Shown here: in pieces, positions 1-64,000 of the stretch
How the letters are laid out: every line of letters starts with the position of its first letter
Position numbering within the stretch: position 1 is the first letter of the stretch
Assembly (NCBI GenBank): GCA_017531225.1
Contig: JAFXLL010000009.1
Span: forward strand, 1-64,000
Direction: 5' to 3'
Length of the DNA stretch: 64,000 nt
Source of the DNA: Bacteroidales bacterium
GTDB lineage: Bacteria; Bacteroidota; Bacteroidia; Bacteroidales; F082
Translations under genes and position numbers: made by a program
The notes under the pieces: model-generated
Databases searched by the model: none
The model's input: the letters and a program-made list of their open reading frames with translations, nothing else
Told to the model about the DNA's origin: nothing

Positions 1-1611
1 GCTCAGGTTAATGTATATGGAGAGAATGGACATACACTGACTTTCAAGGCTTACAATCATGCCACGGATCAAGAACTGGTATTGGATTCAGAAGTTATAG
101 TTACCTTCACTGAAGATGGCAGTGGAACTTTGTTTGCACCAATGGAGTTAAATTTTGTTGTATCTTCGTCTTCAACCATCCATAACACCACTTCGGGCAG
201 CTGGAACGACCCAAATAGTTGGGGAGGGACGGTGCCCACAGCGAGTGCAACGGTGGCTATTGATGTGGATTGCGTTGTTGATGTTGATGTGGAAGTGGCG
301 AATCTATCCATCTCAGACGGAGCCACGCTTACCATCCAATCCGGCAACGTCCTCACTGTCACAGGCGACTTGACCAACACTACTGTCACCGGGCTGGTTA
401 TCGAGGACGGCGCCCAGGTGATCAACGAATCAGCCAATGTGAAAGCAGTTTGCCTGAAGAATATCATCTCCTACAACGCCAAGGACAACGGCGGGTGGTA
501 TACCATCAGTTCTCCTGTCGATAACATGGCTATCGCAGGAAGCGACTTCCTCACTCCCGCATACGACCTTTACCGTTATAACGAAAACCCCGAAAGCGGT
601 CTTGAATGGGAGAATTACAAGGATAACTCCAACGTTGACTTCACTACATTCGAAAACGGCCGGGGTTACCTCTATGCGAACAGCAACACGTTCTCGCCCA
701 CCTTTGTGGGGACGCTTAACGCGGCTTCTGTAGTACGTGCGCTCACCTGTTCGGAAAGCCCCGACGGATTGAGCGGCTTCAACCTCATCGGCAACCCGTT
801 CCCGCATGTCATTTACAAAGGTGAAGGCGGTGCTATCGACAATGCCAATCTTGCCTCTGGCTTCTTGACATTGAACGACGAAGGAGCTTGGCATGTAAAC
901 ACCTATGAAGATGCCATCATGCCAGGACAAGGTGTCTTAGTGAAGACTACGGCAAACACCGACCTCACCATCGCTAAAAGCAACGCTGAGGCAACCGCTG
1001 AGTCAAACGGAGCCAAGAACGCCATCGGACGCATCTGCGTTACGGTGACGGGCGGCAACGGCGAGGATCGCGCGTTCGTCTACTTCGGCCAGGGTATTGG
1101 CCTGAACAAGATGGCGAACTTCACGGATCATACACCGGTCCTATGGGTGCGCCACAACAACACAGACTACGCCATTGCCCATGTAGGCAAAGGCTGCGAA
1201 TCGCTGGATTTGTTCTTCCATAACAAGAATAATGGTGAATATTGCCTCTCGGTCAACACTAAGGATGTAACCTTCGGCGTACTGCAATTGGTGGACAACC
1301 TCACGGGCGAGATAATCGACCTGAAACAGCATCCTGATTACAGCTTCCATGCCAACGGCAACGAGGCAGACGGCCGCTTTAAATTGGTGCTCAGGATGCC
1401 TTCAGGAGTGGAGGAAACGGCTGAAGCTGAGCCCTTCGCATTTGTCATCGATGGAAGGATTGTCCTTGTAGGTGTTGATGAATTGGCCAAATTACAGGTC
1501 GTTGACATGACCGGACGTGTGGTCTCAGAAGATGGATTGACTCCTGGCGTCTATGTGTTGCGCCTGATTAACGGAAACGAAGTAAGAACCCAGAAAATCG
1601 TTATCAAATGA
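1..1611 (+). CDS. T9SS cargo protein, 3' part (5' end outside window)
   Basis: The frame is open from base 1, so the gene begins upstream; 536 residues are visible. A TTG at 82 could be read as a start, but nothing supports it because the frame continues upstream without a stop. The visible part has beta-rich repetitive stretches (a GATLTIQSGNVLTVTGDL-type block near residues 107-124) followed by a long secreted module and a C-terminal domain of about 75 residues ending in EVRTQKIVIK, with VYVLRL upstream. That is the usual shape of a type A T9SS sorting domain, so the protein is probably exported across the outer membrane and processed at the surface. The C-terminal 450-480 residues resemble the same region of the C10 protease at 49849-53433. 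No catalytic motif is visible, so the function of the cargo is unknown. The stop overlaps the next gene by 4 nt (ATGA). Confidence 0.85.
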   Translation, partial: AQVNVYGENGHTLTFKAYNHATDQELVLDSEVIVTFTEDGSGTLFAPMELNFVVSSSSTIHNTTSGSWNDPNSWGGTVPTASATVAIDVDCVVDVDVEVANLSISDGATLTIQSGNVLTVTGDLTNTTVTGLVIEDGAQVINESANVKAVCLKNIISYNAKDNGGWYTISSPVDNMAIAGSDFLTPAYDLYRYNENPESGLEWENYKDNSNVDFTTFENGRGYLYANSNTFSPTFVGTLNAASVVRALTCSESPDGLSGFNLIGNPFPHVIYKGEGGAIDNANLASGFLTLNDEGAWHVNTYEDAIMPGQGVLVKTTANTDLTIAKSNAEATAESNGAKNAIGRICVTVTGGNGEDRAFVYFGQGIGLNKMANFTDHTPVLWVRHNNTDYAIAHVGKGCESLDLFFHNKNNGEYCLSVNTKDVTFGVLQLVDNLTGEIIDLKQHPDYSFHANGNEADGRFKLVLRMPSGVEETAEAEPFAFVIDGRIVLVGVDELAKLQVVDMTGRVVSEDGLTPGVYVLRLINGNEVRTQKIVIK

Positions 1612-1913
1612 AAAGAATATCATTCATAATGGCAATTGTTCTCTGTATGGGCCTCGGCTGTTTCGCCCAAAATCAACGGGGCGGCGGCCTCTTCCAATAC
1701 GGCGAGGTCAGTGACGAGGATTACTACTACGGTTCCGTTTGGTACGCTCTTGACCAAAACAGCGTGTACCAACGTGACAACCTCGGTTTGTTCGCTCCCG
1801 GCCTTCCTATCCACGGTCAGGAACAGAACATGGATGCCCCGCTCGGCGGTGGCGCCCTCTTGCTCATCGGCTTTGGTGCCGCTTACGCACTGAAGAAGCA
1901 AAGAAAAAGTTGA
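1608..1913 (+). CDS. small secreted protein with PLGGG/membrane/basic C-terminal tail
   Basis: A 101-residue protein. It has a signal peptide (about residues 1-20, cleavage after CFA), a short Gly/Tyr/Asp-rich middle, then APLGGG, a hydrophobic segment and a basic end (KKQRKS). This tripartite tail looks like a membrane or surface anchor and closely matches the tail of the protein at 9233-9676; both also start their mature part with Gly-rich sequence followed by LF. The ATG overlaps the stop of the upstream T9SS gene (ATGA), which implies translational coupling. It is followed by a strong terminator. I do not recognise a named family; a role as partner or anchor for secreted proteins is inference only. 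Confidence 0.75.
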   Translation: MKRISFIMAIVLCMGLGCFAQNQRGGGLFQYGEVSDEDYYYGSVWYALDQNSVYQRDNLGLFAPGLPIHGQEQNMDAPLGGGALLLIGFGAAYALKKQRKS

Positions 1914-1940
1914 TCCATCACTACAGATTGGCCAAAACGA

Positions 1941-1972
1941 AAAATCCCGCCGTTCACAGCGGGATTTTTTTA
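1941..1972. terminator. bidirectional rho-independent terminator
   Basis: Hairpin AAATCCCGC (1942-1950) / GCGGGATTT (1959-1967) with an 8-nt loop, flanked by A-run and T-run. It ends the 1-1913 transcript, and its T-side overlaps the stop of the convergent rpn gene. Confidence 0.85.
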
Positions 1973-2944
1973 TCGGTTCATATCGACTAATCCAGTTGCT
2001 TTCATGATGGTCTCGTCATCTAATCCGAGGGCTTTCATGTTTCGGGCTATTTCGAGAGCTTTGTTTTTTTCGCCCTCGGCGATTCCTTTTTCAAGTCCTT
2101 CCTCTCGTCCTTTTTCAAGTCCTTCCTCCCGCCCTTTTTCAAGTCCTTCCTCGTGGCCTTCTTCGTAACCCAGGATGCGTCCACTCTCAATTCGGTTGTA
2201 GGTGTCGAGTTCTTTTTTCCAGCTCCGCATGTAGTTGAGTCGCTGGTCTTCGTTGAAACAGGCATATTCGGCTTCCCTATAGAGTTTCTTGAATATGGGT
2301 TCGTCCAGCTCGGGTGGACAATCCTCTTCGCCCCAAAGCAGATAGAGCACTTTTAGCCATCGGTCGAGGGGTCGGTTCATGTCAAGCTTGGCGGCGCCAA
2401 CCTTGGGCATCTCGAGGTAGATGAGGGTGAGCTTGTCGTAGAACACGTGATGGTCGTTGAGGTCGGTAAGCATGATCCTATGATAATAGTCCTCAGGCTT
2501 ATACTCCTTCTTTGGAAAATTGAAATTCATCAGGGCGATGACATAAACCTCGTTAAGGCGGTAATTCCACTTCTTGGGTTTGGATTTCTCTAAAATCTCT
2601 GCGTTTTCCCGTTTGGTGGGGTCGCCTTTGATGCCTTGCTCTTGTATGGCTCGGGCGGCGTAGTAGAGGGTGCGGTCCTTAAAGAAAACCTCCCAGCTAT
2701 TCTGCATCTCCACGATGAACCGTCGTCCGTTGGCTGTTTGGCAGTACACGTCGAAATAGCAGGTCCTGTCGCCGTTGAACTCGCCTATTTGCTCAACGTT
2801 CTTTGGGAAGAGGTCAAGGATGGGGTCGGCGGTGTCCTCGATGACCGCATTGAGGAAGCTGATGAGGATGTCTTTGTTGGCTTCGGTACCGAAGAGCTTC
2901 TTGAAGCCGAAGTCGATGAACGGATTAATGTATCTGGTCTCCAT
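1970..2944 (-). CDS. Rpn family recombination-promoting nuclease / PDDEXK transposase-like protein
   Basis: A 324-residue protein. It opens with the family signature NPFIDFGFKKLFG (about residues 7-19), has a putative PD-(D/E)XK active site (Asp in CYFDVY, then Glu in FIVEMQ, about residues 62-80) and ends in an EG/EK/RE-rich repeated helix followed by ARNMKALGLDDETIMKATGL-type sequence. This is the domain order of Rpn/PDDEXK_2 proteins, which are DNA endonucleases linked to RecA-independent recombination. They are common as solitary genes in gut Bacteroidales. No terminal inverted repeats or target duplications are visible around it, so it is not shown to be an insertion sequence. It has its own promoter at 3012-3043. 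Confidence 0.88.
   Translation of the reverse strand: METRYINPFIDFGFKKLFGTEANKDILISFLNAVIEDTADPILDLFPKNVEQIGEFNGDRTCYFDVYCQTANGRRFIVEMQNSWEVFFKDRTLYYAARAIQEQGIKGDPTKRENAEILEKSKPKKWNYRLNEVYVIALMNFNFPKKEYKPEDYYHRIMLTDLNDHHVFYDKLTLIYLEMPKVGAAKLDMNRPLDRWLKVLYLLWGEEDCPPELDEPIFKKLYREAEYACFNEDQRLNYMRSWKKELDTYNRIESGRILGYEEGHEEGLEKGREEGLEKGREEGLEKGIAEGEKNKALEIARNMKALGLDDETIMKATGLVDMNR
2085..2156 (-). repeat. three 24-bp tandem repeats inside rpn
   Basis: Units 2085-2108, 2109-2132 and 2133-2156 share the first 20 bases (CCTTTTTCAAGTCCTTCCTC on +). They encode three 8-residue blocks of EGLEKGRE type in the C-terminal helix. Copy number changes would stay in frame. Confidence 0.9.
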
Positions 2945-3011
2945 AGTTTTAATTAATAATTAATTCTATAATCTGTTTCTCATTTGTCCAAATGTATCAT
3001 CGACGATTCTG

Positions 3012-3044
3012 CAAAGATAAATAGATTATTTCATTCACTGCAAG
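3012..3044 (-). promoter_or_regulatory. promoter of rpn
   Basis: Read on the minus strand: CTTG (3044-3041), 21-nt spacer, TATCTTTG (3019-3012). This matches the Bacteroidota TTTG-N19-21-TAnnTTTG pattern and gives a leader of about 60 nt before the ATG at 2944. Confidence 0.65.
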
Positions 3045-3074
3045 TTTTTTGGAAGTTTTTTCTTGCAGTGAATG
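3032..3074. repeat. perfect 13-bp inverted repeat between era and rpn
   Basis: CATTCACTGCAAG (3032-3044) and CTTGCAGTGAATG (3062-3074) are perfect complements around a 17-nt A/T-rich centre. The lower arm contains the -33 element of the rpn promoter. It could act as the era terminator stem (no clear U-tract follows) or as an operator for rpn. Confidence 0.8.
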
Positions 3075-3103
3075 GGATAAGTAACAAAGAAAGAAAAAGA
3101 AGT

Positions 3104-3985
3104 TTATGCTTCGTACCCGAACCGCTTGAGCTCCTGTTCGTTATCTCTCCAGTCTTTGTCAACCTTGACGAAAAGTTCAAGGAAAATCTTCTTTCCAGTG
3201 AACTCCTCAATATCAGTTCTGGCCTGCATGCCGAGTTTCTTGATGGCGCTGCCGCCCTTGCCGATGATGATGGCTTTTTGCGAGTCGCGGGCTACGTAGA
3301 TGGAGGCACGGATGACGATACGCTTGTCGCTTTCCTCATAAGAGTCCACTTCAACCTGCACAGAATAAGGGATCTCTTGCTGGTAGTTCAAGAGGATCTT
3401 CTCACGGATGATCTCGGTGATGAAGAAACGCATCGACTTGTCGGTGAGTTCGTCTTTTGGGAAGTAGGGTGGGCACTCGGGCAGTTTGGTGAGAATCTGC
3501 TCAAACAGGTGCTGGATGTTGGCGTTATGCTGTGCCGAGATGGGGAAAACGGTGGCGTTGGGCAGCTCCTTCTCCCAATGTGCCACGGCCTGTTCTACGC
3601 CCTGTTGGTCTGATAAATCAATCTTGTTGATGAGCACAAACACAGGAATCTCGGTCGATTTCAGCCGTTCGATGGTCTTTTCTTCTTCCTTTTTGTCGGT
3701 GATGTCGACTACAAAGAGGATCAGGTCGGCGTCGATGAGGGCGACATTGACGAATTGGTTCATCACTTCGTGCATTTTGTAGGCCGGGTCCTTGATGATG
3801 CCTGGAGTATCGGAAAATACTATCTGGAAGTCATCGCCGTTAACGATGCCAAGGATGCGGTGGCGTGTGGTTTGCGCCTTGGAGGTGATGATGGAGATTT
3901 TCTCCCCAACCAGTTGATTCATAAGGGTTGACTTGCCCACGTTGGGGCGTCCGATGATGTTGACGTAACCTGCTTTATGGCTCAT
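3104..3985 (-). CDS. era: GTPase Era
   Basis: A 293-residue protein of normal length. The N-terminal GTPase domain has G1 GRPNVGKS (residues 12-19), a TTRHR switch region, DTPG (G3) and NKID (G4). The C-terminal KH RNA-binding domain contains IIIGKGGSAIKKLG. Era binds 16S rRNA near its 3' end and acts in 30S subunit assembly and cell-cycle progress. The ATG at 3985 directly precedes the first beta strand of the G domain. It is divergent from the initiator tRNA gene, and the -7 box TATCTTTG (4021-4014) gives a short leader. Confidence 0.97.
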   Translation of the reverse strand: MSHKAGYVNIIGRPNVGKSTLMNQLVGEKISIITSKAQTTRHRILGIVNGDDFQIVFSDTPGIIKDPAYKMHEVMNQFVNVALIDADLILFVVDITDKKEEEKTIERLKSTEIPVFVLINKIDLSDQQGVEQAVAHWEKELPNATVFPISAQHNANIQHLFEQILTKLPECPPYFPKDELTDKSMRFFITEIIREKILLNYQQEIPYSVQVEVDSYEESDKRIVIRASIYVARDSQKAIIIGKGGSAIKKLGMQARTDIEEFTGKKIFLELFVKVDKDWRDNEQELKRFGYEA

Positions 3986-4010
3986 TTCTCAAAAAAAATC
4001 ATTAAAACGC

Positions 4011-4041
4011 TTGCAAAGATATAAAAAACTATTTAATTTTG
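4011..4041. promoter_or_regulatory. overlapping divergent promoters of era (-) and tRNA-fMet (+)
   Basis: Plus strand: TTG (4011-4013), 20-nt spacer, TAATTTTG (4034-4041), about 16 nt before the tRNA. Minus strand: -7 box TATCTTTG (4021-4014); its -33 box is weak. The minus -7 box abuts the plus -33 box, so both cannot be occupied at once. Confidence 0.65.
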
Positions 4042-4056
4042 CAGCCTGAATCACGA

Positions 4057-4128
<72 letters not shown>

Positions 4129-4136
4129 CAAACTAA

Positions 4137-4166
4137 AACGGACCTCTTTCGAGGCCCGTTTTTTGT
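4137..4166 (+). terminator. terminator after tRNA-fMet
   Basis: Stem ACGGxCCTC / GAGGxCCGT with one internal mismatch and loop TTTC, followed by a T6 run. It starts about 10 nt after the tRNA. Confidence 0.75.
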
Positions 4167-4185
4167 TGTTCTATGTGAGTACCGA

Positions 4186-5052
4186 TTATTCAGTAGCCTC
4201 CACGAGAGTGCCCTCAAGTGTGCCTTCCTCGAGTTTCACATCAAGCTTGGCAAGGAGAACAGTGGCTTCACCTATACCCTCTGCAGTGCCGCTCAGCGTC
4301 ATGACGCCGTCTTCAACCTCACAGTCGATGTTGGCCGTGACTGCAACGACAACATTGACAAACAGTTCGACGGATTGATAGTAAACAAATTCGTTCAGGT
4401 CGATGGTGTTGCCTTCCATGGGGCACCAGAATGACATATAAGTGTCTTCAACCTCGATGCCGATGTGGGCCTGGCCTTGTTCGTTGGTTTCGCCGAAATA
4501 GATGGTGACGGGAATGTCGTTGAGTTCTTTCTCTTCGTGGTTGTAGGTTTCGTGGCCGGCGATCTCATTGGTGGTGATGTAGCCGTGGAGGTTGATGAGG
4601 CCAGAGTAGATGCCGTTAATAGGCTCAACAACCTCTGAACTGATCACGTTGACAATGATTTCGTTCGACTTGGAAGCCTGGTCGGTGACGGTGAAGGTGA
4701 AAACATAAGTTGTCTCGCTGTCCTCAGCGGTGAAGCTGAAGTCGAAGATGTTTTCAACAGACGGATCTTCAAATTCAGGACTCTCGCTCTTCAATAGATT
4801 GCCATTGAGATCCTTGACGGTGAATTTCACGTTGGCTATTGGGCTCATGCTACTTGAGTTGGGGGCCACTTTGACTTGGAAATTCAGCTCAGTGCCTACA
4901 CTGACACCAGTGTTGTGTGTGAAAAGATCTTCGCCCTGGAGAAGGGAGATTTCGGGTTTTTGTTTCATCAAATCATTGATGGCTGATGGATCGCAGCTTG
5001 TGAAAGTCATCATTCCGATGACACAAGCCATTACAAAGAATAATTTTTTCAT
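4186..5052 (-). CDS. secreted lipoprotein, unknown function
   Basis: 288 residues from the ATG at 5052. The start is chosen because it begins a lipoprotein signal peptide (MKKLFFVMACVIGMMTFTSC, lipobox Cys at residue 20) and because the frame upstream of it contains the promoter. The mature part is beta-rich. An early stretch (about residues 45-130) reads like an Ig/PKD-like domain with a conserved VTDQASKSNEI ending, and the C-terminal half repeats short strands with no recognisable catalytic motif. Export to the periplasm or outer membrane is likely. Similar lipoproteins of unknown role are common in Bacteroidales. It is monocistronic and divergent from nhaC. Confidence 0.75.
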   Translation of the reverse strand: MKKLFFVMACVIGMMTFTSCDPSAINDLMKQKPEISLLQGEDLFTHNTGVSVGTELNFQVKVAPNSSSMSPIANVKFTVKDLNGNLLKSESPEFEDPSVENIFDFSFTAEDSETTYVFTFTVTDQASKSNEIIVNVISSEVVEPINGIYSGLINLHGYITTNEIAGHETYNHEEKELNDIPVTIYFGETNEQGQAHIGIEVEDTYMSFWCPMEGNTIDLNEFVYYQSVELFVNVVVAVTANIDCEVEDGVMTLSGTAEGIGEATVLLAKLDVKLEEGTLEGTLVEATE

Positions 5053-5087
5053 GCGTGTATTGTTTAAGGATAAATTGGCATAATAAT

Positions 5088-5125
5088 TTTGCAAAGGTAA
5101 GAATAATTTGTAATTTTGGCACAAA
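5088..5125. promoter_or_regulatory. overlapping divergent promoters of lipoprotein (-) and nhaC (+)
   Basis: Plus: TTTG (5088-5091), 19-nt spacer, TAATTTTG (5111-5118). Minus: TTTG (5125-5122), 22-nt spacer, TACCTTTG (5099-5092). The plus -33 and minus -7 boxes touch, forming TTTGCAAA, so the two promoters exclude one another. Confidence 0.75.
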
Positions 5126-5135
5126 ATAAGTGATT

Positions 5136-6704
5136 ATGCCTTTGTGGATGTCCATATTGCCACCCTTGGTGGCTATTCTGATGGCTCTTTTGTTAAAGGA
5201 GGTGATCTCCTCCCTGTTTTTTGGAATCCTAACGGGAGCGGTCATCATGGCTTATTATGGCGGATGCGGTCCGTTGGAAGCCTTAGGCGGCGGACTGCTT
5301 CGAGTGGCGGATACCTATTTGGCTGGAGCACTTTTTGAGGACGAACATGTCAAGATCATTCTGTTTACCCTGATGATCGGGGGAATGGTGAAAATCATCA
5401 CCGTCAATGGAGGGATGCAAGGTATTGTGAAATGGCTTTCCAAAAGGGCAAAAGGGCCGCGCTCGGGACAGCTGATCACCTTTATGATGGATTTTTGCGT
5501 GTTTTTCGATGACTATTCCAATACCTTGGTGGTGGGTAACACCATGCGCCCTTTGGCTGACAAACTCCGAATTTCACGCGAGAAGCTGTCCTATATCGTC
5601 GACTCCACCTCGGCGCCTGTGGTGGCGATAGCATTCGTCACTACCTGGATTGGAGCCGAACTGAGCTATATTCAAGAAGGTATCAACACCTTGGGACTGG
5701 ATATGTCTCCCTATTCGGTGTTCTTCAGTTCGTTGGCTTACAGCTTCTATCCTTTCCTTACCCTCGCTTTTGTGTTGATGATCATTCTGAGCGGACGCGA
5801 CTTCGGTCCGATGCTGAAGGCGGAGCGTAAAGCCAGACAAGCCGAACATGTTGTTGATGAAACGTCGAAGCAACAGGTGCAGCATGGTCATGCCATTGAT
5901 GCGGTGATTCCGCTTCTGGTGCTGATTATAGGGACGATAGTCGGACTGTTCGTTACGGGTTATGACGCTTCGGTATGGTCAGATCCCAGTCATGATTTCA
6001 TGGGCAAACTATCGGCCACCATCGGCGCTGCTGATTCCTATCAAGCCTTGCTATGGTCATCGTTATGTTCGTTGTTGACGGCGATTATCATTACTCTACT
6101 GCGTCGTGTGTTGAAGTTCGATAAGATCATGGAGGCTTCGGTAGAGGGTTTCAAGTCGATGTTCAACGCTGTGGTGATTCTGACTATGGCTTGGGCTATC
6201 GCTTTGGTGGCTGAGGATATGCATACCGCGGAGTTCGTCTCGCATCTGTTGGTGAAGTGGGCGTTGCCGCCTGCCTTGGTGCCGGTGATCACCTTCTTGC
6301 TGGCAGCCCTGATCGGATTTTCCACAGGAACTTCATGGGGGACCATGGCCATCCTTTATCCCCTGATATTGCCGGCTTCGTGGCTGTTGTGCCAAGATCA
6401 AGGATTCTCGGTGGATCAAACCTTGCCTATATTTTATAATGTAGTGGCTTCGGTGCTGGCTGGTGCCGTCATGGGCGACCATTGCTCACCGATTTCCGAC
6501 ACTACCATCATGAGTTCTCTCTCAACCCAATGCGAACATCTGAGCCACGTCGGCACTCAGATGCCGTACGCGCTCACGGTTGGAAGTGTAGCCATGCTGT
6601 TGGGCGTGTTGCCCACAGCTTTAGGCCTGCCTTCATGGATAGCGTTCCTATTCGCCATAGCCGTTTTGTGGCTAATAGTACGCTTTGTAGGAAAGAAAAC
6701 CTAA
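5136..6704 (+). CDS. NhaC-type Na+/H+ antiporter family membrane protein
   Basis: 522 residues from the ATG at 5136. A GTG at 5130 is in frame, but the predicted transcription start near 5125 favours the ATG and leaves a very short leader. There are about 11-12 hydrophobic segments. Family features include a conserved FDDYSNTLVVG stretch near residue 130, SAPVVAIAFVTTWIG, GFSTGTSWGTMAILYPL and AGAVMGDHCSPISDTTIMSS. These are typical of the NhaC/ion transporter superfamily (PF03553), which exchanges Na+ or organic ions for protons at the inner membrane. The substrate cannot be read from sequence: NhaC antiporters, malate/lactate antiporters and amino-acid carriers share this fold. Confidence 0.85.
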   Translation: MPLWMSILPPLVAILMALLLKEVISSLFFGILTGAVIMAYYGGCGPLEALGGGLLRVADTYLAGALFEDEHVKIILFTLMIGGMVKIITVNGGMQGIVKWLSKRAKGPRSGQLITFMMDFCVFFDDYSNTLVVGNTMRPLADKLRISREKLSYIVDSTSAPVVAIAFVTTWIGAELSYIQEGINTLGLDMSPYSVFFSSLAYSFYPFLTLAFVLMIILSGRDFGPMLKAERKARQAEHVVDETSKQQVQHGHAIDAVIPLLVLIIGTIVGLFVTGYDASVWSDPSHDFMGKLSATIGAADSYQALLWSSLCSLLTAIIITLLRRVLKFDKIMEASVEGFKSMFNAVVILTMAWAIALVAEDMHTAEFVSHLLVKWALPPALVPVITFLLAALIGFSTGTSWGTMAILYPLILPASWLLCQDQGFSVDQTLPIFYNVVASVLAGAVMGDHCSPISDTTIMSSLSTQCEHLSHVGTQMPYALTVGSVAMLLGVLPTALGLPSWIAFLFAIAVLWLIVRFVGKKT

Positions 6705-6730
6705 TTGTTAACATTTAAAATAATAGTTTT

Positions 6731-7084
6731 ATGATCGAACTTGAACATTTGACCTTGGCCGACTTAGCCAACATGAAAAAAGAATCGTTTGAGATCCTTT
6801 ACAACAAAACCCGTGTCTCCTCATGTGAGGGTACGATGTACATCACTCCTGACAAGATTTATTACCTTGTGGCACCCAGCCAGCTCCCGAGCGGCCTTGA
6901 CAGAATCGGGGGTGCGCCTAAATCTTGGTGCATTGACCTTGGTGAGATTGCTTCATACGGCAAGTATGGTTTGGGTGGTTTCAAGATTGAGCTGAAGGAC
7001 GGCAACACGCTTCGTTTCACCAATGTCTTCCGCAAGAAACGCAACGCCATCGTGGAGGCTCTCGTGGAACGGATGAATCCCTAA
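6731..7084 (+). CDS. small cytoplasmic protein, PH/GRAM-like pattern
   Basis: 117 residues, no signal peptide. The predicted strand pattern (MYITPDKIYYLVAP, SWCIDLGEIASYGKYG, FKIELKDGNTLRFTNVF) followed by a C-terminal helix resembles small PH/GRAM-like domains, but this is a fold impression and not a match I can verify. It follows nhaC by 26 bp and precedes another small gene by 11 bp, so all three may be co-transcribed. Function unknown. Confidence 0.6.
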   Translation: MIELEHLTLADLANMKKESFEILYNKTRVSSCEGTMYITPDKIYYLVAPSQLPSGLDRIGGAPKSWCIDLGEIASYGKYGLGGFKIELKDGNTLRFTNVFRKKRNAIVEALVERMNP

Positions 7085-7095
7085 AATGCGAGTGA

Positions 7096-7320
7096 ATGAC
7101 GAGCAATCAAATCATCTGGGAAGATGATGTGCGTAAGTTGTTCTTGGACGGCGACACGCCGAAACTCATCTATAAAGGGATGGAATACACTTTCGGAGGG
7201 CACGGCTACGAACCTTTGGCCATTATCTTTGGCAAGGACGGCGAGGTGGCCTACATCCACAACTGTTTCGAGTGGCAGATCGACGAGCTTGAGAATAAGA
7301 TGTCCGGCCGGAAACTTTAA
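7096..7320 (+). CDS. small hypothetical protein
   Basis: 74 residues from the ATG at 7096. Acidic, with one Cys near the end (HNCFEWQIDELENKM) and no signal peptide or membrane segment. It lies 11 bp after the PH-like gene in the same direction. I do not recognise the family. It is supported as a gene by codon use, the clean start and its operon position. Confidence 0.55.
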   Translation: MTSNQIIWEDDVRKLFLDGDTPKLIYKGMEYTFGGHGYEPLAIIFGKDGEVAYIHNCFEWQIDELENKMSGRKL

Positions 7321-7548
7321 GTTTTTTTCAATGATAATCTTGCGGTGAACGGAAATAAGTTGTATCTTTAAAAACAGTTGGTCGCGGACACGCGAATGAA
7401 AAACCAGTGGAGTATCAAGACAAAAGGGGCGGGTCTCGGCTTGTTCCCCCCGTGATAATTTCTGATTTTCGCTTACGAAAAATATAATATTGATAACAAT
7501 AAGTTAGGGCACGCCGCAGCGTGCCCTAACTATTATCACACCAAATTA
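7321..7548. other. 228-bp intergenic region with possible small transcript
   Basis: It holds a promoter-like pair on + (TTG at 7340-7342, 20-nt spacer, TATCTTTA at 7363-7370). Downstream is a 19-codon open frame (7396-7455), a G-run/C-run pair (GGGGCGGG and CCCCCC around 7425-7452) that may fold, and the inverted repeat listed next. No known RNA family was recognised, and nothing here is strong enough to call a gene. Confidence 0.35.
7503..7532. repeat. 13-bp perfect hairpin downstream of lipoprotein gene
   Basis: AGTTAGGGCACGC (7503-7515) pairs fully with GCGTGCCCTAACT (7520-7532) around a 4-nt loop. It follows the stop of the minus-strand gene by 16 nt and has no U-tract, so it is more likely a 3' stabiliser or a weak terminator than a standard one. 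Confidence 0.8.
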
Positions 7549-9210
7549 TCAATTCGCTTTATGCACCAAACGCACGGAACAGCCATAATAACGATTGTGT
7601 CTGACATAAGGCGGAAGGTCTTGAACATAATCTTGTTCTCCAAAACCAAAACAATCTACAACGCCATAATCGACCATATAAGCGCCACTACACCAGTAAT
7701 TGCCCAAGAAGCCGAGTCCTTCAACAGTGGTGAAGGAACGATAGCCTGCTGCTGGCAGAAACACTGCACCGTTGGCCTCCATCTGTGACCAGCCATATTC
7801 GCCGATAACATTGGATGTGTATTCTGCATCCCAATTATTGGTCTCGATAAGTGCATATACCGATGAGTCCCAATCGTCGGGCAGTAAGATGATACCGTTT
7901 CCGTAGCCGAAAACATTGGCTTTCACAAAACGGATACCTGATGTTGTTGTACGTTCATTGCATATATATATCATCTCAGGAGATGACAGAGTGTACCACA
8001 AACCTGGTTGGTTGCCACCGTTGCTGATGGCGTTGTACACACCCCAGTCGGCATTGGCATAAGTTAGTGCAAGGGGAATTCCATAGCCGCCCTCTCCATT
8101 AGTAGGACCGTAACCGTAGCCGATACTTGCGTTATTAATATAGGTATAGTTATATGGCTGGTAGTAATGGTTTCCATTGTTCCAGCCGCTGGTGCCCCAG
8201 CCGAACAGGTCGATCCAGCCGCTGTAGTTCGATGAGATGTTGCTGTTGTCGTTGCCTATTTTGTCGCCTTGATGCTCGGCAAAACGCCAGGTGCCCGTGG
8301 AAGCCTGATACTGCAAGTTGCCCTTTGAGAAATATACTTGTTTACCTGTGGAGGTGATTGTGAATTTGGCGTTGATGGCACCTTCAGGAAGGCTCGTTGG
8401 CACGGTGACATCAACATTGATACCATCAAACAGATAGCCGTTGGCTGAGATGGCAGGGATAGCCCCACGGGTTCCGGTGTATTCATTGTCAGCAGTGTAG
8501 GCCGAACCATTGCCGCCTGCCGGCACCGCATTCTGCGGAAGCAGGATGGCCCAACGCTCGCCGCTGCCACCGGGCAACTTGATGGCACCACTGACTGCCT
8601 CGGAAGTGCTGAAAGTGTTGTTTGTGAAGTCAATCACCACATAGTTTTGTATGCCATCGCCCTCAATCCATGTGGGTGCATCCGATCCGCTAGTAACATT
8701 GAACATCACCAAGGCGCCCTTGTTTTGGAAGAAGGAATGATAGGTGCCTTCGCCGGTGAAGTCCTCTTCGGAGACACCAAACGAAATCACAGCCATGTTG
8801 CTGATATCGGTCTGGTCGATGATGTCGAACGAGCACCATGTGCTTGTGCCGGGGGTGAAGTCATCTTCATAGATCATTCTGTTTCCAAGGAAATAGAAAT
8901 AAAGAGGCTCGTTCATGGCAGGGTTGATGAGGTTGCCTTTGAAGGTCGTGCCGCGGCAGGTGAGCTTGCCCACGTATTTGCCGCCGCTGCCCACATACAC
9001 CACGTCGTTTTGCGCAAAGGCCACATCGCCCGTGTTGGGGTCGACATTGATCCTTGAGCCGTTGTCAGCCTTCATCTGTTTACTCACATCAAGGGTGATG
9101 GGCACGATGCGGTCGCCATCGTTGTTGTCAGGCTTCCGTTCCTCTTTCTTGCACTGCGAGAGGGTCAGCGCCATCGCCAATGCCATCATTACAAAAGTTA
9201 GTTTTTTCAT
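7549..9210 (-). CDS. surface lipoprotein with C-terminal FISUMP/SUMF-like region
   Basis: 553 residues with a lipoprotein signal peptide (lipobox LSQC, Cys at about residue 20, followed by KKEE). Two parts are visible. Residues about 40-270 are beta-rich, with VVYVGSGGKYVGKLTC and a later ERWAILLPQNAVPAGG stretch, resembling the fimbrial/Mfa-like and BACON-linked lipoproteins of Bacteroidales. After about residue 280 comes KQVYFSKGNLQYQASTGTWR, a common opening of C-terminal FISUMP-type domains, then an aromatic/Gly/Asn-rich domain with WIDLFGWGTSGW and a closing CSVRLVHKAN, as in SUMF-like sugar-associated folds. A surface-exposed role is likely; the ligand is unknown. It follows the repeat protein by 22 bp in the same transcript. 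Confidence 0.7.
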   Translation of the reverse strand: MKKLTFVMMALAMALTLSQCKKEERKPDNNDGDRIVPITLDVSKQMKADNGSRINVDPNTGDVAFAQNDVVYVGSGGKYVGKLTCRGTTFKGNLINPAMNEPLYFYFLGNRMIYEDDFTPGTSTWCSFDIIDQTDISNMAVISFGVSEEDFTGEGTYHSFFQNKGALVMFNVTSGSDAPTWIEGDGIQNYVVIDFTNNTFSTSEAVSGAIKLPGGSGERWAILLPQNAVPAGGNGSAYTADNEYTGTRGAIPAISANGYLFDGINVDVTVPTSLPEGAINAKFTITSTGKQVYFSKGNLQYQASTGTWRFAEHQGDKIGNDNSNISSNYSGWIDLFGWGTSGWNNGNHYYQPYNYTYINNASIGYGYGPTNGEGGYGIPLALTYANADWGVYNAISNGGNQPGLWYTLSSPEMIYICNERTTTSGIRFVKANVFGYGNGIILLPDDWDSSVYALIETNNWDAEYTSNVIGEYGWSQMEANGAVFLPAAGYRSFTTVEGLGFLGNYWCSGAYMVDYGVVDCFGFGEQDYVQDLPPYVRHNRYYGCSVRLVHKAN

Positions 9211-9232
9211 GTTTCGTTCTCCTTATTAATTG

Positions 9233-9676
9233 TTATTTGATTTGTTTTTCTTCTGACTTCTGACTTCCGACTCCTGTCTTCTGTCTTCTTTTCATAGCGA
9301 CATAACCGCTTCCTGCCGCCAACAGCATTAGCAGCCCACCGCCCAAAGGTGCTTCGCCGAAGCCTTGGTGCGTGAAGTTGCCCGAGTAGTTGCTGCCGAA
9401 ACTTTGGTGGGTGAATTCATTCAAGTAGGTAAAGCCAAAGTTTTGATGGCTGAAATCACCTATATAGGCACAGCCAAAGCCTTGGTGGATGAATGTTCCC
9501 ATGTAATTGCTGCCGTAGCCTTGGTGGGTGAAGGACCCGTTGTAATCTTCACCAAAGTTCTGGGGCATGAACAGTCCGACACCCTGCGCCTGCGCCCCAA
9601 GCGGAAGCCAAACGGCAAATGCCGCGGCCCAAGCAAGTAGGAGTGCCCTGCGCTTTGTTTTCAATCGTTGTTTCAT
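9233..9676 (-). CDS. secreted 13-residue tandem-repeat protein with PLGGG/membrane/basic tail
   Basis: 147 residues from the ATG at 9676. An upstream in-frame ATG (9700) is rejected because it falls at the predicted transcription start. After a signal peptide (cleavage near AQA), the mature protein is five 13-residue units of pattern F-x-x-Q-x-(F/Y)-G-x-x-Y-x-(G/N)-x (residues 36-100). A sixth, partial unit merges into APLGGG, followed by a hydrophobic stretch and KRRQK. The tail matches that of the protein at 1608-1913. The Gly/aromatic/Gln composition suggests a stacked beta structure such as an amyloid-like or adhesive surface fibre; this is inference. The last residues are encoded by the heptanucleotide repeat at 9251-9292. 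First gene of an operon with the lipoprotein. Confidence 0.7.
   Translation of the reverse strand: MKQRLKTKRRALLLAWAAAFAVWLPLGAQAQGVGLFMPQNFGEDYNGSFTHQGYGSNYMGTFIHQGFGCAYIGDFSHQNFGFTYLNEFTHQSFGSNYSGNFTHQGFGEAPLGGGLLMLLAAGSGYVAMKRRQKTGVGSQKSEEKQIK
9251..9292 (-). repeat. heptanucleotide tandem repeat (6 units)
   Basis: On +: TTCTGAC x2, TTCCGAC, TCCTGTC, TTCTGTC, TTCTTTT, in strict 7-nt phase. It covers the 3' end of the repeat-protein gene, 41 nt before the next start codon. Read on the minus strand it contains GAAGACAGGAGT, also present at 30258-30285. Confidence 0.85.
9377..9571 (-). repeat. five 39-bp tandem repeats encoding 13-residue units
   Basis: Each unit encodes F(T/I/S/M)(H/P)Q(G/N/S)(F/Y)Gxx Y xx x. 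The DNA units are diverged mainly at the residues after Gly and after Tyr, so the repeat is under protein-level constraint and not a fresh expansion. Confidence 0.85.
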
Positions 9677-9704
9677 AGGCAATTGCTTTGTTTTTTTCAC
9701 GTTA

Positions 9705-9735
9705 CAAAAATAAAGGGCTGTCTAAGGCGAAACAA
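9705..9735 (-). promoter_or_regulatory. promoter of repeat-protein operon
   Basis: Minus strand: TTG (9735-9733), 20-nt spacer, TATTTTTG (9712-9705). The transcript would begin near 9700, which decides the ATG at 9676 as start. Confidence 0.65.
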
Positions 9736-9803
9736 CTACCCAAAACTCGCATTTTTGCCCTTGAGGTGGGGGCCAGTCTTTTTTTTTCAATATTTTTGTC
9801 ACC

Positions 9804-11582
9804 GTGAAACAAAGAATCATCATCATAGGATTGCTTTTGGTAGCGGCTTGGGCCAAGGCGCAGACCAGCGACGAACTGTTACTGATGGTGGATAGCGCCT
9901 ACGCCGAGGCGATGGCGGGACATCTTCAGGAGGCCATTGCCATCAATGAAGAGGGATTGGCCCTGGTGCCAGCCGACTCGTTGGGCCTGAAGTGTGAGTT
10001 CTACTCCTGCCTGCTTTACTGCTACCACCGGCTGGGCGACTATGAACAGGCGTTGCGCTATGGCGAGCTCTGCCTCAATTACGATGAGCGCTTTGGAGCG
10101 CCCTCTGACCTCTCTGCTTCGCTGGGCAACCTGGCGGGCATCTATTCCTCGGTGGGCAAGCACGACGTGGCCATCGGCTACCTCAACCGCGCCATCGACA
10201 TCGAAAACGAGCTGCTTGCTGCTGATGAGAACTACTCGCCGAAGTCGCTCGCCGTCCGCAAAGCCATGCTGGGTGAGACCTTGGTGGCCAAAGCCCTCAC
10301 CCTGCCGAAAGACGAACGTGAGCCGCTGCTCCAACAAGCCCTCGACCTCACCAACGAGGCCTATCTTATCGACTTACGACTGGAACGCACACCACAAATG
10401 GGGATGCGGCTTTCACAACTCGGCAATATCTACAAGCAGCTTGGTGACTCGGAGCAAGCCCGTGAGTGTAATGAGAAAGCCTTGGACATTGCCCGGCAAA
10501 CCGGGAACCGCCCCTCCGAGGTGATCACTCTTTTACAACTCGACCGATATGAGGAAGCGGCTGAATTGGCTCAAGCCATCGGCATGAAGAAACAAGAGAT
10601 GGAAGCCTGCCGAAATCTTGTAGAGGAATACAAGATGGCAGGCCGTTATCAGGAAGCCCTTTCTATGTCGGAGCGCGCCGCGATTCTCGGTGAAGCCATG
10701 CTGAATGAGGAAAGCGAGCGTCAACTCACGATGTGGCAAGTACGCTACGATACCCAACAGAAGGAGCAACAGCTGCAGCTTCAGGAACAGACCATCCGCG
10801 CCCAACGTATGCGGTTGTTTTGGCTGATTACTGTCACGGTGTTGGCGTTGGCGGCCATCGTATTCCTGGTGCTCTACGCACGACTCCAAAAGCGCATCCT
10901 TCGTGTCAAGGACCGCAACTATGCTATTCTCACCCACGACCTCAAGAACCCGATGTTGGCGCAACAGCAGATGCTCCGGATGTTCTACAAGAACTTCGAG
11001 AACTACAGCCGTGAAGAGATCCAGGAGAACCTCGGCAAACTCCTCACCAGCAGCGACAACCAGATTGACCTGCTCTACAACCTACAGCAGATGGCGCTCA
11101 TCGAAAACGGCAAACAGAAAGTTAGCCCCGTGCGCATCGACCTCGCCAGCATCGTCAGCGAGGTGGTCGGCAACATGCAGAGCTTCGCTGATCTGAAACA
11201 CATCGCTTTGGTCAACAACGTTAAACGTAGTCTTGTCATGGCCGACCGCAACGCTGTGCGCACTGTGCTCCGCAACCTTTTGAGCAATGCCGTCAAGTAC
11301 TCGTTCGAAGGTGGCACTGTCGAGATTGGTAACACTCCAGACGGCCACGGCTTCTTCGTCCACGACCATGGCATCGGCATGACCGAAGATCGTGTCAAGG
11401 AATTGTTGTGTGCTAAACAAGTTATTGTATCTCAAATAGATACGAGATGGAATGGAGGTACAGGTATAGGATTGATGCTCTGTCGTGAGCTCATCCGCCT
11501 CAACCACGGCACCATCGATATCACCAGTGTTCCGCAAAACGGCACCACCATAACAGTGACCTTCCCATCAACTTCCAACTAA
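9804..11582 (+). CDS. TPR-containing membrane sensor histidine kinase
   Basis: 592 residues with a GTG start. A signal peptide (about 1-19) is followed by a periplasmic tetratricopeptide region (about 30-290), one transmembrane helix (about 339-358), a HisKA-like segment with phosphoacceptor His378 (THDLKNPM) and an HATPase_c domain. The latter has the N box LRNLLSNAVKYS, G1 HDHGIGM and G2 GGTGIGL. The layout suggests that protein or peptide binding to the TPRs controls phosphorylation of the LuxR-type regulator encoded 22 bp downstream. The -7 box TATTTTTG (9791-9798) is so close that the message is nearly leaderless. The sensed signal is unknown; the adjacent divergent repeat-protein operon is a plausible target, by position only. 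Confidence 0.88.
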   Translation: MKQRIIIIGLLLVAAWAKAQTSDELLLMVDSAYAEAMAGHLQEAIAINEEGLALVPADSLGLKCEFYSCLLYCYHRLGDYEQALRYGELCLNYDERFGAPSDLSASLGNLAGIYSSVGKHDVAIGYLNRAIDIENELLAADENYSPKSLAVRKAMLGETLVAKALTLPKDEREPLLQQALDLTNEAYLIDLRLERTPQMGMRLSQLGNIYKQLGDSEQARECNEKALDIARQTGNRPSEVITLLQLDRYEEAAELAQAIGMKKQEMEACRNLVEEYKMAGRYQEALSMSERAAILGEAMLNEESERQLTMWQVRYDTQQKEQQLQLQEQTIRAQRMRLFWLITVTVLALAAIVFLVLYARLQKRILRVKDRNYAILTHDLKNPMLAQQQMLRMFYKNFENYSREEIQENLGKLLTSSDNQIDLLYNLQQMALIENGKQKVSPVRIDLASIVSEVVGNMQSFADLKHIALVNNVKRSLVMADRNAVRTVLRNLLSNAVKYSFEGGTVEIGNTPDGHGFFVHDHGIGMTEDRVKELLCAKQVIVSQIDTRWNGGTGIGLMLCRELIRLNHGTIDITSVPQNGTTITVTFPSTSN

Positions 11583-11603
11583 AAACACCCAACTACCAAC
11601 TGC
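11569..11603 (+). repeat. heptanucleotide tandem repeat between kinase and regulator (5 units)
   Basis: CAACTTC, CAACTAA, AAACACC, CAACTAC, CAACTGC in 7-nt phase, ending directly before the ATG at 11605. It includes the kinase stop codon. Confidence 0.85.
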
Positions 11604-11604
11604 C

Positions 11605-12231
11605 ATGAACATCGCATTGTTAGACGATCACGACCTCATCCGCGCCGGCATTCGCAGTGCCCTTAGCGGCATGCCGCATCGGGTGACCATCGACGTTGGC
11701 ACCGCCGATGACTTCTTCGATGCGCTCGTCAACGGCACACCTTGTGATTTGGTGCTGCTCGACGTGCTCATGCCTGGCACCAACGGCATCGAAGTGGCGC
11801 AACGGCTGCGTGCTGAGTACCCCGGCATTAAGATTATCATCGTGTCGGTTGACACCAAGGAATACATCATCAACCAGCTCATGCAGATTGGCATCGATGG
11901 CTTCATCAGTAAAAACGGCCCTCTCGAGGAGGTACGCGCCGCTGTGGCATCGGTGGAGGATGGGGTGCCCTATTACGGTCACGACCTCGCCGTGTTGGTG
12001 CGTGACATAGTGGATGCCCGTCTTGACAAACGTTCTTCGTCAAAACTTACCAAACGTGAGCTGGAGATCATTGAGGCCAGCTGCAACGGGCTGATGGGCA
12101 AGGAGATTGCTGATAAGTTCCACATCAGTCTTAGAGCAGTGAATTCCCACAAGACAAATATCTTCAATAAATTAGGATTAAGCTCTTCCGTTGAGATGGT
12201 TCGTTTCGCCCTCGAAAACGGAATTATTTAA
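11605..12231 (+). CDS. LuxR/NarL-type response regulator
   Basis: 208 residues. The receiver domain (1-120) has acidic DDHD at residues 7-10, phosphoacceptor Asp53 in LVLLDVLMPG, and the usual Ser/Lys positions (VSVDT, SKNG). The C-terminal LuxR helix-turn-helix runs from about 142 to 205, with KLTKRELEIIEASCNG, GKEIADKFHISLRAVNSHKT and a dimerisation end. It pairs with the kinase encoded immediately upstream. The stop overlaps that of the convergent deaminase gene in a shared TTAA (12228-12231), so no terminator fits between them. Confidence 0.93.
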   Translation: MNIALLDDHDLIRAGIRSALSGMPHRVTIDVGTADDFFDALVNGTPCDLVLLDVLMPGTNGIEVAQRLRAEYPGIKIIIVSVDTKEYIINQLMQIGIDGFISKNGPLEEVRAAVASVEDGVPYYGHDLAVLVRDIVDARLDKRSSSKLTKRELEIIEASCNGLMGKEIADKFHISLRAVNSHKTNIFNKLGLSSSVEMVRFALENGII

Positions 12232-13256
12232 TGCTGTCCCTCGTACTGCTGGACTTCGTCATATTTGTAAACCAGTTCGATGCCGACTTGGCGGAACATC
12301 TCTTCTGACTCGGCGCCGTCATGGTAACGGCGTTCGCACACCACGCGCACGATGCCGCAGTTGATGATGAGCATGGCACAGGTGCGGCAGGGAGTCATGC
12401 GGCAGTAGAGCGTGCTGCCATCGAGGGCTATGCCCCTACGGGCAGCCTGGCAGATGGCGTTCTGCTCAGCATGAACGGTGCGGACGCAGTGTTGGGTGAC
12501 GCTGCCGTCTTCGTGGATGACCTTACGGAACAGGTGCCCCACATCGTCGCAGTGCGGAAGTCCACGCGGTGAGCCTACGTAGCCCGTCACCAAGATCTGC
12601 TTGTCCTTGACGATGACACAGCCGCTGCGACCACGGTTGCAGGTGGCACGCTCGCTGACGGTGTCAGCAAGATTCAGGAAATAGTCGTCCCATGATGGAC
12701 GGACATGCAGTTGGGTGAGGACCTTCTCCACCTGTTGGTGCAGTTCGGGAATGCTGCCGTCGTTCATGAACACGAAGTCGGCTTGCTTGATGCAGGCACC
12801 GAGGTTTTGTTTGTTGGGATCGGTGGCGGTCATCTCGCGCTCTTCATTGGCCACAAAAGTCTCGAAGCTCACGTGGTCAGTCTCCGAGCCGCGCAGATAG
12901 ATGCGGTCGTAACGGATGCGACGGTCTGCGTCGACAGCGAAGAGGTAGAACTCGCCTTTTTGACGTAAAGATGCAATCTCACCAGGAGTACGGACGCTCT
13001 CGATGACGGCGTTTTTGCCTTCGGCTTTGGCACGCTCATAGAGTTGGTCGGTGATGTAACTCGGCGTATGTGCGGCACGCAATTCGTTACCCATGGCGGT
13101 GAGCGTGTCGCGGTTCACCGCTTGTCCACGCTTGACGATCTCTTCGGTGATGAAAGCCCGCACCGAATAGTGCACAAAGCCTTTTTCCTTGATCAAATAA
13201 TCGACGATAGTGCCTTTGCCTGCGCCTAACGTCCCGGTGATTCCAATGATTATCAT
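12228..13256 (-). CDS. P-loop nucleotide kinase-like / dCMP deaminase fusion
   Basis: 342 residues in two domains. The N-terminal half (about 1-185) is a P-loop kinase-like domain with Walker A GTLGAGKGT at residues 7-15 and an IESVRTPGE stretch, resembling dephospho-CoA/adenylate kinase-like enzymes. The C-terminal half is a zinc cytidine/dCMP deaminase: VHAEQNAI supplies the His ligand and catalytic Glu, and TPCRTC the two Cys ligands. dCMP deaminase makes dUMP for thymidylate synthesis. A P-loop plus deaminase layout is also found in AvcD antiphage deaminases, but this protein is shorter and sits in a housekeeping context, so a nucleotide-pool role is the safer reading. It follows the LOG gene by one base. 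Confidence 0.8.
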   Translation of the reverse strand: MIIIGITGTLGAGKGTIVDYLIKEKGFVHYSVRAFITEEIVKRGQAVNRDTLTAMGNELRAAHTPSYITDQLYERAKAEGKNAVIESVRTPGEIASLRQKGEFYLFAVDADRRIRYDRIYLRGSETDHVSFETFVANEEREMTATDPNKQNLGACIKQADFVFMNDGSIPELHQQVEKVLTQLHVRPSWDDYFLNLADTVSERATCNRGRSGCVIVKDKQILVTGYVGSPRGLPHCDDVGHLFRKVIHEDGSVTQHCVRTVHAEQNAICQAARRGIALDGSTLYCRMTPCRTCAMLIINCGIVRVVCERRYHDGAESEEMFRQVGIELVYKYDEVQQYEGQH

Positions 13257-13257
13257 C

Positions 13258-13854
13258 TTATTTCTCTTTTATTTGTTCTTTGATTTCAACGACCCATTTG
13301 TCCACGTCGGCAGGCTGGAATTGTTTCATCTTTTCCAATAAATCCTTTGGATCGTCGCTGACGATGAGGTTGTCGGCGTGTTCCCTACGCATGAAGCCTT
13401 CTTTAGCAATGTGGTCGATAAACTGCACGATGCCGTCGTAATAACCGTCCACATTGAAAAGCGCCACGGGCTTGTCGAACACACGCAACTGGCTGAGCAC
13501 GTAGACCTCGAAAAACTCGTCCATGGTTCCAATGCCGCCAGGCATGACGATAAAGCCGTCCGCCATGTCTTCCAAAACCTTTTTGCGTTCAGCCATCGAG
13601 TCCACCACAATCATCTCGTCAATACCTTCGTGACCCACATGCATATTTGACAAGTGTTGGGTGATGGTGCCAGTCACCTTGCATTGGCGTTCAATCATCA
13701 CGTCGGCAATGATTCGCATCAGCCCCACGCTGCCGGCGCCATAAAGCAACTCGCAGCCATTGTCGGCCAACACATGGCCCAATTCGGCAGCCTTCTCACG
13801 ATAGATGGGGTTGAACCCCATGCTGCTGCCACAAAAAACGCAAATTTTCTTCAT
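13258..13854 (-). CDS. LOG family (TIGR00730) nucleotide 5'-monophosphate phosphoribohydrolase
   Basis: 198 residues from the ATG at 13854. A longer frame upstream runs antisense through mtnN and is rejected. It has a Rossmann-like start KKICVFCGSS, a YGAGSVGLM loop and the family signature PGGIGTMDE (about residues 105-113). These enzymes release the base from nucleotide monophosphates, historically annotated as lysine decarboxylases or cytokinin-activating LOG. Co-transcription with the kinase-deaminase fusion one base downstream is consistent with nucleotide salvage or pool cleansing. Confidence 0.9.
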   Translation of the reverse strand: MKKICVFCGSSMGFNPIYREKAAELGHVLADNGCELLYGAGSVGLMRIIADVMIERQCKVTGTITQHLSNMHVGHEGIDEMIVVDSMAERKKVLEDMADGFIVMPGGIGTMDEFFEVYVLSQLRVFDKPVALFNVDGYYDGIVQFIDHIAKEGFMRREHADNLIVSDDPKDLLEKMKQFQPADVDKWVVEIKEQIKEK

Positions 13855-13868
13855 GTGGATATTTTTTG

Positions 13869-13891
13869 CAAAGATAGTTTTTTTATCTTTG
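13869..13891. promoter_or_regulatory. symmetrical divergent -7 boxes of LOG (-) and mtnN (+)
   Basis: CAAAGATA (13869-13876) and TATCTTTG (13884-13891) form an 8-bp inverted repeat around 7 nt. Each is a perfect TAnnTTTG box for one strand. The -33 elements are weak, so regulation or an activator may be involved. Confidence 0.65.
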
Positions 13892-13912
13892 TAAACTTGA
13901 AATCTTGAAAAT

Positions 13913-14665
13913 ATGAGAAATATTGGCATCCTTGGCGCTATGGCGCAGGAAATTGACGAGGTAAAAGCCCTCTTGACAGAAAAAACCGTTGTAAAAATCG
14001 CCAACCGTGAGTTTGTGGTGGGCAAGATTGGCAATGTGCGTTGTGTGGTGGCCTTCTCCAAGTGGGGTAAGGTGGCGGCTACCATCACCGCAACCTTGAT
14101 GATACAGGAATTTGGTGTCACTGACTTGTTTTTCATAGGCACGGCAGGTGCTATGGCCGATGGCTTGAAGGTGGGCGATATCGTCATCTCCAAGCGTATG
14201 GTGCAGCACGACTTGGATGCCCGTCCTATTATCCCGCGCTTTGAAATGCCTCTGCTTAACCGCACTTATGTGGACAGCGACTTAGACCTAACCGAACTGG
14301 CTGGGAAGGCAGTCAGCAATTTGTTGGAAAAAGGTGTCGAAAGCATTGTGGGCGAAAAAGCCATCAAGGAATTCAACCTTGCTCCGACCTTGTATTTTGG
14401 TGACATTGCCAGCGGTGACCAATTCATCAGCAATGATGACAAACGTCAGGAAATCCTAAGCTTCTTGCCAGATATCCTCTGCGTGGAGATGGAAGGCGCT
14501 GCCGTGGCACAGGTTTGTTTGGAGTTCAACACGCCCTTCACTATCATTCGCACCATCAGTGACACCGCCAACCACAACGCCCATGTCGATTTCAACAAGT
14601 TCATCGCCGAGGTGGCCAACGCTTACTCGAGGGCCATTGTCAGCGAGATTGTCAAGCTCGTTTGA
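13913..14665 (+). CDS. mtnN: 5'-methylthioadenosine/S-adenosylhomocysteine nucleosidase
   Basis: 250 residues. The N-terminal GILGAMAQEID and the later FFIGTAGAM, DIVISKRMVQHDLDARP, SGDQFI and VEMEGAAVAQVC follow the MtnN/Pfs pattern, with the Glu of VEMEGA and Asp of TISDTAN as substrate and catalytic residues. It cleaves adenine from methylthioadenosine and S-adenosylhomocysteine, recycling methionine and relieving product inhibition of methyltransferases. The leader is about 16 nt. It is convergent with the zinc-ribbon gene, with a 2-bp gap and no terminator. Confidence 0.93.
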   Translation: MRNIGILGAMAQEIDEVKALLTEKTVVKIANREFVVGKIGNVRCVVAFSKWGKVAATITATLMIQEFGVTDLFFIGTAGAMADGLKVGDIVISKRMVQHDLDARPIIPRFEMPLLNRTYVDSDLDLTELAGKAVSNLLEKGVESIVGEKAIKEFNLAPTLYFGDIASGDQFISNDDKRQEILSFLPDILCVEMEGAAVAQVCLEFNTPFTIIRTISDTANHNAHVDFNKFIAEVANAYSRAIVSEIVKLV

Positions 14666-14667
14666 AA

Positions 14668-16239
14668 TCAGCTGAGCATGGCGGCCACGCTGCCTATCAG
14701 CAGGAAAAGCAGGAATCCTATCACAAGGCATCCTGATCTTTTGGATTCCATGATGTTCATTTGGGAGAAGAAATAGCCTAAAACAGAAGGCTGCTTGCTA
14801 TTGACCTTTCTTCGTTTTGTGGTGCCGTTTGGCAGAATTTCGTAGTACATAGGTGCATTGTACATCATCCCTTTGGCCATTCCTCCGGCAAAAGCGATGG
14901 CGAAAAATCCAGGAATGCAATACCATGCAGCACCGTAGCCATAATGAATGTCGAGGATGCTCAAACCTCGACTGAGTTGTATGGGAATGGCGATAAATAC
15001 CGGGAGAAAGGTCACTACGATGAAGGCTAACACGGTCTTGATGATGCGCCATGGCGTGATGAACTCAATTCGGGCGGGGACTTCTCCTTTACCGAAGTCA
15101 GCGAAAAACACCGCTTGTGTATCGTTGTGGCTTTTTTCTTTCTTCGTTGAGGTGATGACTTCTTTCACAAAAACGTTCTCATGACGCTTATGGGCGATGA
15201 CAAAGAACAGGATGCCGAACACGAACCCGACAATCAACCCCAATCCCAGACTTCCAAGGAGCCCTAAGGCCAAGCCGACGACGATGGTGGCTACCGTAGG
15301 GAGAACCCACCAGTTTTTGGTCTTGTTGATGGTCTTGCCTGTTGAGACAGACACCTTGCCGTTTTGTCCGTTCACGGCGGCGGCGATGCCATCTCCGCAT
15401 TGTACCAGATAAACGGGAAGAGCAGCAGGGATGGTTTCGTTGTCTTGTTCGAAAAGACTGACTGAAAACTCCTTGGAATGCACCTTTCCTGTAAGGGTCT
15501 CGTATAGCTCGTTGGTCGTCTCTTCCTTGATCCTTTGAGCCAATTCCATCGTTTCGGCGTTCTGTATCTTGGCTTTCTGTTTGATGAGGTATCGATAGTC
15601 GAAATCCCTTGCGTCGTTGAAGTCGAAAGGCTCAATGCCGTCAAGGAAAAGGTTGTCCCACTCCTTGGAGGCGTTTACTGCAGTATGGCTCAAATAGGCT
15701 TTGAAGGGGTATTCTTGGCTTTCTCCTGCTTGGTTGGCAATGTCCATGATGCCGCTGAAGGCACCTCTAACGATATGGTAAGGCAGGTAGCAGCTCGAGA
15801 AACGTTGCATGTTCTTCTCGATGGTTTGGGCTGCTGGATTGTTTTTGTTTGCTGATAGCCATTCCTGTAGCCGTTTTTCAGCATCTTCCTTCGTGACTTT
15901 GAAGGGGATGATGACTTCGGGAATGGGGGTGTTGGCGAACTTTGCATCCACCATGGTGCTTTGGCAGAATGGACAGATGGCCGATGCGTCATCGGCGGAA
16001 GCTAAGGTTTGGGCACCGCAGGAAGGACATTTGAACATCTTGGCTTCGCTGAGGCTTTGCTGCTGTTTTTGCTGTAGCAGTTGCTTCCAGCTTTTGAATT
16101 CGGCAGTCTGTGAGTTCAATTCAGTTACCGAGCCGCAATGGGCACAGACATATTGCTGTTTGATGATGTCGAAGCTTTGGTCGCCGCCGCAGTTCTTGCA
16201 ACGGATCACTAAGGGGTTGTTGACTTCTTGTTCGTTCAT
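14668..16239 (-). CDS. zinc-ribbon membrane protein, function unknown
   Basis: 523 residues. The N-terminus carries two CxxC zinc ribbons (CKNCGG plus CAHCGS, residues 14-36; CPSCGA plus CPFCQS, about 71-95). A soluble region follows with PEVIIPFKVTKEDAEKRL and CYLPYHIVRGAFSG, then four or five hydrophobic segments (about 310-350, 395-425, 440-465 and the last 20). Similar proteins are usually annotated as TFIIB-type zinc ribbon or primosomal N'-like; I see no helicase motifs, so that label is misleading. The middle region, ending in a polar or secretion-like stretch before the membrane part, suggests an inner-membrane complex component. It follows the M20 gene by 7 bp. Confidence 0.7.
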   Translation of the reverse strand: MNEQEVNNPLVIRCKNCGGDQSFDIIKQQYVCAHCGSVTELNSQTAEFKSWKQLLQQKQQQSLSEAKMFKCPSCGAQTLASADDASAICPFCQSTMVDAKFANTPIPEVIIPFKVTKEDAEKRLQEWLSANKNNPAAQTIEKNMQRFSSCYLPYHIVRGAFSGIMDIANQAGESQEYPFKAYLSHTAVNASKEWDNLFLDGIEPFDFNDARDFDYRYLIKQKAKIQNAETMELAQRIKEETTNELYETLTGKVHSKEFSVSLFEQDNETIPAALPVYLVQCGDGIAAAVNGQNGKVSVSTGKTINKTKNWWVLPTVATIVVGLALGLLGSLGLGLIVGFVFGILFFVIAHKRHENVFVKEVITSTKKEKSHNDTQAVFFADFGKGEVPARIEFITPWRIIKTVLAFIVVTFLPVFIAIPIQLSRGLSILDIHYGYGAAWYCIPGFFAIAFAGGMAKGMMYNAPMYYEILPNGTTKRRKVNSKQPSVLGYFFSQMNIMESKRSGCLVIGFLLFLLIGSVAAMLS

Positions 16240-16246
16240 GGTCTGT

Positions 16247-17377
16247 TTATCTCTCTAATTCCAGTCGAATAATCTCCCAAAACATCGTCATTCCGATTTC
16301 CAAAATGTCATCCGGGAAGTCGAATTCTGGATTGTGCAAAGCGGGTTGATCCGTGCCTGAACCCAGACCGAAAAAGCCTATTGGGCAGACGGCGCCAAAT
16401 CTCCCGAAGTCCTCAGACCAGCGGAAAGGCTCCGCTAAGTGACCCAGTTTCAATTCTAAGTTTTGTGCCGCTAGCTCAATGACATGAACGCAATGGGGAT
16501 CGCTGTTGGTGGCGGCGAAGGCCTCGTGTTCCGAGAAGTTGAAGTCAAACAGATAATCCTTGGCTTTGGAACGGCACAACTCAATGATCTGGCTAGCCAT
16601 CAGCTCCAAGTTGCGATCGTCATAACTCCTTAAGGTAAGCCAAATCTCGGCATGTCCCGGGGCTACGCCAAAAGTCTCCTCGCCTAAGATGGCATGGGTG
16701 ATCACAAAGGTGGTCAACGGCTTCACTTCTTTTAAAAGCTCGCGCTTTTTCTCCAACTGGTGTATGAGTTGAGCTAATAGCTCCGAAGGGCTATGTCCTG
16801 TTTCGGGCTGTGAGGCATGTGCCGTGCGACCGTCGAAGGTCAGTTTCAAGCCAAAGGAAGCCGCGGCAAAACAGCCTTCACGTACCATGATTTGGCCTTT
16901 TTCGAAGCCGGGAAGGTTGTGCAAGCCATAGGCCACATCAGGCCTGATTTGCTCAAATTGTGGGTCTTCCAAAATGGCTTTGGCGCCTTGTCCTGTCTCT
17001 TCGGCAGGCTGGAAAAGCAGTACTACTTCACCTTGGTCGGGGCGTTGCTCTCCGAGCCATTGGGCAAGTCCGCAGAGGATAGTGGCATGCCCGTCGTGAC
17101 CACATTTATGTGAAATGCCTTGGTTTTGTGAGCGATAGGGGAGGTCGTTCGGCTCAGGGATATGCAGTGCATCAATATCGCCACGGATTAAAATCCTCTT
17201 TCCAGGCTGAGGACCACGATATACTGCTGCCAATCCATAACCACCGATCTTCTCGATGATTAGGTCGGGGCGAGTCTGCTTTACCCATTCGTGTAAAATC
17301 TTGTTAGTCAGTACTTCCTGTCCTGATAGCTCAGGATGCGCATGGAGGATATGTCGTAATTCAATGAGGGTTTCCAT
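16247..17377 (-). CDS. M20 family amidohydrolase / N-acyl amino acid hydrolase
   Basis: 376 residues from the ATG at 17377; an in-frame ATG at 17410 lies upstream of the promoter -7 box and is rejected. Metal-site motifs are IRGDIDALH, CGHDGHAT (about residues 90-97), PAEETGQGA and LHNLPGFEKG, matching the M20D group (IAA-amino acid hydrolase, N-acetyl-diaminopimelate deacetylase, hippurate hydrolase). It would release free amino acids from N-acyl derivatives in the cytoplasm. Substrate not determinable from sequence. Confidence 0.9.
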   Translation of the reverse strand: METLIELRHILHAHPELSGQEVLTNKILHEWVKQTRPDLIIEKIGGYGLAAVYRGPQPGKRILIRGDIDALHIPEPNDLPYRSQNQGISHKCGHDGHATILCGLAQWLGEQRPDQGEVVLLFQPAEETGQGAKAILEDPQFEQIRPDVAYGLHNLPGFEKGQIMVREGCFAAASFGLKLTFDGRTAHASQPETGHSPSELLAQLIHQLEKKRELLKEVKPLTTFVITHAILGEETFGVAPGHAEIWLTLRSYDDRNLELMASQIIELCRSKAKDYLFDFNFSEHEAFAATNSDPHCVHVIELAAQNLELKLGHLAEPFRWSEDFGRFGAVCPIGFFGLGSGTDQPALHNPEFDFPDDILEIGMTMFWEIIRLELER

Positions 17378-17397
17378 ATAAGGTTGTTGTAGCAGTG

Positions 17398-17405
17398 CAA
17401 AGATA
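17398..17405 (-). promoter_or_regulatory. -7 box of M20 operon
   Basis: TATCTTTG read on the minus strand (17405-17398). It places the transcript start near 17392, after the alternative ATG at 17410. Confidence 0.55.
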
Positions 17406-17416
17406 AGCACTTTTTT

Positions 17417-17458
17417 AACTTTTATCTCTTAACTCTAAACTTTTAACTTTTTATCTTA
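17417..17458 (+). repeat. heptanucleotide tandem repeat upstream of manA (6 units)
   Basis: AACTTTT, ATCTCTT, AACTCTA, AACTTTT, AACTTTT, TATCTTA in 7-nt phase. It runs into the manA -7 box TATCTTTG (17457-17464). Confidence 0.75.
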
Positions 17459-17464
17459 TCTTTG
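17457..17464 (+). promoter_or_regulatory. -7 box of manA
   Basis: TATCTTTG ends 20 nt before the manA ATG. No TTTG at the -33 position; the heptanucleotide repeat occupies it. Confidence 0.55.
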
Positions 17465-17484
17465 CCCCGAAAAACTGCAGAATC

Positions 17485-18468
17485 ATGTCAACTGTACTTT
17501 ACCCGCTGAAATTCAAGCCCATCTTCAAGGATAAGATTTGGGGTGGGCATAAAATCAAAGATGTCATCGGCCTCGACTACGGCAAACTGCCCAATTGTGG
17601 TGAAGCTTGGCTGCTTTCGGGACTTTGGGACGAACAGAGCGTTGTTACCAATGGCGACTTTGAGGGTGACGAGATCAACGATCTTGTGGAGACCTTTATG
17701 GGTGACTTAGTGGGTGAGGATGTGTTCGATAGATATGGCGAACAGTTCCCCTTGCTCATAAAGATTATCGATGCCAATGATTGGCTTTCCGTTCAAGTAC
17801 ATCCCGACGATGAGTTGGCCGAGAAACGTGAAATCGGCAATGGCAAAACCGAGATGTGGTATGTGATGCAGGCCGATCAGGGTGCTGAACTCGTTTCGGG
17901 TTTCAACTGCGAGATGAACCGCATGAAGTACATCCGTGTGCTCAAAGATAACGATATCCAAAGCGTGCTCAACCATGAGACTGCCGAGCAGGGCGATGTG
18001 TTCTATATCCCGGCAGGTCGTGTCCACGCCCTGGGCCCAGGCATCGTGGTAGCTGAGATCCAACAGACTAGTGACACCACTTACCGTATCTACGACTGGG
18101 ACCGTATCGACGTGGCTGGCATGCGACGCGAGCTTCACATCCCTCAGTCGCTCGATGCCGTCGACTTCGATCCGGTGGAGAACTATAAGACGCCTTACAC
18201 CCCGATGCTCAACAAGACGGTGCCTATGGTCGATTCTCCTTATTTCACCACCAACATGCTGACACTCAATGGCGAGATGGCCAAGGATTACTCGGAACTC
18301 GACTCGTTTGTATTGCTGTTCCCTGTTGAGGGTAATTTTTCACTGGAATGGGAAAATGGCTCGGTATTTGTAGCTACAGGAGAAGTCGTTTTGATTCCTA
18401 ACATCATCGATAAGGTAAATATCAAAGCTCAGAATTGTAAAGTTTTAGAAATTTATATCAACAAATAA
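17485..18468 (+). CDS. manA: type I mannose-6-phosphate isomerase
   Basis: 327 residues, the short bacterial form. Zinc ligands are seen in VQVHPDD (about residue 110), KTEMWYV and the later GRVHALGPG. The N-terminus FKPIFKDKIWGG is typical of the family. The enzyme interconverts fructose-6-phosphate and mannose-6-phosphate, feeding GDP-mannose and capsule or glycan synthesis or allowing mannose use. It is followed after 10 bp by the TlpA gene, so it may lead that transcript. Confidence 0.95.
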   Translation: MSTVLYPLKFKPIFKDKIWGGHKIKDVIGLDYGKLPNCGEAWLLSGLWDEQSVVTNGDFEGDEINDLVETFMGDLVGEDVFDRYGEQFPLLIKIIDANDWLSVQVHPDDELAEKREIGNGKTEMWYVMQADQGAELVSGFNCEMNRMKYIRVLKDNDIQSVLNHETAEQGDVFYIPAGRVHALGPGIVVAEIQQTSDTTYRIYDWDRIDVAGMRRELHIPQSLDAVDFDPVENYKTPYTPMLNKTVPMVDSPYFTTNMLTLNGEMAKDYSELDSFVLLFPVEGNFSLEWENGSVFVATGEVVLIPNIIDKVNIKAQNCKVLEIYINK

Positions 18469-18478
18469 TCAATTAACC

Positions 18479-18973
18479 ATGAAAAAGCTATTTGTTCTCT
18501 TATTTGCTGTTTTAGTCGTTTCTGGACTTCATGCACAGCAAAAATCGGATCTCCCGAATGTCACTATCAAGGACTTGCAAGGCAAGGATGTTAACATCGC
18601 CAAGCTTTCCAACAACGGCAAGCCTTTTGTGATCACCTTCTGGGCTACCTGGTGCGGCCCATGCATCAAGGAACACAACGCTCTTGATGAGGTTTATCAG
18701 GATTGGAAAGATGAGACTGGTGTGAAGATCTATTCTGTCTCCATCGACGACTCACGTACTACCGCCAAGGTGAAGCCTTTTGTTGAAGGCAAGGGCTGGG
18801 ATTTTGAAGTTTTGCTTGATGCCAACGGCGATTTGAAACGCGCCATGAACGTCAACAATCCGCCTCACACCTTCCTCTTCGACGGCAGTGGCAAGATTGT
18901 GTATCAGCACACAGGTTATTTCGATGGTGCTGAGGAGGAACTCTACGAGGAAATCCTTAAACTGAAGAAGTAA
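18479..18973 (+). CDS. TlpA-like periplasmic thioredoxin
   Basis: 164 residues with a signal peptide (about 1-19, cleavage after LHA). The thioredoxin fold has the redox motif WATWCGPC near residues 58-65, a TlpA-type cis-Pro region (NNPPHTFLFD) and normal length. It probably acts as a disulfide reductase in the periplasm. It heads an operon with a beta-barrel protein and an Omp28 lipoprotein that has its own CxxC, so those proteins are natural candidates for its redox partners. Confidence 0.92.
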   Translation: MKKLFVLLFAVLVVSGLHAQQKSDLPNVTIKDLQGKDVNIAKLSNNGKPFVITFWATWCGPCIKEHNALDEVYQDWKDETGVKIYSVSIDDSRTTAKVKPFVEGKGWDFEVLLDANGDLKRAMNVNNPPHTFLFDGSGKIVYQHTGYFDGAEEELYEEILKLKK

Positions 18974-18986
18974 GAGCGTACATATT

Positions 18987-20717
18987 ATGAGAAGAATTTT
19001 CCTCCCATTATTGATATTGGGCACGCTGTCATTGCATGCTCAATCTTTTCTTGAAAAAAGTCAGATTAGCGGTAGTTTCCAAACCGATGCACAATACTAC
19101 ATGCTCGATAAAGACATCGATATCACTGATCTCTATGGAAAGAAATTTGGTATCAACGGCTTTGGAAAGATCAACTACACCAACGGCAACTTCTCTGCGG
19201 GTCTCCGCTTTGAAGCTTTCCTGCCTGAGTTGAACGGCTTCCGTAACGAATTGAATGGTGTGGGCTTGGCCAACATCTTCGCTACATACGACAATGGCTT
19301 TATCGGCATTACCGTGGGTGATATCTACGATCAGTTCGGCAGTGGCTTGGTATTCCGCTCATACGAAGAGTGGTCGCTCGGCATGGATAACTCCTTGCGC
19401 GGCATGCGCGTCATCGTCCGTCCGACAGCAGGCGTTACTTTGAAAGGCGTTTACGGCCGCCAGCGTTTTTACTGGGCACCCTATCTTGAACGCGACTTCA
19501 ATTATGATGACTACCGTGGCATCGTACGAGGCGTTGACGGAGAGTGGAACCTCAACCAGAGCATTCCTGCCATGAATTATTCAGAATTCAAGATGAGCAT
19601 TGGCGGTAGCTTCGTCAGCAAAAAACAGTACGACCAGAGCTTGTTCTATTACATCCCTGAAAACGTGGGTGCCGCTGCCGGCCGCATCAACTTGGGTTAT
19701 GGACGCTTTGCCTTCACCACTGAATATGCCTATAAAATCAACGACCCATCGGCAATCAACAACTTTATTTATAAAGAAGGACAATCGTTGCTTTCATCGT
19801 TGTCGTACTCACAGAAAGGCTTAGGCATTGTGCTGCAGGTGAAACGTACCGATAATATGAGCTTCAAGTCGATGTACACGGCCAAGCAGAACGACCTCGA
19901 CATCAACTTCATCCCGCCCATCAACTACACGCACACCCACAGCTTGCCTTCGATGTACACTTATTCAACCCAACCTAACGGCGAAATGGCTGCACAGTTT
20001 CAGGTAAACTACACCATTCCGAAGGGTACTTGGCTCGGTGGTAAGTATGGTACCAAGCTTACTCTTAACATGAGCCAGGTGAACGACATCGTGCGTGACT
20101 CCATTATGGATCAAGGGCAGATGACCATCAACAAGAGAGGCACCTTGGGCTACGCTTCCAATTTCTTCGCTATTAGTGACCATCGCTTCTTCCGTGACAT
20201 CAATTTTGAGATCGACAAGAAGATCAGCCGCGACTGGCATTTGACCGCTCAATACATTAATCTATATTATGATATAGAGACTATCGAAGGCCATGCTGGC
20301 GCTCCGCCGGTTCAAGCCAATATCGCTTTCCTCGATGTGACCTACAAGATCAACAAGAAGCAGAGCATTCGCCTTGAGTTGCAAGGCCTGTGGGAAAAGG
20401 AAGTGAAGAAAGGCTATGTATACGATGAGAGTGAAAAGAAAGACTACCAAAAGCGTGGCGATTGGGCTTTCGGCTTGATCGAATATACCATTAACCCGCA
20501 CTGGTCTTTCTCCATTGCTGATAAATGGAACTATGGCAACCCGGTACCTGAGTTCCGCGACCATTACTTCACTGGCACTGTGAGTTACATTCATGAGGCT
20601 ACCCGAATCATGCTGAGCGGTGGCCGTCAGAGCGAAGGCGTGGTGTGCGTGGGTGGCGTTTGCCGCACCGTTCCCGCTTCAAGTGGTGTGTCTTTAACAG
20701 TTTCTACCTCTTTCTAA
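18987..20717 (+). CDS. outer-membrane beta-barrel protein, DUF6029-like
   Basis: 576 residues, signal peptide (about 1-19). The rest is a continuous run of amphipathic strands with aromatic girdles (GFGKINYTNGNFSAGLRF, GITVGDIYDQFGSGLVFRSYEE) and ends with a C-terminal aromatic residue (TVSTSF), the outer-membrane barrel signature. The length and opening sequence match my recollection of DUF6029 proteins, whose function is not known to me. It lies 13 bp after the thioredoxin and 11 bp before the Omp28 gene. Confidence 0.75.
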   Translation: MRRIFLPLLILGTLSLHAQSFLEKSQISGSFQTDAQYYMLDKDIDITDLYGKKFGINGFGKINYTNGNFSAGLRFEAFLPELNGFRNELNGVGLANIFATYDNGFIGITVGDIYDQFGSGLVFRSYEEWSLGMDNSLRGMRVIVRPTAGVTLKGVYGRQRFYWAPYLERDFNYDDYRGIVRGVDGEWNLNQSIPAMNYSEFKMSIGGSFVSKKQYDQSLFYYIPENVGAAAGRINLGYGRFAFTTEYAYKINDPSAINNFIYKEGQSLLSSLSYSQKGLGIVLQVKRTDNMSFKSMYTAKQNDLDINFIPPINYTHTHSLPSMYTYSTQPNGEMAAQFQVNYTIPKGTWLGGKYGTKLTLNMSQVNDIVRDSIMDQGQMTINKRGTLGYASNFFAISDHRFFRDINFEIDKKISRDWHLTAQYINLYYDIETIEGHAGAPPVQANIAFLDVTYKINKKQSIRLELQGLWEKEVKKGYVYDESEKKDYQKRGDWAFGLIEYTINPHWSFSIADKWNYGNPVPEFRDHYFTGTVSYIHEATRIMLSGGRQSEGVVCVGGVCRTVPASSGVSLTVSTSF

Positions 20718-20728
20718 ATCAGTAAAAT

Positions 20729-21535
20729 ATGAAAAAATTATCATTCATATTCTTAGTCGCAGCCACGATGCTGTTTGTAAGCAGCTGCGATAAAATTGAT
20801 ATTAACAACACTCACAAGCCTTTCGATCCTTCTGGTCAAGGCAAGACGGTGTTGATTAAGGACTTCACAGGCGTACGCTGCGTGAACTGCCCTGCTGCGG
20901 CAGAGTTGGTCCATCAGCTTCAGCATGCGCTGGGCGAGGATAACGTCTACATCATGAGTGTTCATGCGGGTTTCCTGGCACAACCTGTCGGCCAGTTCCC
21001 TGATTTCACCACGCCTGAAGGTACTGAATGGTACAATGGTAATGAGTCAAATCCGTTGTTCTCTGTGGATCATGTGGCGCTAACCGATGGTAACACTTTG
21101 TATGTGGAACAGGTTGACACACCTCTGGCTGATGCACTCTTTGAGGCTCAGACTTTTGAGATTTTCACTGAAGCCACTTATAATGAAGAGACTCGTCAAG
21201 TGGACGTGGTGGCCGATGTAGTGGCCGCTGCGGAAACGGAGGGCAATTTCTATGTTACGGTATCCTTATTGGAAGATAGCATCGTGGGTCGTCAGGTGGT
21301 TCCAGGCGGCGTTGACACAGCGTATGTGTTCCGCAACGTGTTCCGTGGCACACTAAACGGTGCCGATGGCGATATCTTCCATGAAGGCCCTGTATATCTC
21401 GACGATGAGTATACCTACAAGTACAGCATCGAACTGAATCCCGCCTACAATGCCGATCAGTGCTATATCATGACCTATATCTACAACAAGACTGACGGCA
21501 AGATTTTGCAAACCGCCTTGAAGAAGATCAAGTAA
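20729..21535 (+). CDS. Omp28-related outer membrane lipoprotein
   Basis: 268 residues. The lipobox SSC puts the acylated Cys at residue 20. The N-terminal half is thioredoxin-like: VLIKDFTGVRCVNCPAAAEL carries CVNC where thioredoxins have CxxC, and VYIMSVHAG follows. The C-terminal half is an Omp28-type beta sandwich with TAYVFRNVFRGTLNGADGD. Omp28 of Porphyromonas gingivalis is a surface lipoprotein. Last gene of the TlpA operon; no clear terminator follows in the 68 bp before the convergent trmO gene. Confidence 0.85.
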   Translation: MKKLSFIFLVAATMLFVSSCDKIDINNTHKPFDPSGQGKTVLIKDFTGVRCVNCPAAAELVHQLQHALGEDNVYIMSVHAGFLAQPVGQFPDFTTPEGTEWYNGNESNPLFSVDHVALTDGNTLYVEQVDTPLADALFEAQTFEIFTEATYNEETRQVDVVADVVAAAETEGNFYVTVSLLEDSIVGRQVVPGGVDTAYVFRNVFRGTLNGADGDIFHEGPVYLDDEYTYKYSIELNPAYNADQCYIMTYIYNKTDGKILQTALKKIK

Positions 21536-21603
21536 AGGAATCTAGTTCAATACTCCGCCATCGTTGGGCTCCCCACCATTTCATAAGAGATCAATTTTGA
21601 GGT

Positions 21604-22278
21604 TTATATTTTTTTTGACACTCTGATCACACTGAGTTGCCTTTCCTCTACCTTGAAGTTGATGTTCAGGCCACCGAATGCCAAGCCGTAAACCCGTTCA
21701 GGGTCGTCTTGATACTGTGGCCTCGGGTCGTGGGCTAAAACGGAGATGAGACTCTCGCGTTGCGTTTCTGGAATCTTTTCGAGAAGCTCATCTGGAATGG
21801 TGACTTCTAGTAGGTATTCTGCCGGTTTTGAGGCAAATCCGCTGACGGCATCAGGATGGCTGTCAGTGTAAGCGATGTAGGGCTTGATGTCGTAGATGGG
21901 GGTGCCATCCATCAAGTCTGCACCTGAAACGTGAAGCACGGGGCCAAGTTTCGGATCCATTTCGATCTTTTCCAACCGAACGGAAGAAAGCCCAATGGGG
22001 TTAGGTCTGAAAGGTGACCTTGTGGCGAACACGCCTTTACGCACATTGCCACCGAGTCGGGGAGGGCGTACCGTGGGTGACCAAGTGTCTCTTACAGCTT
22101 CGGAAAACTCCCAAATCAGCCAAAGATGCGAGAACTCCTCTAAGCCTCGTACTGCCTCGGGATTGCGATACTCTGGCTCAAACACGATGGTTCCTTGGAG
22201 CGACTCAATGATGCCGCTTTGACGTGGAATCCCAAACTTGGTTGGGAATTCAGTGTGTATCTTCGCAATAACTCTCAA
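21604..22278 (-). CDS. trmO: tRNA (t6A37)-N6-methyltransferase TrmO (TsaA/YaeB family)
   Basis: 224 residues. Family motifs are KFGIPRQSG near residue 13, LEEFSHLWLIWEF, KGVFATRSPFRPNPIGLSSV and DLMDGTPIYDIKPYI, then a short C-terminal domain with DPRPQYQ. TrmO uses S-adenosylmethionine to methylate N6-threonylcarbamoyladenosine at position 37 of tRNA-Thr. It lies 9 bp downstream of the aspartate kinase gene and probably shares its transcript. The start overlaps a heptanucleotide repeat. Confidence 0.92.
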   Translation of the reverse strand: MRVIAKIHTEFPTKFGIPRQSGIIESLQGTIVFEPEYRNPEAVRGLEEFSHLWLIWEFSEAVRDTWSPTVRPPRLGGNVRKGVFATRSPFRPNPIGLSSVRLEKIEMDPKLGPVLHVSGADLMDGTPIYDIKPYIAYTDSHPDAVSGFASKPAEYLLEVTIPDELLEKIPETQRESLISVLAHDPRPQYQDDPERVYGLAFGGLNINFKVEERQLSVIRVSKKI

Positions 22279-22307
22279 CTTTATCTTTTATCTCTCAACT
22301 ACAAACT
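22270..22307 (-). repeat. degenerate heptanucleotide repeat between lysC and trmO
   Basis: On +, AACT begins at 22270, 22277, 22297 and 22304, with TCTTTTA and TCTCTC units between. Phase is 7 nt with one slip. It spans the trmO start and the aspartate kinase stop. Confidence 0.65.
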
Positions 22308-23571
22308 GAAGTGTGCTACGGCTGCTTTGTTTTAGATAGATCTTTTTCCCTTCAAGGAAACGGTCGCCCATGGTGTACGAATAGTCGTAATGACGGATGG
22401 TAAACAGCGTCAGACCTTTGTTGTATTTCACCTGGAAGGTCTCACGGAGCGCTGCTAGAAGTCCTTTTAGCTTGCGTTCATCATAGTCGAAGCAGAATGA
22501 GAGCATCAAGGCCGAGGTCTGAATAACGTTGGCGTGGATGTTCAGCTCGTCGCAGGCGGAGAAGATGAGTTGCAAGTTGTGTTCGTTCATGAAAGAATAG
22601 TCGCGGGGCGAGATGGATACCAGCGTTTGGTCGTCCTTGACGATATACGATGGGATTTTCTCAATGCTCGGGTCTGCATTGCCATCAATGATGGAAGGCT
22701 GATGATCAGGATGCAGGAAAGACTGTACCTTGAGGGTGATATTCTTGTTCTGTAACGGCTTGATGGTCTTGGGGTGGATGACGGAGGCACCGTAAAATGC
22801 CAACTCGATGGCTTCGGAATAGGTGATGTGAGGGAGTTGAACCGTCTCGTCGAAGCGTTTCGGGTCGGCGTTGAGCAGGCCATCCACATCCTTCCAGATG
22901 GTGACCTCCTCAGCATCGAGGCAGTTGGCGAAGATGGCAGCGGTGTAGTCGGAACCTTCGCGACCCAAGGTGACGCTATGTTTGCCTTCGACGGTGGCTC
23001 CAATGAAACCTTGTGTGATACACACGATACCGTGGATGTGCTCGTCGTTGAGTTTGCTGATGCGTAACCTGGTCTCGTCCCAGTCAGGGGAGGCTGAGCG
23101 GAAGCGGTCATCGGTCAAAACATATTTTCTGGCATCCAACCAGCGGCAAGGTACCTCACTATGGTTCAAGTATTCCTGAATAATGGTGGTGGAAATGAGT
23201 TCGCCATAGCTCACCGTTTGGTCGTATTGGTAGTCGTAGGGTTGGTCAGTCTTTTGGAGTTTCTCCCAAAGCTCGATGAAAAGTCCTGCGATGTTTTCGG
23301 TGAAATCGGGATTGACTTTATCGCCGAACAGTCCTTCGATGATGCCTTCGTGATAGGAAATGACCTCATGTAGGGCGTCCATGCCAAGCTCGCCATTGTG
23401 CTCGCGGAAGTCTTTCAAAACTTTTTCCAACATGTTGGTGGTCTTGCCCATGGCAGACACCACAAGGAAGATATCCTCATCCTTATGCTGGGCTACAATA
23501 TTCTTGAGATTGCGGACGGCATCGGCGTCTTTCACCGAGGCGCCTCCGAATTTATATATTTTTCTGATCAT
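22288..23571 (-). CDS. lysC: aspartate kinase
   Basis: 427 residues. It opens with the kinase motif KFGGASV (residues 7-13), followed by VVSAMGKTTNMLE, GREGSDYTAAIFA and an ACT-type C-terminal region (DDQTLVSISPRDYSFMNEHN, about 325-345). It phosphorylates aspartate in the first step to lysine, diaminopimelate, threonine and methionine. It is monofunctional, with no homoserine dehydrogenase domain. A -7 box CAAAAATA (23595-23602, read on minus) gives a leader of about 15-20 nt. Confidence 0.9.
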   Translation of the reverse strand: MIRKIYKFGGASVKDADAVRNLKNIVAQHKDEDIFLVVSAMGKTTNMLEKVLKDFREHNGELGMDALHEVISYHEGIIEGLFGDKVNPDFTENIAGLFIELWEKLQKTDQPYDYQYDQTVSYGELISTTIIQEYLNHSEVPCRWLDARKYVLTDDRFRSASPDWDETRLRISKLNDEHIHGIVCITQGFIGATVEGKHSVTLGREGSDYTAAIFANCLDAEEVTIWKDVDGLLNADPKRFDETVQLPHITYSEAIELAFYGASVIHPKTIKPLQNKNITLKVQSFLHPDHQPSIIDGNADPSIEKIPSYIVKDDQTLVSISPRDYSFMNEHNLQLIFSACDELNIHANVIQTSALMLSFCFDYDERKLKGLLAALRETFQVKYNKGLTLFTIRHYDYSYTMGDRFLEGKKIYLKQSSRSTLQFVVER

Positions 23572-23656
23572 GACATTACTGCTTGATGAACGTACAAAAA
23601 TAATAAAGTCCCAACAATAAAATTATTAAATAGGAGTTTTTTATCTGACAAAGGCG

Positions 23657-23664
23657 TATTTTTG
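23657..23664 (+). promoter_or_regulatory. -7 box of the Bat operon
   Basis: TATTTTTG about 58 nt before the moxR ATG. No good TTTG at -33. Confidence 0.5.
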
Positions 23665-23722
23665 CATACTTTTTGACGAAGTAGCGCCTAAGTAGAAAAA
23701 CAGATTAACAACTCAAGATAAA

Positions 23723-24715
23723 ATGATTGAAACTGACATTCGTGAATTGAACGAGAAAATCCAGCGTGAGAGCCAATTTGTCGACTTGATCAACCTGGAG
23801 ATGAACAAGGTCATCGTCGGACAGAAACAGATGACAGAACGATTGCTGATCGGCCTGTTGGCCAATGGACACATCCTTCTTGAAGGCGTACCTGGACTGG
23901 CTAAGACCCTTGCCATTAAATCGATGGCACAGGCTATTGATGCCGACTTCAGCCGTATTCAGTTTACTCCTGACCTGCTGCCGGCCGACTTGATCGGTAC
24001 CCTCATCTACAGCCAAAAGAATGAGGAGTTTGTAACCCGTCGTGGTCCTATCTTCGCTAACTTCGTCTTGGCGGATGAAATCAACCGTTCTCCCGCTAAG
24101 GTGCAGAGTGCTTTGCTCGAAGCCATGCAGGAGCATCAGGTGACTATCGGCGATGAGACCTTCAAGTTGCCGGATCCATTCCTCGTGATGGCCACCCAAA
24201 ACCCCATCGAGCAGGAAGGTACTTATCCGCTGCCTGAAGCCCAGGTGGACCGTTTCATGCTCAAGGTCGTGATCAACTATCCTAAGAAAGAAGAAGAGAA
24301 GCTCATCCTCCGTCAGAATATCAGCAACGCCGCTGCCAAGATCAACGCCGTCATCAAGCCTGAGGACATCATCCGTGCCCGTGAGGTGTGCCGCGAGATC
24401 TATCTCGACGAGAAGATTGAGAACTATATCACCGACATCGTGTTTGCTTCACGTTTCCCAGGCGACTACAAGCTGAAGAAATATGCCAACATGATCAGCT
24501 ACGGCGGCTCGCCCCGTGCCACCATCAACCTGGCCCTGGCCTCCAAGGCTTACGCCTTCATCAAGCGCCGTGGCTACGTCATCCCCGAAGACGTCCGCGC
24601 CGTCGCTCACGATGTGCTGCGCCACCGTATCGGCCTGACGTACGAAGCTGAGGCTGAGAATGTCACTACCGAAGAAATCATCAACGAGATTCTGAATACT
24701 GTCGAGGTGCCGTAA
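23723..24715 (+). CDS. MoxR family AAA+ ATPase
   Basis: 330 residues. Walker A is GVPGLAKT (55-62), Walker B and its sensor VLADEINRSPAKVQSALLEAMQE, and the lid GGSPRATINLALASKA. MoxR ATPases act as chaperones for neighbouring von Willebrand factor A proteins. It is the first gene of the moxR-DUF58-bat cluster; its stop overlaps the next ATG by one base (TAATG). Confidence 0.96.
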   Translation: MIETDIRELNEKIQRESQFVDLINLEMNKVIVGQKQMTERLLIGLLANGHILLEGVPGLAKTLAIKSMAQAIDADFSRIQFTPDLLPADLIGTLIYSQKNEEFVTRRGPIFANFVLADEINRSPAKVQSALLEAMQEHQVTIGDETFKLPDPFLVMATQNPIEQEGTYPLPEAQVDRFMLKVVINYPKKEEEKLILRQNISNAAAKINAVIKPEDIIRAREVCREIYLDEKIENYITDIVFASRFPGDYKLKKYANMISYGGSPRATINLALASKAYAFIKRRGYVIPEDVRAVAHDVLRHRIGLTYEAEAENVTTEEIINEILNTVEVP

Positions 24716-25593
24716 TGGAAGCTAACGATATATTCAAAAAAGTAAAAAAGATCGAGATCAAGACGCGAGGGCTGTCGAACCACATCTTCTCTGGCCAGTA
24801 CCACAGCGCCTTCAAGGGGCGTGGTATGACCTTTAGCGAGGTGCGTGAATACGAGTACGGCGACGACATCCGTAACATCGACTGGAACGTCACTGCCCGA
24901 TTCAACCACCCCTTCGTCAAGATCTTCGAGGAAGAGCGTGAGATGACCGTCATGCTGCTCATCGACGTGTCGGGGTCCAACGACTTCGGATCACGCGAGC
25001 AGTCGAAACGCGACCTTACCGCTGAGCTTGCCGCTGTGTTGGCCTTCTCCGCCATCCAAAACAACGACAAGGTGGGTGTCATCTTCTTCAGCAGCAAGAT
25101 CGAGAAGTTCATCCCGCCCAAGAAAGGCAGTACCCATATCCTGCGTATCATCCGCGAAATCGTCGACTTCAAGCCAGAGGAGAATGGCACCGACATCGGC
25201 GAAGGCTTGCGTTTCTTGACATCGGCCATCAAACGCCGCACTACCGCTTTTCTGATTTCCGACTTTATGACATCGAAGAACTTCGAACAGGAGTTGCGTA
25301 TCGCTGCCAACAAACATGACCTGGTGGCGCTCCGCATCACTGACCGCCGCGAGATGGAAATTCCCAAGGTGGGTCTGGTGAAGTTCAAGGATGCCGAGAC
25401 GGGACGCGAGAAGTGGGTGGATACCTCAAGCCGTGCCTGGCACGACGCTTACCTCCAGATGATCCAGCGTGAGTCGCTCGCCCTGAATAGGCTCTTTACC
25501 ATGCAGGGTATCGACAATACGTTGATTTACACAGATGAAGACTACGTAAAACCATTGATGCAACTTTTCAAGAAGAGGGAGTCGAGACGATGA
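24715..25593 (+). CDS. DUF58 domain protein (BatI operon)
   Basis: 292 residues. It contains the DUF58 signature with GRGMTFSEVREYEYGDDIRNIDWN (key residues EVR, YGDD, R and DW near 40-62) and a vWA-like fold with a MIDAS-type DVSGS (about 83-87). It is always encoded beside MoxR ATPases and is probably a partner or substrate of the ATPase. It is cytoplasmic: no signal peptide or membrane segment. It overlaps its neighbours on both sides. Confidence 0.93.
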   Translation: MEANDIFKKVKKIEIKTRGLSNHIFSGQYHSAFKGRGMTFSEVREYEYGDDIRNIDWNVTARFNHPFVKIFEEEREMTVMLLIDVSGSNDFGSREQSKRDLTAELAAVLAFSAIQNNDKVGVIFFSSKIEKFIPPKKGSTHILRIIREIVDFKPEENGTDIGEGLRFLTSAIKRRTTAFLISDFMTSKNFEQELRIAANKHDLVALRITDRREMEIPKVGLVKFKDAETGREKWVDTSSRAWHDAYLQMIQRESLALNRLFTMQGIDNTLIYTDEDYVKPLMQLFKKRESRR

Positions 25594-26570
25594 AAAGATG
25601 GATTTTGATGATCGGTTTGACGCTTGGCCTTTGGGGAATGGTTTCGGCACAACAAGTCGAGGTCTCCGCAAAGGTTCAGGATGACCATATCGCCGTGGGC
25701 AAGCCTTTCTCGCTTGATTTGACGATGAAGGTGCCTTACGGCTATTACGTGGAATGGAACGAGTTCGCCACTGACACATTGTCAGCGCAACTTGACATTT
25801 TGAAACGCGGTGAAATTCAGCGTACCGCTGATGCTGACAGTAATGTGTTGGTGCAGCAGCAGCTGACCTTGATGACCTTCGACACAGGTTATGTGCAGGT
25901 GCCGCCAGTTGGCTTGACATACGCCAAGTCGGCTGAGAATCAGATGCACATGAAAGCGTTCACTGATCCGATACTGCTGTATTCCAATACGATAACTGTC
26001 GATACCACTCAGGCTTTCCGTCCAATGGTGCCGCCTATTGAGCAACCTGTCTCCATGAAAGAAGTCTTCCCATGGATACTGGGAGTGCTGTTGCTGGCAT
26101 TGGCCGGATTGGTTGTATGGTACTTTGTGAAGCACCGTAAGCCAAAGTTGGATGAGAACGGTGAGCCAGTGAAAGGTCCTGTGACGCCGCCTTACGACAA
26201 GGCTATCGGCGACCTTGAGAGCCTGAAGCAACAAAAACTGTGGCAAGCAGGCAAGGTGAAGGAATACTATTCCAACTTGACGAACATCGCCCGTGAGTAC
26301 ATCGAGGGTCAGTTCAAGGTCAACGCCGTGGAGATGACCACTGATGACATCCTTCAGGAAGTCCAGGAATTGCATTTCGATGAGAAACTCTATGGCAAGT
26401 TGAAAGATACGATGGAGTTGTCGGATTTGGTTAAGTTTGCCAAATACACCACTTCTCCCTTGGAGAACGACAATGCCATGAGTGATATGACCGATTTCGT
26501 GAACGACAGCTATGCTCATTATCAGGCCATGAAGGCCAAGGAAGAGGAGGAGGCTCGCCAACATGTTTGA
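25590..26570 (+). CDS. membrane protein of the Bat operon (DUF4381-like)
   Basis: 326 residues with a signal peptide (1-21), an extracytoplasmic beta domain (about 25-145), one membrane helix (WILGVLLLALAGLVVWYFV, about 156-174) and a cytoplasmic helical domain ending in KEEEEARQHV. The cytoplasmic part (LESLKQQKLWQAGKVKEYYSNLTNIAREY) matches the general pattern of the small protein found between DUF58 and batA. The 4-nt ATGA overlap at its 5' end and an 8-nt overlap at its 3' end indicate a coupled operon. Function unknown beyond the Bat system. Confidence 0.8.
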   Translation: MKRWILMIGLTLGLWGMVSAQQVEVSAKVQDDHIAVGKPFSLDLTMKVPYGYYVEWNEFATDTLSAQLDILKRGEIQRTADADSNVLVQQQLTLMTFDTGYVQVPPVGLTYAKSAENQMHMKAFTDPILLYSNTITVDTTQAFRPMVPPIEQPVSMKEVFPWILGVLLLALAGLVVWYFVKHRKPKLDENGEPVKGPVTPPYDKAIGDLESLKQQKLWQAGKVKEYYSNLTNIAREYIEGQFKVNAVEMTTDDILQEVQELHFDEKLYGKLKDTMELSDLVKFAKYTTSPLENDNAMSDMTDFVNDSYAHYQAMKAKEEEEARQHV

Positions 26571-27561
26571 GAACATCACCTTTGCGAATCCTAAACTGTT
26601 GTGGGGATTGTTGATCGTTCCCGCGATTATCGTATGGTATATCTTCCGCCACAAGAAACAAGAGGCCGCTGTGCGTTATTCCGACACGACAGGCTTCGAT
26701 ACCCTGCCCAAGAGTTGGAAGGTGTATGCGCGTCACTTGCTGTTTGCCTTGAAGATGGCAGCCTTGGCTTTATTGATTGTGGCCATGGCTCGCCCACAGA
26801 GCACCTCACAAAGCCAGACCTCCAACATCGAAGGCATCAACATCATTTTGGCACAGGATATTTCAGGCAGTATGTTGGCCCGAGACCTCAAACCAGACCG
26901 TTTGGAAGCCTCCAAGAAGGTGGCTGCCGAATTTGTAGAAGGCCGTCCTACCGACCGCATGGGTCTGGTGGTGTTTGCAGGTGAGTCGTTCACCCAAGTG
27001 CCGCTGACCACAGACCATACTGTGATGCAGAATATGCTCAAGGAATTGAAGACCGGTATGATTGATGATGGCACTGCCATTGGTGACGGTCTGGCTACGG
27101 CCATCAACCGCCTTAAGGACAGCGAAGCTATCTCTAAGGTCATCATCCTGCTTACCGATGGCTTGAACAACTCAGGTTCCGTCGATCCATACACCGCTGC
27201 CGATATGGCCAAGATCTTTGGCATTCGCGTCTACACGATCGGTGTGGGCTCTTATGGTACGGCACCATTCCCGGTACAAACCATGTTTGGCGTGCAATAC
27301 CAGCAGATGAAGGTGGAGATTGACGAGAGGTTGCTGACTACCATCGCTGTCAAGTCGGGCGGCAAGTACTACCGCGCTACCTCCAATCAGCGACTTAGCG
27401 AGATTTATGACGAGATCGACAAGCTTGAACGCTCCAAGATCGAAGTCACTGAGTTCCGTCATCTCCATGAGGAGTTCTATCCTTTGGTGGCATGGGCTAT
27501 CGCTCTGCTGCTCTTGGAATTCATTTTGCGTAAGACTGTTTTTAGAACGATTTCGGAGTAA
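26563..27561 (+). CDS. batA: BatA, vWA domain membrane protein
   Basis: 332 residues. Membrane helix near 10-27 and a second near 60-78, then a vWA domain with MIDAS residues in AQDISGSMLARDL (about 100-112), TTDHTVM and LTDGLNN, and a C-terminal helix. In Bacteroides the Bat proteins are required for aerotolerance and full virulence, and in other bacteria for related stress functions. The vWA domain faces the periplasm, anchored at both ends. Confidence 0.93.
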   Translation: MFENITFANPKLLWGLLIVPAIIVWYIFRHKKQEAAVRYSDTTGFDTLPKSWKVYARHLLFALKMAALALLIVAMARPQSTSQSQTSNIEGINIILAQDISGSMLARDLKPDRLEASKKVAAEFVEGRPTDRMGLVVFAGESFTQVPLTTDHTVMQNMLKELKTGMIDDGTAIGDGLATAINRLKDSEAISKVIILLTDGLNNSGSVDPYTAADMAKIFGIRVYTIGVGSYGTAPFPVQTMFGVQYQQMKVEIDERLLTTIAVKSGGKYYRATSNQRLSEIYDEIDKLERSKIEVTEFRHLHEEFYPLVAWAIALLLLEFILRKTVFRTISE

Positions 27562-28628
27562 TGGCTATGGAAAATGTATTGAGATTTGAACATCCTGAGT
27601 ATCTGTACGGTTTGATTGTCATTCCCGTACTGATCATCATCTATATTCTGATTCGTTTATGGCAGGACAAGACCTTTAAGCGTTTCGCCAACATCGAGAT
27701 GCGTGAGTATCTGATACCACAGCACTCTGGTCGTCGCGGTGTGTTTAAGTTCGTGGTGTTCCTGCTGATGATCGCTTGCTTGATATTGGGCTTAGCCAAC
27801 CTTCAGAGCGGCTCCAAGATGGAGGAGGTGAAGCGTGAGGGCATCGACCTTTACATCGCCGTCGACGTGTCGAACTCCATGAATGCGCAAGATATTGTGC
27901 CGAGCCGTCTTGACCGATCAAAACAAGCCATCAACAAGCTGATTAGCGACATGCAAGGTGACCGCCTCGGTGTGATTGTCTTTGCTGACAAGGCTTTCGT
28001 GCAGTTGCCAGTCACCACTGACTATGCCGCCGCCAAGATGTTTCTGGCTTCGGTCAATACGAGCAGCGTGGCGTCGCAGGGTACAGCTATTGGCGAGGCC
28101 ATTAACTTGGCTGTCAATTCTTTTGCTGAAGATCAGCGGAGTAAAGCCATCATCATCATCTCTGATGGTGAGGACCATGAGAACGATGCCGCCATGGAGG
28201 CCGCCAGGGCCGCTGCCAAAAAAGGCATTCGTATCTATACTATCGGCATGGGCCTTCCTGAAGGCGCTCCTATCCCTGAATACAACCAATATGGCCGTAT
28301 GATGGGCTATAAGAAAGACAAGCAAGGCAATACCGTTGTGACCCGTCTTGATGAGGACATGCTTCGTCGTATCGCTGATGCAGGCAACGGCATCTATGTG
28401 CGTGCTAACAACTCCAATGTGGGTCTGGAAAAGATCTACGACGATATCTCAAAACTCGACAAGACTGAGATAGAAACCCAAGTGTTCACCGACTATGAAG
28501 ACCAGTTCCAATGGTTTGTCGGTGCCGCCATCATTCTTCTGCTGATTGAAATCTTCATTTCAACAGGAAAGAAGGCTTGGGAGACGAAGTTCAATATTTT
28601 TGAAAGGAAAGGAGTGGGTGATGAGTAA
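27561..28628 (+). CDS. batB: BatB, vWA domain membrane protein
   Basis: 355 residues. It overlaps batA by one base (TAATG); a second ATG six bases on is also possible. Two N-terminal membrane helices (about 15-31 and 58-77), vWA MIDAS in IAVDVSNSMNAQDI (about 94-107), SDGEDHEND as the third MIDAS loop, and a C-terminal helix. BatA and BatB are paralogs that probably form a complex with BatC. Confidence 0.93.
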   Translation: MAMENVLRFEHPEYLYGLIVIPVLIIIYILIRLWQDKTFKRFANIEMREYLIPQHSGRRGVFKFVVFLLMIACLILGLANLQSGSKMEEVKREGIDLYIAVDVSNSMNAQDIVPSRLDRSKQAINKLISDMQGDRLGVIVFADKAFVQLPVTTDYAAAKMFLASVNTSSVASQGTAIGEAINLAVNSFAEDQRSKAIIIISDGEDHENDAAMEAARAAAKKGIRIYTIGMGLPEGAPIPEYNQYGRMMGYKKDKQGNTVVTRLDEDMLRRIADAGNGIYVRANNSNVGLEKIYDDISKLDKTEIETQVFTDYEDQFQWFVGAAIILLLIEIFISTGKKAWETKFNIFERKGVGDE

Positions 28629-30261
28629 GAAACTGATGATCGTGATATGCCTGCTTTCAGCCTTGACATTGCAGGCTCAGACGGTTGAGAAGCAGATTCG
28701 CAAAGGCAACCGTCAATACCGTAAGGGCAACTATACTGAGGCGGAGACACAATACCGCAAGGTGCTGGATGCCAAACCCAACAGTGCCGAAGCCCAGTTC
28801 AACCTTGGTGATGCTCTCTATAAACAAGAGAATTACAATGATGCCTTTGATGCTTTCCAGAAGGTGATAGAGTTGTCTCCCGATGCCAAGTTAAAGTCGA
28901 AGGCGGTGTTCAACATGGGCAACTGCCTGTTGGAGCAAGGACGCTATTACGATGCTTTTAATATTTATAAGGTGTCGTTAAAACTCGATGCGGACAATGC
29001 TGATGCCCTCTACAACTTGGAGTATTGCAGGGCACATCTCGTTAAGAGTCATATTTGGGTGAATTCTCAGATTCCGCACGGAATGGTTGAAGCCAGCGAG
29101 AGTGAAGCTTTCAACGGACAAATGGTGGCCTTGACCTCAAAGGCTGATGACGAGTATGCTTTGTCGCAATACATCGTGGTGAAGGCTGATGACCAACAGG
29201 TGACGGTGAATGTGAGTGGCAACCGTTTTGAGATGCCTAAGTTCGACGTGATCGTGACAGCAGAGTTTAAACAGTCACATAAAATCACCATTGACAAGAA
29301 GATTGAGCATGGTACTATCTCGGCTGACAAGACGAAAGCCATCGAAGGCCAGCAGGTGGTGCTACATGCCAATCCTGATCCAAGCTATATGGTTGATCAT
29401 TATAAGGTGTATAAGACAGGTAGTCCCAAGGATACTGTTCAAGTCAACGACACAGTGTTCAAGATGCCTGATTTCGATGTTACGGTCACGGCTAAATTCC
29501 GTACCGCCTTGCGTGTGAGTATCGATACAACGTCTCATGGAACAATTGGAGTGACAGACTCTTTGGCATTGCCTGGACAGAACATCGGCATCATTGTCAA
29601 GCCTGACCAGGGTTACCAGTTGGACGAACTCCGAGTGACCAGCGACAAGGATGCTTCAACAACAGCTCCAGTTAACGATATGAACTTGTTCCAGATGCTT
29701 GATGCTGACGTGACGGTGCATGCTTCGTTTGTGGAGGCACAGGAGTACTATAAGGTGGTGGCCGATACCGCAGTTGAAGGAGGTCATGTGTTGCTCGACG
29801 TCGACAAGGCCACACGAGGAGAGACTGTTTCGCTGAGGAATGCTCCTGAACCTGGCTATCAGTTTAAGGAATACAAGATCTGCCAGCTGGGCGATACCTC
29901 GATCCATGTGCAGCCTTTGGGTAACTTCTTCACCATGCCTGGCATGGATGTGATGGTTAGCGCTGTGTTCGAAAAACAGGATGGTGAAAACCAGCAACAA
30001 CAGCAGCAACAACAAGATCAGAAGCAGGACGAGCAGGAACAGCAAGAGCAACAGCAGCAGCAAGACCAGCAGCAAAGCCAGCAGGATCAGCAGCAACAAC
30101 AGCAGCAACAGCAGCAACAACAGAACTCACAGGATATGTCGAAAGACGATGCCCAACGTATGCTGGATGCCCTTGAAAATCAAGAGAAGAAGACCATGGA
30201 AAAGGTCAACGAACAAAGGATAAGGACCCAACCGAAACGAAAGACAGACAAAGATTGGTAA
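28621..30261 (+). CDS. batC: BatC, TPR protein with four inserted InlB-like beta repeats
   Basis: 546 residues from the ATG at 28621, which overlaps batB by 8 bases; an upstream in-frame ATG inside batB lacks a signal peptide and is rejected. Order: signal peptide (about 1-19), TPR units (about 24-140), four beta repeats of about 77 residues (143-218, 219-295, 296-374, 375-454) of pattern HGxIxx..AxxGxxVxLxAxPDxGYxxxxYKV..FxMPxxDVxVTAxF, a Gln-rich segment (about 456-502), and a conserved BatC tail SKDDAQRMLDALENQEKK. Known BatC proteins go directly from TPR to Gln-rich tail, so the repeats are an added domain. The pattern resembles divergent InlB B-repeats, usually found on cell-surface proteins. 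Confidence 0.85.
   Translation: MSKKLMIVICLLSALTLQAQTVEKQIRKGNRQYRKGNYTEAETQYRKVLDAKPNSAEAQFNLGDALYKQENYNDAFDAFQKVIELSPDAKLKSKAVFNMGNCLLEQGRYYDAFNIYKVSLKLDADNADALYNLEYCRAHLVKSHIWVNSQIPHGMVEASESEAFNGQMVALTSKADDEYALSQYIVVKADDQQVTVNVSGNRFEMPKFDVIVTAEFKQSHKITIDKKIEHGTISADKTKAIEGQQVVLHANPDPSYMVDHYKVYKTGSPKDTVQVNDTVFKMPDFDVTVTAKFRTALRVSIDTTSHGTIGVTDSLALPGQNIGIIVKPDQGYQLDELRVTSDKDASTTAPVNDMNLFQMLDADVTVHASFVEAQEYYKVVADTAVEGGHVLLDVDKATRGETVSLRNAPEPGYQFKEYKICQLGDTSIHVQPLGNFFTMPGMDVMVSAVFEKQDGENQQQQQQQQDQKQDEQEQQEQQQQQDQQQSQQDQQQQQQQQQQQQNSQDMSKDDAQRMLDALENQEKKTMEKVNEQRIRTQPKRKTDKDW
29992..30123 (+). repeat. CAG/CAA microsatellite encoding a Gln-rich segment in BatC
   Basis: Nearly uninterrupted CAG/CAA codons with scattered Glu, Asp and Lys. 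The reverse strand gives a long Leu-rich open frame that is only the complement of this tract. Slippage would change the length in multiples of three. Confidence 0.85.
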
Positions 30262-30285
30262 TTAGAAGTTAGAAGACAGGAGTAA
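30258..30285 (+). repeat. heptanucleotide repeat between batC and batD
   Basis: GTAATTA, GAAGTTA, GAAGACA, GGAGTAA in 7-nt phase, ending 2 nt before the batD ATG and spanning the batC stop. It shares GAAGACAGGAGT with the minus-strand reading of 9251-9292. Confidence 0.8.
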
Positions 30286-30287
30286 GA

Positions 30288-32156
30288 ATGAAAAGAATAA
30301 GTTTAATCGGATTAATCATTGCGTTGCTGCTTCCTTTTGCCATGATGGCTCAGGATCCAAGCATCAAGGTATCGGCGAAGCGCCAGGTGACGGTCGGCGA
30401 GCAGTTCAAGATCGCCTTCGAGGTGAACGCTGATGGAAAGAAGTTTACGGCCCCGAGCTTCGAGCATTTCTCGATAGTCGGTGGACCTTTTAACTCGTCG
30501 AGCTCCAGCGTTCAAATAGTGAACGGTTCCATGTCACGCACTGTGAACAACACCTATTCCTATGTGCTTAGAGCCGAAAAGGAAGGCGATTTCGCCATCG
30601 GATCCGCTTCGATAGTTGTGAATGGAAATACCATCAAGAGTGAGCCTTATCAGATTTCTGTTGTTAAGGATGCTTCATCAGCGAGCGTTGCTTCGCAAGG
30701 AGGAAGTCAAACCTCAAGCCAGTCGCAGCAAACAACCACGGATCCAAAAGTCAGTGGTCAAGATTTGTTCCTGAAGGTGTTTCCATCCAAGAGATCGGCT
30801 TACATCGGAGAACCCGTGGTGTTGACATACAAGCTTTACACCCGTGTGCCAGTGTCACAGCTCTCGGTATCGAAGATGCCCTCCTACGGCGGCTTTTGGA
30901 TGAAGGAGGCTAATGAGAATAATGGCACCTTACGTCAGTCGTCAGAGGTGGTCAACGGTATTGAATACACTACCGCCGAAGTCAAGAAGGTGGTGCTGAT
31001 TCCGCAAAAGTCCGGCAAGCTCTCCGTTGAGCCCATGGGCATCGAGTGTGTGGCTCAAATCGTTACTCAGCGGAGCAATCAACAGAGCAACGACCCGTTC
31101 GACATCTTTTTCAATGATCCATTCTTCTCGAGGAATTATACCAATGTCCAGAAAAACATTGAGACAGCGCCCCTTACTCTTGATGTGAAGAGCCTACCTG
31201 AGGATGGAAAACCAGCAGGCTTCACTGGCGCTGTCGGAAACTATAACTTCTCCGCCTCTATTGACAGGACGGAGGCTGCCACTAACGAGGCGCTCAACCT
31301 TACTCTGACGGTATCGGGCAGCGGCAATATCGAGTTGCTCAATCTTCCTGCTCCGGTCTTCCCTCCTGATTTCGAGGTCTACGATCCTAAGATTACCTCT
31401 TCTGTTGATGTCAACAGTCAAGGAACCAATGGTACCAAAAAAGCTGAGTATCTGATTATTCCACGTCGAGCAGGTGACTTCAACATCCCAGCTGTGTCGT
31501 TCTCGTATTTCAACCCCTCGAAGAATCAGTATGTGACCCTTGCTTCGCCCGAAATGGATATCAAGATACACAAAGGTTCGGGTGACGAGTCGGGCGAAGG
31601 AGGCGGATTGTATGCCTCAAACCAAGAAGGCATCAAATATTTGGGAAGTGATATTCGTCATATCAACACCACAGATTTGAAGTTGAAACCATCAAACACG
31701 GTTTTCTTTGCTTCACCCCTTTACTTCATGACCATTGCAGCCTTACTGCTCGTCTTTGTGATTGCGTTGATGCTGCTCAAGAAACAACGCCAGCTCAAGC
31801 AGGATGTGGCGCTTGTGCGTAACAAGAAAGCCACCAAGGTGGCCAAAGGAAGGCTGAAGAGTGCCTATAAGTTTATGAAAGACAATGACCAGACTCATTT
31901 CTATGAGGAGATGTCACAAGCCTTGTGGGGCTATATTTCCGACAAGTTGGGTATCGAGCGTTCAGTGCTTTCGATGGATACGGTAAAAGAAGCCATGATG
32001 TGCAAGGGAATCGAAGAAGAGCTCTCTGATCAGTTTGTTGACACCCTGAACACGTGTGAGTTCGCGCGTTTCGCCCCAGGCGATGCCGCAGCTAAGATGG
32101 AAGGCCTCTATGAAAAGGGTTTGGATGTGATAATGAAAGTGGAAAAAGCGATTTAA
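30288..32156 (+). CDS. batD: BatD, oxygen-tolerance membrane protein
   Basis: 622 residues. Signal peptide (1-21). A Ser/Gln-rich patch at about 122-150 joins two beta-sandwich halves, with KVFPSKRSAYIGEPVVLTYKLYTRVPVSQL in the middle and FTGAVGNYNFSASIDRTEAATNEALNLTLTVSG later (key positions YIGEPV and GAVGNF/Y-type). A membrane helix (about 480-502) precedes a cytoplasmic helical tail. This matches BatD (PF13584). It lies 26 bp after batC; the spacer carries the heptanucleotide repeat. Confidence 0.93.
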   Translation: MKRISLIGLIIALLLPFAMMAQDPSIKVSAKRQVTVGEQFKIAFEVNADGKKFTAPSFEHFSIVGGPFNSSSSSVQIVNGSMSRTVNNTYSYVLRAEKEGDFAIGSASIVVNGNTIKSEPYQISVVKDASSASVASQGGSQTSSQSQQTTTDPKVSGQDLFLKVFPSKRSAYIGEPVVLTYKLYTRVPVSQLSVSKMPSYGGFWMKEANENNGTLRQSSEVVNGIEYTTAEVKKVVLIPQKSGKLSVEPMGIECVAQIVTQRSNQQSNDPFDIFFNDPFFSRNYTNVQKNIETAPLTLDVKSLPEDGKPAGFTGAVGNYNFSASIDRTEAATNEALNLTLTVSGSGNIELLNLPAPVFPPDFEVYDPKITSSVDVNSQGTNGTKKAEYLIIPRRAGDFNIPAVSFSYFNPSKNQYVTLASPEMDIKIHKGSGDESGEGGGLYASNQEGIKYLGSDIRHINTTDLKLKPSNTVFFASPLYFMTIAALLLVFVIALMLLKKQRQLKQDVALVRNKKATKVAKGRLKSAYKFMKDNDQTHFYEEMSQALWGYISDKLGIERSVLSMDTVKEAMMCKGIEEELSDQFVDTLNTCEFARFAPGDAAAKMEGLYEKGLDVIMKVEKAI

Positions 32157-32160
32157 AGAC

Positions 32161-32928
32161 ATGAAAAGAATAGCATTTTTAGGAATTATAATGGTCCTTG
32201 GGATGTTTAGCATCTGCAAGGCTCAGTCTGACTCATACGAAAACTGGCTTGTTGAGGGCAATGCCGCATACGATGAAGGCAACTACGAACAGGCGTTGAC
32301 GCTGTACGGACAGATCGAGGAGGCTGGTGTGGAATCGGAGGCCTTGTATTACAATATGGGCAATACCTTTTATAAGATGAAGTCATACCCCAAGGCCATC
32401 TTATACTATGAGAAAGCCTTGAAACTTGATCCAGGAAACGAGGATATCAGGACTAACCTTGAGATCGCCAATATGGCTATTGTTGACAAGATCAACGTGC
32501 TGCCGCAGTCGTTCATCAAACGTTGGTGGAACGGTTTGAAGCAATCGTTTTCGGCCGATGGTTGGGCATGGGTTAGTGTAGCCATGTTTGGTTTGCTGCT
32601 GATATGCCTATTCGTCTTTTTGATGTCGAGGCGTACTGGATGGAGAAAAGCCGGTTTCTTTGTTGGACTGGTGGCCGTGGTTTGCCTTGCTTTCTCGCTG
32701 GTCTTTGCCATTGGACAGTACCGTGACTTGAAGTATCAGGACGAGGCCATCATCATGACGCCCACCGTGACTGCAAAGAGCTCCCCGAGTGTGAACAGCG
32801 TCGATTTGTTTGTGCTTCACGAAGGCACCAAAGTGCGCATCCTGGATTCGGCGAAGGACTGGAATAAAATCAGGATCGCCGATGGTAGCCTGGGATGGCT
32901 TCAGGCTAGCGACATGGTCGCATTTTGA
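32161..32928 (+). CDS. batE: BatE, TPR plus SH3-like protein
   Basis: 255 residues. Signal peptide (1-21), two TPR units (about 25-100: YDEGNYEQALTLY, YNMGNTFYKMKSYPKAILYY), two membrane helices (about 138-158 and 167-184), then a C-terminal SH3b-like domain with AKSSPSVNSVDLFVLHEGTKV and GSLGWLQASDM. This is the normal BatE layout. It is the last gene of the cluster and is followed by a terminator. Confidence 0.92.
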   Translation: MKRIAFLGIIMVLGMFSICKAQSDSYENWLVEGNAAYDEGNYEQALTLYGQIEEAGVESEALYYNMGNTFYKMKSYPKAILYYEKALKLDPGNEDIRTNLEIANMAIVDKINVLPQSFIKRWWNGLKQSFSADGWAWVSVAMFGLLLICLFVFLMSRRTGWRKAGFFVGLVAVVCLAFSLVFAIGQYRDLKYQDEAIIMTPTVTAKSSPSVNSVDLFVLHEGTKVRILDSAKDWNKIRIADGSLGWLQASDMVAF

Positions 32929-32936
32929 TCTTCTGA

Positions 32937-32962
32937 AGAGCTCTACGGCTCTGCCTTTTTTC
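32937..32962 (+). terminator. terminator of the Bat operon
   Basis: AGAGC / GCTCT stem with a 6-nt loop, followed by GCC and T6. It lies 9 nt after the batE stop. Confidence 0.65.
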
Positions 32963-32977
32963 TGAAAAATTAAAAAA

Positions 32978-33011
32978 AATTCTTCCAGAGTATTTTTTCT
33001 TTGGAAGAATT
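32978..33011. repeat. 10-bp perfect inverted repeat upstream of a T9SS gene
   Basis: AATTCTTCCA (32978-32987) and TGGAAGAATT (33002-33011), 14-nt centre. It ends 3 nt before the -7 box TATATTTG (33015-33022) and covers the -33 region, so it is placed like an operator for the gene at 33063. Confidence 0.75.
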
Positions 33012-33014
33012 CTT

Positions 33015-33022
33015 TATATTTG
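33015..33022 (+). promoter_or_regulatory. -7 box of the T9SS beta-propeller gene
   Basis: TATATTTG, 40 nt before the ATG. The -33 position lies inside the inverted repeat. Confidence 0.55.
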
Positions 33023-33062
33023 CAGACTAATACAAATTGAAATTCAATCAAAATTACGTAAT

Positions 33063-36023
33063 ATGAAGAAAAGATTTTTACCTTTCAGTTTACTTTTGGT
33101 AATCATGATCTTAGGTCAGGCCGTTATGGCTGACGGAGGTGGACGTTATGTTCCGCGTGCAAAAGAAACTACCAGCGTTGAGGCTTTCATGAGCAGCATG
33201 CGCGTCAATCAGCACACCGGTTTGATTGACCCAGCATGGATGATTGCAGCCTCGAAGCAAAACGTAACCAACACGAGGACCGATGAACTTCCTCCATTGT
33301 ATTGGATCAACATGGGCCCAAACAACCTGGGCGGTAGAACAACTTCTGTTGTTTATAACAATCAGAACCAGAATGAGATTTTCATTGGTTCCATGGGCGG
33401 CGGTGTGTATTACACCACTCAGGGCGTTACATGGAAACAGGTTGGTGAAGATCTTTTGGTGAGCTGCATGGCTCAGGCTTCTGACGGTACGATTTATGTC
33501 GGTACTGGCGATGGCGCTGCTGCCTACACCTACAATGGCATGGCTGACCTCGGCTATGAGAACGGCTTTATCGGCTCTGGTATCTACACCGTCAAGAACC
33601 TTACGATGGAACGCATGGCAGGCACTGCTCCTATATCACAGAATGAAGTTGTTGAATGGGCTTTTGTCAACGACCTTGTTGTTGACGGCAATAACCTGAT
33701 TGCTGCTACAAGCGATGGCCTCAGATACTGCGCTCTTGGTACTGGTGCATGGGCTTATGCCAAAGTGGACGGTGTTGATCTTACCGGCAATGCTGTGAAA
33801 GTGAAAGTTACCAGCAATCATGTTGTCGTAGCTTCTGTCAATGGTAAGCTTTATGTTGGCTCACTTGACAACATGGTTTGCTATTCTGGTGAAAGCGGTG
33901 AAACTACCGACGATAACGGCAATATCATAAAGATCGCTCCCGCTGCAACTGACGGTTTCCTGGATATCGCAGTCGCTCCAAGCGATGCCAAAGTGATCTA
34001 TGCTGCTACTATCGATAACAAAGGTAATCACGTAAAGATCTATCGTACCGGCAATTTGGGCGAAACCTGGATGATCGCTCTTCCTACCGTAACAGCAACA
34101 TACGGACATAACGTTTATGGTGAAAGAGGTTTGTTCAATCACGCTCTTGTGGTGGATCCCGCCAATGCTTATCGCTTATTTGTGCTTGGTAATGACGTCT
34201 GGAGTTTGGAAGGATCAGAACAACAAACCGGTTATTATCTGGCTAAGCAACTCTCAATTTCTTATCAGGTTCACGGTATGAATAGCCTTATGTTTGATCC
34301 AAGAAACGCTAAGATTGGCTATGCAGCTACTGATGGTGGTGTCTACAAGTTCGATGCTAGCAATAGCGACTATATCTTGTTCGAAAACTGCAACAGAAAC
34401 TACATCTCCACTCGTTGCCTCAATGTGGCTCCTTCTGGTGATGCCAAGCGTATCCTTGCCGGCGTCCTTGACCACGGTCCAGTTGTGATTGAAGGTTTGG
34501 AGAATACCAATACTTTAGGTACAGCTGAACTGCTGCTCCCTGAATACACTTCAGTCAATAACGCTTTATATGACGAATCATACACTTCTGGTTCTAGTGC
34601 TGTTTCAGCCATCCATCCTGAAACCTACATCATCACGACCTTAGATGGTGGCCTCCAACGTACAAATACTGCTGGTGTCGACTATGACGCAACTAACTTT
34701 ACAGCTAACCAGAGCTTTACTTTCACAGGATACCGTATGCCAATCGCGTTGTACGAAAACTTCGAAGATGAAAACAGCGTTGCTAGCGTTTGGTTCAAGT
34801 GCACCGAGGATATGGTAGCAGGCCAAACCGTTCAGTGCTTCAGCAATAACGCTGGCTATCCGTTTGATTACGTTCTGCCTATCAACATGCATTACGACAC
34901 AGTGAATCCTGATCTGAGCGACTCACTGCTGGTTCCTGATCCTGTGACAGCTAAGTTCTTTGCTCCTAGTGCATCAGGCAACGATCATTTCATCTACATG
35001 ACTTTCGATGCTTTGCAGTTCAGTAAAGAAGCTGAGTGGTATCAGGTTGCAACTGTTCCCGGTTATCCTACTTGCTTCACGGTCAGCGCTGATGGCGATG
35101 TTCTCTATGTTGGTACTAAGGAAGGCACGTTGGTTCGTATCAGCAACCTGAACGAAGTGGTGGATGGCAATACCGCCGATATCACTTCTGAAGACTATGC
35201 CGCCGAGGTGTTGTCAATGTCAATCTCTGACCAATGCATCACAAGCGTGTCAGTCTTCAACGAAGACAATGACAAGGTTGTGGTTACCTTAGGTAACTAT
35301 GGCAACGATTCATACATCCTCTATTCCAACAACGCTATGTCCGCTGAACCGACCTTCGTTTCAAAACAAGGCACACTGAACAAGATGCCTATTTACTCAA
35401 GCGTTTACTCAGTGTATCGTTATGAAGACGGAGACGGCCTCGTTTATGAGGAAGAGCATGTGTTGGTTGGTACTGAACACGGTGTGTACAGAACCACTGA
35501 TATCAATGCTGATCCAGTGGTTTGGGTTGCTGATGAATTCCTGATGGGTGATGTCCCGGTTCTCGACATGAGACAGCAAAACATGAGCCATCCTGATCAA
35601 GAGGTTGTTACCGTGATTGATGGCGTTGCTTCAGTCACCATTTATCCTGGTGTGAGAAATCAGGGTATGATTTATGCTGCCACTTACGGTAAGGGCCTGT
35701 TCCGTTGCGAAAACTATCGTAGCCAGTACAGCGGCACCAACGTTCATGAGACTCCTGCTGAGGTTGCTCAGAGCACTGTTACCATGTATCCTAACCCAGT
35801 TCGTGACGCCGCCACGGTGAGCTTCGAACTGAATGACAACGCTGCTGTTTCGTATCAGGTGTACGACTTCAGCGGTCGCATGGTCAAGGCTGAACGTATG
35901 GGCAACTACGGCCAAGGCAAGCACGAGGTCAATGTCAGTGTTGACGGTCTCGCTAAGGGTGCCTACGTCCTCCGCCTCAATGCTGGAAGCAAGACTTCAA
36001 GCGTGAAGTTCATGGTGTTCTAA
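33063..36023 (+). CDS. secreted T9SS beta-propeller (BNR/sialidase-like) protein
   Basis: 986 residues. Signal peptide (about 1-23, cleavage after VMA). The body has recurring propeller blades with VYYTTQGVTWKQVGEDL, RTGNLGETWMIALP and repeated DGTIYVGTGDG or GVYRTTD turns, as in BNR/glycosyl hydrolase-type propellers, but no complete sialidase active site is evident. The last 80 residues (YPNPVRDAATVSFELND to SSVKFMVF) are a type A T9SS sorting domain. It is probably a surface-displayed or secreted binding protein. Its codon use is more AT-rich and less GC-biased than the neighbouring Bat genes. Strong terminator downstream. Confidence 0.85.
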   Translation: MKKRFLPFSLLLVIMILGQAVMADGGGRYVPRAKETTSVEAFMSSMRVNQHTGLIDPAWMIAASKQNVTNTRTDELPPLYWINMGPNNLGGRTTSVVYNNQNQNEIFIGSMGGGVYYTTQGVTWKQVGEDLLVSCMAQASDGTIYVGTGDGAAAYTYNGMADLGYENGFIGSGIYTVKNLTMERMAGTAPISQNEVVEWAFVNDLVVDGNNLIAATSDGLRYCALGTGAWAYAKVDGVDLTGNAVKVKVTSNHVVVASVNGKLYVGSLDNMVCYSGESGETTDDNGNIIKIAPAATDGFLDIAVAPSDAKVIYAATIDNKGNHVKIYRTGNLGETWMIALPTVTATYGHNVYGERGLFNHALVVDPANAYRLFVLGNDVWSLEGSEQQTGYYLAKQLSISYQVHGMNSLMFDPRNAKIGYAATDGGVYKFDASNSDYILFENCNRNYISTRCLNVAPSGDAKRILAGVLDHGPVVIEGLENTNTLGTAELLLPEYTSVNNALYDESYTSGSSAVSAIHPETYIITTLDGGLQRTNTAGVDYDATNFTANQSFTFTGYRMPIALYENFEDENSVASVWFKCTEDMVAGQTVQCFSNNAGYPFDYVLPINMHYDTVNPDLSDSLLVPDPVTAKFFAPSASGNDHFIYMTFDALQFSKEAEWYQVATVPGYPTCFTVSADGDVLYVGTKEGTLVRISNLNEVVDGNTADITSEDYAAEVLSMSISDQCITSVSVFNEDNDKVVVTLGNYGNDSYILYSNNAMSAEPTFVSKQGTLNKMPIYSSVYSVYRYEDGDGLVYEEEHVLVGTEHGVYRTTDINADPVVWVADEFLMGDVPVLDMRQQNMSHPDQEVVTVIDGVASVTIYPGVRNQGMIYAATYGKGLFRCENYRSQYSGTNVHETPAEVAQSTVTMYPNPVRDAATVSFELNDNAAVSYQVYDFSGRMVKAERMGNYGQGKHEVNVSVDGLAKGAYVLRLNAGSKTSSVKFMVF

Positions 36024-36044
36024 ACCAAAGGACATTGAAAAGTA

Positions 36045-36076
36045 AAAAAGGTGCGTCATCTGACGCACCTTTTTTT
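36045..36076. terminator. bidirectional terminator
   Basis: GGTGCGTC / GACGCACC stem with a 4-nt loop, A5 before and T7 after. It separates the T9SS gene from the convergent 36075-36749 gene. Confidence 0.85.
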
Positions 36077-36749
36077 ATTTATTGTATCTCGATCCCCAAT
36101 GATACGATAGATACAAAGTTAAAATAACATATTCAGTGGGATTCTGCGCCATAAGGTCAACGCCCTGAGGAAAATACTCCGCCATGCCTCCGACTTCAAT
36201 AGCCCGTGCACGTGTGCGTGAGGAACCAATCTCGAAGCTCAAGCCGCCCTTGGCATAGATACCTGGTCTCAGCTTGATATTACCGAAGCCATGCCAGAAC
36301 GATTCGTATGGATCATAAGGTTTCAGGAAGGCCAATGAAGCGCCAGCCTCGTAAAGCCAGCGTAACTCAATACCGCCCCAATAGGGCTTGCCGTAGATCC
36401 TGCGCTCAACTTCATAACCGCCCCTGAGCGCCAACATGTCGTACTGTTTGCCGTACACTAAGGAGGCGCCGCTGTACCAATTGATCAGCTTGATCTGTTT
36501 CTGAGATTTTATGTAAGATAGCTCAAAATCCCAATAGGTGGTCTTTTCAATGCTGCGTATCTTTCCGCTTTTATAACCCAAGCTCAGGCCACGTGAATGG
36601 AGCGTGGCATGCATGGTCGACTCACGATTGTAAATAATCCGCTCATCTATTGGCTGCGTATCGTCGTTGCCAATAGCAATCTCCTGCGCCTCAACAACGA
36701 ATGGGCACAAGGCAAAGTTTATCGCAATGAAAAGGCGATTGAGTTTCAA
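36075..36749 (-). CDS. outer-membrane beta-barrel-like protein, TTG start
   Basis: 224 residues, beginning at TTG 36749-36747 inside the TTGA overlap with the small lipoprotein stop. The signal peptide ([19 protein letters not shown]) starts exactly there, which supports the start. The body alternates hydrophobic and polar residues with many Gly and aromatic residues (HATLHSRGLSLGYKSGKIR, YWGGIELRWLYEAGASLA, YAKGGLSFEIGSSR) and ends in a strand TLYLSYHWGSRYNK, as in 8-10 strand outer-membrane barrels. Function unknown; translation probably depends on the upstream gene. Confidence 0.7.
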   Translation of the reverse strand: MKLNRLFIAINFALCPFVVEAQEIAIGNDDTQPIDERIIYNRESTMHATLHSRGLSLGYKSGKIRSIEKTTYWDFELSYIKSQKQIKLINWYSGASLVYGKQYDMLALRGGYEVERRIYGKPYWGGIELRWLYEAGASLAFLKPYDPYESFWHGFGNIKLRPGIYAKGGLSFEIGSSRTRARAIEVGGMAEYFPQGVDLMAQNPTEYVILTLYLSYHWGSRYNK

Positions 36750-36874
36750 TAGCGTGTTTCAATTTGATACTTGTTGGTCTCTCCATAAGCGGCGCATGCG
36801 GTCGATGATTTGCATGACGAAAGGATGAGGCCCGACACAAGTGCGATTAACAAGGTGATGGCGATTTTTTTCAT
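36746..36874 (-). CDS. small lipoprotein (42 residues)
   Basis: ATG at 36874, TGA at 36748-36746. It has a complete lipoprotein signal peptide (KK then a hydrophobic run, lipobox LSSC with Cys21) and a 21-residue mature part rich in Ser, Ala, Cys and Tyr, ending YQIETRY. It carries two Cys, at residues 21 and 27. Its stop overlaps the TTG start of the next gene (TTGA). The clear signal peptide and the coupling make this a real gene despite its size. It may be an accessory of the barrel protein; that is inference. Confidence 0.72.
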
Positions 36875-36947
36875 TTCGTTGAATTTGATATGCAAAATAA
36901 CGGATTTTTCTCCGAAAAATTATCATCTTTGCGGAAAATTTGTGGAA

Positions 36948-37625
36948 ATGGAAGTGAAGAAACCTGCTATTGATGAAAGTTGGTACCAAGTGCTGCGTCC
37001 GCAGTTCGAGGCTCCATACTTCATGGAACTGAAGTCTTTCTTAGTCAATGAGAAGCGACAGTACGCTGTTTATCCTCCAGGGCCTTTGATTTTCAACGCA
37101 TTCAACCTGACGCCTTTTGATAAGGTTAAGGTGGTTATCTTGGGACAGGATCCCTATCACGGTCCGGGACAAGCACACGGTCTCTCGTTTTCAGTTCCAG
37201 ACGGTGTGCCGTTTCCGCCAAGTTTGCAAAACATCTTCAAGGAGCTTCATGATGACTTGGGCGTACCGATCGCCCGATCGGGAAACCTTGAGAAGTGGGC
37301 AAGGGAAGGAGTGCTGCTGCTTAATGCCTCGTTGACAGTACGTGCTGGGCAGGCTGCCTCTCATTCACGTCATGGCTGGGAGCAGTTTACTGATGCAGCC
37401 ATCCGAGCCTTGTCAGAACAACGCGAGCATCTTGTGTTCATCCTTTGGGGTAACTATGCCATTGCCAAACAAGCCTTAATAGACCCGTTCAAACACTTGA
37501 TCCTTAAATCGGTGCATCCGTCGCCATTGTCAGCCAGTAGAGGCTTCTTCGGCTGTCATCATTTTTCACAAACCAACAACTACTTAAAAGAACATGGGGT
37601 TGAGCCCATTGACTGGAGCTTATGA
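36948..37625 (+). CDS. ung: uracil-DNA glycosylase
   Basis: 225 residues from the ATG at 36948; upstream in-frame ATGs add an unlikely tail that crosses the promoter region. Active-site motif GQDPYHG at 66-72 (catalytic Asp68), HGLSFS, and the C-terminal [11 protein letters not shown] with the His of the second motif. It removes uracil from DNA. Overlaps rdgB by 4 nt (ATGA). Confidence 0.97.
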
Positions 37626-38203
37626 AACAGATCGTATTTGCCACCAATAACAAGAATAAACTGCGCGAGATCCGCGAGATTATGAGTGATCTATATGAGG
37701 TGCTAAGCCTTGATGATATCGGCTGTCACGAGGAGATCGTTGAAGATGCTGAAACCATCGAAGGCAATGCCAAGATCAAGGCGGATTTCGTTACCAACAA
37801 ATACCATGTGGATTGTTTCGCCGACGACACGGGGTTAGAGGTAGAAGCCTTGAACGGCGCTCCTGGTGTGTATTCGGCACGTTATGCTGGCGAGCATTGC
37901 AGCTATCAGGACAACGTGAACAAGATGCTCAATGCCATGAGGGGTAAAACCAACCGAAAGGCAGCCTTCCGCACGGTCATTGCCTTGAATCTTGGTGGAA
38001 AATCGTATACTTTTGAAGGCCGCTGCGATGGGCAAATCATAGAGTCACAACGTGGCACTGACGGTTTTGGGTATGATCCTATTTTCATGCCTGACGGCTT
38101 TAACCAGACGTTTGCTGAGATGAGCCATGAAGAGAAAAACGCCATCAGTCATCGTGGTCGTGCCACGAAAAAACTGATAGCGTTTTTAAAGGATTTAGGT
38201 TGA
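37622..38203 (+). CDS. rdgB: XTP/dITP (non-canonical purine NTP) pyrophosphatase
   Basis: 193 residues. Starts [12 protein letters not shown] (substrate loop), with [19 protein letters not shown] and [12 protein letters not shown], all diagnostic of the RdgB/HAM1 family. It hydrolyses dITP and XTP to prevent misincorporation. With ung it forms a small DNA-hygiene operon. Convergent with alaS with no spacer at all between the stops. Confidence 0.95.
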
Positions 38204-40813
38204 TTAGATTCTTTCTTTCAGCATTTGCATTGCCTTGGGCAATCCGTCAGCATTGCGGCCGCCAGCCACACAAAGCGTCTTCTGTCCGCCGCCACCGCCT
38301 TGGATTTCCTTGGCCACTTCACGGATGAGTTTGGTGGCGTCAAGGTCTTTGGCCTCGGCGTAAGCTTCAGGTAACATGAGGCAGAGTGCGGGTTTGCCTT
38401 CGCTGACTGCTCCGATGATGGCTATGACATTGTTGTCGGCTTGCTTCAGCATCGTGGCGATGTTGCGTAATTGGTCGCCCGAGCATTTCAGTTGGTCGAT
38501 GATGAGTTTGCAACCGTTGTGCTCCACAGCTTTGCCAAGCAGCTTTTCGGCGGTGTCCTGAGCCTTTTCCTGCATCAGGTGTTCCACTTCTTTTCTTAAT
38601 GCGGCGTTCTGCTCGTTAAGTGACACTACGCCTTTCACCAAGTCGTTCGACTTGACGTTTTCACGGAGTTGGCCGATCAGGTCGAGCTGCTCGTCGAGAT
38701 ATTGTTCCACGGCTTCGCCAGTGATGGCCTCGATACGGCGTATACCAGCGGCGATAGCGCTTTCCGAAACGATCTTGAACATGCCGATGTTGCCCGTGGC
38801 GCTGGTGTGGCATCCACCGCAAAGCTCCATGGAATAATCCTTGTCGAAGACCACCACGCGGACCTTGTCGCCATATTTTTCACCGAATAAAGCGGTAGCA
38901 CCCATGGCCTTGGCTTCGTCAATCGGGATCTCAGCGTAGGTCACGTTCGGGATGTTCTCACGGATCTTTTGGTTGACGATCTTTTCCACTTGGCGAATCT
39001 CTTCAGGGGTCATCTTGGAGAAGTGGCTGAAGTCGAAACGCAGGCGTTGGTCGTCGACCAATGAACCTTTTTGCTCCACATGAGTGCCGAGCACCTTTCT
39101 CAAAGCGGCGTGCATCAAGTGGGTGGCGGTGTGGTTGTTGGCGATGCGCTGACGGCGTTCGGTGTCGATGGTGGCAGTGAAAGCCACTTCAGGATTTTGT
39201 GGCAGTTGCTCGGTAATATGGATAACGAGGTTGTTCTCCTTCACCGTGTTCAATATTTTAATTGTCTCGTTTTCGGAGGTCAGCGTGCCAGTGTCGCCCA
39301 CTTCACCGCCCATCTCAGCATAGAAAGGTGTCTTGTCGAGAACAATCTCAAAGTGTCTCTGTTTTTTAGCGACCACCTCGCGGAAGCGCAGGATGTGGCT
39401 CTCGCAAGTCATGTCGGTATAACCGACAAACTCGGTGGGTTGCTCGGAGGCGTTCACCACCACCCAGTCGCCATTGGCTTTCTCGGCTGCCTTGCGTGAG
39501 CGGTTCTTCTGCTCGTCGAGATTGGTCTTGAAGCCATCCATGTCCACGTTGATGCCTTTTTCGTTGGCCATCAGTTGGGTCAGGTCGATGGGGAAGCCAT
39601 AGGTGTCAAACAATTCAAAGGCGAAGTTGCCGTCGATGTCTTGGCCGGGATGTTGCTCCACGTAGCTTTCAAAGCGCTTGATGCCCTGTGCCAAGGTGCG
39701 AAGGAACGAAGCTTCTTCTTCGCGGATGACCTTGCTAACAAGCTCTTGCTGTGCTTTGATTTCGGGATAATTATGTTCCATCTGTTGCACCAGGATGGGC
39801 AGCAATTGGCACACAAACGGTTCTTCGAAGCCGAGGAAAGTGAAGCCATAACGCACGGCACGGCGCAACACACGGCGGATGACGTAGCCAGCGCCATTGT
39901 TTGAAGGCAGTTGACCGTCAGCGATGGCAAAACTCACGGCACGGAGGTGGTCGGCGATGACGCGCATGGCCACATCTGTCTTTTCTTCCTTACCATATTC
40001 GATGCCTGACATCTTGGCAATGGCTTGGATGATGGGTTGGAATACATCGGTGTCATAATTTGAGGTCTTGCCTTGCAGCACGCGGACAAGGCGCTCAAAG
40101 CCCATGCCGGTGTCGACATGTTTGGCGGGGAGCTCTACCAGATGGCCGTCAGCCATACGGTTGTATTGCATGAACACTAGGTTCCAAATCTCAATCACTT
40201 GTGGGTCATCCTTATTCACCAGATCACGTCCTGGGATTTGTTTGCGGGCTGCTTCGTCGCGCAAGTCGATGTGGATCTCGGAGCAAGGACCGCAGGGGCC
40301 AGTCTCGCCCATCTCCCAAAAGTTGTCCTTCTTGTTGCCATAGATGATACGGTCTTCAGTAACATGCTCTTTCCAGTAGCCGTAGGCTTCCATATCGGCA
40401 GGCTGACCATCCTTCTCGTCGCCGCCGAAAACGGTGACATAGAGCTTGTCCTTGTCAATCTTTACCACCTCGGTGAGGTATTCCCAAGCATAGGCGATGG
40501 CTTCTTTCTTGAAATAGTCGCCAAACGACCAGTTGCCCAGCATTTCGAACATGGTGTGGTGGTAGGTGTCGTGGCCAACTTCCTCAAGGTCGTTGTGTTT
40601 ACCTGACACGCGCAGGCATTTCTGAGTGTCGGCGGCACGTTTCCATTTCGAAGGCTGGTTACCCAAAAAGATATCCTTGAACTGGTTCATGCCGGCGTTG
40701 GTGAACATCAAGGTGGGGTCATTTTTGACGACGATGGGTGCCGATGGCACGATGGCGTGCTCTTTGGAACGGAAAAAATCCAAAAAGCTATTTCTGATTT
40801 CGTAAGCGTTCAT
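38204..40813 (-). CDS. alaS: alanine-tRNA ligase
   Basis: 869 residues from the ATG at 40813, the usual length. Class II core (NDPTLMFTNAGMNQFKD, ERLVRVLQGKTSNYDTD), an editing domain with NHTATHLMHAALRKVLGTHV and CGGCHTSATGNIG (zinc-binding Cys/His in CGGCHTS), and a C-terminal Ala-X domain with GGGGGQKTLCVAGG. It attaches alanine to tRNA-Ala and hydrolyses mischarged Ser/Gly. An in-frame ATG upstream at 40891 lies beyond the -7 box and is rejected. Confidence 0.98.
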   Translation of the reverse strand: MNAYEIRNSFLDFFRSKEHAIVPSAPIVVKNDPTLMFTNAGMNQFKDIFLGNQPSKWKRAADTQKCLRVSGKHNDLEEVGHDTYHHTMFEMLGNWSFGDYFKKEAIAYAWEYLTEVVKIDKDKLYVTVFGGDEKDGQPADMEAYGYWKEHVTEDRIIYGNKKDNFWEMGETGPCGPCSEIHIDLRDEAARKQIPGRDLVNKDDPQVIEIWNLVFMQYNRMADGHLVELPAKHVDTGMGFERLVRVLQGKTSNYDTDVFQPIIQAIAKMSGIEYGKEEKTDVAMRVIADHLRAVSFAIADGQLPSNNGAGYVIRRVLRRAVRYGFTFLGFEEPFVCQLLPILVQQMEHNYPEIKAQQELVSKVIREEEASFLRTLAQGIKRFESYVEQHPGQDIDGNFAFELFDTYGFPIDLTQLMANEKGINVDMDGFKTNLDEQKNRSRKAAEKANGDWVVVNASEQPTEFVGYTDMTCESHILRFREVVAKKQRHFEIVLDKTPFYAEMGGEVGDTGTLTSENETIKILNTVKENNLVIHITEQLPQNPEVAFTATIDTERRQRIANNHTATHLMHAALRKVLGTHVEQKGSLVDDQRLRFDFSHFSKMTPEEIRQVEKIVNQKIRENIPNVTYAEIPIDEAKAMGATALFGEKYGDKVRVVVFDKDYSMELCGGCHTSATGNIGMFKIVSESAIAAGIRRIEAITGEAVEQYLDEQLDLIGQLRENVKSNDLVKGVVSLNEQNAALRKEVEHLMQEKAQDTAEKLLGKAVEHNGCKLIIDQLKCSGDQLRNIATMLKQADNNVIAIIGAVSEGKPALCLMLPEAYAEAKDLDATKLIREVAKEIQGGGGGQKTLCVAGGRNADGLPKAMQMLKERI

Positions 40814-40833
40814 TGAATGAATTTCTAAAAAAA

Positions 40834-40864
40834 CATGCAAAGTTAGGCTTTTTTTGTAATTTTG
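40834..40864. promoter_or_regulatory. overlapping divergent promoters of alaS (-) and M23 gene (+)
   Basis: Minus -7 box TAACTTTG (40845-40838), plus -7 box TAATTTTG (40857-40864), 19 nt apart from box start to box start. The plus -33 position (CATG, 40834-40837) directly abuts the minus -7 box. Same geometry as at 4011, 5088 and 60631, with a weaker -33. Confidence 0.55.
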
Positions 40865-40884
40865 TACTTCTTTATGGAAGGAAA

Positions 40885-41868
40885 ATGGCAAGACAAAAGA
40901 AAGATAACAGATACATTTTCAACCCAAAGACCTTGAGTTTCGACAGGTTCAAGGAGCCTATGGGCAATCGCGTAGGCCGAGTGATTGTGTTTCTGCTCAC
41001 CACTTTTGTTGTTGCCTTTTTTATTGTGTTGCTGATCTATTTCTTCTTTGGGTCTCCGAAAGAAAAGATGCAGGCACGTGAGATAGAATACTTAAAGCTT
41101 CAGTATCAGATCCTTGATGATAAGATGGATGATATGCAGGTAATTCTTGAGGATCTTGAGCAGCGTGACAATACCGTTTATCGCATGATTTTCGAGGCTG
41201 AGCCTATTCCGTCATCAGTGCGCAAGACGGGTTTCCAAACCGCAGACCGATATGAGAATCTCTATGGCTACAAGAATTCGGAAGTGGTGCTGAAGGTATC
41301 AACCAAACTCGATGCCATTGCAAGTCAGCTCTATTACCAGTCGAAGTCGTACGACGATGTGTTTAAGATGGCGCGCAACAAATCGCAAATGTTGGCTTGC
41401 CTCCCTGCGATCATCCCAGTGAAGGAGTCTCAGATTAGGCAAATATCCTCCTATTTTGGCTACCGTACCGATCCCGTCTACAAGGTCTCCAAGTTCCACA
41501 GCGGCATGGACTTTGCGGCGGCTGTAGGCACAGAGGTCTTCGCTACCGGCGATGGGGTAGTGGTGAGTGCGGAACGCAACCATTGGGGCTACGGCAACAT
41601 GCTCACCATCGATCACGGTTATGGCTACAAGACGAATTATGCGCATCTATCGAAGTTCGCGGTCAAGAAAGGACAGAAAGTGAAACGCGGACAGGTGGTT
41701 GGTTATGTCGGCAATACTGGAAAATCAACGGGATCGCATCTGCATTATGAGGTGCTGAAGAACGATAAGCCCACCGATCCAATTCATTTCTTCTTCAACG
41801 ATCTTTCGCCCGAGGAGTATGAAAAAATTTTGGAACAAGCAGAAAAGCCTTCAATAACAATGGATTAA
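40885..41868 (+). CDS. M23 family metallopeptidase (membrane-anchored)
   Basis: 327 residues from the ATG at 40885. Cytoplasmic N-terminus, one membrane helix (about 35-56), a coiled-coil linker (about 65-105), and a C-terminal peptidase M23 domain with zinc ligands in HSGMDFAA (His and Asp) and HLHYEVLKN, and GYKTNYAHLS between. It cuts peptidoglycan cross-bridges or acts in division-site hydrolase control. It is followed directly by a MerR regulator. Confidence 0.9.
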   Translation: MARQKKDNRYIFNPKTLSFDRFKEPMGNRVGRVIVFLLTTFVVAFFIVLLIYFFFGSPKEKMQAREIEYLKLQYQILDDKMDDMQVILEDLEQRDNTVYRMIFEAEPIPSSVRKTGFQTADRYENLYGYKNSEVVLKVSTKLDAIASQLYYQSKSYDDVFKMARNKSQMLACLPAIIPVKESQIRQISSYFGYRTDPVYKVSKFHSGMDFAAAVGTEVFATGDGVVVSAERNHWGYGNMLTIDHGYGYKTNYAHLSKFAVKKGQKVKRGQVVGYVGNTGKSTGSHLHYEVLKNDKPTDPIHFFFNDLSPEEYEKILEQAEKPSITMD

Positions 41869-41871
41869 GCT

Positions 41872-42213
41872 ATGGAAGAAAACAACACGGGAAAGTATTA
41901 TTACACGATTGGTGAAGTGGCCAAGATGTTTGGCGTCAACACCTCAATGATCCGCTATTGGGAGAACGAGTTTGATGTGCTTCGGCCACGAAAAAACAAG
42001 AAAGGCAACCGTTTGTTTACCGAACGCGACGTCCGTTATGTCCATGTCATTTACCATCTCACTAAGGTGAAAGGTTATACCCTTGCCGGAGCCAAGTTGG
42101 CATTGAAGGATAAATTCTCAGAATACGAGGAACGCGTGATGTTGCTCGAAACGCTTGACAAGACTAGAAAGTTTCTTGTGGATCTTGATAAAGAACTCGC
42201 AAATAAGTTATGA
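41872..42213 (+). CDS. MerR family transcriptional regulator
   Basis: 113 residues. Helix-turn-helix YYTIGEVAKMFGVNTSMIRYWENEF (core IGEVAKMFGV, MIRYWE), wing with KKGNRLFTERDV, then a short dimerisation helix. There is no effector domain, as in the small MerR proteins conserved next to M23 genes in Bacteroidota. It overlaps rfaD by 4 nt (ATGA). Confidence 0.9.
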   Translation: MEENNTGKYYYTIGEVAKMFGVNTSMIRYWENEFDVLRPRKNKKGNRLFTERDVRYVHVIYHLTKVKGYTLAGAKLALKDKFSEYEERVMLLETLDKTRKFLVDLDKELANKL

Positions 42214-43223
42214 TTGTAATTACAGGCGCAGCGGGATTCATTGCCAGCAATGTGGCGGAGCAACTGAATCAACATGGTTTCAATGATTTGGTTCTTGTCG
42301 ACGATTTTTCAAAGACGCAGAAGAAACGTAACTATGATCGGATTGTCTCCCGTGAGTTAATTGACAGAAACCGCTTTTTCGAATGGTTTGAGGAGAATCA
42401 TGAAAAACTGGATTTCATCATACATCTTGGCGCTCGCACTGATACTACGGAATTCGACTACAAGGTGTTTCAACAATTGAATGTGGATTACACCATCCAT
42501 ATTTGGACGCTTTGCACGAAGTATCAGATTCCATTGGTGTATGCATCATCGGCGGCAACCTATGGCATGGGCGAGTTGGGTTATGATGACCGGCACGACA
42601 TCGTCAACGCTTTGCAGCCTTTGAATCCATATGGACGCTCTAAAAACGAGGTTGACAAATACATTCTCGCTCAGACAGAGCAACCTCCGTTCTGGGCTGG
42701 ATTGAAATTCTTCAACGTGTATGGCCCTAACGAGTTCCATAAGGGCAAGATGGCTTCCGTGATCTTACACGCTTACCGCCAGATAAAGGAGACGGGCAAG
42801 GTGAAGCTGTTTCGCTCGCATAATCCCAACTTTAAAGATGGTCAGCAGTTGCGCGATTTCGTGTATGTGAAGGATGTGGCCAAGGTGATTCTTTGGCTGA
42901 TGGAAAACAGACCCGAAAGCGGCCTTTATAATGTTGGTACAGGCAAGGCACGCTCATTTTATGATCTTGCCGACAACACCTTTAAGGCTTTAGATTTGGA
43001 AACGAATATTGAGTTTGTCGACACTCCATTGGAGATTCGGGATAAATACCAATACTTCACGGAAGCCAATATGGCAAAGTTACGCAATGCGGGATACACT
43101 GAGCCTTTCACCAGTCTTGAAGATGGTGTTCGGGAATATGTCAGTTTCCTGCAATCTCAGTCTTATCGTATCTGCGCCACTTTTCCAATACAGCAGTCAT
43201 ATCTTCAGGCAGTTCCGAAGTGA
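42210..43223 (+). CDS. rfaD: ADP-L-glycero-D-manno-heptose 6-epimerase
   Basis: 337 residues. NAD-binding GAAGFIASN at the N-terminus, active-site SAATYG / YGRSK pattern (Ser-Thr-Tyr-Lys of the SDR class) and NPNFKDGQQLRDFVYVKDV, characteristic of RfaD/HldD. It epimerises ADP-heptose for lipopolysaccharide core. The last 27 residues overlap the convergent rluD-like gene, longer than I expect for the family, so the natural stop may have been lost and the frame extended. Confidence 0.88.
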   Translation: MIVITGAAGFIASNVAEQLNQHGFNDLVLVDDFSKTQKKRNYDRIVSRELIDRNRFFEWFEENHEKLDFIIHLGARTDTTEFDYKVFQQLNVDYTIHIWTLCTKYQIPLVYASSAATYGMGELGYDDRHDIVNALQPLNPYGRSKNEVDKYILAQTEQPPFWAGLKFFNVYGPNEFHKGKMASVILHAYRQIKETGKVKLFRSHNPNFKDGQQLRDFVYVKDVAKVILWLMENRPESGLYNVGTGKARSFYDLADNTFKALDLETNIEFVDTPLEIRDKYQYFTEANMAKLRNAGYTEPFTSLEDGVREYVSFLQSQSYRICATFPIQQSYLQAVPK

Positions 43224-44202
43224 ACAGCATCTCTTTCTTGGTGGTAGGATGCACGAAGCCTAATTCCTTGGCGTGCAATGCGTGACGAGGCAGCAGCTTA
43301 AAGCAGTTGTCGATGAACTGGCGGTATTTTGAGAAAGTGGTGCCTTTCAGAATCTGATCGCCTCCATAAGTGGCATCATTGAAAAGGGGGTGTCCGATGA
43401 ATTGCGAGTGAACACGGATCTGGTGGGTACGGCCGGTCTCCAAACGGTATTCGTTTAAAGTGACATAGCCAAAACGTTCCAACACGTGCCAATGGGTGAT
43501 GGCTTCCTTGCCATGGTCGCCGTTGGGATACACCATCATCTTGCGGCGGTCGTTGGGGCTACGCCCGATGTTGCCTTCAATAGTGCCTTCGTTCTCGTTG
43601 AAGTCGCCCCAAACCAAGGCGTGGTAACGGCGGTGGATGGTGTGCTCAAAAAACTGGTGTGCCAGTATGGCTTGTGCGGTCTCATTCTTGGCAACGATCA
43701 TCAGACCAGTGGTGTCCTTATCGATACGGTGTACCAAATAGCCGAATTTGTTCTCCACAGGCTGTTTGGTTTGTTGAAAATGCCAAGCCAGTCCGTGAAG
43801 CAGGGTGCCTTCGAAGTTGCCATGGCCGGGGTGTACCACCAATCCAGCCTGTTTGTTGATCACGATGATGTCGTCGTCTTCGTAAACGATATTCAACGGA
43901 ATCTCCTGAGGTGTGATGTCGATTTCCCGCGGGGGATAGCTGAACACGATGGAGATGACGTCGTTAGGCTTCACCTTATAGTTCTGCTTCACCGCTTTGT
44001 CGTTGACAAGGATGTTGCCTGCTTTGGCAGCGTTTTGAATGCGGTTACGCGAGATGTTCTGAATATGGTTGGTCAGGAAGGTGTCGATACGTTCCTGGGC
44101 CTGGCCTTTGTCGACCACGATACGGATATGCTCATATAGTTCACCGCTTTCCTCTTCGGTGTTCTCGTTGTCGAGGATGTCGTCAAGAAGTTCTTCGCTC
44201 AT
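43141..44202 (-). CDS. rluD: RluA-family pseudouridine synthase (RluD-like)
   Basis: 353 residues. N-terminal S4 RNA-binding domain (ERIDTFLTNHI...SRNRIQNAAKAGNILVNDK), catalytic HRIDKDTTGLMIVAK (Asp of HRxD about residue 160) and the closing ELGFVHPTTKKEMLFTSELPEDM typical of RluD. It converts specific uridines of 23S rRNA to pseudouridine; the family assignment to RluD and not RluC is a judgement. It overlaps its upstream T9SS gene by 4 nt, so its translation probably follows it. Confidence 0.88.
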   Translation of the reverse strand: MSEELLDDILDNENTEEESGELYEHIRIVVDKGQAQERIDTFLTNHIQNISRNRIQNAAKAGNILVNDKAVKQNYKVKPNDVISIVFSYPPREIDITPQEIPLNIVYEDDDIIVINKQAGLVVHPGHGNFEGTLLHGLAWHFQQTKQPVENKFGYLVHRIDKDTTGLMIVAKNETAQAILAHQFFEHTIHRRYHALVWGDFNENEGTIEGNIGRSPNDRRKMMVYPNGDHGKEAITHWHVLERFGYVTLNEYRLETGRTHQIRVHSQFIGHPLFNDATYGGDQILKGTTFSKYRQFIDNCFKLLPRHALHAKELGFVHPTTKKEMLFTSELPEDMTAVLEKWRRYDKTEIAGN

Positions 44203-46010
44203 TGGTTGACCATGATTTTTTTACTGATGACAATGCCGTCAGTGGTGGTGATATTCAGGAGGTAGAGGCCGCTGGTCAGCTGGCTTACGGATAACTCGCC
44301 GGTGAAGGTGCTATGCATGACCATACGTCCGGTGATGTCGTAAAGGTTGATGCTCGCGCCATTGTCCAAACCATCGATATGGATGGTGGAAGAGGCGGGG
44401 TTGGGATAAACTCTTACTTGAGGCATAGCCGCAATTTCGTCAACGTCGATATAGTAGTCGCCACCAACCACGGGACGCAACATGATGGATCCAGCCATCA
44501 GGCTCTGATGCCAAGATCCGTCATCGTTATAGAAGTTGTATTGTGAGTTGTCTCTCGACGAATCAAAGCCAATATTGATCAAACCACTGCTTTGCTGAAC
44601 GATGCCGATGTAAAACGTACCGTTAAGCTTGACAAGACGGTCGAATTTATAGTAGGAGAACTGGTAGATGTGGTCTTCCCAACGGGGTTTGAGGTTGGAG
44701 AGGCGGTACACTTCGTCGCCGGGCTTGCCGTCATTGTCTTTCCAAACTACGATGTCGAAATAGTTGTAGTTGGCGTCATTGAGGGTGTGGTTGAAAAGGA
44801 TTTGAACGCCACGAAGCGTGTCCAACTCGTTCAAGTCGAACCTGACAGCGAAAGCGCCTCCACTGGGCTCAACGCCATAGCCCAATTCAGGAGTGCCGTC
44901 ATCGTAAGCGAAATAGTTGTAGAAACCTTGAGTGTAAACCAAGGAGTCGACCATTGGCGGATTAACGGTGGAATCGCTGATATAGTGGCGTATGATGAAG
45001 GAAGTGGTGTCGCGGTCGTAATCTATCGCAAACAACTTGTAAACGGTGGTACTATATGGTTCGCAGTATGTTGCGGAATCGATCTCAATGGGGTCGTCAT
45101 TCACATAGGCGTACGACTGGACTCCATTGACTTGCTCAACAGTGTAGCTGTATTTAAGCGTGTGATTTTGGTTGTCAAGGTTGGAGAAGTGGAGTAGGGG
45201 ATTCTCAGCAATACTGGCGGTGGGGTTGGCACGATAATGCTTGTAAGGCATGGATTGGTAGCGGTTGAGGAACGATGGTGCTTGACCTGTAAAGCAGATC
45301 TTCGGATACGAGGTGTCGTGGATGCTACGGTCATAATTGATATAGACGACATCGATGTTCCAGTTGTCTTCATTACTTCTGGAGTTTGGCTGTGATTGGC
45401 TGACAATACTGGCGTAGTTGTAGAAACGGAAAAAGAAGTTGGATGTGAAATATTTCGGGTCGGTGATCGGAATCATGACCTGCTTGAAAAAGTTGTTGTC
45501 ATTCTCCTGAAGGAATTGCGACAGCGTTCGTCCAGGGGTACTCCAAACATGGTTCCAGACGGTGTCGAGTTCTTCGATGAAGCCGAATTCGAGCACCAAA
45601 GAGTCTGGATTCTCAGGAGGGTTGCCATTGCCTTGTGGTTGGTAGAAGAAACTAAAATAGAGTGAATCGGCTGGTGTCAGAGCTTTGGGAGTAGGCTCGA
45701 AAACCGAGTCGAGGCGTATGGTAGTCGAAGAAAGGTATTCAGCTATGAAGGGGTTGCTGATGGCGTAGTCGTAAACTTCGCCATACTCGTCGAGCACATC
45801 GAGGGTGGCAGCATTGCGGGTAACTGGATTGAGTGGGAAACCGGAGTTGATGTATGCGTTCCGATCTATCCATTTGGTGCTGTCAGGATAGATGTTCGAG
45901 CTGCTGAAATCGTCGTAGAACGGCAAAGTCTGCACTGCTTGAGCTGAAACGAGGGCTGGAAGGAGGCATATCAGCAATGCCAATCCAATTCTATCAAAAA
46001 TCGTCTTCAT
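44199..46010 (-). CDS. T9SS cargo protein with choice-of-anchor-like beta domains
   Basis: 603 residues. Signal peptide (about 1-23, cleavage after AQA). A first beta domain opens LPFYDDFSSSNIYPDSTKW, the pattern of choice-of-anchor/MAM-like cargo, followed by further beta sandwiches and a sorting domain from about residue 530 (VYPNPASSTIHIDGLDNG to ISKKIMVNQ). It is probably secreted and surface-attached. Upstream PASTA gene overlaps it by 17 nt and downstream rluD by 4 nt. Confidence 0.82.
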   Translation of the reverse strand: MKTIFDRIGLALLICLLPALVSAQAVQTLPFYDDFSSSNIYPDSTKWIDRNAYINSGFPLNPVTRNAATLDVLDEYGEVYDYAISNPFIAEYLSSTTIRLDSVFEPTPKALTPADSLYFSFFYQPQGNGNPPENPDSLVLEFGFIEELDTVWNHVWSTPGRTLSQFLQENDNNFFKQVMIPITDPKYFTSNFFFRFYNYASIVSQSQPNSRSNEDNWNIDVVYINYDRSIHDTSYPKICFTGQAPSFLNRYQSMPYKHYRANPTASIAENPLLHFSNLDNQNHTLKYSYTVEQVNGVQSYAYVNDDPIEIDSATYCEPYSTTVYKLFAIDYDRDTTSFIIRHYISDSTVNPPMVDSLVYTQGFYNYFAYDDGTPELGYGVEPSGGAFAVRFDLNELDTLRGVQILFNHTLNDANYNYFDIVVWKDNDGKPGDEVYRLSNLKPRWEDHIYQFSYYKFDRLVKLNGTFYIGIVQQSSGLINIGFDSSRDNSQYNFYNDDGSWHQSLMAGSIMLRPVVGGDYYIDVDEIAAMPQVRVYPNPASSTIHIDGLDNGASINLYDITGRMVMHSTFTGELSVSQLTSGLYLLNITTTDGIVISKKIMVNQ

Positions 46011-46896
46011 AATTTTCTTCTATATCTGATGCAATAGTATCATTAACTGTGGATGCGCTGTCGATCAAAGAAGTATGTTCTTCGGCATATTTTAAGGAGT
46101 CTTCATGCAGTAAGTTATTACGCTCCTTGTCAAAATCGAATTGTTTATTGGAATGGTACCACACGTTCACGTATGTGCCTGGGTTGACGGCTCCTTTGCT
46201 AAAGGGAGGATCCATCTTGTAAACCTTCATGTACTGGATGCTGTCGGAATCGGTGAAAACCTCGTTGCCAAGGTTCAGCCCGGCCATGTTGAGTATGTGC
46301 TGTACCTCCTCGGCAGATACACCATAAAGCGAAGGTAGCTGAGTCTTCTGTTGGTCAGGTCCAAGGCCCACATACAGCATAATCTTACTGCCTTTGACAA
46401 TCTCGGTCCCTGGTTTGATGATGCTGTTCTCGTAACGCTGTTCGCAAATGGCATTTCTGGCGAAGTGATCCACATATTTCAGGCCTTCAACTTGCAAGCC
46501 GTTTGACTCAAGGAGAACCAAGGCCTGTCGCAACGAAAGGTTTTTTAGGTTAGGCATGCTGGTTTTTTCTGGAGTCTTGGCCACGATGATATAGTAGATG
46601 TTACGGCCTTGTTTGACCTTCGATTTCGCCAAAGGATCCTGTTGAACGATGGTTCCGGGTGCTTCGGTCTTGGAATAAACGCTGTCAATTAAGATGAAAT
46701 TGTACTCTTTTCCATAAGTTTTTTCGACTTCTTCGGTGGTCATTCCTGTGAAATCGGGCAATTCGTAGACCTTATCGTGCCTAGTGTATATGTTCAATAG
46801 TTTTAATGTCAACCATAATATAATGAAACTCAATAAGATAATCATTAATAGGTTGATATAGAATTTCTTTTGTTTTAGAAACGATAGTTTTCCCAT
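45994..46896 (-). CDS. membrane-anchored PASTA domain protein
   Basis: 300 residues from the ATG at 46896; a longer frame runs past the promoter -7 box at 46921-46914. One N-terminal membrane helix (about 14-35), then three PASTA modules (about 45-110, 115-185, 190-250; each with VxxxxGxx..EAxxxL patterns such as GMTTEEVEKTYG, SLRQALVLLESNGLQV, GVSAEEVQHILNMAGL) and an acidic tail. PASTA repeats bind uncrosslinked peptidoglycan. It is divergent from ddl, which makes peptidoglycan precursors. Confidence 0.85.
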   Translation of the reverse strand: MGKLSFLKQKKFYINLLMIILLSFIILWLTLKLLNIYTRHDKVYELPDFTGMTTEEVEKTYGKEYNFILIDSVYSKTEAPGTIVQQDPLAKSKVKQGRNIYYIIVAKTPEKTSMPNLKNLSLRQALVLLESNGLQVEGLKYVDHFARNAICEQRYENSIIKPGTEIVKGSKIMLYVGLGPDQQKTQLPSLYGVSAEEVQHILNMAGLNLGNEVFTDSDSIQYMKVYKMDPPFSKGAVNPGTYVNVWYHSNKQFDFDKERNNLLHEDSLKYAEEHTSLIDSASTVNDTIASDIEENYEDDF

Positions 46897-46913
46897 ATTT
46901 ACTAATTTAGCGG

Positions 46914-46921
46914 CAAATTTA
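46914..46921 (-). promoter_or_regulatory. -7 box of the PASTA operon
   Basis: TAAATTTG read on minus. On the plus strand a TTATTTTG at 46926-46933 may serve ddl. Confidence 0.5.
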
Positions 46922-46936
46922 ATAATTATTTTGGAT

Positions 46937-47911
46937 ATGAAGAATGTAGCGATAGTTTGTGGTGGAGATTCAGGTGAATTTGAGATCTCCATCAAGAGCG
47001 CTCAGGTGGTGAAAAAAAACCTTAACCCGGAGCTTTACGATTCAAAGATTGTGGTGGTTTCCAAGAAAGGGTGGTATTGTCTTTTGGACGATGGCACCCA
47101 TTTGGATGTCGATAAGAATGATTTTTCCGTTCAAGTGAATGGCAAAAAGATTAAGTTTGACGTTGCTTTCAACGCCGTCCATGGCGAGCCTGGCGAAAAC
47201 GGTCCTTTATCTGGTTATCTGGAGTTGATGGGCATCCCTTGCACCTCTTCTGACCAGACCACATGTGCGCTTACTTTCCATAAAGACTTTTGCAAACGCG
47301 TGGTGGCTTCTTACGATGTCAAAGTGTCACCTTCAGTGCTGATCAATAAAGGAGATACCTACGATGCGGACGAAATCATCAAACAATTGGGACTGCCGTT
47401 ATTTGTGAAGCCGACTTGCAATGGCTCCAGTGTGGGCGTGACCAAGGTGAAGACTGCTGAGCAATTAGTTCCTGCTATTAATACAGCCATGGCGGCAGGC
47501 AGTCAGGTAATGTGCGAGAAATTCGTTGACGGCCGTGAATTTGGTTGCGGTGCCATGTGCTACAAAGGCAAGATGATGGTATTCCCGCTCACCGAGATTT
47601 GCAGCAAGAATGAGTTCTTCGACTATGAAGCGAAGTACACCGCTGGCAAATGTGACGAGATAACGCCGGCCCAAGTAGACGAGGACATCGAAATTGAAAT
47701 CAAGGCCACTACGGCAATGCTGTATGAAAAATTGGAATGCAAGGGCTTTGTCCGTATGGACTACATCGTCAGTGACGAAGGCGTGTTCTTCATTGAGGCG
47801 AACATCGTTCCGGGTATGTCGGATGCGAGTATCATTCCATCGCAGGCGCGTTGCTTCGGCCTGACGTTGGAGCGGCTATTCGGGATGGCGATAGAGAACG
47901 TCTTGGAATAA
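46937..47911 (+). CDS. ddl: D-alanine-D-alanine ligase
   Basis: 324 residues from the ATG at 46937. ATP-grasp fold with AIVCGGDSGEFEISIKSA at the N-terminus, NAVHGEPGENGPLSGYLELMGIPC, PLFVKPTCNGSSVGVTKV and EANIVPGMSDASIIPSQA. It forms D-Ala-D-Ala for the peptidoglycan stem peptide. Divergent from the PASTA gene, convergent with frr across a symmetric terminator. Confidence 0.96.
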   Translation: MKNVAIVCGGDSGEFEISIKSAQVVKKNLNPELYDSKIVVVSKKGWYCLLDDGTHLDVDKNDFSVQVNGKKIKFDVAFNAVHGEPGENGPLSGYLELMGIPCTSSDQTTCALTFHKDFCKRVVASYDVKVSPSVLINKGDTYDADEIIKQLGLPLFVKPTCNGSSVGVTKVKTAEQLVPAINTAMAAGSQVMCEKFVDGREFGCGAMCYKGKMMVFPLTEICSKNEFFDYEAKYTAGKCDEITPAQVDEDIEIEIKATTAMLYEKLECKGFVRMDYIVSDEGVFFIEANIVPGMSDASIIPSQARCFGLTLERLFGMAIENVLE

Positions 47912-47915
47912 AAGA

Positions 47916-47940
47916 AAAAGGAGCCGATCGGCTCCTTTTT
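47916..47940. terminator. bidirectional terminator between ddl and frr
   Basis: Perfect symmetric hairpin AAAAAGGAGCC-GATCGGCTCCTTTTT type, stem GGAGCC/GGCTCC with flanking A and T runs. It serves both convergent genes. Confidence 0.9.
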
Positions 47941-47943
47941 CTT

Positions 47944-48507
47944 TTACACTGTCAAAATATCTTTTGACTTCAACTCTGTGAGGTCATCAATTTTCTTGAT
48001 GTATTTGTCGGTGAGCTTTTGGATTTCTTCCTGAAGCAGTTTCGACTCGTCCTCTGAGATGGTATCCTTTTCAAGTTTCTTGGCTTCGTCGTTGGCGCTG
48101 CGGCGGATGTTGCGGATGCCCACTTTGGCATCTTCAGCAGCGGTCTTGGTGCGCTTGACGAGATCGCGACGGCGCTCCTCGGTCAACGGGGGAACGGAGA
48201 TACGGAGCAGCTCGCCGTTGTTCATGGGGTTGAATCCCAAATTGGCGTTCAGAATAGCCTTGGCGATATTATTGAGTGCACTCTTGTCGAACGGAACCAC
48301 AACGATCATGCGTGCATCGGGGCAGCCGATGTTAGCGGTCTGCTCGATGGGCACGGTGGTGCCGTAATATTCAACCATAACGCCGTTCAGCATGGCCGGA
48401 CTGGCTTTTCCTGCCCTGATGCCCTGGAACTCGTGCTCCAAGTGCTTGATGGTGTTGTCCATGCTTTCAGTGGCTTCGTCTAATACAAATTGAGATTCGT
48501 CTGTCAT
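47944..48507 (-). CDS. frr: ribosome recycling factor
   Basis: 187 residues, normal length. GIRAGKASPAMLNGVMVEYYG (arginine and GxASPxxL pattern), RMIVVVPFD, then ISVPPLTEERRRDLVK and the C-terminal helix KLTDKYIKKIDDL. It splits post-termination ribosomes with EF-G. It lies in the order pyrH - membrane protein - frr, a variant of the widespread pyrH-frr pair. Confidence 0.96.
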   Translation of the reverse strand: MTDESQFVLDEATESMDNTIKHLEHEFQGIRAGKASPAMLNGVMVEYYGTTVPIEQTANIGCPDARMIVVVPFDKSALNNIAKAILNANLGFNPMNNGELLRISVPPLTEERRRDLVKRTKTAAEDAKVGIRNIRRSANDEAKKLEKDTISEDESKLLQEEIQKLTDKYIKKIDDLTELKSKDILTV

Positions 48508-48541
48508 AGTTCAAGAAATTTGAGTGCAAAAATAACATTTT

Positions 48542-49120
48542 TTATAAAACCAAGGCACAAGTTCCGATGAAAAGCAATCCGATGACCGCAATTGCAGTTT
48601 GGGACTTTGACATGGTGCTGCTGCGGTAGAATGAGAAAATTGTGATAATAAAGAAAGGGAAAAAGAAGAGTGGTAGGATCAAGAAACCTGCGATGCTGAC
48701 CCAGCCGATGATACGTACTTTCTTGTTCCAACGTCCCAGGATGAAAGGCAGGATGACCAATAGCCCGGTGGCGAACATGAAGAGGTAGGAATCATACATG
48801 CTGTACCTCAGGTAATCAACGACGAGAACTGGCCATGGCGTTGTAATCTCAGGAAGTTGTCCTTGAAACATCGTGAGTTGGCTGACAGCAAAGAAAGTGG
48901 CAGCCAGCAAACCGGTCTTGCGGCAGTTCCACAACTTGCCAATATAGTATACGAGACCTATAGCAGCCACGTTGAGGAATGCAAACAGCAGTCCCGACCA
49001 CAGTTCATTCTTCCAAAGGCGGAGGCCAAAAGCCGTTAGTAGGATCACACCCAAGAGGGCATAATCCAACTTACGGCTGGTCTTGTTCCTTACCTTCCTT
49101 AAATGATGTTTTCTGATCAT
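48542..49120 (-). CDS. inner-membrane protein between pyrH and frr, unknown function
   Basis: 192 residues with a basic N-terminus (KHHLRKVRNKTSRK) and five or six hydrophobic segments (about 20-35, 40-60, 68-85, 110-130, 137-160, 172-192). No catalytic motif seen. Its start codon overlaps or abuts the pyrH stop at 49121, so it is read through from pyrH. I do not recognise the family. Confidence 0.65.
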   Translation of the reverse strand: MIRKHHLRKVRNKTSRKLDYALLGVILLTAFGLRLWKNELWSGLLFAFLNVAAIGLVYYIGKLWNCRKTGLLAATFFAVSQLTMFQGQLPEITTPWPVLVVDYLRYSMYDSYLFMFATGLLVILPFILGRWNKKVRIIGWVSIAGFLILPLFFFPFFIITIFSFYRSSTMSKSQTAIAVIGLLFIGTCALVL

Positions 49121-49828
49121 TTACTTCGTAACAAGTGTTCCGACTTCTTCTCCCTTGAGAACCTTCAGCAGGTTGCCTTTGGTGTTCATGTCGAAAACAT
49201 ACATAGGCATGTTGTTTTCCTTGCACATGGTGAAGGCAGTCATGTCCATCACTTTGAGGTTACGCTGGTAGGCTTCGTCGTAGGTGATGTGCTCGAACTT
49301 GGTTGCGGTGGGGTCCTTCTCGGGGTCGGCGGTGTAGATGCCGTCCACGCGGGTGCCTTTCAGGATGATGTCGGCCTTGATTTCCACGGCGCGGAGTGCA
49401 CTACCGGTATCGGTGGTGAAGAAAGGGTTGCCGGTGCCACCGCCCATGATGACGATGTGGCCTTCTTCCAGCAGGCGGATGGCCTTGGCCGAGCTCATAG
49501 TGTCGGCAATACGGTCGATGTAAAGACCGGAGAGCAGGGTGGCTTTTTGCCCTTTGCCTTGAAGCGTTGATTGCAGTGCCATTGAGTTGATGACGGTGGC
49601 GAGCATGCCCATGTAGTCGCCTTGGATGCGGTCCATGCCTTTGGAAGCGCCTTGCAGACCACGGAAGATGTTGCCGCCGCCAATGACGATACCGATTTGC
49701 ACGCCGCTCTTGGCAGCCTCGATGATTTCGTCGGCATAATCGTTCAAACGTTGTGGGTCGATGCCGTATTGCTGGCTGCCCATCAGGGCTTCGCCGCTAA
49801 GTTTCAAAAGAACGCGATTGTATTTCAT
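49121..49828 (-). CDS. pyrH: UMP kinase
   Basis: 235 residues. LLKLSGEALMG at the start, IGIVIGGGNIFRG, GMLATVINSMALQ, GGTGNPFFTTDTGSALRA and the ending ENNMPMYVFDMNTKGNLLKVL are the standard PyrH motifs. It phosphorylates UMP, is GTP-activated and is a key step of pyrimidine supply for RNA and cell wall. It lies 20 bp downstream of the C10 protease gene, the gap being a heptanucleotide repeat. Confidence 0.97.
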   Translation of the reverse strand: MKYNRVLLKLSGEALMGSQQYGIDPQRLNDYADEIIEAAKSGVQIGIVIGGGNIFRGLQGASKGMDRIQGDYMGMLATVINSMALQSTLQGKGQKATLLSGLYIDRIADTMSSAKAIRLLEEGHIVIMGGGTGNPFFTTDTGSALRAVEIKADIILKGTRVDGIYTADPEKDPTATKFEHITYDEAYQRNLKVMDMTAFTMCKENNMPMYVFDMNTKGNLLKVLKGEEVGTLVTK

Positions 49829-49857
49829 AGTTGTCAGTTTGTAGTTGATCAGTTGAT
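49829..49857 (-). repeat. heptanucleotide repeat between C10 protease and pyrH
   Basis: AGTTGTC, AGTTTGT, AGTTGAT, then AGTT at 49851 (on +). It lies directly 5' of the pyrH ATG and runs over the protease stop. Confidence 0.75.
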
Positions 49858-52800
49858 TATGATTTTCTTGGTTTTATTATTGTTGGCGTTTTTCAGGATG
49901 TAGACGCCTGGGGTGAGCTTGGTGTTAAGGTCGGTGGCAACGACGCGGCCGGTCACGTCTAAGATCTCCAAAGAATCATCGGTAATGTCGAACTCGTCTT
50001 CGCCGGGATCATTGACCTCGCTTTCGCTGAAGACGAGCTTGAATCTTGATTCGTAATCGTCGGCCAAAGCATTGAAGCTATAGTTCGGAGTTTGGAGCAG
50101 GTCGATGTCGGCACCAGTGAGGTTGTCGACCAGATGGAGATAGTTGGGAGTTGGGAGTTGGGAGTTGGGAGTTGTTGAAACGGTCAATGTATATTCTCCG
50201 TCTTTTGGAGCCTTGAAGCACACTGGGATTTCGTTTTTATCGTCTTTAACGAGCATGATATAGGGCTGGCCGTTGCGGATAAGGTAAGTGTTGGAGCGCT
50301 TGCCTTTGAAATCGAGCAGGGGCATGCTAACGCCTTCGCCCATCTTCACGTAGGTTTTTTGGTTGTCAATCTTAATGCAAAGGAATGAATCCGTGGTTTT
50401 TTCACGACTTGTCTGATTCAAGGTGACAGATTGTTCCGGAGCTTCGGCCTTGACAAGGAAGCCTCGTCCTGAAGGAACAGTGTTGCTGGCTGAATAGACC
50501 CATTGATCGCCGTTTTCAAGGTAATAATAGCCATCGGAAACGTTGGCGCTTTTGGTGAAAGTGATGTCATGGGTAGTAGGATTGCCGAGGAGGTTGTATC
50601 CCTTGATGGATTCTTGGCTATTGCCATAACTTAGATTGACCGTCTCAGTGAAGTCGCCGTTGTTGAGGGTGCCTGTCATGTTTATGGTAGTACTCGGGCT
50701 ATGGGCGTACAGGTAGCCGTTGGTCTGGGTAATGGGAAAGTCTGTGAGATGAGCTTTGTAGTTGATCCATTCTTTTTCGCCATCTTCATCGTAAGCATAC
50801 AGGTCGTAGGAGCCGGTAGCAACTTGTGTTGGGGAGAATTCGGTGAATGGAGCGGCGATGGTGTACCAGCCGTCGCTATCGGAAGTGTAAGTTGTAATGC
50901 TTCTCTTGACGGTGGCTTTCACTCCATCGCTATGATGGATGAGCTGAGCACCATCTTCCAGAATAAGGTTGTCGGCGTTTGTGTTGGTTAATGAGCCGGT
51001 GACGGTAAGGGTGCTGCCGTTTGTAAGTGTCATCTTGTCGCTGTCACTAAGGGTTAAGGATGTAAGTGTGGCTGAACCTTTTGCAAATCCTTTTTGATTC
51101 GAAAAAGAAGTCTCACCCCCGTAGTAATTTGTAGTCACAGTAAATAAATTGACGGCATCGTTGCTTAAAGAGGCGTTGCTTGAGGTTGTGCTTAAACCTT
51201 TAGCAATCTTTGAACCATCTTGATAGAGGTTGTAAGTGTAGGTGCCATCGGTGAGGTGGGCTTTGATATACCAAGAGAAATTATATCCGGGATAGGATTC
51301 CAAATCAGTCGGATCCTCAGAATTCTCTCCCACAATACAAGCATTAGCATTATAACTTGATAATTGAAAACAGGAAATGGGGTAATTGACATCGGCGACT
51401 TCAGGCTTGACCACTATCCATAAATCTTGATTTTCGACGATTGGGATGGGATGACTAAAGGGAATATCGATCCAACCGCCGAGGCTGCACTTTAACACGC
51501 GTGTGTCGGCCAACGCATTGGCATCAGGCTTGTTGTTTACAGTGTTGGTGTAAACATAAACGGTATAGGTGCCAATACATTTCACCTTGATGCTGACTTT
51601 ATAAACCGATTTGCCTGGTGTCAATAGATTTGCGGGATAGCGATGTGCGTAATAGGAGAAATCCGCAGATAGGTACGAATCGCCATCGCCATAGGACACC
51701 TCGGTGGAGGTTTCAGGATAGCACCACTCGGGTGCTGTCCAAGAAAACACGGCTTCTTGGTTGGAGATAGAGGCACTTAAATCGTTTACAATCGGAGTTT
51801 TGTAAGGTACGTTGATTGACGTTGTGGCTGAAGTGTTTGCCTCGTCTCCCGAAACATCAACGCCCTTAACGCTATAGATAAGCTCCCCGGAAATTGGATA
51901 AGCGTCCTCGTAAGAGGTGTTGCTGACGTTAGAGGCTATAAGAACCTCATTGCAATAAATATTGTATTTGGAAGCGCCTTCGGAAGCGTTCCATGAGAGA
52001 AGAATCGTACCCGTAGTTGCTGATAAAGAGGCTTCAAATTCCGTTGGAGCAGGAATGATATGGGAAATGGTTTTGTAATCTGACGGCAATGACATTTCGC
52101 CGTTTGAATCAACGCTTCTGACATGATAAACATAGGTCCCGTATGGAATTCCTTCATCCACGAAGGTCTCCCCATCACTTGAAGTGGCGGTGCCGATTAG
52201 GGTTCCGTTTCTGAAAATCTTGTAACCGACTGCACTTGAAACGGCAGTCCAAGCTAAAGTGACATTTTTGGTTCCAGAGGTCAAAGTGGCGGAAAAGCCG
52301 GTGGGAGCGCTTACAGCACAAGTGGCAGGCTTGATGCCGAATATGGCTCCCTGGTTATAATTATAGTTGTGCGTACCGGGAGTCATGTCATCAAGAGAGT
52401 AGTAACCATCGTTATAGGAGCCTCCCCAACCCCAATTGAAATGGAAATTGTCGCTACTATCATAACCGTCGCAAACAAAAGCATGACCGCCAGACCCGTA
52501 ACCGAAGTATTCCATAGGCCTATGGGCATCCAGCTCTGCTTTCAAGTCGGCGATCCAAATTGCGGTGGAGTCGCTTGGGTATCTGTTCTTTAGATTGGCT
52601 GTAACGCTATAATCAAAATAATTGATGAGCGCTTGTGGAATGTCAATAGACTGAGCTCCGCTGCGATCTGCGCCATAGTCCATATTGACGGATACGCCGC
52701 AATGGTACATCAAGGTGGCAACAGCAAGTTTTTGTTCCTCGGTGCTGTTGTTGTTGTAAGTTAAGCTCATGTGACTCCAGTCGTATGTGGTTTCACTGAA

Positions 52801-53433
52801 GTTGGCGGATTGCTCGCCAAACGCATAATGAACGTATGAATGGGAACCGATGCCTTGAGTAGGATGCTTATGATAGTACATAATTTGAGCCATGGCTGTG
52901 GCTACACAGCCCGTATAAGCATGTCCGTCTGGACCGCTTGATGCAACTGGGCATAGCCTATTGTAATACTTGTTTTGATTCCATTGGGTCTGAATCAAAG
53001 GCCCAACCACGGTAGTCACTTTTGCCTCGTTGTTTTTGCCTTCGATGAGACCTTTCCACTTTTGTGATGTCTCAGAGGTCGCTCTAAACTGGTTGTCAAC
53101 GGCATACTGAATCTCATCGTTATAACCTTGAAGCCACGAACTGACGTTTTCAGGCATGTTCTCGGTAACGAACTTTCCTGTTAAGGAATAGCCCAAAATG
53201 GGTTGAACACAGTCGTCGGCAGCCATGATGACGAAACTCTCTTCGGTGGTGAAGATATAAAGGTTTTGGAAACCAGCTGTCTTCGAGAGGTCAACCAGTT
53301 GGTTGGACTTGGCGCCGTTGTTGTTTAGGAAGGTGGTCGCTACTTTACGAGCTGTCTCGGGATCAACATGCTCTGCAAACAGCGATAGCGATACCGTCAA
53401 TAATAGCGTTAGAATAAAAGCGTTTTTTTTCAT
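49849..53433 (-). CDS. secreted C10 (streptopain-type) cysteine protease, T9SS cargo
   Basis: 1194 residues. Signal peptide (1-20); an N-terminal Spi-like inhibitory propeptide (about 21-110, with EESFVIMAADDCVQPILGYS); a C10 catalytic domain with nucleophile Cys176 in YTGCVATAMAQI and His317 in GSGGHAFVCDGYD followed by FNWGWGG; two or three fibronectin-type domains (about 370-560); a galactose-binding or jelly-roll-like region; a Gly/Thr-rich secretion module; and a type A T9SS sorting domain ending NNNKTKKIIIN. It is likely a secreted protease. It is 4 nt downstream of the OPT oligopeptide transporter (ATGA), consistent with external protein breakdown feeding peptide uptake. Confidence 0.9.
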   Translation of the reverse strand: MKKNAFILTLLLTVSLSLFAEHVDPETARKVATTFLNNNGAKSNQLVDLSKTAGFQNLYIFTTEESFVIMAADDCVQPILGYSLTGKFVTENMPENVSSWLQGYNDEIQYAVDNQFRATSETSQKWKGLIEGKNNEAKVTTVVGPLIQTQWNQNKYYNRLCPVASSGPDGHAYTGCVATAMAQIMYYHKHPTQGIGSHSYVHYAFGEQSANFSETTYDWSHMSLTYNNNSTEEQKLAVATLMYHCGVSVNMDYGADRSGAQSIDIPQALINYFDYSVTANLKNRYPSDSTAIWIADLKAELDAHRPMEYFGYGSGGHAFVCDGYDSSDNFHFNWGWGGSYNDGYYSLDDMTPGTHNYNYNQGAIFGIKPATCAVSAPTGFSATLTSGTKNVTLAWTAVSSAVGYKIFRNGTLIGTATSSDGETFVDEGIPYGTYVYHVRSVDSNGEMSLPSDYKTISHIIPAPTEFEASLSATTGTILLSWNASEGASKYNIYCNEVLIASNVSNTSYEDAYPISGELIYSVKGVDVSGDEANTSATTSINVPYKTPIVNDLSASISNQEAVFSWTAPEWCYPETSTEVSYGDGDSYLSADFSYYAHRYPANLLTPGKSVYKVSIKVKCIGTYTVYVYTNTVNNKPDANALADTRVLKCSLGGWIDIPFSHPIPIVENQDLWIVVKPEVADVNYPISCFQLSSYNANACIVGENSEDPTDLESYPGYNFSWYIKAHLTDGTYTYNLYQDGSKIAKGLSTTSSNASLSNDAVNLFTVTTNYYGGETSFSNQKGFAKGSATLTSLTLSDSDKMTLTNGSTLTVTGSLTNTNADNLILEDGAQLIHHSDGVKATVKRSITTYTSDSDGWYTIAAPFTEFSPTQVATGSYDLYAYDEDGEKEWINYKAHLTDFPITQTNGYLYAHSPSTTINMTGTLNNGDFTETVNLSYGNSQESIKGYNLLGNPTTHDITFTKSANVSDGYYYLENGDQWVYSASNTVPSGRGFLVKAEAPEQSVTLNQTSREKTTDSFLCIKIDNQKTYVKMGEGVSMPLLDFKGKRSNTYLIRNGQPYIMLVKDDKNEIPVCFKAPKDGEYTLTVSTTPNSQLPTPNYLHLVDNLTGADIDLLQTPNYSFNALADDYESRFKLVFSESEVNDPGEDEFDITDDSLEILDVTGRVVATDLNTKLTPGVYILKNANNNKTKKIIIN
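50142..50176 (-). repeat. heptanucleotide repeat inside the C10 protease coding sequence
   Basis: AGTTGGG four times perfectly and AGTTGTT once (on +). Read on minus it encodes NSQLPTPNY-type residues. The paralog at 1-1611 lacks the corresponding residues, so it looks like an in-frame expansion. Confidence 0.9.
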
Positions 53434-55433
53434 TCTTCTACTTTAGCGCGTTTTGAATCCCAGATCATGTAAACGATGATGACGATGTACATCACCAATG
53501 CGATGAGGCCGGCAAGCGGGAGCTCGTTGAAGAGGCCTCCGTCGGCGGTACGGGCCATCAAGTCGACGTTGGCGAAGCGCATGATGGCACTCACCACACC
53601 CATTAAGGCGCCACCTGCGATGAAGCCAGAGGCGATGAGGGTACCACGGTTGTAGCGGGCGTCGTTGAGTTTCTGTTCCTTACTGCGTGAGCTGACGTAC
53701 CATGAGATGGCACCGCCGATGAGCAACGGGATATTCAGGTCGATCGGGATGAACATACCTAAAGCGAAAGGCAAAGCTGGCACCTTGCAGAAGTTGAGGA
53801 AAAGAGCGATGGCAGCACCGATGCCGTAAAGCAACCAAGGAGCGCTGCCGCCCGACATCATCGGCTCGATGACGGCCGACATGGCGTTGGCCTGTGGAGC
53901 TACCAAAGCGCCCTCGCCAACAAAGCCGTAAGCCTTGTTCAGCACCATAATCACGCCAGCTACGGTGGCAGCGGCCACAGCTACGCCGACGAACTTCCAT
54001 ATCTCTTGTTTTTTAGGAGTCGTACCAATCCAATAACCTACCTTCAGGTCAGTGATGAAGGCACCTGCCACGGCCAAAGCCGTGCACACCACGCCGCCAA
54101 TGATCAAAGTGGCTGTCATGCCGCCAGGACCGCTCAATCCGGCGGCAACCATCACCAATGAGGCTAAAATCAAGGTCATCAGCGTCATGCCACTCACAGG
54201 GTTACTACCCACAATGGCAATGGCGTTGGCGGCCACAGTCGTAAACAAGAAAGCAATGACGGCCACAACCAAAATGCCGATCAAGGCATGGCCGAAGTTA
54301 TGCACCACGCCAAACCAGAAGAACAGGAAGGTGATGATCAACACGGCTACGATGCCGATAACGACGGTCTTCATGGAAAGGTCGCTCTGGGTACGGTCGA
54401 CGGGTTCAGCAGAGGCTTTCTTGCCCTTGAATTCGTTGGCAGCCAATCCTACGGATGATTTAATGACTTTCCACGACTTGATGATACTGATGACACCGGC
54501 CATGGCGATACCGCCGATGCCGATGTGACGAGCATAGTCCTTGAAAATCTGTTCAGGTGCCATCTCGCCAATGGTGTTCAGCACACCGGTGTTCATCAGG
54601 TCGATGACCTGGTCGCCCCAGATAAGGTTCATGCCAGGAATGATGATAAACCAAACGAGCATAGAACCACAGCAAATGATGAAAGCATATTTCAGGCCAA
54701 TAATATAACCCAAGCCAAGAATGGCGGCACCGGTGTTCACCTTGAACATCAGCTTGGCCTTGTCAGCCAAAGCCGCGCCCCAGCCCATCATGCGGGTGGT
54801 GACGGTCTCTGACCACCAGCCGAAGGTCGACACGATGAAGTCGTACAAACCGCCGATCAAGCCGCTGACGACAAGCAGGAGGGAGTCCTTACCCTTTTTC
54901 TGTCCGCTGACCAAGACTTGCGTTGTCGCCGTGGCTTCTGGGAAGGGGAACTTGCCGTGTTGTTCCTTCACGAAATACTTGCGGAAGGGGATAAGGAACA
55001 AGATGCCCAAGATACCACCAAGCAGCGAGGCAATGAACACCTGCCAGAAATTGATCTCAATCTGGTAGCCCTTGCCTTGCAGGATGTAAAGTGCAGGCAA
55101 GGTGAAGATGGCACCGGCCACCACGCCGCCAGAGCATCCGCCGATGCTTTGGATGATGACGTTTTGTGACAAGGCGTCGTTTTTACGGGTCAGTCCCGTG
55201 AGGCCGATGGCGATGATGGCAATCGGGATGGCAGCTTCAAACACCTGTCCGACTTTCAGTCCGAGGTAGGCGGCAGCAGCCGAAAACAGGATGGTCATCA
55301 ACAGGCCGATACACACCGACCATACCGTTACTTCCTGGTATTTCTTGTTTTTGGAAAGAATAGGTTCGTACTCTTCGCCCGGCTTCAGTTCACGCTGTGC
55401 GTTTTCGGGCAGTTTGAATTGATCGTTTTCCAT
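53430..55433 (-). CDS. OPT family oligopeptide transporter
   Basis: 667 residues from the ATG at 55433 (chosen because the -7 box TAATTTTG at 55466-55459 puts the transcript start near 55452). About 14-16 hydrophobic segments. Features of the bacterial OPT family are KVGQVFEAAIPIAI, SIGGCSGGVVAGAIFTLP, GGWWSETVTTR-like loops and NPVSGMTLMTLILASL. OPT proteins import oligopeptides or metal chelates with protons. The position before a secreted protease favours peptides. Confidence 0.88.
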   Translation of the reverse strand: MENDQFKLPENAQRELKPGEEYEPILSKNKKYQEVTVWSVCIGLLMTILFSAAAAYLGLKVGQVFEAAIPIAIIAIGLTGLTRKNDALSQNVIIQSIGGCSGGVVAGAIFTLPALYILQGKGYQIEINFWQVFIASLLGGILGILFLIPFRKYFVKEQHGKFPFPEATATTQVLVSGQKKGKDSLLLVVSGLIGGLYDFIVSTFGWWSETVTTRMMGWGAALADKAKLMFKVNTGAAILGLGYIIGLKYAFIICCGSMLVWFIIIPGMNLIWGDQVIDLMNTGVLNTIGEMAPEQIFKDYARHIGIGGIAMAGVISIIKSWKVIKSSVGLAANEFKGKKASAEPVDRTQSDLSMKTVVIGIVAVLIITFLFFWFGVVHNFGHALIGILVVAVIAFLFTTVAANAIAIVGSNPVSGMTLMTLILASLVMVAAGLSGPGGMTATLIIGGVVCTALAVAGAFITDLKVGYWIGTTPKKQEIWKFVGVAVAAATVAGVIMVLNKAYGFVGEGALVAPQANAMSAVIEPMMSGGSAPWLLYGIGAAIALFLNFCKVPALPFALGMFIPIDLNIPLLIGGAISWYVSSRSKEQKLNDARYNRGTLIASGFIAGGALMGVVSAIMRFANVDLMARTADGGLFNELPLAGLIALVMYIVIIVYMIWDSKRAKVEE

Positions 55434-55458
55434 AATTAAATTCTTTTTAATCAAGGTG

Positions 55459-55466
55459 CAAAATTA
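55459..55466 (-). promoter_or_regulatory. -7 box of the OPT-C10-pyrH-frr operon
   Basis: TAATTTTG read on minus, 26 nt before the OPT ATG. Confidence 0.6.
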
Positions 55467-55483
55467 TGAAAAAAAACGCATTG

Positions 55484-56740
55484 TCAGTTACGCTTCAACA
55501 AATAATTGCCAATGCTACACTCCAAACATTGCTTTCGCCGGCAGTAGTGGTTATAGAGATGCAACACCGCTTGCGACTGCATGGCGTTGGCGGAAGTTAA
55601 ACCACAGGCGGTGAAACTACGAGTGACGCTGTTGTCCTCAGCTGTGATGTCCTCTAAAAACTGTAAGGCTCTTCCGCAATAGCTTTCGTCTTTGTGAAAT
55701 CGGCCGTAGCAGAATAATAGTGGCACTACGGCATTAATGATCAGCACATCTGCGGTGCTTTCTCCCAAATGTTTCGGTTTGGCAGGACCCTCAACAGAAA
55801 ATCGGTAATGTGTATCCCAATATTCAGAGGCTTTCACGTTGAATAGGAGTTTCACTTCATCAACGCTGGTAGCCTCCTTGATTTTCGAGAAAAGGCATCC
55901 GTTCAAGTGGATCATCTGTGCCAATTGAGCCAATCGCACGGTGGGGAAGTTTACGGGACGCATCCGCATGTATTTCCACCGTTCTTCTGGCATTACCAAC
56001 AAGCCGAATTTGGCCCGCATCACGCTGAACTCGCGCTGGAGCAGCTGTGGATAGGCGTCCTCACTTTCGAATTCAAGAAAACCAGCGCAACCCAACAACA
56101 TGGCTTCCACTTGAAGGAGATTGTCAGCGTGTTTCAGTAAAATCTTGAATGGCAGGATATTGGATAAGTATTCAAAGGCCTCGTTGTTGACCTTCATGCC
56201 CAAATAACGCAGCAATAGCTTATAAAATGTATCCTCCCAATCAAACTTATTGGTGCTCAGTATCTTGGATACGATATTTGATTTCTCTTCCAGGCGTTCA
56301 ACAGCCATCCGTTCGAGGCAGGCTAACTTTACGAAAGGAGAGACTTGTTCCAAGCTTCGCTCGCATGCAATCCAGCGTTGAGAGATGATGAGATTCTCAT
56401 ATTGTGTATACAACCTTTCATCGAAGCGTCCTTTTAGCTCTAACACAGGGATGCGGTTCACATTGATGTCGTTTTCGTAAACTACATGGAGTATCACATT
56501 GTCGTAGGCCTTGTCATGCTGATGCCCATGCCGGTTCCAGTCGGATGTCTTCACGTGAATCTCCACATGACCTACCCATAGTTGTTCCCCAATTTTGATC
56601 TTAGCCTCCAGATAATCAGGCCCTGAATTCGTGTTTCTATAGCCTGGATCGATGATTTGCACAGGCGACCCTTGATCCGTGATCAAATCGCCCCAAAACA
56701 TGCGCCCCTCCCAAAGATAATATAAAAAAACTTCTTTCAT
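55484..56740 (-). CDS. DUF2851 family protein
   Basis: 418 residues from the ATG at 56740 (MKEVFLYYLWE). Family pattern: NTNSGPDYLEAKIKIGEQLWVGHVEIHVKTSDW, which resembles a PD-(D/E)XK nuclease-like core (Asp, Glu-x-Lys, then EIH), helical middle, and a Cys-containing ending QCLECSIGNYLL. No function is established to my knowledge. Four Cys near the C-terminus could bind zinc. It lies 50 bp downstream of rny in the same direction. Confidence 0.8.
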   Translation of the reverse strand: MKEVFLYYLWEGRMFWGDLITDQGSPVQIIDPGYRNTNSGPDYLEAKIKIGEQLWVGHVEIHVKTSDWNRHGHQHDKAYDNVILHVVYENDINVNRIPVLELKGRFDERLYTQYENLIISQRWIACERSLEQVSPFVKLACLERMAVERLEEKSNIVSKILSTNKFDWEDTFYKLLLRYLGMKVNNEAFEYLSNILPFKILLKHADNLLQVEAMLLGCAGFLEFESEDAYPQLLQREFSVMRAKFGLLVMPEERWKYMRMRPVNFPTVRLAQLAQMIHLNGCLFSKIKEATSVDEVKLLFNVKASEYWDTHYRFSVEGPAKPKHLGESTADVLIINAVVPLLFCYGRFHKDESYCGRALQFLEDITAEDNSVTRSFTACGLTSANAMQSQAVLHLYNHYCRRKQCLECSIGNYLLKRN

Positions 56741-56790
56741 AACACCACAAAGTAGCGTCATGAAAGAAGTTGTTACAAGCTTCCTGAATT

Positions 56791-58353
56791 TTATTTTGCG
56801 AAGCTCACGGCGCGTGTCTCGCGGATCACAGTGATCTTGATCTGGCCTGGGTAGGTCATCTCGTTCTGGATCTGCTTCGACAGGTCGTAGGCGATGCGGT
56901 CGGCGTCTTGGTCGGTTACCTTGTCGGCACCCACGATGACGCGGAGCTCACGGCCGGCTTGGATAGCGTAGGTCTTCACCACGCCCGGATAGCTCATGGC
57001 CATCTCTTCCAGCTTGTTCAGACGCTGGATGTAAGCCTCAACGACTTCACGGCGTGCACCTGGACGTGCACCGGAGATGGCGTCGCACACCTGAACGATA
57101 GGAGCGATCAGGGTTTCCATTTCGATCTCGTCGTGGTGGGCACCGATGGCGTTGCATACATCGGGTTTTTCCTTGAACTTCTCGGCGACCTTCATACCCA
57201 AGATGGCGTGCGGCAGTTCCTCCTCGTTCTCAGCTACCTTGCCGAGGTCGTGGAGCAGACCAGCGCGCTTGGCAGTCTTGGGGTTCAGACCCAGCTCGGC
57301 AGCCATGGTAGCGCTCAGTTTAGCAACCTCAATGGAGTGTTGCAGCAGGTTCTGTCCGTATGAGGAACGGTATTTCATGCGGCCGATCATCTTGATCAAA
57401 TCAGCGGCCATGTTATGGATGCCGAGGTCGATGACGGTACGTTTACCAGTCTCGATGATCTCTTGTTCTACTTGTTTCTCGACTTTATGAACCACTTCCT
57501 CGATACGTGCGGGGTGGATGCGGCCGTCGGTGACCAGTTTCTGGAGCGACAGGCGGGCGATCTCACGGCGAATCGGGTCGAATCCTGAGAGCAGGATGGC
57601 ATCTGGGCTGTCGTCGATGATGATCTCCACACCGGTGAGGGCTTCGAGGGCGCGGATGTTACGGCCTTCACGACCGATGATGCGTCCCTTGATTTCGTCG
57701 TTTTCGATGTTGAACACGCTTACGGTATTCTCGATGGCGGTCTCAGCGGCGGTACGTTGGATGGTCTCCAACACCACTTTCTTGGCTTCTTGCTGAGCGG
57801 TCATCTTGGCGTCTTCGGTGATCTCTTTCACATACACCATGGCTTCGGCCTTGGCGTCGTCCTTGATGAGCTCGATGAGCTGATCCTTAGCGTCCTTGAC
57901 AGAGAGGCCGGAGATGCTTTCCAGTTTCTTCGATTCTTCTTCGTAGATGTGGTCAAGTTCAGCCTTGCGTTTGTTGACGGCTTCCTGTTGCGCGGTCAGC
58001 TTGTCCTGCATGGTCTGCACTTCTTTGCTCTTGCGCTGGATCTCTTCCATCTTTTGGTTAGCTTGCTGCTGCATCTGGTTCACCTTGTTCTCGGTCTTTT
58101 GCAGCTCACGCTTGCGCTCGTTGCACGCTTTCTCGTGCTCGTCTTTCATTTGAAGGAACTTCTCCTTGGCTTGGAGGATGCGTTCTTTCTTGATGACTTC
58201 GGCCTTTTCCTTGGCCTCTTCAAGGTAGGCGTTGGCTTCCTTGGTTACGGCTTTTTTGAGTAGGGTAGCGGTAATAAAGTAACCTAAAGCCAAGCCTACA
58301 ATAAGGCCTGCGATAGGTAGGATAATGGTTAAATTGGCTGTGAGTAATAACAT
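56791..58353 (-). CDS. rny: ribonuclease Y
   Basis: 520 residues. N-terminal membrane helix (about 7-29), long coiled coil (about 35-180, with [14 protein letters not shown]), KH domain ([25 protein letters not shown]), HD domain (HDLGK, with [15 protein letters not shown] and HHDEIE) and a C-terminal region ending [15 protein letters not shown]. It is a membrane-bound endonuclease starting mRNA decay. The gene follows the 6S RNA candidate. Confidence 0.97.
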
Positions 58354-58389
58354 GTTACTTCTGTTTTACTCGGATGCAGGGGGCGAGAG

Positions 58390-58590
58390 AAAAAAGAGAC
58401 TGTCTGTCCTAAAGGGAAAAGAATAAACCCTAAAAGACACGCTTGTGGTCACCGCGTTGCGCAAACGTCCACCGGCACCAAAGTGCTCCTCCGAAGAGGA
58501 TGAGGCCTGTTTTTACAGTACACGAGTAAACCTGTTGATTTGATTTTAATGTTGAGTTTACCTGATGCGTTCGGACAGACAGTTTCTAAA
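58390..58590 (-). ncRNA. ssrS: 6S RNA candidate
   Basis: The 251-bp gap between zapA and rny contains an 11-bp closing stem (58573-58583 with 58399-58409: ACTGTCTGTCC / GGACAGACAGT). Inside it are a 150-nt largely single-stranded or bulged body and a terminal CCTC-TTCG-GAGG hairpin near 58485-58500. The distance between stem arms and the total length of about 200 nt fit 6S RNA, and the gene lies next to zapA, as in many bacteria. A U-rich run follows the closing stem (58390-58395). 6S binds RNA polymerase as an open-promoter mimic. It is not confirmed by a covariance model. Confidence 0.75.
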
Positions 58591-58604
58591 TTTTCAAAGA
58601 ACTA

Positions 58605-58889
58605 CTATACTTGTTCGCTCAGCAAGGCGTTCAATTCGTTGAGCTTTTGTCCCATATCTTGATCCCTATAGGCAAGTTCCTGTTCGTATTTCACGGCGGA
58701 GGTGGCAAACTGCAAGGCTGTCATCGATAGTAAATCCTGCATGTCCTTGAAGGCGTAATGTGCCGAATACGACTTAATTCTGTCGTTGATCATCGCGGCC
58801 GCTTTCCGCACCATCTCCTCGTCAGCCTTGGACACTGTCAGTTTATACGACTTGTCGGCAATGACAATATTGATCGTGATTTCATCCAT
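58605..58889 (-). CDS. zapA: cell division protein ZapA
   Basis: 94 residues, normal length. N-terminal DEITINIVIADKSYKLTV, then a helix AAAMINDRIKSYSAHYAFKDMQDLLSM and a coiled-coil C-terminus LNELNALLSEQV. ZapA bundles FtsZ protofilaments at mid-cell. It starts 21 bp after the coiled-coil gene and precedes the 6S RNA candidate. Confidence 0.92.
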   Translation of the reverse strand: MDEITINIVIADKSYKLTVSKADEEMVRKAAAMINDRIKSYSAHYAFKDMQDLLSMTALQFATSAVKYEQELAYRDQDMGQKLNELNALLSEQV

Positions 58890-58910
58890 GGTGCTGACGC
58901 TTTATCTGAC

Positions 58911-59207
58911 TTACTCTTTAGTGTTCAAAATTGAGACGCACTGGTCGATCTCCTTGATCAACTCCTTGATGAGCTTCCTTCCTTCTTTAATCTCTTCCTC
59001 GTTGTTACCGAGTGCGTTTACAATTGTTGTTTTATTTATCTTTTCGTGCAACTCCTGGCTTGCTTGATTGAGCGTCTCGTTCTCTTCACGAAGCGCCTGG
59101 TTCTCGTTCGCCAACCGTCTGTTTTCTTCGGTGAGCTGGTGATTCGCATCGATGAGTTTCCTCACCTTGACCTCAATCTCGGACAATATGATGTTCATCT
59201 CGGCCAT
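58911..59207 (-). CDS. small coiled-coil protein upstream of zapA
   Basis: 98 residues, almost wholly heptad-patterned (EIEVKVRKLIDANHQLTEEN, EENETLNQASQELHEKI). It has the size and position of a ZapB-like or division-associated protein, but no diagnostic residues, so the family call is uncertain. A -7 box TATTTTTG (59241-59234 on minus) lies close upstream. Confidence 0.7.
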   Translation of the reverse strand: MAEMNIILSEIEVKVRKLIDANHQLTEENRRLANENQALREENETLNQASQELHEKINKTTIVNALGNNEEEIKEGRKLIKELIKEIDQCVSILNTKE

Positions 59208-59233
59208 CTTTCTTCAGACTTGGAATTGTGCTA

Positions 59234-59241
59234 CAAAAATA
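59234..59241 (-). promoter_or_regulatory. -7 box of the coiled-coil/zapA/6S/rny cluster
   Basis: TATTTTTG read on minus, 27 nt before the ATG at 59207. No good -33 element. Confidence 0.5.
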
Positions 59242-59284
59242 GGAATTATTTCGTTTATTTGCTGTTTCTTTCTGAAATTTTGTT

Positions 59285-59875
59285 TTAAGGCTTCCATTCC
59301 TTGATGTACGACATGAACTCGTTTCTCACGCGCAGGTCTGACTTGAACACTCCGGTGAGGTAGGTCGAGATCATGTAGCCTTCCTTGCGAGCGCCGCGAC
59401 TTTCCTTGCACATGTGGCGGCCTTTCATCATGAGAGCCATGCCACGTGGCGGATTCTCGTCGCCTAAGGCCTCGGTCAGCACTTCAACTACTTCCTGTAC
59501 CAAACGCTCCTGAACTTGCAGTTTCGAGGAACAATAGTCGATGACGCGGCCGATTTTCGAGAGACCTAAGATCCTGCCTTTCTTGTTCGGGATATAGGCG
59601 AACCAATATTCGCCGAAAAAGGTGCGGCAATGGTGCTCGCAAACGGAGTAGAACGGTCCATTGTCAATGACCATGTTGTCATAAATGATGCCGTCCTGAC
59701 CGTTGGGGAAGGTGGTGATGACGGGCATTTGGCTCGGGTCATAACCACGAAACATCTCCTTGAACATCCGCAAAATCCTATCGGGAGTGGCTTTCAGCCC
59801 TTCGCGGTCGGGATCGTCGCCGATGTATTCTATCAGCTCGCGGATGTTTTGCTTGGCTTGCTCTTCAGTGATCAT
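59285..59875 (-). CDS. folE: GTP cyclohydrolase I
   Basis: 196 residues. Zinc/active-site motif SVCEHHCRTFFGEYWFAYIP, GLSKIGRVIDYCSSKLQVQERL and the CKE..R ending. The N-terminus includes the YIGDDPDREGLKATPDRI stretch. First enzyme of tetrahydrofolate synthesis. Its ATG is one base away from the stop of the upstream T9SS cargo gene. Confidence 0.97.
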   Translation of the reverse strand: MITEEQAKQNIRELIEYIGDDPDREGLKATPDRILRMFKEMFRGYDPSQMPVITTFPNGQDGIIYDNMVIDNGPFYSVCEHHCRTFFGEYWFAYIPNKKGRILGLSKIGRVIDYCSSKLQVQERLVQEVVEVLTEALGDENPPRGMALMMKGRHMCKESRGARKEGYMISTYLTGVFKSDLRVRNEFMSYIKEWKP

Positions 59876-59876
59876 T

Positions 59877-60593
59877 TTATCTCTTCACAATGAACTTTTC
59901 GGTTCTCACCACCTCGTTGTCAACTCTGAAGCTGCAGAAGTAGATACCGGGTTGGAGGTCATCCACGGCGATGCTGATTCTGCCTTGATTACCGCTGGCA
60001 ATCTGTGATTTCACTTCCTGTCCCAAGAGGTTGTAAACCATCACATTGACATTAGAATTGCCGTTGCGGCTAAAGTCGAAATGGACTTGGCTGCTGGCTG
60101 GATTGGGATAGGCTTGGCCAAGACGGATGGTGTGCTCTTCAGTGCCGGCACCAGGTCCGAAAAGAACAATGATATTGATTTTTTCATCTGGATTGGCACG
60201 ATCGTATGCGGAGTAGTTTGCCTTCACGACATTGGAGGTCTTTGAGAACATAGCGTGGCATGACAGCTCGTTATCCGACAAGGATTGAGCGGGGATAGCC
60301 ACAGGACCATCTTCAATATGATTGTTGGGAGCTGCGCATTGATCCCAGCACATGTATACCATGGCACCTGCTACTTCTTCGATAACATCTTGAACTACAA
60401 TAACGTTCTGATCATTATCAGTGAGATTGCGGATGTGCAGGTGGACAGCATATTCAAACATGGATTCGTCATACGTGGCGATGATCGTTTGCCCATCTTG
60501 GTAAACTACGCCATCGCATTCAAATTGGAGGCTCTGAGCCGACATGAATGACACGACGGCAAGAAGCATTAGAGTAAAAAGTGTCTTTTTCAT
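59877..60593 (-). CDS. small T9SS cargo protein
   Basis: 238 residues. Signal peptide (1-18 or so, ending SAQS), one beta domain (about 20-150) with FECDGVVYQDGQTI, SLSDNELSCHAMFS and a few Cys, then a sorting domain (YPNPASSQVHFDFSRNG to VRTEKFIVKR). No catalytic motif. It is co-directional with folE at a 1-bp gap. Its promoter overlaps the divergent one for the next gene. Confidence 0.8.
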   Translation of the reverse strand: MKKTLFTLMLLAVVSFMSAQSLQFECDGVVYQDGQTIIATYDESMFEYAVHLHIRNLTDNDQNVIVVQDVIEEVAGAMVYMCWDQCAAPNNHIEDGPVAIPAQSLSDNELSCHAMFSKTSNVVKANYSAYDRANPDEKINIIVLFGPGAGTEEHTIRLGQAYPNPASSQVHFDFSRNGNSNVNVMVYNLLGQEVKSQIASGNQGRISIAVDDLQPGIYFCSFRVDNEVVRTEKFIVKR

Positions 60594-60630
60594 ATTTTTA
60601 ATTCTATTTTTATTTAATGATTAAAATCAG

Positions 60631-60668
60631 TTTGCAAAGTTATGAAAAAAATCTATTTTTGCATCAAA
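60631..60668. promoter_or_regulatory. overlapping divergent promoters of two T9SS genes
   Basis: Plus: TTTG (60631-60634), 19-nt spacer, TATTTTTG (60654-60661). Minus: CAAA at 60665-60668 as -33, 22-nt spacer, TAACTTTG (60642-60635). TTTG and CAAAGTTA abut, as at 5088. Confidence 0.75.
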
Positions 60669-60689
60669 ATTTGCAAATTCTTTATCATA

Positions 60690-62318
60690 ATGAAAAAAAC
60701 TACATTTCTCATTGCGTCTTTACTGATGCTTGTGTCTATTAAACTGAACGCCCAAAACGAGAGGGTGTTGCTTTTTGAATGTTTTACAAATACGAGCTGC
60801 GGCCCGTGCGCACAATACAATCCTGGGTTGGATGCGCTTATCAATAACAACGGTGATCGCGTGGTAGCCATCAAGTACCACATGAACTGGCCAGGCGCCA
60901 ACGATCCGATGTATCTTCATAATCAGGCTGACAACAATTCGAGAAAAGGTGTTTATAATGTCAACTCGGTGCCTCATACCGTTGTTGATGGTATTCGTTA
61001 TGCTGGTAATCCAGGTAGTTTGAATCAGAATATGGTCAACAACTGGCTTCCCATCGAATCTCCCTTGGAGATGCGTCTCAGATGTGATGTTGATGAAGCC
61101 TCCAATACTGTCACCGTGCATGTGATGGGACGCGCATCGACTGATATCTCGGGCGCTTCGAAACTTTTTGTGGGCGTTATCGAGAAGGAAATCCATTACG
61201 CTTCTGCTCCTGGAAGCAATGGAGAACGTGATTTCTACAGCGTGATGAAAAAGCTCCTTCCAGCAGCTTCAGGCACTTCTCTGGGCAACTTGATGGCAGG
61301 CGATTATTTCGCCTACTCTTTCACTTGGACAATGGCCAATGTTTACGATGTCAACATGATTGATGCCATCGCTTGGGTTCAGAATCCCGACACCAAAGAG
61401 GTGTATCAAGCCTGCAAATCGAGCGTGTCTCCTGTGCCTTTTTATGATTATGAAGCTGCCATCAGCGAGCTTTCCAATGTGAAAAGCATGAACTGTAGCG
61501 GCTTGGCTGAACCCAAGGTTGCTATGTCTAATTATGGCAATCAGACTTTGACGAATGTTGAATTTGAGGTGATTGTCAATGACGAGGTTTTGAAAACCGT
61601 GGAATGGACAGGTAGCCTGGGCTTGTTTGAAAGCACTACCGTTGAATTGGGAGAGGTTGCTTTTGCTGTGCAAGAAGAGAATAACTTGGTTGTTAGGATT
61701 GTCAGCGTTAATGGCATGGCCGATGAAGGTCCGAAAAACAATATGCTTTCCACGACCTTTGATGGATCGCCTGAAAACTCGAACGTGACTATCAAGTTAA
61801 CTATTAAAACCGATGCCAATCCTCAAGAACTGACATGGCGACTGATGAACCTGACCACAGGTGAGATGGTTCAGGAGGGTGGCTCTTACGACCAAACAAA
61901 TCATACATATACCGAGACTTTGAATGTGACTGACGATGCTTGTTATGACTTTACCATCTATGATGCCGGTGGTGATGGCATTACAAATAATGGAATGTAT
62001 TATGTGAAAGCTGGTAGCAAGACGCTCTTTTATGGTACAACTTTCGGAGCTAGCGATAGCAATGAGTTCTCTTATGGCGCTACTTCTGACGTGGAAGAGT
62101 CCCAGAATGAGCTAACTCGGATCTTCCCCAATCCGACCACTGGCCTCATTAACGTTGTTTGTCAAGGTGAACAAACTGTTGCGGTCTATAATTTGACTGG
62201 TCAATGCGTCTATACAGGCATCGCCGAGGGACAACTCCAAATCGACCTCAGTAGCTTTGGCGTAGGCGTTTATGCCGTCAAGGTTGGTGATAAGGCCTGG
62301 AGAACAGTGGTCAAATGA
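60690..62318 (+). CDS. T9SS cargo protein with N-terminal Omp28/thioredoxin-like domain
   Basis: 542 residues from the ATG at 60690 (MKKTTFLIAS). An in-frame ATG at 60642 is rejected because the -7 box at 60654-60661 lies after it. Signal peptide to about 21 (LNAQ). N-terminal thioredoxin-like region with FECFTNTSCGPCAQYNPGLDAL (CGPC redox motif), VAIKYHMNWPGANDP and NVNSVPHTVVDG (cis-Pro-like). Beta domains follow, including YTETLNVTDDACYDFTIYDAGGDGI, and a sorting domain from about 470 (RIFPNPTTGLINVVCQGEQ to WRTVVK). It would place a redox-active domain outside the cell. Overlaps birA by 4 nt (ATGA). Confidence 0.85.
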   Translation: MKKTTFLIASLLMLVSIKLNAQNERVLLFECFTNTSCGPCAQYNPGLDALINNNGDRVVAIKYHMNWPGANDPMYLHNQADNNSRKGVYNVNSVPHTVVDGIRYAGNPGSLNQNMVNNWLPIESPLEMRLRCDVDEASNTVTVHVMGRASTDISGASKLFVGVIEKEIHYASAPGSNGERDFYSVMKKLLPAASGTSLGNLMAGDYFAYSFTWTMANVYDVNMIDAIAWVQNPDTKEVYQACKSSVSPVPFYDYEAAISELSNVKSMNCSGLAEPKVAMSNYGNQTLTNVEFEVIVNDEVLKTVEWTGSLGLFESTTVELGEVAFAVQEENNLVVRIVSVNGMADEGPKNNMLSTTFDGSPENSNVTIKLTIKTDANPQELTWRLMNLTTGEMVQEGGSYDQTNHTYTETLNVTDDACYDFTIYDAGGDGITNNGMYYVKAGSKTLFYGTTFGASDSNEFSYGATSDVEESQNELTRIFPNPTTGLINVVCQGEQTVAVYNLTGQCVYTGIAEGQLQIDLSSFGVGVYAVKVGDKAWRTVVK

Positions 62319-63052
62319 TGCCATTTCGTTTTCTTCATCTTGAGAAGGTCGTTTCGACCAACACTTATCTTCAGGAAATTAACGAACACGAACGTGCCCG
62401 GTGTGTGGTCTATGCCGATGAGCAGACTGCTGGCAAGGGCATGGGTACTAACGTCTGGGAGAGCGAACCTGGCTTGAATCTCACTTTCAGCATGGGTGTC
62501 GACATGGCATTCCTCAAGGCAGTTGACCAGTTTCTGCTTTCCCAAGCGGTGCCATTGGGGCTGCTTGAAGTGCTTGACAAACAATTGCCTTCAGAAGCGC
62601 TTTCGGTGAAATGGCCCAACGACCTTTATTATGGAAACCGAAAGCTTTGCGGTATCCTGATCAATAGTACCATTCGTGGTATGGATATGGGTGTCTCGGT
62701 GATCGGTATTGGGTTGAATGTCAATCAGATGTGTTTTCGAGATTGGCCAACGCATCCGATTTCGATGAAAATAATTTTAAAGGAAGAAATAGCCTTGGAG
62801 CCCTTGCTTAAGCAACTGGTCGACGCTGTGGATCAACGGATTCAGCAGCTACGCTCTCCAGAGGGCATCGCTACAATCAAAGAAGCGTATTTAAGCCGCC
62901 TTTATCGTTACCGCATTTGGGCAGATTACGAAGTCAACGGTGAGAAAGTAAGGCGTTTCATCACTGGAATAGATTCATTTGGTCGATTGGAGACCATCGA
63001 CGAATCTGGTGCGAAAAACGTTTACGACATTAAAGAGATCAAGTTTATTTAA
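62315..63052 (+). CDS. birA: biotin-[acetyl-CoA carboxylase] ligase
   Basis: 245 residues: catalytic and C-terminal domains only, no N-terminal DNA-binding domain. STNTYLQEI, the biotin-loop GKGMGTNVWESEPGLNLTFS, SVKWPNDLYYGNRKLCGILIN and a C-terminal SH3-like end. It attaches biotin to carboxylases. Convergent with pyrE with the stops sharing TTAA (63049-63052). Confidence 0.95.
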   Translation: MMPFRFLHLEKVVSTNTYLQEINEHERARCVVYADEQTAGKGMGTNVWESEPGLNLTFSMGVDMAFLKAVDQFLLSQAVPLGLLEVLDKQLPSEALSVKWPNDLYYGNRKLCGILINSTIRGMDMGVSVIGIGLNVNQMCFRDWPTHPISMKIILKEEIALEPLLKQLVDAVDQRIQQLRSPEGIATIKEAYLSRLYRYRIWADYEVNGEKVRRFITGIDSFGRLETIDESGAKNVYDIKEIKFI

Positions 63053-63693
63053 TGCTGGTCTGACCAAGCTTGAGGATCCTTACGCCATTCCATGAGCGAC
63101 TGTTGGTCGTCGGGGGTGATGTAGTTTTCCTCAATGGCCTTGTGGATCAAGGTCTCGTAGTTGGTCAAGGTGTAGAGCTCGCAATCTTTGGCCTTGAAGT
63201 TGTCGGCTGCTGACTGCAACTGATAGGTGAAGATGGCAAGCATGCCTTTGACATTGACGCCAGCTTCGCGAAGAGCGTCAACGGCTAACAAACTTGACTT
63301 GCCCGTGGAGACCAAGTCCTCGATAACGATGACCGACTGACCGGATTCGACGACACCCTCGATCTGGTTTTGCATGCCATGAGATTTCTTTTCAGAGCGG
63401 ACGTAGCAGAACGGCAGTCCCAGTTCCTGTGCTACCAAAGCGCCTTGGGCAATGCCTCCTGTGGCTACGCCAGCAATGACGTCTGGCTTACCAAAATGCT
63501 GCATCATCTGCTCCACAAACTGTTGGCGTATGAAGGTACGCACTGAGGGATAAGACAAAGTAACGCGGTTGTCGCAATAAATCGGGCTGTGTAATCCCGA
63601 TGCCCAGGTAAAAGGTTTGTTCGGACTGAGTTTTACGGCTTTGATTTGCAAAAGATGATTTGCTAAAATCAGCGAAGAGTCGTCATATTTCAT
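63049..63693 (-). CDS. pyrE: orotate phosphoribosyltransferase
   Basis: 214 residues from the ATG at 63693 (MKYDDSS). FTWASGLHSPIYCDNRVTL, SEKKSHGMQNQIEG and the PRPP-binding VIVIEDLVSTGKSS are PyrE motifs. It makes orotidine-5'-monophosphate from orotate and PRPP. A -7 box TACATTTG (63746-63739 on minus) sits about 45 nt upstream and overlaps the start of the divergent NUDIX gene. Confidence 0.96.
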   Translation of the reverse strand: MKYDDSSLILANHLLQIKAVKLSPNKPFTWASGLHSPIYCDNRVTLSYPSVRTFIRQQFVEQMMQHFGKPDVIAGVATGGIAQGALVAQELGLPFCYVRSEKKSHGMQNQIEGVVESGQSVIVIEDLVSTGKSSLLAVDALREAGVNVKGMLAIFTYQLQSAADNFKAKDCELYTLTNYETLIHKAIEENYITPDDQQSLMEWRKDPQAWSDQH

Positions 63694-63701
63694 AAAATGT
63701 C

Positions 63702-63709
63702 TATTTTTG
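63702..63709 (+). promoter_or_regulatory. -7 box of the NUDIX gene
   Basis: TATTTTTG, 32 nt before the ATG at 63742. Confidence 0.5.
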
Positions 63710-63741
63710 CGGATTGAAACCCCCAAAGATTTCGGTTACAA

Positions 63742-64000
63742 ATGTACAAAATTTTCTATGAACAACGCGCTTTGATTTTTCCGAATATCGATGAAAAAGA
63801 TCTGATTTTGGATGCAACCGCCCAACAATCAGAGTCTTATGAGGTTGAAAAAATCCATAATTTTCTTCGTCAATGGCTGGTTGTGAACCTTACTGACGAT
63901 GTCGTAATCGACCATGTCAGTCCCGAAGTGCTGTCTGCCGCATTGTGCCGTACCTTCTATATGGCTCCTGCCGCCGGTGGGGTGGTGGTGCAGGAAGGAC
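63742..64000 (+). CDS. NUDIX hydrolase, N-terminal part (3' end outside window)
   Basis: Open from the ATG at 63742 to the window edge (86 residues). MYKIFYEQRALIF and the region before MAPAAGGVVVQEG match the short N-terminal arm of Bacteroidota NUDIX proteins, in which AAGG marks the start of the NUDIX fold. The NUDIX box itself lies beyond the window, so the call is by N-terminus and the pyrE neighbourhood. Confidence 0.6.
   Translation, partial: MYKIFYEQRALIFPNIDEKDLILDATAQQSESYEVEKIHNFLRQWLVVNLTDDVVIDHVSPEVLSAALCRTFYMAPAAGGVVVQEG

Follow-up and report, generated by a model that had tools for sequence, protein, structure and literature searches.

Short, imperfect arrays of a 7-base repeat are found at many gene borders in an uncultured gut bacterium and in its relatives, and as a set they are largely real. 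The window, i.e., the whole 64-kb stretch of DNA that was analysed, holds seven sites listed in an initial annotation and two weaker ones (Table 1). The best reading, with a probability of roughly 0.6, is that they are heptanucleotide repeats which evolve fast, originate and grow in situ by 7-nt tandem duplication, and are filtered by coding constraints. Judged from sequence, they look mainly like a mutational by-product sorted by natural selection. The duplication process is probably slippage, one of three options offered in the initial annotation, and most arrays presumably have no selected function.

Five loci in the window score at least 15/21 and three at least 16/21, whereas 100 local shuffles give mean numbers of 0.43 and 0.09, respectively; shuffles of the window attain 14/21 an average of 2.4 times. 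A 380-kb sample of the same genome, drawn irrespective of arrays and recounted for lags 5-14, has 20 arrays at lag 7, one at lag 8, and none at lags 5, 10, 11 and 13. When lags 4-24 were surveyed, 7 and its double 14 alone stood out among periods that are not multiples of 3 (L062, which reads N, adds an artefact to this survey and was excluded from all other counts). The lag-7 excess over other lags occurs in every set compared. It is slight in G109 (1.1 versus 0.6 per 100 kb at lag 8), a count that excludes L293, which was chosen for its array. Unit length 7 is enriched and neighbouring lengths are not, both in the window's genome and in the relatives sampled. The enrichment over shuffles and the period specificity for which the initial annotation had proposed tests are thus found in these samples. 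Since the excess is seen over shuffles (window and genome) as well as over other lags (every set), the chance regularity of AT-rich spacers has a negligible probability as an explanation of the whole set; a chance reading is possible for site 49829 alone.

Table 1. Heptamer arrays in the 64-kb window, named by the start given in the initial annotation. The score is the highest number of lag-7 matches within any 21 positions; p is the share of 2000 dinucleotide-shuffled 200-bp blocks with at least the observed lag-7 count.
Site	Position	Strand	Repeat	Score	p	Surroundings
9251	9240-9292	-	heptamer array, sense GAAGACAGAAGACAGGAGTCGGAAGTCAGAAGTCAGAAG	17/21	0.0005	within last codons of ORF 9233-9700(-), which has no Pfam match; upstream of gene 7549-9210(-)
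11569	11569-11605	+	weak heptamer array, CAACTNC type	14/21	0.014	spans histidine kinase stop TAA (11580-11582) to response regulator ATG (11605)
17417	17411-17459	+	heptamer array, TTTTAAC/TTTTATC type	17/21	0.0005	divergent gap, before phosphomannose isomerase gene (ATG 17485); not located at a stop codon
22270	22270-22308	-	heptamer array	15/21	0.001	includes stop (complement of 22288-22290) of amino acid kinase gene 22288-23571(-); adjoins TrmO gene 21604-22278(-)
30258	30254-30287	+	heptamer array	15/21	0.0065	from stop TAA (30259-30261) of BatC-like TPR gene to batD ATG (30288)
49829	49829-49857	-	AACT cores, spacing 7-8 nt	12/21	0.16 (not significant by period alone)	between stop (49849-49851) of C10 peptidase-like gene and pyrH ATG (49828)
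50142	50142-50176	-	4.7 perfect units, AACTCCC on coding strand	21/21	0.0005	intragenic, gene 49849-53433(-)
	2947-2977		weak locus, absent from the initial annotation	14/21		
	13255-13284		weak locus, absent from the initial annotation	14/21		

Six of the seven listed sites exceed their local shuffles, 11569 weakly, and 49829 does not. The claim that the arrays are too regular for AT-rich spacers stands for the set as a whole, as does the resemblance of units within a site; "strictly phased" overstates the regularity of 11569 and of 49829, the latter with AACT cores spaced by 7 or 8 nt. The sequence GAAGACAGGAGT is indeed common to 9251 (read on the minus strand) and 30258. Placement at gene borders was confirmed for 9251, 11569, 22270, 30258 and 49829, all at gene ends, but 17417 is in a divergent gap and 50142 is intragenic. 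The stop codon of the upstream gene is contained in arrays 11569, 22270, 30258 and 49829, and at 11569, 30258 and 49829 the array also runs to within a few bases of the following ATG. The gene around array 50142 encodes a C10 peptidase-like protein; this product also has a Spi inhibitor domain and matches a T9SS sorting tail below threshold. At the end of array 17417, TTATCTTATCTTTG resembles TAnnTTTG, the Bacteroidetes -7 box. In the same divergent gap the detector flagged an array in seven species out of 20, counting the window, and in L122 and L137 most units there have changed together (to CAC and ATC).

Stop codons are closely linked to the arrays. These are mostly non-coding (206 of 269, a set that, like one other array count, tallies overlapping neighbouring arrays separately), while 89-93% of the sequence is coding. 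Genes were called with a custom hexamer script, and arrays in short or weak ORFs are possibly miscalled. Where a stop is in reach, it is inside the array in 94 of 125 cases, and a further stop at +7 occurs in 35 of the 125, compared to 8.9% of 2025 control genes. In co-directional gaps of at least 120 nt, 27 of 55 arrays are in the stop-proximal fifth and two in the start-proximal fifth. Part of the stop enrichment comes from the coding filter, because a stop-free array would be called coding. Orientation also depends on the stop: arrays that overlap one are biased 73:13 (co-directional 55:9, convergent 18:4), while those off stops show no preference (23:27). A bias confined to stop-overlapping arrays indicates a coding filter, not a signal. 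Arrays deep inside genes lean the opposite way (AGT 10, ACT 19), with the antisense strand the stop-richer one in 25 versus 5. A strand or sense signal had been considered for the ratio of 77 AGT to 34 ACT in co-directional gaps; it was rejected on the stop-overlap split and the intragenic arrays. A filter that removes frameshifts and losses of stop codons would leave arrays placed at gene borders.

Functional RNA elements at gene ends, whether fail-safe stops in all frames, terminating hairpins, or signals for translation or coupling, are a rather unlikely alternative. The anchoring at stops and the excess of +7 stops would suit such elements, as would the re-use of junctions and the convergent hairpins described below, but the stop enrichment is in part the filter's own product, orientation is random off stops, most arrays have no partner arm, units at one junction can be unrelated, and an array is present in just 51 of 350 junction instances, most species having none at a given junction. 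The absence of a preferred orientation off stops, the unrelated units at one junction and the status of AACT as one dialect among many also argue against the two other options of the initial annotation, a protein-binding array and a translation or RNA-processing signal, which now seem improbable.

In-place expansion, as proposed initially, is supported by comparisons between related species, used instead of strains for copy number. At related loci, L129/L130 and L122/L126, the differences within arrays are 7 or 14 nt. The clearest series is the BatC-BatD junction. Among the 11 species whose junctions are compact or of the NNNGAAG type, a set that includes the window, the gaps measure -1, 1, 5, 11, 26, 27, 32, 32, 33, 39 and 60 nt, beginning with a TAATG overlap at the compact end. 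Five of these (11, 32, 32, 39 and 60) equal 4 modulo 7, so that TAA and ATG share one heptamer register (TAAGAAG...ATGAAGA); the other six do not, which counts against stepping in place. Two further relatives have different units at this junction, making three there in total, and unit turnover at fixed junctions is seen across relatives. For example, at the place that corresponds to array 22270 by flank similarity, L122 and L126 have a hairpin of two arms made of another unit, CACTCCT.

Other junction data weigh against the in-place reading. Arrays recur at the same junctions more often than in shuffles (0.39 versus 0.14). Inheritance explains part of this; batD nonetheless has three units. 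A TAATG overlap in relatives can correspond to a multi-unit array or hairpin of 39 nt (L122) or 70 nt (L125), and no intermediates were seen in these two cases. Between close pairs only two indels were found inside arrays, of 14 and 8 nt, too few to use alone. Unit sharing within genomes, copying in the relatives G010 and G017, and the fixed polarity of inverted arrays count against this reading as well.

Many unit types coexist in one genome, most of them without G-tracts. AACT, present in one of the two unit kinds of the initial annotation, is one dialect among many, and a special status for it as a core was rejected. In hand counts it occurs in 25/25 genus and 59/148 phylum genomes, and a reversed control pattern is about equally common (24/25 and 55/148). 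Units are shared more frequently by unlinked sites within a genome than by sites in separate genomes (0.077 versus 0.019; shuffle maximum 0.044), with 0.204 in G017 and 0.040-0.058 in the other genomes having at least 20 sites. Among same-class pairs, 12% of 363 within genomes score at least 35, compared to 1.8% of 283 between genomes. In G010 and G017 similarity within the genome clearly exceeds that between genomes, and copying between sites is clear. In the window's genome (21.6 versus 20.4, p 0.02) copying is barely detectable, and the excess in G020 is similar (22.6 versus 20.4, p 0.03).

In some relatives the heptamers form the arms of dispersed palindromes of about 86 nt. One 27-nt arm is matched 65 + 65 times in G010 (at most 2 mismatches; reversed control 0). 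The copies examined from it are 81-96% identical over about 67-92 bp; their loops, in the shortest reading, measure 17-23 nt and have short motifs in common. A GGAATGC palindrome matches in 17 of 40 genus genomes. A GCGAGAC hairpin pattern matched 1 of 61 genomes and thus looks confined to few species. L128 has a hairpin of about 95 bp that L131, a relative 93% identical to it, lacks; the hairpin resembles several other places in both genomes. Such observations make it conceivable, if clearly less probable than growth in place, that small dispersed palindromes, MITE- or REP-like and inserting at gene junctions, supply most of the arrays as their arms or remnants, with slippage only editing them later. 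MITE-like, near-identical copies at unlinked sites are indeed seen in relatives such as G010, and the excess of within-genome similarity in G010 and G017 and of high-scoring pairs points the same way, but that excess is slight in G020 and in the window's genome, where three inverted pairs (L045, L061 and L068) occur among 54 array sites and none in the window. No target-site duplication was seen by eye in the flanks of 21 loci, and no matching transposase was identified.

REP elements are dispersed intergenic palindromes associated with RAYT transposases. Some relatives share with them both dispersed intergenic palindromes and Y1 transposase domains; in contrast to REP, the arms here are tandem heptamers, and arrays do not flank the examined Y1 loci. 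Y1_Tnp domains occur in 28 of 40 genus genomes, in 16 of 17 with the GGAATGC palindrome and 12 of 23 without it (hand count, kinship uncontrolled). RAYT mobilisation was rejected when the flanking test failed: 24 Y1 loci (70.7 kb), from part of the Y1 matches and from more genomes than the background, had one array, compared to 18.9 per 100 kb in G010 and G020 only.

Inverted array pairs number 26. Terminator-like stems occur in or adjoin some of the hairpins (L118, 11783-11900). In seven of ten convergent pairs both stops are in the arms. The G-richer arm comes first in 23 of 25 informative pairs (23:2, one tie), including all five informative pairs that overlap no stop. An intrinsic terminator was set aside as the cause of this polarity: the pyrimidine-richer arm comes first in 8 of 26 (18:8, p 0.08), which means that a 3' arm rich in U is no general feature.

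This polarity is what joined, G-strand-extended ends would give if heptamers were added at breaks by templated, telomerase-like synthesis. Bacteria do have tandem-repeat synthesis on a short RNA template in DRT10, with 9-nt repeats for Eco3DRT10, the best-studied system, compared to 7 nt here (PMC12632851), and unit dialects of genomes would fit as well. This origin is very improbable all the same, since units vary within an array, the batD series indicates growth in place and palindrome loops share motifs. RVT_1 matches are present in 22 of 40 genus genomes (the window's own is outside that sample). None was found in G010, the array-richest genome sampled, whose assembly is 84% complete in 150 contigs and could lack the gene. 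A reverse transcriptase requirement for arrays is thus unsupported.

Arrays of this kind are already known; the lineage, the mostly non-G-rich units and the 7-nt ladder are new details. The stop-codon link, the inverted arrays, the palindromes in relatives and these prior descriptions go beyond the initial annotation. According to Rehm et al. 2015 (PMC4692102), Xanthomonas and Nostoc/Anabaena have GGGAATC and GGGGA(C/T)T heptamer arrays, closer to the 5' neighbouring ORF (28 versus 160 nt on average), scarce between divergent genes and without gene-class preference. Most lie between the same genes in two species and differ in length and sequence; in Xcc there are 186 arrays and 70 cases of two nearby arrays in convergent orientation. 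The present arrays share the 7-nt unit with fixed and free positions, the mostly intergenic location near the upstream ORF end, and the convergent inverted pairs. They differ in having many units per genome and a resolved stop-codon filter and ladder. In contrast to those G-rich units, the window has a single GGGN4 x4 match for the one loop length searched (50146-50169), a quadruplex-type run on the strand opposite the AACTCCC of array 50142.

MacGregor 2015 (PMC4679880) describes TAACTGA direct repeats in Beggiatoaceae, Cyanobacteria and five Bacteroidetes, with indels between close Cyanothece strains mostly in 7-nt steps. These too are intergenic heptamers near gene borders with AACT in the unit. 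The BOGUAY repeats are one exact unit, mostly forward, just before start codons, whereas the present arrays are degenerate, stop-anchored and in both orientations; 11569 and 49829 singly resemble the start type. No tandem TAACTGA pair occurs in the window, and 3 of 412 loci have one overall; a TAACTGA array is found at L293, a locus of a same-class genome. Mrazek 2007, as cited in both papers (PMC4692102, PMC4679880), reportedly found heptamers to be the most abundant SSR class in most genomes studied, and a link between heptamer slippage and a 7-nt polymerase contact was suggested. The present arrays, likened to heptanucleotide SSRs by description, are degenerate; cyanobacterial STRR are another near system.

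In the preferred reading, in-place tandem duplication, by replication slippage or a similar process, would lengthen arrays by 7 nt. Such a step breaks reading frames, so survival would be mostly outside genes. At gene ends the strand kept would mostly be one whose units give a stop (TAG, TGA or TAA; the purine or AGT strand), and deep in genes mostly the stop-poor one. Convergent genes, each with a sense array, would yield hairpins. In some relatives a second process would spread heptamer-armed palindromes to dozens of sites. Since only 7-nt units expand, slippage alone is an insufficient explanation. A long shot is a dedicated synthesis or repair activity, stepping by 7 nt, that writes heptamers into junctions and is shared or re-evolved among Bacteroidales, Xanthomonas, Nostoc and Beggiatoaceae. 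If true, it would account for the fixed unit length, the dialects, whole arrays inside TAATG overlaps, and the inverted polarity as two G-strand-extended ends joined.

The stop-codon control has a wider use, as border placement and orientation can mimic regulation yet stem from a coding filter. The occurrence of a similar architecture in phyla that are not related turns "why seven" into a concrete question on DNA polymerases or repair. As a side effect of array growth, touching or overlapping (TAATG) operon genes would end up 11-60 nt apart, and this wider spacing may loosen translational coupling. The batD ladder is a clean natural series for the effect of spacing on protein ratios, and across this large uncultured group of rumen Bacteroidales the arrays form a visible source of rapid change in operon spacing.

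Heptamer arrays were scored as the number of bases identical to the base 7 positions on (lag 7), counted per 21-position window. The initial annotation had placed such arrays at seven sites; six of these exceed local dinucleotide-preserving shuffles, the weakest being 11569 (p 0.014), while the array at 49829, with 12/21 lag-7 matches, shows no excess (p 0.16). Enrichment over shuffled sequence, proposed there as a check, holds for the window as a whole, where 3 loci have at least 16/21 matches (shuffles: mean 0.09, maximum 1) and 5 have at least 15/21 (mean 0.43, maximum 2). The 7-nt periodicity also proposed is clear across the window's genome (2.58 Mb in 14 contigs), sampled as twenty 20-kb stretches chosen blind to arrays, with one reading N left out to give 380 kb. 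At 17/21 or better there are 20 arrays at lag 7 and 13 at its double, lag 14, versus 1 at lag 8 and none at lags 5, 10, 11 and 13.

The same period is found in relatives. For example, 29 named loci from near relatives hold 63 arrays at lag 7 versus 6 at lag 8, and the relative G017 has 34 versus 3. In 51 loci from other MAGs, mostly Bacteroidales, lag 7 yields 63 arrays, while lags 8 and 11 yield 9 each. Densities per 100 kb range from 20.5 in G010, the array-richest genome sampled, and 12.9 in G020 to only 1.1 in the same-class genome G109. The nearest homologues of the window's phosphomannose isomerase are in uncultured Bacteroidales MAGs, many ruminant-derived going by their titles; the Candidatus Limimorpha equi homologue is 72% identical.

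An EM fit on array consensuses gives approximately YTYYNAA on the pyrimidine strand, and AACTNNN is merely one of several unit forms. By hand counts, an exact four-fold AACT pattern occurs in 25/25 genomes of the genus sample (reversed control 24/25), in 3/16 genomes from other families of the order (control likewise 3/16) and in 59/148 genomes phylum-wide (control 55/148). Exact TAACTGA units, described for Beggiatoaceae, occur in an array of G109 (L293:14207-14269). The in-gene array at 50146-50169 of the window reads GGGN4 x4 on the non-coding strand, a quadruplex-type run about 100 codons from the end of a C10 peptidase-like protein gene whose T9SS tail match is sub-threshold. Other tandem repeats in the window are a CAG/CAA type at 29992-30123, late in the BatC-like gene and glutamine-rich judged by codons, and a 24-nt unit at 2084-2152 (2.9 copies, 95% matches) within ORF 1970-2944(-).

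Arrays are mostly non-coding (206/269 in four sequence sets, with 89-93% of the sequence coding) and cluster at gene ends, although the placement counts are approximate because gene calling relied on a simple hexamer script. A stop codon lies inside 94 of the 125 arrays having a gene end within reach. A further stop follows 7 nt downstream in 35/125 and 14 nt downstream in 28/125, versus 8.9% and 6.6% of 2025 control genes. Within co-directional gaps of at least 120 nt, the stop-adjacent fifth holds 27/55 arrays and the start-adjacent fifth 2/55. Where arrays overlap stops, the purine-rich, stop-bearing (AGT) strand is the sense strand in 55 versus 9 co-directional and 18 versus 4 convergent cases, ties excluded. 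Deep within genes the lean is opposite (AGT 10, ACT 19), and the antisense strand is the richer in stops (25 versus 5). A bias at stops, none elsewhere and a reverse lean in genes indicate that orientation is set by reading-frame tolerance, which removes the chief argument for a sense-strand signal. The initial annotation had offered a protein-binding array or a translation signal; on the sequence, both appear to lack positive support, since arrays off stops have no sense bias (23 versus 27).

Growth in steps of 7 nt can be followed at the BatC-BatD junction, where the region upstream of batD was compared in 20 relatives, 12 of them laid out alongside the window.

Spacing between the BatC stop and the BatD start in the window and its relatives
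Locus	Spacing	Filling
L401	TAATG overlap	
L394	1 nt	
L400	5 nt	
L398	11 nt	
Window	26 nt	
L393	27 nt	NNNGAAG
L395	32 nt	NNNGAAG
L396	32 nt	NNNGAAG
L402	33 nt	NNNGAAG
L397	39 nt	NNNGAAG
L399	60 nt	NNNGAAG

Five gaps (11, 32, 32, 39 and 60 nt) place TAA and ATG in one heptamer register, TAAGAAG...ATGAAGA; the remaining gaps in the series do not match it. Other units occupy the junction in G010 (L403, AGTTTGA type) and G017 (L412, TTTAGAG type). Among the 8 other relatives, L407 is compact, with a gap of 2 nt, and 7 have longer spacers, of which the detector flags 3 (L405, L410, L411). At the pyrH junction (49829) it flags 6/20 relatives, and several further ones have AACT cores spaced 7-8 nt.

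Turnover is also seen between close species. One array differs by 14 nt between L129 and L130 (95% identical), and L122 and L126 (84% identical) show 7- or 14-nt differences in at least four places. At another junction, where the window, L121 and L124 have a TAATG overlap, L122 carries a 39-nt array-bearing insertion and L125 a 70-nt insertion with a hairpin. In the divergent gap at 17417, arrays are flagged in 7/20 species; most units of the L122 and L137 arrays there are altered jointly. The adjoining TATCTTTG (window 17450-17463), which we take to resemble the Bacteroidetes -7 promoter box, is kept in many of L120-L147, array present or not. Among 34 junctions, each present in 4 or more species, 51 of the 350 instances carry arrays. 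The probability of an array given one in another species is 0.39, versus 0.14 shuffled; shared descent explains part of this recurrence. Arrays resemble each other more within than between genomes; the difference is clear in G017 and G010 and marginal in the window's genome and G020.

Inverted array pairs number 26, and the G-richer arm leads in 23 versus 2, with one tie. In 7/10 convergent pairs each arm holds the stop of its own-side gene, and for these the polarity is as expected from the stop filter. Of the six inverted pairs free of stop overlap, 5/5 informative ones show the same polarity. Relatives also show a second process: a heptamer hairpin of about 95 bp in L128 is missing from the relative L131. 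Hairpins sharing the stem top GGCAGCTT...AAGCTGCC have 5 and 11 copies in the genomes of these two loci (control 0) and were not found in five other genomes searched, the window's included. Dispersed hairpins with this fixed stem top and GGCTNCT heptamer arms (L128:7448-7540; L202-L236 in G077/G080) have loops of about 30 nt that vary among copies, some with a small internal palindrome. A GCGAGAC-armed type occurs in few species (L127:9935, L128:11559, L131:11551), its junction in L127 differing from that in L128/L131.

A hairpin with GGAATGC arms in G010 has 65 + 65 arm matches; the copies retrieved are 81-96% identical across about 67-92 bp, with variable loops that span 17-23 nt when read at their shortest, and the pattern is matched in 17/40 genus genomes. 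Several copies start TAATGCGG and finish CCGCATTA, which places stop codons at both ends. As a dispersed palindrome of about 86 nt, with near-constant arms, variable loops and, in several copies, TAA and TTA at its two ends, it is seen in G010 (L251:2885-2980, L325-L342), G023 (L343) and G008 (L344). Arrays are nearly absent around the Y1 transposases at the loci examined (1 array in 24 loci), and no RVT_1 reverse transcriptase was detected in G010.

Two close descriptions of heptanucleotide intergenic repeats exist (PMC4692102, PMC4679880), and Rehm et al. (PMC4692102) report a convergent arrangement in Xanthomonas. The arrays described here share this known architecture and vary it with mostly non-G-rich units, many dialects, and a resolved 7-nt ladder and stop-codon filter. 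A full-text literature search, with subscription papers mostly outside its reach, recognised no description of such arrays in rumen Bacteroidales. In-place duplication of 7 nt together with a coding filter explains most measurements on the window's arrays; the number 7, the unit dialects and the hairpin polarity away from stops are not explained by it. Dispersed palindromes matter in the relatives, and they may be the seed of some arrays.
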